43,952 bases of DNA, taken from positions 51,191 to 95,142 of the forward strand of contig NW_003142308.1 of assembly GCF_000003605.2 (NCBI RefSeq), given 5' to 3'. Made by a program: the position numbers and the translations under genes. The notes beneath the pieces are model-generated. The model was not told where the DNA came from and did not search any database. It saw only the letters and a list, made by a program, of their open reading frames with translations. Source of the stretch: Saccoglossus kowalevskii. Lineage: Eukaryota > Hemichordata > Enteropneusta > Harrimaniidae. Positions 1 to 43,952 of the stretch are shown here, in pieces. The first letter of the stretch is position 1; the number at the start of each line of letters is the position of its first letter.

Positions 1-190
1 GAAAACCCTGGCGGATTGATACCAATGAGGCCATTTATGGGTGATTGTCATATAAATAATAACATGTGTGTTAGAAACCCTGGCGGATTGATATCAATGA
101 GGCCATTTATGGGTGATTATCATATAAATAATAACACGTGTGTTGAAAACCCTGGCGGATTGATATCAATGAGGCCATTGATTGGTGATT
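1..190. repeat. 72-bp tandem repeat, about 2.6 copies
   Basis: Three copies begin at about 1, 73 and 145, each starting AAACCCTGGCGGATTGATA and running through AATGAGGCCATT and GGTGATT. The CCC anchors fall at 6, 78 and 150, so the period is exactly 72. Copies one and two differ at a few bases; copy three diverges after about 175. The array runs off the left edge of the window, so its real length is unknown. No coding potential is seen. Confidence 0.95.
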
Positions 191-2247
191 GATAATGAAT
201 GTTTGTTTATTATGAGTTTCTCAACTTCATCTTACATTTTTTCAGCTGAATTCTTATTTTCACAAGGAGGTGAATCGCCAGATTTTTTTAATGTCGATAC
301 ACCAACTTACAGAAAAGACGATTTGCATCACCCCTGAACGTAGAATTAATAATTGTCTTAATTATGTGAATGCATATAAATGATAGTCTATGCGGATACA
401 TATAGTAATACGAATGTGTGAATTAATGCTTTCAATGCAGTAGTTGTTGGAGGTAGAACGAGACGAAATCAGACCTGGGTAATGGGATTTAAATACGTGT
501 TTGCTGTATTTCCACTGCTAGTAATCACTCTTAGTGAGTGAATGCCATTTGCCAGATGATGATTCGGGAAGTACAGATTTCTAATGAGCGCACAACTTCA
601 CAATGATAAACATGGAAGTTATTTTATTATAAAAACAGACCTGCTACAATATTTTCACGTATTATTGTGAAATTCAAGAGATCTTGTGTAAATTAAATAA
701 TATATATATATATATATGCCAACGCCAAACCGCAAATTGTTCATGTAATTGTGTATTCGGTATATCGATTTGACATTTTGGAAAGTTGCTGTTCGTGAGT
801 TGGTACATGAACTCAAATGAACTTTACCTACGAATGTAGGAAGTGTCACGCCAAAATTTTGAAATTGTTGTTCCGGAAACTGTCAGTACATAGTCACATA
901 TACAAATGCCTCAAACCTCGTGTGTGGGAACTGCTGCAACTGATTACAAGAGTGTAAAAGGCACCATACTACTTTGTCAGCCGTAATTTGACCGCAAATG
1001 CTATACTGTACGAGCAATGTGTGAATTGGAAACTAGAAACTCGACATTCACACGCAAACAAGCTTTTCAGATTTACAACATGTTATAATGTAATCGTCAT
1101 TTCTTTCCAGACCGTGACACCAAAGTGTGTCACTGTGAAATCATTCAACTTCAAATCAAATCAAACAAGTTAAGAAGGATTCTGATCACCGGCAATGCCA
1201 GTGTGCTTATTCAGATAGAGGCATTCGTGAGTCAAATAGCCCATGATCATCACAATTGGACTTGGTTACCATAAAAAAATAATCAACAATTCTAGATTAT
1301 CAACGATTAAACAACCAGGAAATACCCGATGCTTACATCCACGAAGAAAGGGGAATGTATTTGTAGTAGGAGACAGAGTGGGTTGTATATAAGTTCGTAA
1401 TGTGTTGTTTTCAGGCAAATATTTATTTTTGAACTAGACATTACAATGATCATATTCATGCTCTATAATTACACTGTCACTATATTTGGCTTGATCATGA
1501 AAGAAGCCTGCCAGAAGAAGATATAGAATGTGCTGAACAGGAGAAGCAATATCCCTAATTATATTATCATGTTTTCAAAATCGATTGTTGAACACATCGA
1601 GCAAGGTTCATACATGCTCGTCGGATGCAGATATGAAGTTAAAACGCTCAAATTGACACCTCCTACGTGACGATGTGAAGTACTTGGGCTATGTTGTTTT
1701 TCCAGATTGATTAGAAGCATCGGTTGAACTAAAAACGTGTGTGAATTTCGTACATTTGTGGGTTTCAAAATGCATTCAGTTATTGTATGACCACAATCTT
1801 GATAAATTACAGTATAACAAATTGATAACACTAAAATTTAACTGAGCTCAATATTGTACTATATTCCAATAACATAACCAGTCTCAATCGTGTAAAACAA
1901 ATCATACCAAACAGCACAACAACTGACAACTCTTGATATCATTTTCACGCATACTCTTCTAGTCTTGGTCGATCATATTAAATAATGTATACTCTTCCGG
2001 GTTCATATGTGGACTCAAGTGTTGCAGTACACAACAGACAAGAACATAGTTTTAGGTCTAGCTGTTGGTCATCATGACACTACCCAAATTATTCAGCCTA
2101 CCATTTTTGTCTAGAATACGGCAAATGAAACATTTTTGTTTTGAACTTTATGAACTGAAGCTGGCGAAATATTTAGAAATCTGCATAGTGGAGACGAAGA
2201 TTTTATCACATCGAAAGTGTTATTCTATTGTGTTTTTCCCCTGTGGA
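191..2247. other. A+T-rich stretch without recognisable gene
   Basis: I see only short open frames with no recognisable motif. The one simple-sequence feature is an (AT)9 run at 700-717. Nothing supports an exon or an RNA gene. Confidence 0.6.
700..717. repeat. (AT)9 microsatellite
   Basis: An uninterrupted alternating AT run. Confidence 0.9.
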
Positions 2248-2400
2248 ATGACATGGCCAAGTCAATCACTTGACACAACTCTATATAACAGCTAAAACCT
2301 ATTTGTCAAATATATTATCAGAATGTCTTCTCGTTACGATTATCATGGGTACATTTTTACTGCCAACCATGTTCAATCGATATGATACGTGAGAATTTTT
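2248..2400. repeat. Direct duplicate, left copy (pairs with 3650-3800)
   Basis: The blocks GACATGGCCAA, ATCACTT, ACAGCTAAAAC, CATTTGT-like, ATTATCAGAATG, TCTCG and TTCAATCGAT appear in the same order as at 3650-3800, with small indels. On the minus strand this copy is interrupted by stops where the other copy is open, so if the segment ever coded, this copy is dead. Confidence 0.65.
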
Positions 2401-3628
2401 TTTGACACCAATGAAAAATTTATTGCAAGGTATTCACCGATAAATACGCCAATGACAACGAGTTTTTGGAATAAAGCCATAAGTGGTCGGGAAGCTTCAA
2501 GGAAATAACAATTTATAGTGTAGTTATACTATTGCACTAAATGTACATGTTCACAGTGCTATATATAGTACTACAATATACTGGATACATATACTTGTTA
2601 TAACTAAGTCAAAATGACTGATATGAACTCTGATCATTGTAATTATTGTTATATTATATAGTGTATATATAATTTATACTACGTGAAATTGCTAAATTTG
2701 TTAAATTGTTACTCAAAAAAAGATTGGAAATCAAAATGTAATAAAAATAGATCAAAACCGTGGCCGACCCTATACTGTAGGGTGACACTTGGCTTTGAAC
2801 TGGATCAAATTATTTAAAAAGTGAAGTAGTAAACATACGTAGTCGTCCGCTTGGTTCAGAAGTGTAGTGAAACAATTGTGAGCCAGGAATGACTGAGTTG
2901 ATATCTTCGAGCATCGTGTTTAATAGTACTTCGCAGTAGTGTGTTTATCGCCTGTTTACACTTGGATGAAGTACGCTGAGTTACTTTGAAGTGCTTTGAA
3001 GTACTACTAGTACTATACTGTCATCGTTTTATTATATGTACTTGTGTTGTTGCATTCTTTACCAGTGTATTTCCGATCCATTAACACGACGACAACTCAA
3101 TATCATCTACCTGTGTGTGTAAAGTGGAAAGATTCCCTCACTCTGAGACAACATTTCGCAAAACGAGAACTACAAATCTAAAATAAAAGACTAATGTGAA
3201 ACACGGAATACTGAGAAGTCCACATCATAGAAATGATAGTTGGTTGTTTTACTTTAGAAAGAGATCTGAAAAAAAATCGCATATTATTTTGAAAAGGAGG
3301 TAATTATTGTTGTAAATACCTTGTCTATTTCATTACAAAACGTTAATATTACTAGGGTATTCAACATGGTATATTGTTGTACTGTCAATGAAACTATTGA
3401 ATATTCTTTTTTTTTAATTACTGTGTCATTGTGACGCCAATAGATATTAAAAATTCAATAAATAAACCTAACATTGCAATGAAATTGGTCATTCCGTGCA
3501 CACTTTTGTTCATTTTACAACTGATAATGTTTTGCAAATTAACATTGTAATTACTCACGTATCATAATGTTAGACCATCTCCGTAATAAATTTAGAGATA
3601 AACTTCTTAACAGAACTTCACATCTGGG
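2401..3628. other. A+T-rich stretch without recognisable gene
   Basis: Nothing recognisable. It contains a small repeated CTTTGAAGT motif near 2983-3003 and homopolymer runs. Confidence 0.55.
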
Positions 3629-3868
3629 TCATTCAATTACGTTAGCAGTGACATGACCAAATCCATCACTTCGGACAGCTGAAACATCTAACATCCATTT
3701 GTAAAATCTATTATCAGAATGATCTATGCGTCGAGAATCTCGTGGGGGATTTTTCATTGCCTCAGCACTACTTTCAATCGATGTAATCCGTGGAGAAATG
3801 TTACTCACAGTCACGCGATCATTTCCTATGTCAGGAATGAAATTAAATACACATTTATAATATATCAT
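3629..3868 (-). CDS. Possible small ORF or terminal exon, 79 codons
   Basis: I do not recognise this frame. It reads from an ATG at 3868 to a stop at 3629. The C-terminal half has a balanced, soluble-protein composition with many charged residues (motifs such as RDSRRIDHSDNRFYKW). A possible splice acceptor (TTCATTCCTGACATAG) lies inside the first 25 codons on the minus strand, so the real unit might be a terminal exon starting near 3840. The downstream half is duplicated at 2248-2400, where the frame is broken. No promoter or upstream exon could be linked. It may be a chance ORF. Confidence 0.25.
   Translation of the reverse strand: MIYYKCVFNFIPDIGNDRVTVSNISPRITSIESSAEAMKNPPRDSRRIDHSDNRFYKWMLDVSAVRSDGFGHVTANVIE
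3650..3800. repeat. Direct duplicate, right copy (pairs with 2248-2400)
   Basis: Same block order as the left copy, including the exact strings ATTATCAGAATG and TTCAATCGAT. The copies are about 1.4 kb apart in the same orientation. Confidence 0.65.
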
Positions 3869-6800
3869 GCTGTTAAATTTATAGGGCGTTCGTCCTTATG
3901 TACTTCTTAACACATTTGTAAGAACGGGAAATCCATTTGTAACAATGATAGAACAACGCCGGCAATGTTTACATTGTAATCTGCGGAAATGGGTTGTTCC
4001 ATATGCCCGTTGTGTGGAATAATTACAGTGCCCCCTTATACTGTACACCTCTCAGTCTTTCACATTGTGTTTTGAGGTGACTTGAATGAATGTCTGAATA
4101 TCGCCCGCAAACGTTTGGGTTACTTGACAAATTAAATAGATTCAGTTGAGAATATTATTATACTAAATTATTTGAATAATTTGTATAATACACCTAAATG
4201 TATAAATGTATGTGTAGTGAATAGTTGTTAATAATTTGAAATACTAGAATAAATAATGTACTTGCATTTGTTTACCCAATCTGTTGATATTCAGTATATC
4301 AATATATTCCAAACTGGGACATATTAGCGGCGCACTGATTTGGCATTAACGAATGATATGTTCCATTAATTGCATAACAGTATATTAGCAACATCGGCTA
4401 GTATTACATCAAAGTGTTCTTGTTAGCTTCATAACCCCTTCAACATTACTCTAGCACAGCAAAATGTATCAAATAGTTAATGTTAACGAAGACAGTTTAT
4501 AACAGTTTCGTAGTAGTTCAATGACTTCATTGTAAGTCATTTGCTTGTAGATTATATAATAAAACATCTTGTGAACAATACATTTTTACAAGTTTATTTA
4601 GAAATCTCACAAAAATGCAATCGTATTTACCAATGAATCCGTAAGCAGCACCTAACTAATACAGAATGTAGTACAATATCTTGTGGAATACGAATGAAAT
4701 TGGAACTGCATGCAAAAAATAGTTAGAAATTATTCAACGACATATAAATCTTACCAATGTAACTATAAAAACTTTTGATTTAAAAAAAATTCTCCTATAT
4801 AATCGGATTGACAGCTGACTACCCCATAACGTGCAGCTGATAAGAAATTACAACTCACGTAATTGTTCAAACCGCGCAGTGTTGAATAGAATGACAATCT
4901 ATTTAAGATCGTGCTCCAGTATAATTATGTTCATTAAATGCCACTTTTCGGACTAGATTTACTATTTCAAGCATAAAAATCTAAAGTATAGCTCCATAAT
5001 AATAGTTAATAATGGTGAAATTGTAATAGTCTGTACATCTGTATATTAGTAATTACTAAAGAGCAGGTGCATTCGACATATTACCTACATGCCATCATTT
5101 TATTGTAATTGATTTTTTGATTTAAATAGGCACCGGGGCAAGTATAGTTTAAGGTATGTACAACAACAACCAGACAGGTTGGGTTTAACAACAAATTAAA
5201 ACAAAACACATAGTGTAGTTTATTAGTCTAACTAGATTATGCTATCATATAATGGCACAACATAGAATAATAACACATCTAATATAGTTTACATCTCTGC
5301 AATATAACCAATCAAATCTCTAAAATAAATTTCTATTGTCATTATGAAAACGTACTTTTCAAATAAAACGTGAAGTAGGTGAATTTGCTGAATACGTTTA
5401 TTGAAGCCTGAAGTAGTGAATTAGATACAGTATACACGAATAGATGAATGAATATGTATTCTAAATTGTCTGACATCAATCCATTATGATAAATTAATAC
5501 TTCTGAGCTATTGAACTTACATTGACCTTTATTTCTATCTATCCATTTATCGATGTTTCCTTATTGTGTATATATCTAGTCAGATATGTTCAAGTATCAG
5601 ATTTTCAGCGTTGAGAGCAGAACAGTGCGAATTGCTACTAAAGTAACCGCAAATCTACCGTTTCCTAACATCAGCAACGTATATACATATAATAAAGAGT
5701 TGTAGCCAAGACACCATAACTTGGTCCCATCATCAGAGGTTTCCTGTCAGTAAAAAGAATCAATGTTATCGCATTATTTCCAAACATTTTGTCATTCATC
5801 TGGGTGTGAAAGGCATTTATGTTTCTCGTCGATTATCCTATTTATGGTCTCACATAATGCGCTGCGGTGTGTTTTTAATGATTATTTTGCACACTGATCG
5901 AATCGTATACCGCTTTACTTTGCATCTTATTGGCTTTACCCTACTGAGTGTTTGTTTAACGCTCTTTGATATTACAAACGTCATACGAACAACAGAATCT
6001 GACAATTTCACCATTTCATGTAGTGATTATTCATGTTAAAGTAAGTATCACGGGCATTTGTTTTTGTTGCTGGTGCGTAATGCTCGACAGACAACGATGA
6101 ACATAAAACCTTCATTGGCGTGTATGTCTTCTGTGCTGACCACGAAGGAAATGTTTGCTTGCCTGTCCACATACCCCCAGGATACATCGTTAATGTAATA
6201 TTGGAAATACAGTATAACAGCATAACAGCTATTGATATGTGTTATAATATAGGACTATACTTACTCACATTGATGACCATATGCGAGTAACCAAGAACAA
6301 TGATATATCATATCTTTTATCTAAAATTATTTATTAGGAATGTTGCTGAGATACACTAACTCAGTGGATCATCTACGTTTTATTTCCCAGAAATTGCAAC
6401 ATAAACACCAATAGTTCATCTCATTGGTTCCTATGCCTGGACAAAAGCAATTCCCACAGTTTTGTTTGCCTAAATAATAAGTCAATTCAAGAGAAATGAG
6501 AAATGTTTCAAGCTGTGGAAGCAGTCATGGGTACGATATGATGTAGTGGGTTTAATTATGAACTCTGAAATATTTATTTACTAAATATAATTAAGATTTA
6601 ATTTAAAGCTTCTCTACTAAGATGATTAATAATGGGGTTCTCAGTTAAGATGATTATCATGACCAACAAGGTAATAAGGTGACTTGTCTGAACTTTCAGT
6701 TTGTTTGCATACTGTTGTTTTATGTCTCGCTTGCAACATGAATATATTCTAAGACACAGACACATAGATTTTTCTCTCAACTATATTGACATAATTGAAA

Positions 6801-8939
6801 AGCATATATATATATATATTAATATGTAATATGTAAGACAAGTGTAACAAATGTATGAGATTTATATCTAATTTAAGAATGATATTTTTGTGCATGCATA
6901 TCAATGAACCTAAAAATGCGATGCTGTATCTATATACTTCACTGTAATATATGGTATAAGACAAGAACATATTTTCAGACAGGCATTTACTGATTTATTA
7001 AAGAAATGTCCAATGTTAAAGAAATGTCAAATGTTATATTAAACACAAGAGGCATTTTTTCACATAGTAAGCATTTACTTTCTTTTAAGCTCAAATTTCC
7101 ATAGAATACAATAACACATGCATCTGATGACGTTTTTATACTTGGTGTATACACTCAGAGTTGAACCCCCTTCATCTGTAAATCTCACTAGATTACATCA
7201 TATGATAATGTTACATTAAACACAATTTAATGCAATTGTCAATTTATCCTGCGTTCATAATTTATTTTGACTCTTAAAAACACCATACTATCACTTATAT
7301 TATGGCACAGGGGAATCCTGAACGGGTTCATGTTTACAATACCATTCACTATCATCTTCGTTTTATATAACAAGACAACATGTGCTGTTGACATGTTCAT
7401 CGTATTTCTGATCCATCACTCGACATGAACTGTTAAGCTTCGTTATACCATTAACAAATCTGTTCTACTGTTAACAGAAAATAGACGTAGTCAATGAGTT
7501 ATGTTACGAAACATGTGAAGGCTTTAAGTTATTATTCTATTCAAATATTACCATTCACAATTGATAGTGTGTTCACCAGACACATTCTGAAAAAAATGAC
7601 CCACCACTGTTATCAAGTATGTATTGATATATGTTCGCTCTTCAAGTGGAAAATATCTAGTACCTTCAAATTGCACATACATGTTGTTTAAAATGACTAA
7701 TTTTATATCACCACCACTAATAAGACAATCACCATTACAAAATATATCACATGCAATGTGCGTGAGATAAACAAAATACACAATATTGTAACGTATATTC
7801 CAATGGCATGCTGATTCATGAGACTGCATTATGGACGAATATTGACTACGAATCTATAAAATGTACCTAATGAATTGTATTGACTCCAACATGGATATTG
7901 ATTATGAATAATTACTAAGAAGGGTATATTTATGTTTGAATATATAACGTCAATGTCGCCATTACGTCGCCTTGATAATTTGTAATCAAGACAGTCACTG
8001 ACAGAATTGTATTTTTAAACATCTGACCGGAGTGATAAAAATGATGATTCTAAATAAAAGTGTTTTATTTGAAACAGATCAATAGCATACACTCACATTC
8101 AAAGTTTGGGTGCTACATTTTAGAGCCTTATTTTAAAATATTGATTGTGAGACATAACATAATGTGAGACATAACTTGTACTGAGTTAAATATTGATTGT
8201 ATCGTGATTTTGTTAAATATCCGTATCAACTATGTATGTTGAACGTATCTATGGCGAGGGAATCTTCATGACGTACATTTTGAATCCAATTAAATGTCAA
8301 ATATTTTTTATCACGATTTTATTCAGTTGTTGAATGTAATCCCCCCTGCCAATTTCATTGCACAATGAAATCAATCATCTTGTCACTTGACCTCAGGCTT
8401 CTACACTTTGTTCTGTTTTTTTGCTTATCAAATGCAATACAGCAATTGCAAATGTTGAGGTGTTTCATGTATCACCGTGACAAGTTTGTGATAAGAAATT
8501 ATTTAGTTGTCTGGTGGAAAGTTCAAGTTATCAGCCGATCTTTAAATACATTATACGTAAAGCTTAAACTAACAGTGGACATTATTAAGTCTCGACCACT
8601 CTTGAAACGTCTCGAACTTTGTTTATGACCCAAAACGCAAGTAATGTAAATAAAACAATTTATTTGGCAAAACAGAGGGCACAATGTGTAAACCATAGAA
8701 CAACACTAACACGTACAGTCAGTGAATACTATTCACAAAGCATGAGCTCAGTTTGCCCTCAAATAACAGCACCAAGACTTCATAAAATGGCAAATGAAAA
8801 AGTAACTGTAAATTGCAAATCAAATATGTAAATATCAAATATGTAAAATAGCACCATACAATAGATAATGCTACAACTAAAGAAAATAAGGTAAAATACA
8901 AATTAAAGTACAAATAAACAGCAATAAAATTATGGCAAT
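3869..8939. other. Long A+T-rich stretch without recognisable gene
   Basis: All open frames are short (under about 95 codons) and unrecognised. An (AT)8 run lies at 6804-6819. A short frame at 6081-6290 (+), starting after a CTCGACAG acceptor-like site, reads as a plausible protein fragment without an ATG, but nothing independent supports it as an exon. Confidence 0.55.
6804..6819. repeat. (AT)8 microsatellite
   Basis: An uninterrupted alternating AT run. Confidence 0.85.
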
Positions 8940-9180
8940 GGCAGCAAAAGCTGCCTTGTTAGTGATTAGTGAACGATTTGCTGAGACAAGGACCAGCGGG
9001 AGCTGTAACTGTAAACGGCTGTGGTAGAGACAGCGAGAGCTGTTACTACTGCCTGGTTAGTGGTTGTTATGGGTAGCGATAGCGGAAGATGTAAATGGTA
9101 GAAGCAGCAGCAGTGGCGGCAACTATGTGGGAGTTGCGTTCCGTGAAAGTGTTAGTGGTGGATGCTGCAACTACCGTGGA
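8940..9180. repeat. Degenerate G-rich minisatellite-like region
   Basis: Related phrases recur at roughly 40-60 bp intervals: GCAGCAAAAGCTGCC, CAGCGGGAGCTGTAACTG, CAGCGAGAGCTGTTACTACTG, GCAGCAGCAGTGGCGGCAAC, each followed by TTAGTG-type strings. The patch is much richer in G than its surroundings. An open frame through it (9064-9375) is explained by the repeat composition and lacks an ATG. Confidence 0.5.
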
Positions 9181-9446
9181 TTAAATGAAATTTACACAAG
9201 CTCAGAAACATATCTTGGTGGTAAAATGAAAATGTTCGAAATAGTTGAATTCCCCCAAAATGAGGCAAGTTATTGCTTAATGACCCCCAAGACAAAAAGA
9301 AAAAGGGAAAAAAATACAATCAGTTCATTGTCCTTAAATGTAAAACACACTACCATACAAACTAGACATAACTAATTAACAATCATAACCAGCATTTTAC
9401 AAAGTCTGCTAGATACAACCACTAAAATGTATTCAAAACAACTGTG

Positions 9447-10130
9447 GAATTTCTTACTTAAAGCTGAATGGGCATTACGTAATGTTGAATCAGAGATATG
9501 GATGTATCTATTGTAACTATCAGAACTCCATCTGGTTAATGTTTTGATAATATGATCTTGTATCCCAGTTTGAGCTAATGGTGAAGTGAGTGTTGTTTAT
9601 GATGAATTCACCACAACGTAAAAAAAACCAAAAAGGCAACCGACATAACCGCTTTCATGAGCATATCCGTGTAATGAGTGAATTAAAATATCCCTCGTGA
9701 TAGGTAGACGATGTTTATTCTGTGTCCCATGACCTATTTTTATGGTTTTAAGCAATAAATTCAATCCTAAAAAAGGGAGGTTTGAAAGGGATTTGGCAAA
9801 CCTGACTCAATATAAAGAAATCTAATTCCTACCAAATATAGCCTTATTGTTGATTCACTCAACATTAAATGTTTATTACAATGAGTCACAAATAGTGAAA
9901 TCGACTCCCCAGAAACTGCAGGTAAACTTGTTCTGGAACAAACAATGTTATTAAAAGCTAGAAACTTAACAAACTGAGCGAGTCCACTCTCATAAATTCT
10001 CCTTGTATTGTCCGTAACAGTTGTTTTCCATATTCGTCTATAATCTATGGCTAATTGTGGACTAAGCTGAAGTATGGTGGACACTATGTCCTTTGCTGCT
10101 GGAGCCAACTTCTGGAATCTCTAAAATAGG
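9447..10130 (-). pseudogene. DIRS-like tyrosine recombinase remnant
   Basis: The frame at 10108-9767 continues directly from the RNase H region and holds the N-terminal core-binding domain, with motifs such as NTRRIYESGLAQFVKFL and STIRLYLVGIRFLY. After a stop and a frame change, the catalytic domain is seen as NKHRLPITRDIL, then RCGEF (9618-9604, with the first catalytic Arg). About 13 codons later come IQDHIIKTLTRWSSD and SYNRYIH, with the nucleophilic Tyr. The family normally has roughly 100 residues between these blocks, including the HxxR motif. That part is missing, so the enzyme is dead. An intact protein would integrate the circular DNA intermediate. Confidence 0.85.
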
Positions 10131-11515
10131 AAGCGGACAAAGCGTCAGCAATATTATTTTGACTTCCTGGTAGATATTTTGCGGTAATAATGAAATTGTA
10201 CTTCCTGGTTGTTAATATCAGCAGGGACATTAGTGAACTGATAGTACAACACTTTGAAGTCGCTCTTCCTTCCTTATAATCTATACAATGGCTAGATTAT
10301 CGCAATTAAATCTTATCCTTTGTTGTGACCAGTCTCCCCCCAGAGCAAGGCTGCAAAATGAAACCTAGTGCAGATGAGGCGTATGTGTGAATTTGCAGAT
10401 GCATTAATGACATCATTATTGAGAAACATGTGAACACCATTCCAGTCATGTAAGAAATGTTGCCAAATTGACAACTCTAGTCTACATTCTTGGTTTCATG
10501 ATATATGATGGAGTAATTTTGATGATGACAGTTGCAGTAAGTTGGAAACAAATGATCGACCTGGAAGGACTACCCTCGCCGCAAAGCTAAGGTGCCCTAG
10601 AAGTGATAACTTTTTGTCTCTTAGTGATAGTCTTTCTAGCTGTAACCTCAGTGATCTATGTTATGATTCTTGTTTTCTTATCAGTAGGGTGAAACGCAGT
10701 CTTTAAATATCCAGGTTTTTAACATAATACCTATTAAGTATTCAAGTTTATGTGAAGGTCCAATTGTTTTATGTGGAGACAAATGGATGTTCAGCGATTC
10801 AAACATTATTGTCATCCCTGCCATATATCGCTTGGCCTGGATTTCAGTGTAATCAATTATCAAAAAATCATCCAATAGGTGAAGAATCAACTTAACCTCG
10901 TATTTGTTTTCTGCAATCCAGAAAACAGCTTTAGAAATGGAATAAAATATTTTGGGACTTGATCTACATCAGAAAACAAGTCTTACAAAGAAGTAATATT
11001 TGTCCTCTCATTACACCCCGTGTAGATGCCAGATAGATGGGTGAGGTGGAGTCTGTTTGAATGCGTTGGTGATATAAAACTTGCACATTTGAGCATGTTT
11101 TCCATTCTTGCAAATTTCATGAATAGCGTCGTTAATCTTAATATATGACATGGAAGAATTCTCTTTATCTATAAGTTAGGCAATACTAAGTATATCAGCA
11201 TTATCATGAGTTGCTGACTAGTTCACAATGAGACGTTGCTGTTTTGGAATATTTTCCTATAGCCAATCGGAGTGGGCTAATTCGGTATATTGAAAATGGA
11301 GGCTTATCAAAATGGCCGATAACATAACCCTTGGCAACTTCTGCTTCTGAAAGTCTACTTACCAGTTTAGGGTTCTTCCTGGTAGACAAATTATTCTTAC
11401 ATTCATTACTGACCGATGGCACATTGTCAATTCCTGCAAGAAAATTTTGCGTCAGTCCTGTACCCAAATATGATACAAATAATTTATCTGGATGATCTTC
11501 TAAATCTTTCTCCAA
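10130..11515 (-). pseudogene. DIRS-like reverse transcriptase / RNase H remnant
   Basis: The pre-RT block at 11515-11204 has HPDKLFVSYLGTGL and GHFDKPPFSIYRISPLRLA. RT motif A is recognisable as KFYITNAFKQTPPHPSIW at about 11070-11010; the family usually has Asp where Tyr stands, so the first catalytic acid appears lost. The stretch SSPKIF lies near 10960. The active-site box LLDDFLII is at about 10885-10855, in the frame 10890-10681. The RT-RNase H linker LLGHLSFAARVVLPGRSFV is at about 10600-10545, followed by an RNase H-like block with FLHDWNG near 10440. There are several stops and frame changes. An intact copy would copy element RNA into DNA; this one cannot. Confidence 0.85.
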
Positions 11516-11589
11516 CTTATCAATGTCAATAGGTGCTCTAGGTAGTCAATGATTAGTTTGTTCACTGCCAGTAGACTTAGTGCATTTCC

Positions 11590-12540
11590 ATGCAGGGTGG
11601 CTTGTTTTACAAGTAGCACACACATGAGCAAAAGGACAATTGCTTCGTGAACAGCCTCTCTCTGCATTGAAATTGTTGCAGATTTCTTTCCAATATCATG
11701 TGAAAGTGGCTGGTAATTATATCGACTGTCGCAATTTTGCATAAATTGTCTGCGAGAGCAGAAATCAAACATGTGTGTAATGCTATTGCATATTGTACAT
11801 GAACTAGCTTTATGACCAGCTGTAAGTCTTAAGAAAATTTCATTTTCACATTTCTCTGTTGAAGCCAGACTGCAGATCTCATGGAAAACTGTATGTGGTA
11901 ATCATAAAGTATACTACCTCCAAAACTGTTAGCAATTTCAATTATCTCAGCCTCATAAATATCAAGCCCCTCTCTTCTATCAGGGTACACTTCACACATG
12001 ACTGACTCGTACTTGTCAAAGCCAGCAAACACTAAATGTCAAAAATTTGTTGAAACGAGGGTCAGGGTTACCCTTTATCTTTATTTCATTTTCAGACAGA
12101 TCAATAATTATAGATCTACTTCCCGGCGATTCATGATATGGAATTAACAAGGCTGCCAAAGTGATATATTTACCATCTATAATTGTCTTTCTGACCGATG
12201 AAGAGATGTTGACTATTTTAGGTTAATAATGAGATGGAATGCCGAAACGTCTTTTCCAACGAGATTGTTAGGTTCTTGACTGGCATAAATTACGCATCGT
12301 TTTTTTTAACTTCTGGATTTCCTGGCGAATATTATTGGCAGAATTATTGATTTCTGATTCTGATTTCTGGTGTTCGTCAGTTTCGGAATCGTCACCATTC
12401 CCAGTTTCATTCAATTCTTGTAATGGCGAACTATTGTTGTAGCTCTAGTAGTACTAGTACTTGGCATGGGATCATCGACGACATCGTTTATCGGAGCATT
12501 AACTCGCCCATTTCTGCCACTGCGTCTGGTGTGTAAAATT
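11590..12540 (-). pseudogene. DIRS-like Gag (ORF1) remnant
   Basis: The N-terminal part (about 12420-12260) is acidic then coiled-coil-like, with motifs such as NNIRQEIQKLKKTMRNL. The next block (about 12210-12050) contains DGKYITLAALLIPY and KGNPDPRFNKFL. A shifted frame at 12032-11829 has YPDRREGLDIYE and YDYHIQFSMRSA, typical of DIRS Gag. A zinc knuckle of exact form C-x2-C-x4-H-x4-C lies at 11799-11758 (CTICNSITHMFDFC). After another frame change, 11690-11590 reads EICNNFN then RGCSRSNCPFAHVCATC and HPAWKC, the second Cys/His cluster. At least three frame shifts are visible. The intact gene would make the nucleic-acid-binding particle protein of the element. Confidence 0.82.
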
Positions 12541-14400
12541 AATTATGAAAAATCGAAAATTAAAGTTTAACAAAAGAGTTACTGCCACGTTGTCTTAAGA
12601 CTGAATCAAGATGACGCGTTACTGCCAATATCTCAGATCACGCGAGAAAGTGTCAGATTTTTGTATCATAGACACCGTTAAATGTTATCACATTAAACAT
12701 GCATTAATAGTTATTATTGTCACACTTACACCAATTTGGCAACAAAATGTATATTAATAATAAAAGCATATTTGGAATTAGTTCTAATCACCCATGTGCA
12801 CTTTATCCAGTCATTATTCAACATATATATTTAGTAGGTCTATAAGAATTATGTTTGTTCAAAACGAATGAATGAAGAAACTTTTATTTTATTCAAATCC
12901 TTTTATTCATGTGCACAAATCCAAGTTTGTTGTGAATTGTCATCTACAAGATATGTACATAATTAATGTGGTCACCATCCAATACAGTATCTAAATTGCT
13001 TCATCCATACAAATGTGTATGGTTGGAAATGTCTATCTACGATATGTTTATGGAAATTACACGATCTGAAACAACCTAAACATGTAAATTGTATAAAGGC
13101 ACACCGGAAAATATCATACTCAATCGATGTTAAATGCTGTCAATACGGAAATGTGAGGTACTAGCAATCATGCTATATGAGCCAAGCCAAAAACTTTGCT
13201 TGAATTAAAAGTCAATATAGCAGCTGTGTACTAGAACCCTGTGACAGGAATCAACAACAATACTTTTATTACCCGTCTGATATGTACATTGCAGCCTTTT
13301 TTTTATATTTTTAAACTTTTTTGACAACACAACATAATCGTTAATGACAACAGCCATCTAGAGTTAACATTCCCTACAAAGATGACATATATAGGAGTGA
13401 AGATATCACCCGTCCAAATTATATCCAAATGTATTACGTCCGCAGGAAATTACAGATGTCACCTATACACACCGCACTTCAATGAAGTTCAATTTATTAT
13501 GGAAGTTTTTTTCTCTTTTGAGGCTGTTATAGATTGTGATAGATACAAGGAGGGAGACAACGGTAATATTGCCACAAGCATTGTTCATTATAAGCTGCAA
13601 AATCACACTGACCCCGCTGCCAGTCTGGGAATTTCAATGCAAAACAGATAAAACATTGTGTAAAAACAGTGTGCCATACAGACCATAGGAGTATCGTCAT
13701 TGACGTCATAATACCGTTTTAGTGCCATGACATAGAAAATCGTTTGATTCATAGTGACAGATTTAATGATAATTTGTTTTTTAATTGTATGCCCTATATC
13801 CCATATGTCACATGCATGGTTGCTCGATTCCGAAAATTTGATGTCGCTTCAAAGACAGACTTTGGATTTATATTGAATACTGTTAATTTTACTCTCTTTA
13901 TTCTGTGTGCAAACTTAGAAGCATTTTCAGGTTCGGTCTAAATACATGTGATGCAAATATGGAATTTAAAACTACAAAGGATATCTCGTATTTGCACAAT
14001 AGCGAATCCAATATAATCCCCGAAGGCATATACTCCAACGTAATTTTACATTACTGACGTGGAATAAGTTTTTTTGATTTGGTTGATGAATCAACATTTT
14101 AATCCATAAATTACGAATGTTTTTGAAACGTTGCTTGGTATCATTTAAAACACAGCCAATCGTCTGGGCGGGCAGTACAACATTATTTATTTGCTACATT
14201 ATCTATGGTATTAACAAAACTGTTAAAGTATCACAAAAACGCAATGTGTTTTGAATGGAAAGGTCAATCTATGAACTGTTCGTATTCAAACTACCTAATC
14301 ACACAAACATATAATATGTACATCGTCTAGCAGAATAATATAATTGTTGCCCATTCAATATTCAAACTCGCTAAGAAGTGTGTCGGCCCATACACAGATA
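12541..14400. other. A+T-rich stretch upstream of the gene A 5' exon
   Basis: No gene recognised. The last 100 bases hold a TATA-like ACATATAATATG near 14307 and a block (GCCCATTCAATATTC near 14350) that is partly shared with the region upstream of the gene B 5' exon on the other strand, so the end of this stretch probably includes the gene A promoter. Confidence 0.4.
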
Positions 14401-14719
14401 AACTTACGATGGTAGAACATAATCGGAAAATGATGGTCGCGATACTCTGTAGATGTACATTGGTGAATTTTACACATGGCAGTTAGGGGGCCCTGACAAC
14501 TGCTATTCGACACAGCGCTGTTTAACCGTGCGTCTCTCTTTTGTTCACAGAATTATCAGTATAATCATCTGTATCAATGTATATCAAGTGCACTGTGTAT
14601 CCAAAAGGCAAAAATACAGTCTCTTGACTTCACGGACGTCACAGCTTATTCATATTTACCGATATCCTATCATAGCAGTTTTATTCACTGAAGCGTTACC
14701 CCGGAACTATTGTCTTGAG
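14401..14719 (+). other. Predicted 5' exon of gene A (probably 5' UTR)
   Basis: This segment is homologous to 38460-38130 on the minus strand. Shared strings in order are AACTTACGATGG, GCGATACTCTGTA-like, ATTTTACA, TGGCAGTTAGGG, TGTTTAACCGTGCGTCT, TTTGTTCACAGAAT and CACTGAAGCGTTA, then the 5' splice site GAG/GTAAG (donor G at 14720). The strand and distance match gene A, whose coding exon starts at an acceptor at 20043. Indels between the copies are not multiples of three (about 1, 10 and 5 nt), and the frames diverge, so I read it as untranslated. One caution: in this copy a frame from ATG 14453 stays open to the donor and would join in phase 0 to the frame of the gene A start, so an N-terminal extension cannot be ruled out. 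The true transcription start is unknown. Confidence 0.6.
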
Positions 14720-17700
14720 GTAAGCACTTAAATACCAATATACATATATAGTAGTTATATATCAATATACATGTCGATTACACTGCATGCGTTATATGTC
14801 TTATACGGCTAACGTCGGTGATTTTGATTTGATCAACGCATATTTACTGTAATAGGGAATTCTTGATATATTTTGAGTAACTCTTATACTGTAGTCTTCT
14901 TCTCCTACAATTTCTACATGTTCCAATATCGAAAACAACAATTTTGACTGAATCAAACATGCCTCGGAGGCAGAGCTGTCCAGAGACGTTGTCGAATGCG
15001 ATGTGTACGACTAAAATACCGTATTAATAACATATATTAAACCGATATTTACATCGAAGCGGCGAGTTGATAGTCCTCCCAGGTATATCGAGTGACCACT
15101 ACATGTGCGATGAACTGAACCAACCTCATTTAATGTAGTATACAGTACTCGGTGGACACGAAACATAAAGCCGCTATTTGTATATGGTATTGTTTTTGAG
15201 ATGGTACCCACCACATTGCATGTATCTCAATAAAATATTTATTGTTACACGTTATGAGGTGTCGTGAACGAAAAAAAAGGAGTAATATTAAATGTTGATG
15301 ATTATACATCCGTGTAAGGTGATAAATGAACTATAAAATCTTGATAGTAATAAGCCGATCAACGCAGGGGTTGATGTATCGTACTTGCAATCTGATGCTT
15401 CTGAATTTACAGGGCTCAAAGGGAGTTGTATCCCTGGACGAGAACGTGTTTTGCACACACTCAAATGAGAACGTTGCCATGCTTTTCCGACTTACGGCTG
15501 CAACTAGTTTTGAGATTTCATTTTGTGTTTCACTTTGATTGATAATGCATAGATTCATGCATGTCAAGTTTTTATTCGAAATGTAGTAAAACATAATTAT
15601 TTGTATGGACTTCACCACGTAGAATGCGGTTTGCACTTTGAATTGTTGTACATTAAAAAATACATATCAAATACAGAACTAGTGTACATTGTTTACTTTT
15701 ATCCATGCATGATTGTGTGATTGCGTACGAGGTCTATACCTCTCTCTAATACTCGGGCAAGGTAGATATTGTAAGTTTAACCACATCCACGTATTTGCGA
15801 TCTATGTAAGCCATAATGAGCTATTATCCATGTATATACTAATTTGAACGCACCTAACCAACTACAGATTGACACTCATAAATCGTTTATATTCTTCGTA
15901 TACCGAAGTTTTTTGTATTTCAAGTGTGTATTTTCAAATCCATTTTAATTTTGATAACAATGTATTTTGTGACGAGAAACAAATTATATTCATCATGATA
16001 TTATAGCTGGCGGTCAAATACTCGACAATCTGAAGAATACTTTACAGCAATTCGGATCATCAATATAAACATATATAAACTAGCAGCTACATCATAATTG
16101 AATACTTATTATGTATAAAGTAAGAAATCAAAGTGTTCATGCGACTGAGGCACTTCTTAGGATTGTGTGCAATATAGTCGCCGAACTGACTCATCGTTCT
16201 ATTGAATGCTACCATATAGAATATAGCCTGAGACGGTCGATCATAAAATCGAAATTCAAATAATGTTGTAAATGTAAAATTGGTCATTGATTTTCACAAC
16301 AATTTTTTGCATTAAATACATTATCCGGGATTAAGCGCTGAACACGTATTTCACAGGAACACTACGATGTCAATTGTACATGTCGTAAAGCAATTAATGT
16401 GAAACTATACACATGTTAAATAGCTGAGTAACGTATTCCTCCTACTGAATAGAAACATAATAGGCGATTTTTTCATCAATAACATACAATTTATACTAGA
16501 GAATACGTCTTACGTCAAAAAGAAAATTCAATATGAAGAAATCAAATAGGTCACTGTAAAAGTAACGTTGCAAGACTATTATTATCCAGTGGAATCAATG
16601 TAATAAGCACTGAGCATTGATCGAGTTGAAAGACAACACATTAGTAGTAATTGGCGAGACGGAGAATATCGATAAAGTCAAGAAATAACCTGTCATCTAA
16701 TGAACAGAAACAACCACCCACGCAATTCACTTCCCACGAGTAATTGTCAAAACGTTTCGTTTTGTTTGTCACCGGGGTCACAGTGAATACTGTTTGCGCC
16801 TCAGATCAGTTTGAATTAACTTGAAGTGCATTTATCGCACAGTGTGATAAGATTGCAATATAATACACTAATATAAGGAGCATTTGTTCACTCTATTTAA
16901 CAGTTTACACATATACTTGATAACATCTATACTTTACATTTGCCAACCAGATGTACGTCTGCACTTCTAAGTGCATGTCACATGTCAAGTTCCGTTATTA
17001 GTTCTCGTTCACGATTTCCTGATTGATTGGGCCAAGGATGGTCTAATTATGGCAATTTGGGTTGTAAACATACACTAAAGTATGGTATTCTGACAGTCCC
17101 AAAACTTTGCCAGACATATATATCGTATATGTCATGCGCAATGCATTTCACACTTTATGCATATATTGTACATATCATTTTCACATATCCGATTGTGTTG
17201 TGTTTTTTAAATTGATACACTTACAATAATGTTGTCATCTGATATTGATTGTTTTGCATATTATATATAACAATCATTACTGATCACTTTTCTTTATAAC
17301 AAAGAATTATATTTTATATTGCTTAACATTGAACACAACAAGGCCCGTGCGTTGCAAAATGCTTGTTCATTATGGTTCAAGTAGTTTGTCTGCATATTGT
17401 GGTGTTTTAGTGTCATCACTCGAATCTATAACACATCACTGAGAAAAGAAAAAAATCGTGAGTCAAACAGAATAACATAAGACAATGTGTTGAAAACAAT
17501 GTGTTCCTGTACATTCAGCATATGATAGTATACATTAGACGTGAATGGCCACCGAAACCTCGTGGAAATCGACAAAACTTGTAGTTACCACTGTCATATT
17601 GTTTCATTCTTTTCCGTTATCGCGTTCAATATTTGAAAGAAGCATGGCCTGACGTGAATCTCTCGCTGAAAACGAAGTCTCTTCGATAAAACAAGCATTA

Positions 17701-20043
17701 TCCTTCGGATGAAATTAAATAGTATTCTATTTCATTTATACACAAGGAAATATTAATTGTCTTTCAGATTTCCTAATAGTACGTCATTTAATAGAAATTA
17801 CAGATTACAGTAGACACATTGAGAGTATACTATAATGTTACTTGCAGTTATTATACATACGTTACTATTTCAAAAAACTTCGTATACAGAAGCGTTGCAA
17901 ATGTACATTGGAGAGGCTGTTTAAACACAATGTTAATTCACGAGTGGGAAGGGTTTTAATTTGTTTATTGGTTATTTGGGTTTCATTCTGCTGAATATTA
18001 TGTGAATTAGCTGCAAGTCTTCGTTACATTTGTGTAGTCGTCTGATATTACAAACTAACGGTCTAAAATTGCAAAACTTTTATTCTTTCTTAAAAGCATG
18101 CAGTGATATGAACATAACTAATAATAGTGGCACTGTAACAATGCTATATGACAGTTAGTGTTATTCACATAAATTTCATACTTATGTTGCAGTGGTCTTA
18201 CAAACCTTTCATGCCGATTTGAAAAGACAATGAATTGTCCTATTTAAATGAGCGATTACGTATAAACGATGCCCACCTAAAGAAAAAATCCAATATACGG
18301 GTAGTTAGTGCATCCTCCGGTAACGTTAACAGGAATTAATAATCAATATTGGGGCATAGGTCTGATGTATCCGTCAGGTGCTTGGCGCCGAGTACTTTTA
18401 CTAGACTGAAGCTGAATTTGCTTCATGTTAACGTATGTGGCTGTGTGCGTTAATCACGTTTTACTGTACTCTGGCATAATGATAACACATCGCCCGAAGT
18501 TATTACTGTTGGAAAATTGGATAATTTACCTTAAAATATCAAATAGCGTTGATATATGTCGACACGAAGGAGATTGGTGCATATTTTTTACGCATGTAAA
18601 GCGCTGAGTGTCACAATACGTGATAATCAAATATTATAACTAAACTACCGGTGATCTGTATTATTGTACACTGATGAACGCATATATTCTTCTTCTATTA
18701 AAGCAGTATGGAACAAAATGTTTTTTGTACATAAATGGTTTTTATCTTCCATTATATGTTTGTTATCGTTCTCTAAGTTAATTACCACTGATATTTTCCT
18801 TAATGTACTCTCACTGTATGTATGTATCTTTCGTAAAACGTTTTACATTTAGCACCATTCATATTCTTTAAGAAACTGGCAACAAATGGATTGGTAACCT
18901 GAATATTTAGTAAATCGCGAACATTATTCCGCTGTGTGGTACAACAACAAATATTAAGCATAAATTGCTAATATGCGGATAGTTGCCCCAGAGCATAATT
19001 ATAAACATAAGTTAACTAATTTAACTGAGATTTGTCTAAAATCCAGTTTTTAAAATAATTCAAGACAACAATTATTGTTATCGTTACAGAATCTTGCCCA
19101 GAGAGTCATCGTTTACACTCGTTCACTGTATACATTCACTCTAATAATGAATTTTCATTTCATTTTTTTAACTTTGTTAGCTGTTTTGCGTCATGGGTTA
19201 TTTGGATTCTTAATTGCAGCTCTTCAAATTTTACTATAGTTTGGGTGTTTTGCGGTGTGTTCGTACGCCCAGTATTTCTGAAGTTTGAGTCATTGTAATG
19301 CCAGTTTACACGTGACCGTCAAGACAAACGATCAATTCCCACTTGTTTAATGCCAGATCTATTTAAATTTGCAAGTTCCGGATGTACATGCTTAAAAAAA
19401 TCTTCACACACAAATATCACTAATATTCTTCAACAACGCCATTTTTACTAGTTGCCATGCGATGAGCTACGAGAACGTGGGGTCAGTCCAACAATCGGGT
19501 ATGTTGTATTTACAGTTGGTACGTACAGTTACTGCCCACTTTCATGTAGGGCTCCTGTTACATGTGAGAAACTGGGACAAAAAACGTTTGTCGTATGTGA
19601 AAAGGGTCGTTAATACAATGTTCATAACTCTTTCCTCGAAATATAATATGATGCCTCTAAATTCATTCAACCTATTAACCTTACAGAGTATAGCACGTTT
19701 TGAGACCACGGTGGGTCTCTCACGGTGGAAAGTTTCCATAAATTATCAATTTGTGGCTAAGATATTGTTAGCTATTCTACTATTTAGGTAGTCATCTATA
19801 TATCTGTCACATCGGTTATGCATTTGCATTAGCTGAAGTATAAAGTAGTGACACGTCCTCTCGTGTCAATAGCAAGACCTATAAACCAGTATATGTGCCA
19901 GATGATCAGAATGATTTCAAAAAGTATAGATACAATGTTGAAGGACAATGTTGGAACGATATGCATCCAATAAACAAAGTGTCCACATGTGTGTTTAAGT
20001 GTGATTCGTCGTATCTTAACAAATATTATCCTCATTATTACAG
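14720..20043 (+). other. Predicted intron of gene A (5.3 kb)
   Basis: Begins GTAAGC after GAG at 14719 and ends CTCATTATTACAG at 20043. Homology with the gene B intron continues for a few dozen bases at the 5' end (ACCAATA blocks) and weakly before the acceptor (GATTCGT). Inside I recognise no gene. A small perfect hairpin GAGACC-acggtg-GGTCTC lies near 19701-19719. Confidence 0.5.
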
Positions 20044-20052
20044 ATCAATACT

Positions 20053-20538
20053 ATGGATAAATCAGAGGACACATTGGTCGGACAATCCTACTCGTTGACC
20101 ATGGAGGTGAACAAAAGTGAAGATGACGATAAGTGGAATTTAACGGAGGATGACACAGACACTCGAGAAAGACGGCGGCGGAGGCGCAGAAGGCGGAGAC
20201 GAAAGGGCCGCAAGGGATATCTGACAAAACTGACTTCATTTGAACTAAAGATTATGTACGGTCTGATGTGTATAATTTTAGCCGGCTCGTCGTTGCTACC
20301 AGCTTTTATATTCCTTGGTGTGGGCTCAGCAACATCACCAGTCCATGTTGGTGGTATTAATGTATTTATTGTTGTTGGAGGTGTGTTCCTGTCAATAGGA
20401 TTTCTTAGTGGATGGACAGGTGCTTTTCTTTGTTGGCGTGCTCGCATGGATACCCGAAGTCCCGGAGGATGCATATGTGATAAACAGAGTATGATATGTC
20501 AGTGTAGAGCATCGTATGAGCCAATTGTGAAAGTGTAA
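20053..20538 (+). CDS. Gene A: small two-pass membrane protein, polyarginine and Cys-x-Cys tail
   Basis: 161 residues, family not recognised. Residues 1-36 are acidic. Residues 38-54 form a basic cluster with a long run of Arg, encoded by mixed CGN and AGR codons, so it is not a simple repeat expansion. Residues about 66-91 and 101-128 are hydrophobic, giving two predicted membrane segments separated by a short loop (residues 92-100). The tail (129-161) carries C140-x-C142 and C149-x-C151 and ends EPIVKV. The ATG at 20053 is chosen because a splice acceptor (ATTATTACAG) lies 9 nt upstream and paralogue B starts at the matching place. The stop is conserved too. Against gene B the last 103 residues align without gaps with about 85 identities, and most codon differences are silent, as expected under protein-level selection. 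The basic cluster before the first membrane segment would favour both termini being cytoplasmic (inference). The layout and the LCW-R motif after the second segment recall vertebrate TMEM100-type small proteins, but this is only a resemblance. Confidence 0.88.
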   Translation: MDKSEDTLVGQSYSLTMEVNKSEDDDKWNLTEDDTDTRERRRRRRRRRRRKGRKGYLTKLTSFELKIMYGLMCIILAGSSLLPAFIFLGVGSATSPVHVGGINVFIVVGGVFLSIGFLSGWTGAFLCWRARMDTRSPGGCICDKQSMICQCRASYEPIVKV

Positions 20539-20922
20539 GTTAGCATCGCAAAAACCGTAGCAAATAGTTTAACCCGGAGATGTGTGCCTGTCGCCAATAT
20601 ACCACATTATACCGACGTATGTCGATTGATCTCTCGCGATTTGAGGTTACTTTGCGAGTCTTGCTGGGATATTATACGCCGTTTTATGAATACAAAGAGT
20701 ATATATCACGATTGAGAATAACTTCTTACCTCCACTGACATCAAGGCGAGGCTAAAGCTTTCTGTTATTAACACACATGTTCTCAGACAAGCAAGTGCGT
20801 ACAGATCTATTCATGTGTATTCATGTTACCTCACCCGCGTCTGTTGTAGTCTTTACGAAAACAGATTAAAATTCAAGAATAATAATACCATAACAATATA
20901 ATCCACAGTCATGTGACACAGT

Positions 20923-20928
20923 AATAAA
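20923..20928 (+). other. Candidate poly(A) signal of gene A
   Basis: AATAAA 385 bases after the gene A stop, followed by a GT-containing stretch (CTGTTGATGTC). Its position suits a short 3' UTR. In such A+T-rich DNA, chance occurrences are common. Confidence 0.4.
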
Positions 20929-22943
20929 AACTGTTGATGTCAGCGAAACTCCGATATCTGACATTCCGGGGATGTCATTGCAATTTCTGTGCTTACTATC
21001 TTGCTTTTCCAAGGGTACACAATTGTATGTTTTTTGGTATTCATTGGAACATGATTAGCAATGTTCATACACAGGCGGACTCAGCCGTTCACATTGAATA
21101 TGACCCGATTAAAAGACACACTCTGGATGCTGATTAGAACATGCTTGGGAAATATTTATATTTGGTTTTGTAGGTTTTGTAGAATTGCAGCTTCCGATCT
21201 GTCTCTAGCTGTATACCAAGCGCTTCATGGAAATGGATGCAGAGGTACATTTTTGGCTTTAACATTATCACTATTGACATATTATAGGAGACTTCACTTT
21301 CACTGATATGGCCACAATAGTTTTGTAGTCATGAACTGATTAAAACTGAGAAGCCTTACTGGAGATTACATCCTTGCTAAAATAAATGTACATTTTGGAC
21401 ACTCATCGTTAGCGTGATTTAAGATGAATGTGCCCACGATAAGCGGACGGGAAACAGACTATGGATTTGCATTCTTTGCCCTGAGATAATGCGTTTGGAA
21501 TCAAATCTGTCGTAAATATTTGTAGCAAATACGTCACTATTCAATTGAAAAAAAATAATATTATCATTAGTATCATGATGACAATTTATTTCTTGTGTAA
21601 AGTATGCATGTTACGGTCATGTTGGCACGTGTCATGAATCAGTTGTGGGTATTGGCACGTACAATACCCATTCAGTATTTGATGTACGTATTATTTCCCG
21701 TAGTGTTCTAGATTACTATTGTTTCTCTCGGGGTTCGTCGCATGTTAGACATTGCAATCGGTTTCGATCACATTCTCATTTATCCACTCAGAACTTCAAA
21801 AAGTTCTCGAGCGTAATCTCTGCCAATGATGTGCTCCCGAACAAAAGTTCGGAGTCTGGCTTGACTTTTATTTTGTTTACAATTTTTCCTGGCTTGGTTA
21901 TCAAATCATGTTTTGTGTTTTGGCGGATATTAGATCCATGTTAGATATAATATCAGTAAGATTGAATTGTTAGGTTGAATTCTGTGTACCTATAATTCGC
22001 CAAATAGGGTATGTGGATACAAATCAGAGTACACTGATATTCGAATACGTGTAATTTCATTTAGGCATTACACTTGACAAGCATATATTCATCGACGTAA
22101 AGTATATTCAATCAAGTGAAAGGACTGGAACATTTTATCAACAGCAGTGCAATGTCTTGTTGCCATTGCTCTCCCTTTGTTACTTATAACCCTGATCCTA
22201 AGCAAAGGGTCGCTCCTCAATCGACAATCAATACAGCATGTGCTAACACATGGTATTTCCCCGTTCTACAATCCAATTCACCAGATAATAGTGAAAAAAT
22301 TATTTATTTTTCGGCGGTTCTGTCAATAACATTATCGACTGCGTTGAAGGAGCTGTATCCAATGTAGTAACTAGAAAAGGCTGTGTCAAAATAAACTGGA
22401 AATAACAGATCGTTGTCCCCAAGTCGTTTAGGGAAATGAACAAGTTCACAATACAAATGACTGAAAAAAATAGTAAAATCAATAAGACACATAAAGGGAT
22501 GTCTGGTATTTCTGATAACCTGTGTAACAGCTGGCGTAACAATATTATTATTCTAAACATGTACTACAAAAATGAGATATTTTTGTTAAAAGTTGAAATC
22601 AGATGTTAGTAAATTTAATATCATTTCCTTAACTTCAATTTTAGCTGAATATATCATTGGAATAAACCACTAATTTTAGGATTGTTGATGGAAAGTTTAA
22701 TTTTGTTTTTATTCATATTTTCTATCGAAAAACGAGGCATGGAAATAATTCTTTCAGTTAGGTATACGATTCACATCCTTAAAATCGAACGGATATTAAA
22801 TAAAAACTCTTTTAGCCATTAAGTCATACTCAATATTCAAGATTAGAAACGATTATCAATCTCTTCTAGCCAACATACTGGCAAGTCCCGTTCATGTTAT
22901 CCACGAAATGCGGTTGTTGTCCAACATTTTATACAGTTCATTA
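20929..22943. other. Intergenic stretch between genes A and B, left part
   Basis: No gene recognised. In 22147-22378 (+) several frames are open in parts; one begins with a signal-peptide-like hydrophobic stretch but starts with GTG and would need a one-base shift in an A run to continue, so I do not annotate it as a gene. Confidence 0.5.
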
Positions 22944-23365
22944 GGCCAGACTTTTATTATCCCTTGTTTCGCGAACCCGCCGAATGAACAGGAGCCGAAA
23001 ATGAAATAAAAATAAAAAAAAAATCAGCGTAATTTCTCGCGGCCGCCGACTTGTAAGTGCAAAAACTTGCTAAAAAAACTTATTTTTATCTTCATTTTTT
23101 TCCGACCGCCGCATAACAAACAAGTTGCATTTTCGTGGGAGTATCATGATCAAATTACCGAAGTCTCGCGTAGAGGAGAAACAAGGTTATACATGAAATA
23201 AAATTGGATTTCATTTCTTCTCTCCGATCAATGATCTCACTTACAATTCTTTGAGAATCACACAAATCTGATGGAAAAAAAGAATTAATTTTATTTTTTT
23301 CCCGCCCTCCTAATAAAAATTGCCTTGTAAAAACTCGAGAAACAAGGAATAAAAAAAGTCTGGCC
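22944..23365. mobile_element. PIF/Harbinger-like MITE, 422 bp
   Basis: Terminal inverted repeats of about 30 bp are clear. The left end begins GGCCAGACTTTTATTATCCC and continues CTTGTTTCGCGA; the right end, read on the minus strand, begins GGCCAGACTTTTTTTATTCC and continues TTGTTTCTCGA. The element is flanked on both sides by TTA (22941-22943 and 23366-23368). A 3-bp TWA target duplication and termini starting with GG are hallmarks of the PIF/Harbinger superfamily. There is no transposase frame, so it is non-autonomous. The interior has GC-rich patches (GCGGCCGCCGAC, CGACCGCCGC) among A and T runs. It sits between the 3' ends of genes A and B. Confidence 0.85.
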
Positions 23366-23368
23366 TTA

Positions 23369-24907
23369 CTTCAGCAGTATTGAGCGAAATATAGATTGTA
23401 TATATACAAATATTGTCACACACGACAAACGTACAAGAGTAAACATGTTTCGTGACAAGCTGTTTCAGGGCATTTGTACATATTAAGGATTACCTTGCAT
23501 ATGACAATATTAAACAAATCGTTCACCATTTATTCGGAGGATCCGGAAAATATAATTTATGTTTGCTTATACGCACTCATACATGATACAGTAAATTCTT
23601 GTGTTGACTATAATAAGTGCCGACAAAGCGAAATGAACATGTTGCTGTTAAAGAAACATCGCTGAGTTGTTGAATGTAATACATATCGGAGTAATCATTC
23701 ACGATGGGTTTACCAACCATATTAGCCACTAAGATGGTGGTTGACTCAGTATAATATCACATGAATCACGGTCATAAACACTTTGCAAATGTATGTTATT
23801 CAAACTTATGACAATTACATATTGATAATTTGAATTTGAATTTGTCTTGTAGTAGCTCAGCTGGTTTTATATATGTTTATTACAATGGTGCATTTAAAAG
23901 ACAAATACCAAATAGTGTAAAGTTATATGCATGTGTTTAAACCTTAAACTTTAAATTCATGAAAGAATATGCATATTAATATATGCGTATATGTATATAG
24001 TTATATAGAAATCCCTGTGTTATCACGCAAAATACTTTGCAGTTCAACAGAGCATTCTCAAAATATATTTCTTCAGTGCCACCCGTTTTTAACATTGACC
24101 TACTCATATGCTTATTATTAATGTTACTAACAACATGTGTGAAACGTGAGGTAAAACAAATACATGTGTACTTGCAGTATTCAAATTACATTCACATGTT
24201 AAAAAGATGATAATAAATATGAAATAATTTACGCTATTGATATCGATATATAAATGTTTGTTGAAATAGTCCATACACTCGGATACCAGACTTTTTCAGC
24301 ATAAATCCAAGGTATACTTAGAAACTCTTAATGTTAGGCATGACACTTGAACTACAATCGCTTTTGTAATCAGATTGTTGAATTGATACGTTCATAGAAC
24401 TTGTCTAATGTGATCGTGCCCCTCGTATCGGTCTTATTTCTAGCCAAGGTAGTTATAAATTTGGTATACTTATTGGTCCGTATATGAGCGAATATCTCTG
24501 CCTCAGATCCCGGCCTAAGATCCATATTGACATCAACCCGGAACTTAAACAAGGTAATCAACATTCAAACGGAGATTTAACACGGAATAGAAGATGGCGC
24601 ACATTCCTCAGTGAAACCTAGCATTAATAGATTTTGCAATTATCCAGGTATAAAAATGGTCACACATTTGAGCCCTCAGGGGTACCTTCCTACCCAGCTA
24701 TGTATTAAGACCACCTGGACGTTCACTAGTTTGTGTTCTCAGTGGAAGCAAGCCGTAGTATGTATATATCAGACATTACCTTTTAGCGACGTTGATGGAT
24801 ATTTTCTTCTACGCAATACAGGGAATAAGTCGTTACGAAATAGTATTTTGTGATTGAATTACACAATGTGCAATAAAAACAATGTGTAAAGCTTGTATGT
24901 TATTAAT
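23369..24907. other. Intergenic stretch between genes A and B, right part
   Basis: No certain gene; one small minus-strand frame at 24564-24370 is listed separately. I found no AATAAA on the minus strand close to the gene B stop. Confidence 0.5.
24370..24564 (-). CDS. Possible small ORF, 64 codons, unrecognised
   Basis: Reads from ATG 24564 to the stop at 24370. The composition is that of a soluble protein, with regular charged and hydrophobic residues (motifs PGSEAEIFAHI, TRGTITLDKFYERI), unlike most chance frames in this A+T-rich window. It lies about 340 bases downstream of gene B on the same strand, so it could be a short separate gene, an exon, or sequence in the gene B 3' UTR. No membrane segment, signal peptide or known motif is seen. 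Confidence 0.3.
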   Translation of the reverse strand: MLITLFKFRVDVNMDLRPGSEAEIFAHIRTNKYTKFITTLARNKTDTRGTITLDKFYERINSTI

Positions 24908-25399
24908 TTACACTTTAGCAATGGGCTCGTACGATGCTCTACACTGACATATTGCACTGTGTTTATCACAAACGCATCCACCGGGTTTCTTGGTTTCCGA
25001 GCGCGCACGCCAACAAAGAAAAGCACCTGTCCATCCACTAAGAAATCCTATAGCCAGGAACACCCCGCCAACAACAATAAATACATTGATGCCGCCAAAA
25101 GGGATTGGCGACATTGCCGAGCCAACGCCGAGGAATATAAAAGCTGGTAAAAATGACGAGCCTGCTAAAATTAGACACATCACACCGTACATGAACTTGA
25201 GTTCAAATGGCGTCAATTTTGTTAAATATTCCTTGTGTCCTTTTCGACGCCTTCGTCTGCGTCTTCTCCGTCGTCTTTCTGTTTCTTCAGTTTCGGCGTC
25301 GTCCTCTGTTAAGGTTAACATGTCAGCATCTTCATTATTGTTCGCCTCCATGGCGATCGAGTAAGAATGTTTGACCAATGTATCCTCTGGCTCATCCAT
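24908..25399 (-). CDS. Gene B: paralogue of gene A, small two-pass membrane protein
   Basis: 163 residues with the same architecture as gene A: acidic N-terminus (1-41), arginine run (42-52) within a basic patch to about 57, two predicted membrane segments (about 68-93 and 103-130), and a tail with C142-x-C144 and C151-x-C153 ending EPIAKV. The start is the ATG at 25399-25397. A longer frame upstream (to 25456) has no ATG and crosses the splice acceptor TTCATTGCAG (AG at 25410-25409), which lies 9 nt before the ATG exactly as in gene A. The loop between the membrane segments and the tail segment between R-A-R and P-G-G differ most from A; the second membrane segment is nearly identical. Transcription converges with gene A. 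Function unknown; the conserved cysteine pairs suggest metal binding, disulphides or lipidation (inference). Confidence 0.88.
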   Translation of the reverse strand: MDEPEDTLVKHSYSIAMEANNNEDADMLTLTEDDAETEETERRRRRRRRRRRKGHKEYLTKLTPFELKFMYGVMCLILAGSSFLPAFIFLGVGSAMSPIPFGGINVFIVVGGVFLAIGFLSGWTGAFLCWRARSETKKPGGCVCDKHSAICQCRASYEPIAKV

Positions 25400-25839
25400 G
25401 AAATATATCTGCAATGAATATGAATACGAATCATTTGTACCATTATAAAACCACACGTGTGAACACTGTACACAATATGGTCACTATAATAATCGCGTCT
25501 TTATTCAGTGTTAATGAATTCATCTATTTTTTATTATTATATTACATTATATTATAGCATTATCAATGCCAGTGGATTTAATGACGTCATTGCAGCAGAT
25601 TATTCGCGATAATGTATTACATTATTGAGCATCAAGGCCCTGTCCCATGGATATGAATACAATGTTGATTTCGAAAACTAATAAAGCAGAAACTATAATT
25701 GAAAAAAAAGAAATATTGTTAGATAACAAATATTTAATACCAAAATCGGCATCAAATAAAACGGTCCATAACCAATAACAGCGGATTTCAATATCAAAAT
25801 CAGACAATATTTTGAAGGCATCGTCTTCTGCTCTGTACG

Positions 25840-26390
25840 CTAACGCGCGTTCAGTCAAAGCGTTCCATCTAGTACGCGCGCTTCTAGATTCCGCGACTGA
25901 TGCTGCTGTTCGGTCCGGACACAGTTTGTATAAATAAATGAAAGTATGCGTGTTCTCGGGTGTGTATCTGTTTATTTTATACAGTGAGATTAAAATCACT
26001 GTTGGTTCTCTTTCTAGGATGACTAACACCCACTAGCTTTCCGGTCATGTTCGTTCGCCCGCTACGCTACGTTTGGCTTCAAAGTATTTGTCAAATTCCC
26101 GCCCTCCCGTGGAATTTAAAATAACTATGACACAGAAAGGACAGTAGCAAATGATATCTACCTTGATTGTTTGAAAACACTAGTGGGTTGGGTAACGATG
26201 CAACTACGTACATGTACCCCGGGTACGCACCCCTACGCACAGTCGATCAAGCTGGACCACGGCGGCGATCTAGCGTAGTGTAGTGCAAGCCGCGGTGGAC
26301 ACCGATACGGCGTACCAGTCACGGTGTGCCGTTCGCTCGGGCGATCACTGCAATTCTACTCCACACCACACATCAGTCACTCATTCACTC
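25840..26390. promoter_or_regulatory. CpG-rich patch, possible promoter
   Basis: CpG dinucleotides are unusually dense for this window (GTACGCGCGCTTCTAG, GTTCGTTCGCCCGCTACG, CACGGCGGCGATCTAGCG, GCCGTTCGCTCGGGCG), together with a GC-box-like CCCGCCCTCCCG at about 26098. On the minus strand, TATAAAATAAAC (about 25968-25980) could act as a TATA element. It lies inside the predicted gene B intron about 450-1000 bases upstream of the coding exon, so it could be an alternative gene B promoter, a promoter of an unrelated transcript, or old inserted sequence. A minus-strand frame of 135 codons across it lacks an ATG at its start. Confidence 0.35.
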
Positions 26391-26697
26391 GCAATGTAAA
26401 TGAGTTCAATACAATAATATTTGATGGATTAAAACTAGCTTCTTTCTTAGTCTGCCATATAAGATTGTGGAAACAATTTCCAGAAAGATATTTTAAATTA
26501 TTCAGATTCACGGTCCAGTGACTTTGAAACTATTCCGTTCACTGTGGATTTTTCTCCAAATTGTTTCGCTTTTTAGAGGCAGCAAATCCACTGGTAATGA
26601 CCACGCTACAAAATAGGACAAATACGCCATGACCACATTGTGATGCAATTTTGATGTAATAGCAGTGACGACAATAAATGGTTAAAACTTACTTAAA

Positions 26698-26837
26698 CAA
26701 TAATGAACTCCCCGACAACCCATAATAGACTCAATCACACTTTGTGCTCCATATATGTACTCGGCTCACGCCTCGTACATATATGTCTCGCATAATGAGC
26801 TTTTGCCCATTATGGGTTGGCGGGTCGTTCATTATTG
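26698..26837. repeat. 140-bp imperfect palindrome
   Basis: Two arms of 63 bp face each other around a 14-base loop (TCGGCTCACGCCTC). The outer 30 bases match at 26 positions (CAATAATGAAC..CCCG.CAACCCATAAT), and the inner 11 match perfectly (CATATATGTAC / GTACATATATG). Outer and inner pairs share one centre at 26767.5, so it is one structure. The right arm also contains its own small inverted pair CATAATG / CATTATG. The form fits a hairpin-type MITE or a structured regulatory element; no target duplication was identified. Confidence 0.8.
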
Positions 26838-27498
26838 TTTTAAACATTTATCTAATTGTTCTATTGCTAAGGTACAGTCCATCTTTAGAAAATACTGTAC
26901 TACAGTTAATTACATTTTTATTTTGAACACTGTAAATATGGATGTCTCTGTCAAAGAACAAAACCCATTTGGTTCGATTTCGAAACAAACATTCTATAGG
27001 ATAAACCACGAGGCGATGTTCTATAAACTTATCATACCTAATATGTATGGGAAAGTGTTGACAGTTATAAAATCAATCTATAAAAATGTAAAGTTATTCA
27101 AGACACCTGCTAGTACAGCAGGGCTCCACATAGGCCTCTTTTTGTTCTTTAATTATATACTGTGATGAAATTGTTTTTGCGTATCTGTTGACTGACTTAA
27201 TTAGCTGATTACGAGTGAATGGCTGTGTTATGTCTGTCATCGTTTAGTCGAAGTTCTGGAACTAATTACGAGATAACCGACGCTATTCGGACTACTATTT
27301 CTGACAGTTACTAATATAGTGAACAATTAATCAAAAGATATGACGTGTTCAGTACTTAGTGTGATTGGCTTTATGATTGAAGGTTACGCCCTAGAGTCTT
27401 TTTACTGCTTTGTAATTGGTCAAGGTTTTGAAAATGAATAAAGTTGTTTTAGTTGGTCTTGGCGAGTACACCACGATAGACACAGTCCAGTCCTGGAG

Positions 27499-27570
27499 AG
27501 TCTTGGGGCGAGTCTTGACGCAGTCTAGAGGCAGTCTTGGGTCAACCTTGCGATAGTCTTGGGGACTTTT
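27499..27570. repeat. Short AGTCTTGG minisatellite
   Basis: AGTCTTGGGGCG, AGTCTTGACGC, AGTCTAGAGGC, AGTCTTGGGTC and AGTCTTGGGG follow one another at 11-12 base spacing, with one gap of about 21. It lies in a GC-rich patch (about 27410-27770) that contrasts with its flanks. Confidence 0.65.
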
Positions 27571-27777
27571 CCCCAGGGCGCTGTGTCCTATAGAGTGCTC
27601 GACTGACCGACTCAGACGAGAGTTAAAACGTGTTTCGTTGTGTGTGTCTTATTAGACTGTAAAGTTTAAGTGACTTTCCCGATCCCGCACCTCAAGGGGA
27701 CGCAATAGAGAGTCGAGACGATATTCCCCCCCTGACACGTGTGGAGAACCCAGAGAGGAGAATTTCCCCCTGATAAT

Positions 27778-28770
27778 ACACTGTAAATTTCGGAAGCACT
27801 TTCATGTTTTCCATTAAAACACACCGTTTTAATTGATAACACACTGTTGTAATAAAAAAACATGTGTATTATATAATAAAACACTTGTGTATTTTCTATC
27901 GAAACAGTAGTGTTTTAGTATTTTTAGAAAAGTGTTTTAGGGAGTTATTAAATTAAGCACATTGTAAACACACAAAAATACACTTTTCCGAAATAAAACA
28001 CTAGGTGTCTTACGGTGACATAAATGTGTAATTAAAGTGTTTATTGACAGAACATTTAAGGATTAATGCATCCATCTTTATGCAAAATTGAGTGAAAAGT
28101 TTGAGGACTCGTTAGTAAACATCATGGTATATATGCCAACTAGACAATCACCGAAAGTGACGTAATGATGCGATGGGTCATTACCACCAGAAAAATAATT
28201 TTATGTCACACACCAACCTATATGGTCTTACCAACCTAAGTACAACTAGAAATCGGGACACGTGGTGATTAAGTACGTCGTGGCCTAACGGATTTTAATA
28301 ATCAGCATTTGGTGAACGGTAGTTGTAGTTCCAATGACATCTGATCATTCTCACATGTTTTTTTGTTCTCGAAAAATGCTCAATTTGAACCACTTCAGAA
28401 AGCAAAATCACCAACTATGTTTCAACCCAAAACGCCAAACTATGCATGTTTTATAAGTGTTTATGTATACGACATGTACACAATTTCATCAGTGTAAGTA
28501 AAACACTTTTTTTACAAATTGTTTTGTCTTGAAACACTTTCTAAAACAAACACACATGTAATGTTTCAAGGTAAAACACTCGACTATGCATGTTATACAA
28601 GTGTTTACATACGACATGTACAAACGGTCATAAGAGTACCTAAAGCACTTTTCTTTGAAACTGTTTTATTTTGAGGCACTTCAGAAAACAAATATGCAAT
28701 GATTAAACCTAAAACACCCGATTATATACAGGAGACTTTTGTATGCCGTCTACGATATGCATCTATAATA
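27778..28770. repeat. AAAACACT / AGTGTTTT-rich repeats, left arm
   Basis: The 8-mer AAAACACT or its complement recurs many times (for example 27878, 27909, 27931, 27994, 28583). It includes an imperfect tandem repeat of about 143 bp: copies start at 28387, 28531 and 28673 with CACTTCAGAAA-like strings, then ACTATGCATGTT, AAGTGTTTA, ACGACATGTACA and ACTTTT. The third copy is partial. The segment begins with ACACTGTAAAT, which reappears inverted at 30984-30994. Confidence 0.65.
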
Positions 28771-29200
28771 GACGCAATACGACTGTATGCAGCATATTTA
28801 TTGGGGAAAAAATGCTCACACCCGTCAAATTTGGCAGCAAGTCATACGGATTTTAGTAGTTTGTGAGTGTGCCTACCATGTACCCGCCACAAAATACACC
28901 GTGTTATCAATGTTAGAGTTAGTAAGCTGGAGACGGTGCGCTAAACAATTATTCCCTGTGATCTAATCATTAGATTCAATTTCTTTACAGCTCAAATTCT
29001 ATTGGCGGAGCCTCGGTATTGAATTCCAATATGGTGATTACCACGCACCTGTGCAAATTGTCGCCTAATTTAAACTAGCTCCTTTAGGCCTCTAATAATG
29101 CATAATCATTCAATTATTATTTAGAAATTTAATACAATAAATACAATACGAAACAAATATTGAACAATAAATAAGTGTGCTACTTCTTTGCAAATATTTT
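28771..29200. other. Stretch between repeat arms, nothing recognised
   Basis: A+T-rich, with no recognisable gene or repeat apart from scattered short palindromes. Confidence 0.5.
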
Positions 29201-29869
29201 GAGATGCCTTTCGTAAACGACGGTGGACATTAATGTATGTTGCGTGTTCAAGTAACTGGTAACTCGTGTCGTGCGCATACTCATTCATGATTGAATTATA
29301 CTATCGGGAGTGTGTAGACAGGTGGCATATTCGTTGAAGAAGCAATAACAACTTGAACCGAATGAAGTCTTTTTTGATTTTCTTGGGAAAGAAGGAAACC
29401 GGAAGTTATCCTAAACAAACCTGAAGGTATGATGATATTGTTACTTCGTTACGAAGTTAAGCGTGTGGAAAGTGTAATTGATAAAGCCAGCGTCGGCAGT
29501 TGTGTACTACATTTATATTTGCAGCGGCCTCCACTCATGTGCGGGATAACTGATTAAACTCAAGTTCATGAATTTACAGACTAGAGAACTCCAAACCACG
29601 TTACGTCCTTGCCAACATTCCCCAGATCAAGATCTGAGTTACCAAATAAATCATAGAAATGTTGCAGAATTTAGCAGGAAATTTCAGTTCAATTCGTTTG
29701 TGGTCACATTTTCGTCTTCTCATTACATGCGCGTTAGTTTATAACAATAATATTTTCATTGTATATCGCATTATTTGAAACAATAATGATAATTATTTGA
29801 ACATTACTCACTGCATTTTGATAATATTATACTTTTCAGATTTTAAGAGAAGCGATCGGAGCGAACAAG

Positions 29870-29977
29870 ATGAAACTGCTAATGTTGGGAATTAATTTTG
29901 TCCTGTTAATATGGGTTACTACTGAAAGGGTTCAAAGATGTTATTGTTCGTTTCAGTTAATTACTCATCTGTTTTGA
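29870..29977 (+). CDS. Possible first coding exon of a small secreted peptide
   Basis: The frame encodes 35 residues beginning MKLLMLGINFVLLIWVTTER, a good signal-peptide profile, followed by VQRCYC and a stop. A strong splice acceptor (TTATACTTTTCAG, AG at 29838-29839) lies 30 bases before the ATG, and a purine-rich leader follows it. About 410 bases upstream, CTGAAG/GTATGA (donor at 29427) could close a 5' UTR exon. The peptide may be complete, or the reading frame may continue by splicing from within this stretch (for example near AAAGG/GTTCAA), which is not a strong donor. No family recognised. On its own, a 35-codon frame could be chance. Confidence 0.3.
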   Translation: MKLLMLGINFVLLIWVTTERVQRCYCSFQLITHLF

Positions 29978-30381
29978 AGTGTCAATTTTCGCAAATATTG
30001 GGTATTGTGTCTACAGTTTCACGAAAGGTTTGAATTTCAGTACAAGTAAACACACTTACTCACGCGATTGATAATATCTTTCACAACAATTATACAAATC
30101 TAGTTTTTCTTAAATGTTACACACGAACTTACTTTATTAATGTTTATATTTATGAATACATTCTTACTTGATTATGTGATTTTTTTATCGTTTGTTATGA
30201 TTACTGTACAATAGTGCAAAGTGCCTCATCCTGAAACGCATCATTTGATATATTTTTTTTTCAAAAATGATAGTGTGAATGATTTTTTACCATGTTATCA
30301 GTGTAAATACATTTTAAAATGTGTCTCTGTTACGAGCACTTTCCGTTCAGTATTGTGTTTTACTGTTTAAAGTGTTGCGAT

Positions 30382-30994
30382 GATAAACACTTGTTCAATA
30401 CATATTTCTGGTGGAAACTCTTTTCAATGTGTGGCTAGTGAAATCACTTTATTAAAACAAGCCTTCGGTTGAGACATTTTTCTACGTGTCGTGATTATAA
30501 ACACTTTACAAAAGGTGTGTCTAGTAAAAGCACTTTTAAAAGTGTTTTGATAATAAGCACGTTTTATACATGTTCCTGGTGGGAACACTTAACAAAAGAC
30601 TAAGTAGTAAAAGCGCTTTTAAATGTGCTGTTATAGTAGGCACTTTATATACATGTTTCTGGTGGAAACGCTTTTAAAAACGTGTTTCTAATGTGTTATG
30701 GGCAAAAACATCCCTGAAATGTTCCACTAAAAGTGTTTTCATAATATACACTTCTCGCAATTATGCAGATTAAACACTTTAAGTGTTTTTAAAGTGGGGA
30801 CAAGCTTATAAACATTTTAAATGTTTTATCACAAAACAGTAAAAATATTTAATTTTAATTTTACAGTAGTGTTGTAAAACAACTCATTTGCGATTTTGAG
30901 AAAAACACTTAATGTGTTTAATTATAAACACTTAAAAATGATTTTAAAATGGGGACAAAAATTTAAAAATTTAAAACACATAGATTTACAGTGT
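30382..30994. repeat. AAGTGTTT / AAACACTT-rich repeats, right arm
   Basis: Degenerate units begin at about 30382, 30492, 30549 and 30632 with ATAANCAC, then ATACATGTTYCTGGTGG and AAAGCGCTTTTAA-like strings; the second unit is shortened. A perfect palindrome AAACACTT-T-AAGTGTTT lies at 30772-30788. Two related blocks containing TGGGGACAA occur near 30796 and 30950. The segment ends in ATTTACAGTGT (30984-30994), the inverse of the left-arm start. CACTT/AAGTG cores are also the preferred binding site of NK2 homeodomain proteins, so a binding-site cluster is possible but unproven. Confidence 0.6.
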
Positions 30995-31605
30995 TGTATG
31001 TTTGGCTAGGTAATTTCCCAGTTTATATTGTATGTTCGTCAAAAATTGTAAATCTATTTTTACATACAACATGTTTGACTATTTGTCGTGTATATATTAG
31101 TGTCTTAGATTCACATTCTGTTTGGTGTGGTTTTAGACCCCAACTAGAAATTAATTACTCGTGAGACTTCATATGCTATTCTAGCTATGATGGGGATCTT
31201 AACGGAATTAATTATTGTGTCTATATCAGCTGTTTTTTTAAGTGCTCGTTTTCATACCGAAAATAATAAACTAAAATGAAAAACTGGACCTGGATACGTT
31301 CAAAGAAATAATGTTTTAATGAAGTTGGAGTTCCAAAAATGTAAGGAATTAAAATGATAACTATGTCGACTGAAATCGTAATATAATAAATATAGATTAA
31401 AATAACAGTGATAGGTTCTCGCCAATTTATATTAAAGTATAGAGAGTACTCTCAGAATAATATTAATCGTTATAATAAAACCCAACCACTATCCATTGGT
31501 GTTTGAGTGTGCAATATCACGTTACCGGTGTTCTTCAAACAATTCACCATGACTCACTGTCACAGGCTCAGAACCAGGCATATCACAAATGTGACACTTC
31601 CAAAG

Positions 31606-31655
31606 NNNNNNNNNNNNNNNNNNNNNNNNNNNNNNNNNNNNNNNNNNNNNNNNNN
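31606..31655. other. Assembly gap of 50 N
   Basis: Exactly 50 undetermined bases, probably a fixed-size placeholder. The true gap length is unknown, so distances across it are uncertain. Confidence 0.99.
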
Positions 31656-34011
31656 CATTATTAGGTGAAATAGGTGACATTGTGATTTACACTATGACTC
31701 TCCATCTAAGTTTGATATACTGAATACTTGTTGGCAATCATAGTGAATATGTAGCAACACAGTAAATCAATACGAACTAATTCTGAAAGGGATTATCCTG
31801 TGGATAAAACAGTGTAGATGAAACTGGGGCTCTATATAATTATAATTCAATAGAAAACAGTGAATACTGCTTATCCCCGGCCTCTAGCCTATGTGAATGA
31901 AAACTGTTAATGACGTAATAATTATGTGACCTAATTAAGATTAATCTCGTTTTTTGCACAAGATATTACTGTGCTGATTGACAATTAACAAATTAAATGT
32001 TAATGGTACACTTATACAAGATATCTCCGTTAAAATATATGAAATGACACACGCAAAATGATGAAATCGCGGTATACTTTTAAACGCTGTTCACTCTGAA
32101 AGCATGCAAATATAGCGTAATCTATTGTATAACCTTAGTCTCTTTCGCAGCATTAATAAGTAAACGATACTCTCTTACTTCTTTCTAAATGTCAAATGTG
32201 CAATCAATGAATAATTAAAATAGGCTTACATAATAGACTTCAGTAACGCATGATATCTTATTCTTGTTAGGTCATTACAATTTTGTGTAAATACCACACT
32301 TTCTTTGTCTTTATACATTTTTCGCGTCCAAGTATCTCGCTGTTAATTATAGAAAAACTGTGAGCACCGTTCGGGCATCTTACAGGAGAAGCAACGACCT
32401 ACACTCTTTTTATTTTTCACATTTATTTTATATGATTGTATTTTTGTAGCCAAGAAGGAGCACTTTTTGAGTATACAAACATTCACCTAGATGATTGGTA
32501 ATCAACACATTAGTTTTGGTGTAGGGTTGATGCTCCGCTAATAATAATACTAGCTACGGAAATAAATTAGTTTATTCATTAAACCACATCAAATAGAGTT
32601 ATGTGTATATCTATGTAATCGAATTACCAACCTGGATATTAGTCATTGCTATGAACACAAATTTGTATTATTGTTCACTTGATAATAAAATATAAATGTT
32701 TCGCATATTACAAGGCTCTGGTGAAACTCAAGCCCTAATCCCTACCAACGCCAATGCGATATACGTAAATTAAAAAATACAGCTTTGAAACACACGTTTC
32801 TTTGAAAACTATGATACGCGTGATTTTATTCAAAACACAAAACACATTGAGGTGCTTCATCAATATGCATTGTATTAACAGAGGAATACGTAGTCAACTA
32901 ACACATGGAAAACATGCCAGAACATTCATCAGCCACTAAAGCACTATAAACTGATACGATATATGAAATTAAATCAACCATTCAATTTGAGAGTGTACCC
33001 CTACAGCTTTCCCGAGGCTGTTAGTGGTTAACAATTTTAAAATTGAGTAAAGTAACGCAGAAGTACAATTATGCCTTATTCAAGGTTAACAAAAAACATT
33101 TACAATCAAATAACACATAACAAGTGAGATATTACAATCAATGGTGAAGTCAATACTGTGGTAGTGACTGAAAGTAACCCCATGGCATATATATTGAAAT
33201 TTTAAGTGTTTTGAATAATAGAGTGAACGAGTCTTGTTCTACTTGTGACAAAAGCCATCTATCTTGGTTCTAATCTGATACACAATATTATTTGCAAAGG
33301 CACAACAGTTGATTTTCCTAATATAATTAAGCAAGTAAGTAAGTAATATAGATTCTTCTGAATACTACATAAACTTTTGAAACTTAATATCTGGCATGCA
33401 ACTGTACATAGGGCACGAGAGTACATTTCCACGAAATAGAAGAAATGGAAGAAACAGTGTCCACTTCCATTCCGTAAAACACACGGTGAGGTCATTTGCC
33501 GTCATTCCTTGATTTGTCTGTATAATAATTTATTCCATGAGTGACAGTGGTGTATGTGAAACATTCACCTCGAATTATAATGCAGATAATAGCCAAGCAG
33601 TTTTTTCATGAAACGTCTTAAAAAACATACTTTTCCATTATGGTACATAATATTCTTAATATTAAACACGAAATATAACAATTTAAATCTAAACAATAAC
33701 AAGTCATATCTCTGAAGTATTTTCATTTTTGTAGTAGTTGTCATTTATAGAACGCTATATCAAACCAGTATCCACTGCAGTATAATTATTTTTGTTAACA
33801 AAACACATTTAGATCAATAAACAGTAAATTAACCAGGCATTGTTCACAAACATAATAAGCATTTTATAGAAGCATGTACATTGTCATACTACATTCTTTG
33901 ATAACATGCAAATTGCACATTAGCATTTAGTGGTTGGTTGCGCCAAATATATTATCAGTATTGTTATGATAAACTTATGCAAAGTACATTCGAAGAATTC
34001 TCATCTAAATA

Positions 34012-34829
34012 AGACCGTGGCCCACATAAGTCTGGGTTCAAAAAAACCATTCTGGATTGGAAAATTTGAAATATTGAAAGCATTTAAAACTTAACATTAA
34101 AATTAAAATATATATATTACAAGTGACAAATATTTAATCATGATATGATATATTTATTTGACTACAGAAATAAATCATTTTTAACTTTTAACTCGATTAA
34201 AATTGGATCATGATAATCCATAATTGTATAACATTCTGAATAGTTAAGACATTGAGCATTGTATGACCTTGTTGCACATAATTTTGCTCCTTTTAGATCT
34301 GATTCAAAATGACCGATTTTTTGTATTATGAAATGCATATTCTGATATTCCTTGATCAATTGCAAACCAAACTGTACACCTACATAGATGATACATTGAC
34401 ATGTATTTCGAGATCTGATTAAACATTGCAGACTCATTTCAGTTTTGTTTAATGTTGGACAACGTGGACTGTCATGTCAAATATTGTTATGAGATCCGTG
34501 CTAGATGCACATTTTACATATACATGCGCACCCTCACATGGATGTACAACATTATACAGATTAATGTGATTTGTATTTGACCTTAACTCTTTCCAGTTAC
34601 ATGTTTCATGTGTTTGTATGAGTCTGCAAGCTATTAATAACACATGCGTCTCGCTGTACACATACACGCTTTTATCTTATATCATGAAACTATAGAAATA
34701 TATCACATTAATTGGGATATTTGCCATGGGGGAAACATGTAATAAAGGTTACTTGTCAATATTTTAGGTTCGAAATGTTGTACTTTGAACCCAAATATTG
34801 GGATTGAGTTCGCAGGTGAGTCGTGGTCT
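34012..34829. mobile_element. Candidate TIR DNA element, about 0.8 kb
   Basis: The left end reads TA-AGACCGTGGCCCAC; the right end, read on the minus strand, reads TA-AGACCACGACTCAC. A second shared inverted block TGGGTTCAAA lies inside each end (34032 and about 34785), with extra bases on the right. TA on both sides fits a TA target duplication. Two minus-strand frames inside (34667-34449 and 34437-34162) are unrecognised. It may be a MITE or a small broken element; the terminal repeats are short and imperfect. Confidence 0.4.
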
Positions 34830-35988
34830 TACTTTGATGAAAACAAAAATGTCGGGCTGTTATCGTGAATTTAACTGATATGAAACACTAATTCATCTCT
34901 AGCTGGCGCTGTTTAATCAAGTGAAAATAATCACCGTTCATCACGTATATATTTTGACAGAATCGTGTAATATTTTTTGAATTTATGTGAATTTAAAACA
35001 GCATAATGTTCATATGTCATGCATATCCTATACAGTGTGGTTCAAAAAAAATTATTTCTTGAATTTTTAACATTGACCTACAATCATGTTTTGAAACCAA
35101 AATATCAGTCTTTAGAAATCCCCAATTATCCAACCTTTTATATTATTAGGTCAATTGAACTCTACACATGTATCACATTTTATGCTTTTATCACATTTTG
35201 AACAATTATTGTGATGACGTATCTGCTTGACTAATATAGACGTGTCATCGCTAGCATGAGGTGTTGTATAACACTGATTGCGTAATGTAATGTGTTGCCT
35301 TGATGGGAAAGAAGTGCCATGAATTTAATTATGGCACATTACGAGTATCTTCTTTGAAGACTACTTTTCATGTCAAGAGTGGTGTAGCATTTCAAAGGTA
35401 TGGTAGCAAGAATGTTATTTGCATACATAGATTCATTATATATTACTAACCATGGTGAATACATTATTAATTTGGGACTTCTCTACAACATTGCAAGGAG
35501 ATATGTAAATGTTTGTGGTTCCCATCTATCATAATAATCAACCAAATTTGAATGGTACTGACAGAATACTAATGTCTAAATACAAAATGTCCTGGTAGTA
35601 CAATGGTCAGTGAATGATACTAGGGTGCTTTGCTTCTCATATGTGATTATTTCGAGCTGAGATTTCTAGCGTCCTAATACTACTAAACGTTTGATATTAT
35701 CATAATATGTTCTGCACTAGTGCAGTATCAATAAAATGCAACCCATGAGAATTAGTGATACAAGGATAACTATTTGTAACTATGTAACTATTTGCAATGT
35801 CGTCACACACAACGACACATTATCAACTTATGATAAGCTATATTAAAAAACGAAAACTCGTATCGCATTAATTGTGCGAAATAGAGTCTCTGTTCTTTAA
35901 ATAAAAAGATTATGCCCTAACTTTATTGATATTTCCTGCCCGAGCAATTACTGCTAATAACTTGTCTTTCAACTATACTGATGCGCAG

Positions 35989-36110
35989 CAGCCCTCTAGA
36001 TTGCGACCGTTTTGGTCGGCATGGCGATTAAATTAAATGAATGGCGATTCAAAACAATATATAGGTCGCCATTTGTCGAACTAAGAATAATCTGGCCGGC
36101 GACTAAACTT
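35989..36110. mobile_element. hAT-like transposon end (possible)
   Basis: The sequence begins CAGCCCTCTAGATTGCGACC, then GTTTTGGTCGGCATGGCGAT and later GGTCGCCATTTG. A CAG...TGCGACC terminus followed by GCGACC-TTTT-GGTCG and GGCGA-TAAA strings is a form I associate with hAT-type elements. The inverse of the first 8 bases (GAGGGCTG) occurs at 37000-37007, and CGCAG flanks both (35984-35988 and 37008-37012). hAT elements make 8-bp duplications, so that right end may be false. Identification is from memory of motif style only. Confidence 0.35.
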
Positions 36111-36660
36111 TCCGCAATATAAAACAGCTTGTCAGCTCTTGGTAGCGCAGTTTTACCCACAATTCAACAATGTGCACATGCGTATTACGTTATCCGAGCC
36201 ATGTACCGCATAGTGCAAAAACTCTTAAATTTTGGCCGGTTTTAGGTGATTCATGTTGAAAAGTACAACATGTTTTTAGAGTACAACATTAAGGTGCATT
36301 TTCGAACGGTCGAATTTTTTAGAATAGAAATCAGCAAATGAAAAGAATTGGGATGATAGACAGTGTGCTTTGGTAGTTAAAAAATGGAAGTCCGCCAAAT
36401 TGACGTAAACTTCCCTTGTATCACAGTAAAAGCAAAGGTCGTGGCCGAGTTGTAGGCTAAACAACTTACGATCAAAACATCAGTCATCAATCAATATGTA
36501 TTATGACGCGGAGAAGAGGTCAGCACAAAATCTAATAGGTCAAAGGAGTTGTTAATGTATCAAGTTACCTCTCTCTGTGATTTATTTTTCATGGAAATTA
36601 TTTGCTTGTTTTCAATCAATTTTAGCATTGACATTTGTTTGCTTCATTGAATTAAACGGA

Positions 36661-36793
36661 GTTCGTCCGGTTACGAACAAAGCTGTCTCGCACCACCTAG
36701 GAAAACTTGCGAAGCTCACGTGTTCTTATGTGAGGGACGAGATTCTGCCGTAAATTCGCCCTGGGTCGTTAAACGGCAGTTAAAATAAAATAA
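36661..36793 (+). repeat. Four-hairpin block with A-rich tail, SINE-like
   Basis: Four consecutive inverted pairs are packed into 119 bases. First, GTTCGT-ccggtt-ACGAAC (36661-36678). Second, AGCT-gtc-TCGCA facing TGCGA-AGCT (36681-36716). Third, CTCACGT facing ATGTGAG (36715-36734). Fourth, CTGCCGT facing ACGGCAG (36745-36779). An A-rich tail TTAAAATAAAATAAAAT follows at once. Dense helices followed by an AAAAT-type tail suggest the 3' part of a SINE or another retroposed structured RNA. No clear Pol III A and B boxes were found upstream. It could also be a non-coding RNA gene. Confidence 0.45.
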
Positions 36794-37829
36794 AATGGGA
36801 CTTTCAAGGTGTATTTTGACATCACTATTCGGACATATCATTCATTCTTGACGCCTAAAATTGAGTAAGTTTTACCGTAGAGCTGTTATCACTGTAATCA
36901 ATGTTAAATTATTATTCAAATGCTCAGTTTATTTTTTGTAAACAACTAATTTTTTTATAAAAAAAATATATGCCGTTTTCCCATCAAAAGCCAAACTTGG
37001 AGGGCTGCGCAGTTCTTGTTACATTGACTTCACCCAATAATAATAGTCTGCAACGTAATATTAACAGTGACTTAGATAATTATTATTTTGGTATAGCCGT
37101 CTTCAGATTCACGAGTTTTCTTCACCGTATTCGACTTGACATATGCTTTACTGACAAATGAATAAACTCTCGTCACAAAATACAAGGGCCACCAAAATTA
37201 AAAAGGAACTTATAAATACAAGTTATAGAGTTACCTTGTTTTTAGACAGACATAACTGTTTCATGGAGAGCTTCTGACGAACTTAATTCCTAATTATAGT
37301 GCCACAGACCACTGTTTAAATTGAATTGAATAGTCGTAATCATTCAAACAAAACACTTTGTTGAATTGATACTAAATAGAAATATTAAAATCAACTATAC
37401 ATTAATTATCAAGAATCGCTGATTTATTTTGTATTTTGAAGAGTTCCTTAACGTGCCTCAGGGTATAAGCTATGTTTGAAACATTTAAATTTAGAAACGT
37501 CAGATAGTAATTTCAAAGCATCAGACATCACGATGATTAGTCTATTACTGAACAATATTTGTAGTTGAGTTATTCTTATACAAAAATACAAATCCAATCC
37601 TCTATAAAATAACTATTCACGGCGCTTCTTATCGTGTACCGAGAATAGTTCTGTATTGAGTTACAGTCGATTTGCAGTATAATGTGGTCGATGCAAACTC
37701 ACTCAATTCTCCTCGGAATACAAATAATTGTACACGAAATCGAGGTGACATGCTCACAGAGTATGGTATGCTGATGGATTGAATACAGTCAATTCAGTAA
37801 ATCAGAATTCAGTGATCACATAAACAGAA

Positions 37830-37972
37830 ATACAGGTGTGCCTTGCGCCGAGGAGGATATATTCATATTAACCACTCAGGACGGAACCATCTCAGTGAAA
37901 TACATGTTCAATACACTCAGAAGGTATTGGGTTACGCACACTGCATTTGGCAATGCCTTTTAACAGAAATAC
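37830..37972 (+). other. Possible orphan exon, unrecognised
   Basis: After an acceptor-like AAATACAG, a frame without ATG reads PCAEEDIFILTTQDGTISV and continues to a stop at about 37972. The composition is protein-like, but other frames over the same stretch are also open, nothing links it to other exons, and it lies within the predicted gene B intron on the opposite strand. Weak support. Confidence 0.15.
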
Positions 37973-38129
37973 CTTCGGGGCATGTGTCTTTCAGTTGCCA
38001 ACACTGTCATAGTGCATTGTTCAAACGGAGGACACTGAGTTCACTCGTTCGGCTGAAATAAATATCAAATACTGTGCATCAATATCTATATGTATACATC
38101 AATATACTATAAAGTGTATTGGTACTTAC

Positions 38130-38460
38130 CTCGCAGTAAATGTTATGAGTTAACGCTTCAGTGCTTGAAATAAAACGGTGTTGATGTCGGAAAATATAAA
38201 TGGAGAGTGTCAAATAATGTAACAATGTTTGATTGTCTGAAGTGAAGTCCACGAACATTCACCGCATTCATTCTTTGATACATATTAGACAGCATTCTGT
38301 GAACAAAGGATAGACGCACGGTTAAACATTGATGTGTCGATCACATCATTGGCAAGGCTCCCTAACTGCCAGATGTAAAATCGACCAATATTATATTTAC
38401 AGAATATCGTGAACGTTATTTTCCAATGATTTACCGATACATATTCTGCCATCGTAAGTT
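38130..38460 (-). other. Predicted 5' exon of gene B (probably 5' UTR)
   Basis: Inverse homologue of 14401-14719. It carries the same ordered blocks (AACTTACGATGG, ATATTCTGTA, GATTTTACATCTGGCAGTTA, TGTTTAACCGTGCGTCT, TTTGTTCACAGAAT, CACTGAAGCGTTAAC) and ends in GAG/GTAAGT (intron starts at 38129). It holds a short upstream frame beginning at the ATG in AACTTACGATGG and running 51 codons to a stop; the same ATG in the gene A copy opens a 26-codon frame, so the upstream ATG but not the peptide is shared. On the minus strand a TATA-like CATATATAAAC lies near 38608, a reasonable distance for a promoter. The unspliced frame is broken, supporting a UTR role. Confidence 0.6.
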
Positions 38461-40125
38461 GACGCCTGCATTGTCCTGCATACATTATGAGAACTGTAAT
38501 ATAAAACCGGAAAGAATACTAGATGGGCATTGTGTTTATGGTTTTATCTCTCATACGGTATTTATATTCGTACGGTTTGCACACTAAATAATTATTATAT
38601 GTTTATATATGATATGTGCGGTTCATAGACTATATCATAATGCAAAGATGTTTGTTGTATGCCGCGTGTTCGTATCCATAATTTTCAATTTGAATATGAA
38701 CGGAGATGGGTTGTTTTAAACCAGTCCGAACAATATTACATTTATACTTCAAATCACCATACAACGTAGAGCCTAATAATACTTATTAGTAGTAGCCCCA
38801 TATTACTCAATAGGTTCTATGTACTATATACATTAAATCTTCATATTATATAATTCTTCCCTTCCATCTTTACCTAGCCTTATTAACCATTCTTACTATG
38901 TGTGTGTGTGGACTAGGGGTTCGATCACTGAAGGCGTTTTAGTTGTACTGTATGTCCTCGGTGAATTTAACACTCACAAACAACTCGGTATCATCAGATT
39001 ATCCTTAACAAATAATAATATGTATATTGTGAAGTTGTTTATGTCAAAGCGCTTTTTTTATATTATATATGTAAGATATCACGTTTGATGCTATTCTATA
39101 AGGATCCATCTTACATTTATAGCGGTGAAAATACTAAAGCACTTTTTCCATTTATCTCAATCAACTTTCTATGTTACAATAGTGATTGATGCCATACTCT
39201 TTCATAAGGTTAACTGTTAATTTAAACGCTAAATGTAATGTGAATTTTGATTGGTTGATAAATTGAACTTATCAGCTATATGTTTCTATTCATGTCGCAA
39301 CAAAAGGGTTTCCTTATTACGTCATGAATAAACGTCATTCAGCTGATCATTTGTAAAAGTATATCTCCGATCGCTGATATTAAAAAAAACACTTATTTGC
39401 TTGTTTGTAATTGAGACATCTGTGTAAACGAGAATGTAACGATTGTCTATCAGACTGACTAATCGTGCAAAGTTGGGATTGAATAACGATCAAACATAAG
39501 GCAATGATTGATTTACTTGTTCGCTGAAATTGGCAAGAGATTATATTCAAGGACTAAAGCAAAGCGTGCTATAAATATTTAACATTTAATTAAATTTCAG
39601 ACGCTGTTCCTTTGCTTTTCAGACGTTCGTCGCACAGCGCTGACACACATATTTTAACAAAATCGGAATGGCTTCAACTTTAATTACAAATTTGTGCATT
39701 GCAAATATTTATTTTCTTTGCACAATAAACATACAGTTTACGCAATCCATTTTCTGGATATATAAATTAAATTAAATTAAAATGTTCAGTCAATCACATA
39801 AAAGAAAATCTTTATTAACTTGCACGATGCATCCATTTTTATTTTTATACTCAACATTGTAAATTAATAAGTGTCTTATTCAAACATTTGATTATAATAA
39901 TGTATATATCCATGGTAACTAACCATTGGGAAGTTGCTAATGGAAAATATCAAGGGACAAGTTGACACTTATTGACACTTTGATTACTTTCAAAATTGTT
40001 TAAAAAAAACAATATATAAGCAAAGTCAGTTTCTGTGTGTTTGGTTTTAATTAAAGTTTTCCTTTGCTTGCTGTTAATATTAACTGCATGAATGAAGTGC
40101 ATTGTCGTTATATACACAGGTATTT

Positions 40126-40168
40126 TAAGTGTCGCAGTCGCCTCAACTCAAAATTAAGTGTCGCAGTC
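40126..40168. repeat. Short direct repeat, TAAGTGTCGCAGTC twice
   Basis: The 14-mer is present at 40126-40139 and 40155-40168 with a 29-base period. Confidence 0.85.
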
Positions 40169-40390
40169 ATAGTAACTCAGAACTGATTGGAATTTCTAGT
40201 ATAACTATTTTACCCTGAAAAAGGCTTGGAGAACAGATTTCATCAGCTTCACGACATTGACACCTAATATTGATCGTAGTGACAGCCTACTGTATGTAAT
40301 ACGTATCGCTCAAAATGTGGCGATTAACAGGGGGTAAATATGTGTGTCATAAAAAACACAAATTATGATTGCGATTTTATTTTATTACAA

Positions 40391-40440
40391 TGTAGTATTA
40401 TATCATCTGCAATGTATGTAGTGTAGTATTATATCATCTG
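40391..40440. repeat. Short direct repeat, TGTAGTATTATATCATCTG twice
   Basis: The 19-mer is present at 40391-40409 and 40422-40440 with a 31-base period; the spacer has TGTATGTAG. Confidence 0.9.
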
Positions 40441-41269
40441 TCATCGTATGTCTCGATAATTAAAATACAAATAAGCATGTCAGTTACAGGCTAAGAAAAC
40501 AGAGAGTCCTTTCACTAGACATAAATACAGACTTTGTTGTGAAAATCACAACAAATAGTTATAGTTTATCTCTAACTTCTGAGTATTTACTTATCTTTTT
40601 GAGCAACCGCTGGCGATTTCTGCTTGCAGGGTAAAGGTCTCTTCAATGTCACAATATCGAAAGTGCAACATAGCAAATAGTTACACCTTCTTCGCCGACT
40701 TAACGCATGAAACAAATCAATCCTAAATTCATAAATAGAATATAGGGGTAAAGGTAGACCACATATTAAAACGTCTCGTCCTTAGCTGCTATTTCCAGTT
40801 CTGGCCAATGCCATTGTGTTAAATTATGTAACATCTTACGTGCATGGGTTACAAGCTTCCATTTCACTCCGCCTGAACCATTACGTATACGTCTTGTTGT
40901 TTATGTCCAACGCAATCAAATACGTATACGTTTTCATCCCATTTAAAGAGATGGTCCGAATTCCTTGACAATAAAATAAACCATCTCACCATCGGTATGA
41001 TGGGATAGGAAAGACCCCTGACATACTATTGATAACATTAAATCACACTGCTTAGCCTAGTGGGGATCAACAAATGTGGAGACAAAAGCTATTGACATGT
41101 GCCATTGATCATATGGAAGTAAGATAAATACTGATCATACACATACAGCAATATCACTAGCTGATCGGTTGCTATGCAATCGATATAGAGCAGAGATAAT
41201 TATGACGTAGGTCGCACTTTTGGAAAAGGTGGTACAAATATCAGGTTCTCATAGCGCCTTGTTTATGCA

Positions 41270-41490
41270 CTCGCCTTGTTTATAGTCACAAAAGCATCGG
41301 ATGGACTAAGACAAGTGCTGAGTATTTTTATCTTATAACGGCGCTTAATTTGAAGGAGGCTCACCTACACATTCCAATGCATCCAGACATCCTCGGTCGT
41401 AGTCTGGCGCAATTGATGTTTAATCAGAAACTGTAGTGATGTAACTTCATGTCCACCGTATCACTGTTTACGAGTACATCGATGACACCT
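41270..41490 (+). pseudogene. Broken DIRS-like reverse transcriptase fragment
   Basis: Three RT landmarks follow each other in three different frames. ALFIVTKASDGLRQVLSIF starts at 41273 and matches the usual LVPK..GGLRPVLDL block. NLKEAHLHIPMHPD starts at 41347 and matches RT motif A of the type DLKEAYLHIPIHP, with Asn where the catalytic Asp is usual. YIDD lies at 41475-41486. The distance from motif A to YIDD is about 40 codons instead of the usual 70 or so, so part is deleted. This motif style is distinct from the element at 9.4-12.5 kb, so it is a second, unrelated insertion. Confidence 0.6.
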
Positions 41491-43190
41491 TCAGTATCGT
41501 ATGTAGTCAAAAATGGGAAGTCACAATTAGAGGTAGCCCAATGTCTGGCTGACTGTCCAATGACTGGTGGATTGGATATAAACATACATTTACTGGCTTC
41601 CCCAATCTCTTGTTGGGCAGTTATTCCTTAACTAGACTCAACTAAATTAACGGATGTTATGCCATAAATATTAATGTACATTAATATATAATTTCAGTTA
41701 CTTGTTTCTAAGCAATTATATTATCTTTTTTTAATGATAAATAAAGATAATCGGTGAGTGGCCGTGCTGTTTCAAGAGTACCAAGCTCTAAGAGATGACA
41801 TTTCCCTACATATCATTTATACGATGAAATGTAAACATTCGATCAGTATGAAAATCGACCAGTTAACATATCAATGAGGATATATCTCGATCGGGAACCG
41901 TACTCGGAATAATCGCAACGCCTCTCACCCACTAAAATAAATGATATTACCTTTGGAAAAAGCGGCAGTATAATATATACTATACTTTGAAGGAAACCAT
42001 TGACTCTGAGATCACGTGACGTCTTTGCTAGAACTCATTATTTTGTATACATTGATGTTGTTCTAGCACTCGCATCTTCCAAGGAGACAAATACAGAATA
42101 TCAAGTAGACCGCTGCTGGGTTCTGGTATCCGTATTGTTAATTTCTAGAATTTATCAATAAATGTATACCTCTTAATTTATTTCAGCTTATTTAATATTT
42201 TTCTCTCGTATCTCTGGACTAAGTGATGGTAGAAAGCCGTTATACGAGAAATTTATACGAGATAAACCTGAATAATATTGCTTTTCTGTGCTTGATTCAA
42301 TGCTGGTCTGAGATGAGTTACCAATATACATTTTATTTCTAATTATAATCACTTATGTCAATGTTCCCTTATGTCACTATTTAAAACCATTAAATGGGTG
42401 TCTTTGTAATATTTCACGATTAATTTCCTATCGTATTCCACAAACTACGATAACAATGATCGTACAGATAGCTTAGAAACACATGGCTACCATTTTGCTC
42501 CACATCTATTCAAAGATGTGCAAAAACTCCTATATCAATTGACCTATCATATTCTATCATTGTAATGAAAACTACTGCCATTGACATATAATATGTCACA
42601 TTAGAGTATGACGTCACAATAAGGTAATGAATTCAGTCACTTCTCCTCATTTACGTAGTGACTTCCCAATATTATATACTCTTCTTAATAAAAGCTACCA
42701 CCATGTGCATATGTTTTGTCGCATTACAGCGTGCCGATGTTAAGGTAATGCTAAACGAAGTAAAATGATATGTAGACAGTAGACAGTATGAGGAAACTTC
42801 ACCTTACAGCAAGTAAGCCTCAAACCTCTTAATGTCGCCGCAACAGCATGTTAGAATATGCGCTGCCGAGTAAATGATAAAATGTTACTCCTGGTTAAAC
42901 TGGAAAATAATGATGAAATGAAAATATACACTTTTCACTGCCGCAGCCGGTCTTTCCATGGGATATTGCATAATTCACTTCACATACTGTGGTTTGTTCA
43001 TATATGTCGTGAATTGGGCAATATCTGCTATCCTCGGGGGCGTCACAAGACGTTCCACGTTGCTAAGACGCGCACCACTGTACTAGTGGAGCAGATAATG
43101 CAAACAATCGTTCATTTGATGATACAAGCATGAAATTTGGCTCAAATGTTGATTTTATATCAAGTTTTAAGAAAAAAGTGCTAGCCACTT
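41491..43190. other. Stretch without recognisable gene
   Basis: No convincing exon. One frame at 42858-43133 (+, 91 codons) is unrecognised and probably chance. Confidence 0.5.
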
Positions 43191-43196
43191 GAAATT

Positions 43197-43410
43197 CGAA
43201 TATGGCGACCATTTTCCAAGATGGCCACCAGATTACCCTTAAATTCACCAGATTCGTCAAGGTATTGTTATCAGAAATGTCCAAAGTGGTTCTTATTGAG
43301 AAAGATATACTTTTCTTGGTCATGACTCTGTTGAATATGATAAGGGTAGGTACTTGCCTCTCTGAGCTTAGAAAAAGGCGGCCATTTTGCAAGATGGCTG
43401 TCAAATAATA
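43197..43410. repeat. Two copies of an AAGATGGC-type repeat
   Basis: ATGGCGACCATTTTCCAAGA followed by TGGCCACC (about 43202-43229) and GGCGGCCATTTTGCAAGATG followed by GCTGTC (about 43378-43403) are related and lie about 175 bases apart. Each is itself nearly self-complementary (GGCNNCCATTTT / AAGATGGC). Frames read through it on both strands, as expected from repeat composition rather than from a gene. Confidence 0.55.
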
Positions 43411-43580
43411 TTTTTACGTGCCATGTATGCCAAGATCCGAATTTTGCCCTAAACGTGCCTGAATTACTTAGCAAAATGTTATTTTCGGCAGCTTTTTCCC
43501 ATCGAGAACTAAACTGAGTATGAAATCACATTTGATTAACCCAATTTCAATATGCACATGGCGTTACCTGAGTTCACGAT

Positions 43581-43650
43581 TTGTCCACTCTCCTTAAACA
43601 TAAACAGAACATATTGTCCACCTTCCTTCAAACATGAAACGAAGTGTCCA
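43581..43650. repeat. 33-bp minisatellite, about 2.2 copies
   Basis: TTGTCCACTCTCCTTAAACA at 43581 and TTGTCCACCTTCCTTCAAAC at 43614 are related over their length; a third partial copy starts at about 43644 (GTGTCCATTTTT). Confidence 0.7.
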
Positions 43651-43952
43651 TTTTTCACCGTAAGTCCGGCACATTCATACTCAGGTACAGGTAAAAGTAT
43701 TATTTTTTCTACATTATGTGCTTATTGTTGTTTGGTGCCCGGTAGGGGCCTCACTGGAAACTAACTTTAAACCAACTTTAAGCATACCATACCTAGATTT
43801 TGTGTCCGAAAACTTGCAAATGCAAATTAAAACATGTCATGAAATACTTTTTGACAAGCACCTTCTTTTGTTGGAGCAGGTAGTCCAAATTCGTTCAGTA
43901 CTCACCTAGTGTTCTTGATTAATTCTGACAAGGACAACTGCAAAGTTGAGTT

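Follow-up and report, generated by a model that had tools for sequence, protein, structure and literature searches.

Tail-to-tail paralogues in Saccoglossus kowalevskii with collinear noncoding arms, probably from an old inverted duplication

We analysed a window of 43,952 nt from the hemichordate Saccoglossus kowalevskii (C3327:51191-95142, on a contig of 500300 nt) and searched the 572-Mb genome, represented by 4830 contigs. Positions are those of the window, the whole stretch analysed, unless given as contig positions. Two genes, A and B, were located on opposite strands with their 3' ends facing each other, 4.4 kb apart. The coding exon of gene A (20053-20538, +) encodes an intact protein of 161 aa, and that of gene B (24908-25399, -) an intact protein of 163 aa, 78% identical to A. 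The N terminus of protein A is acidic, and the protein also contains an eleven-arginine run, two hydrophobic stretches (approximately residues 65-93 and 95-124) and a cysteine-rich tail with four cysteines. A low-confidence AlphaFold2 model (mean pLDDT 52.7), built from a two-sequence alignment, contained long helices at residues 62-93 and 101-133 and a shorter helix at the arginines. Pfam scans of proteins A and B gave nothing above the curated cut-off; the best hit among six paralogues (E left out) was DUF1218, in one of the six, with an E value of 0.0042, and a profile search of the PDB gave nothing significant (best E 0.34). The product may be a small, two-helix membrane protein.

The coding exons of A and B were 79% identical over 512 alignment columns, with 40 to 51 identical positions among the 57 to 60 compared in each full 20-codon step. 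Mismatches at codon positions 1, 2 and 3 numbered 25, 17 and 51, and the substitution rates were dS 0.61 and dN 0.13 (dN/dS 0.21). A and B are therefore very probably genuine genes under purifying selection.

Ahead of both genes lies a homologous block in inverted orientation. The stretch 14343-14840 (+) aligned with 38517-38013 (-) over 535 columns with 64.3% identity (E 3e-36), in agreement with the original prediction that 14401-14719 recurs inverted at 38460-38130; similarity is strongest in the core 14401-14553/38460-38294 (76% identity, 168 columns). Both segments close with the GAG/GTAAG donor that had been described, GAG/GTAAGC at 14720 in A (rank 2 of 2713 GTs on the + strand) and GAG/GTAAGT at 38129 in B (rank 2 of 2682 GTs on the - strand). 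Predicted acceptors were likewise present exactly 9 nt ahead of both ATGs, with gaps at 20044-20052 (+) and 25400-25408 (-); they score only middling (58th among 2002 and 88th among 2102 AGs of the respective strand), and the same position is kept in paralogues C and D. Judging from these sites and their conservation, splicing would join 14719 to 20044 in A and 38130 to 25408 in B, across introns of 5.3 kb and 12.7 kb that hold conserved pieces, and the whole reading frame would lie in a single exon. Leader, intron position and coding exon all recur on the opposite strand in the same order, as had been proposed.

To place the start of the leader exon, both strands of 205 kb of the contig were scanned for AG..GT pairs spaced 60-300 nt, and the 214165 pairs obtained were ranked with splice weight matrices that use general frequencies rather than training on this genome. 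In the base setting, the top two exon candidates of the 205 kb were the two homologous leaders. The predicted leader exon of A (14551-14719, +, 169 nt) ranked 1, 2, 1 and 1 under four settings, and that of B (38130-38296, -, 167 nt) ranked 2, 3, 4 and 3. Among 20 simulated sequences, the best score was reached in one and the second-best in two, and the scores by themselves therefore do not settle the matter; what counts is that the two pairs occupy homologous positions. Of the 2002 AGs on the + strand, the one before 14551 ranked 1, and its homologue before 38296 ranked 5 of 2102 on the - strand; both copies show a suitably spaced series of a branch-point-like TTTAAC, a pyrimidine tract and CAG.

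Identity between A and B changes along the block. It was 52% (55/105) ahead of the block, 76% (81/106, with 14 gap columns) in 14401-14506, 89% (39/44) in 14507-14550, and only 50% (82/164, with a 5-base gap) in 14551-14719. By our own arithmetic, a dS of 0.61 implies a silent-site identity of about 58%. The exon body thus seems to have drifted freely, at about the silent-site rate, and the preceding 150 bp (14401-14550, +, aligned with 38297-38460, -, in B) did not.

These data bear on what the block represents. The original prediction treated all of 14401-14719 and 38460-38130 as the first exon, noncoding, with transcription beginning near 14401. Its donor end holds; its start is probably wrong, because the best acceptor of the strand sits inside the block and conservation falls exactly at that AG, 14401 being merely where the stronger similarity begins. 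An exon comprising the whole segment is therefore unlikely, although homology does span its full length and the donor is strong. We infer instead that the leader exon begins at 14551 in A and 38296 in B, either as an internal exon that follows an upstream exon or near the transcript start, and that the constrained stretch 14401-14550 is less likely to be exon than to serve as 3'-splice or promoter region. Sequence just ahead of a 3' splice site is usually not more conserved than the exon, and the greater conservation of these 150 bp than of the adjoining exon favours a promoter there. We put at somewhat under even odds the possibility that 14401-14550 is the core promoter: transcription would start with TTCACA as initiator motif, right at 14551 or slightly upstream of it, the leader would be a genuine first exon of ~170 nt, and the likeness to an acceptor would be incidental. 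A constrained 150 bp beside an unconstrained exon is a promoter pattern, no conserved donor upstream of 14551/38296 was seen by eye in the far elements described below, and a weak 17-nt match in paralogue C keeps the pyrimidine run and lacks the AG. The correct spacing of TTTAAC, pyrimidine tract and CAG in both copies, with AGs of ranks 1 and 5, speaks against such an incidental likeness. If the animal uses spliced-leader trans-splicing, 14401-14550 could instead be a short outron with its promoter, preserved in A and B alike, in which case the leader exon would undergo trans- as well as cis-splicing; this reading, suggested by a strong acceptor at 14551/38296 that lacks a visible conserved upstream donor and follows a constrained 150 bp, is quite improbable.

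Coding use of 14401-14550 was considered and rejected. In A, the frame is interrupted, and two one-base gaps shift it; B's copy stays open for 53 codons, as far as the tested segment reaches. The distribution of mismatches over the three codon positions (9/7/14) gave no clear coding signal.

The leader exon itself is likely untranslated, on sequence grounds. Its 50% identity, compared with 79% in the coding exon, is in keeping with the noncoding nature assigned to it in the original prediction and does not favour coding use, but one observation counts the other way: with the predicted junction in place, A's leader is open throughout in the frame of the ATG, without a methionine. Open frames of 168 nt occurred in 142 of 4000 random frames of the window. 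In the frame of its ATG, B's leader has two stops, followed by an in-frame methionine 46 codons before the ATG.

The similarity of the two arms extends well beyond the block. At an E value of 1e-4, the noncoding arms gave seven collinear matches in the inverted comparison and none in the direct comparison, which is the collinear inverted similarity that had been expected; six weak matches (best E 0.001) appeared in the direct orientation once the threshold was relaxed. Controls at 1e-4 consisted of ten overlapping 15-kb stretches of the contig compared in both orientations with both arms, and 36 of these 40 comparisons were without a match and four had a single match. Because the control stretches overlap, these four are probably two matches each counted twice, and one of the two is the insertion in B described below. 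On A, the members of the chain are 8206-8378, 8519-8588, the block, 15221-15436, 15927-16045, 16540-16616 and 16610-16711.

The first two form the far upstream element of A (8206-8588, +), whose pieces match 39664-39504 and 39270-39201 of the far upstream element of B (39201-39664, -). The latter also aligned with paralogue C (contig 4404-4827; 457 columns, 64%) and paralogue D (contig 186642-186500; 151 columns, 67%). Within the predicted introns, two weak matches of A (+) at 15221-15436 and 15927-16045 correspond to B 37665-37459 (63%) and 37220-37091 (68%), respectively. They are followed by a conserved noncoding element of A (16404-16983, +) that is 74% identical to paralogue D over 592 columns. 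Its counterpart in B (35771-37081, -) is interrupted by an insertion of ~1 kb at about 35991-37005. This insertion has GCCCTC...GAGGGC ends with a CTGCGCA repeat on both sides, and a relative with 83% identity is found at contig 132723-133696. Separately, between A's far element and leader, at ~9600-12200 (-), frames with the look of pieces of a retroelement, including a recombinase-like part, were noted by eye.

The arms measure ~12.4 kb in A and ~14.8 kb in B around the 4.4-kb spacer. The description of a 24-kb duplicated locus is accordingly upheld for the duplication and not for the size, 24 kb being only the distance from leader to leader. Drifting DNA is about 50-60% identical between A and B. 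Further outward, A contig positions 53432-53585 and 54819-55072 matched B 98221-97974; these matches were left out of the chain because they belong to a repeat with two copies in A. Both of these copies fall in the outer flank of A (window 2242-3882), and the outer flank of B holds a single one (contig 97974-98233), in an order that fits arms reaching further out.

Genome-wide searches returned few copies of these pieces. With 14401-14719 as the query, two matches were obtained (2/2 candidates scored), namely itself and 38294-38460, and the intronic stretch 16540-16720 was found at three places: A, D (91%) and B (80% over part). The B leader exon was found at one place, with A's leader missed at 50% identity, and the far element of A found only itself, with B's copy missed at 68%. 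All such counts are lower bounds, very common words being skipped by the search, and since these diverged copies were missed, the searches argue only against additional copies of fairly high similarity. The original prediction had named dispersal of the segment at 14.4 kb in many copies as grounds for its refutation; two places were found, collinear with the other matches.

A and B belong to a small family. Protein A as the query gave 10 rows, nine of them on seven loci; the tenth (C3274, E 0.31) was dropped. The divergent member F recovered the same seven loci in 8 rows. Six loci lie on contig C3327, namely paralogue C at 7674 (+), A at 71243 (+), B at 76101 (-), E at about 167.7 k (+), D at 171.8 k (-) and F at 390.9 k (-), and the seventh, G, on contig C671. 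E is broken in several frames, D has a frame break near its end, F is 38% identical, and the reading frame of G seems to begin at its second methionine. A second tail-to-tail pair is made up of E and D, which lie about 3.7 kb apart. The idea that A/B and E/D arose when one complete pair was duplicated was considered and rejected: the spacers share only 81 columns, between the 3' flank of A and that of D.

The family members were compared for their relationships, leaving the broken E out of the alignment and the dS table and taking D into the dS table only up to near its frame break. The dS values were 0.61 (A-B), 0.75 (A-C), 0.80 (A-D), 0.53 (B-C), 0.51 (B-D) and 0.55 (C-D). The lowest dS of A is thus with B, but B itself stands closer to D and C than to A, and the tree, with weak support, did not group A with B; a single A/B inversion event is therefore not proven. 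Against the dS ordering, the noncoding chain favours A and B as partners. Among the paralogues compared, the leader block was seen in A and B alone. Searches for the leader exon in C, D and E gave only weak matches (E 0.015 or worse), and two exon-like pairs inspected by eye in D's interval were unlike the leader of A or B. Apart from these comparisons, the B intron at 27776-28131 matched the upstream region of D (contig 176767-177136) over 373 columns with 88% identity, closer than the coding exons; this is perhaps a younger repeat.

Homology, order and approximate copy number of the arm parts are direct observations. Seven collinear matches in inverted order, together with a coding dS of 0.61, point to an old inverted duplication rather than a dispersed repeat, and we estimate a probability of about 0.75 that A and B are tail-to-tail paralogues from such a duplication within a small family cluster, each arm keeping the order of leader, intron and coding exon. 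A single inverted event giving A and B would be the simplest reading of the noncoding chain, with conversion or loss among copies also possible. Each arm would then run from a far upstream element through a constrained ~150-bp segment and a leader exon of ~168 nt, probably untranslated, to a long intron and the coding exon; later insertions would have lengthened the arms and broken some of their parts. The conserved noncoding pieces are most likely the promoter or enhancer of each copy. Two other origins were weighed. Repeats do occur in both arms, but a pair of dispersed-element insertions is a very improbable source of the similarity, the block lying at two places in the genome and forming one collinear series with the coding exon and the remaining six noncoding matches. 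It is just as hard to credit that two alleles of one gene were joined tail to tail by the assembly: the short spacer with inverted arms on either side is what such an artefact would give, yet coding exons that are 79% identical, and drifting DNA at about 50-60%, are too diverged for ordinary alleles, and five more paralogous loci exist.

On the inverted-duplication reading, the A/B pair would reflect an ordinary gene-family history, one more case of well-described tail-to-tail duplicates. Of interest is the noncoding layout that appears to have survived it: splice sites, the upstream segment and the intronic element stayed, and the leader body drifted like silent sites. A, B and their five relatives may thus offer a small system for finding out which pieces are regulatory. 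Duplicated conserved noncoding elements near paralogues outlast silent-site decay, mainly as described from whole-genome duplicates. The A/B pieces are likewise kept, but they belong to local duplicates within one contig.

Comparable arrangements have been reported in other animals. The report on guppy LWS opsins describes an inverted tandem pair, tail to tail and about 3.3 kb apart, in a family with further copies, and discusses secondary rearrangement or replication slippage in trans (PMC2527612). A and B resemble that pair in being tail-to-tail duplicates, 4.4 kb apart, with further family copies; they differ in the protein encoded and in the upstream and intronic noncoding pieces traced in both arms. 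In Capitella, the Dlx genes are closely linked inverted tail-to-tail duplicates 18 kb apart, for which the source raises enhancer sharing and attributes an identical stretch to gene conversion (PMC3199776). The likeness here is one of inverted tail-to-tail duplicates in an invertebrate, whereas the Dlx genes are homeobox genes and the coding exons of A and B are without an outstanding identical stretch.

Elsewhere in the window, where 258 reading frames were judged by eye only, a few minor features were noted. An imperfect palindrome with two 71-nt arms, 76% complementary, lies at 26695-26840. It is overlapped by an open reading frame (26755-27165) with a Pfam match to FcoT that falls below the cut-off (E 0.00057) and is probably spurious. 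At the start of the window, positions 2-218 hold a tandem repeat with a unit of 72 bp in about 2.6 copies.
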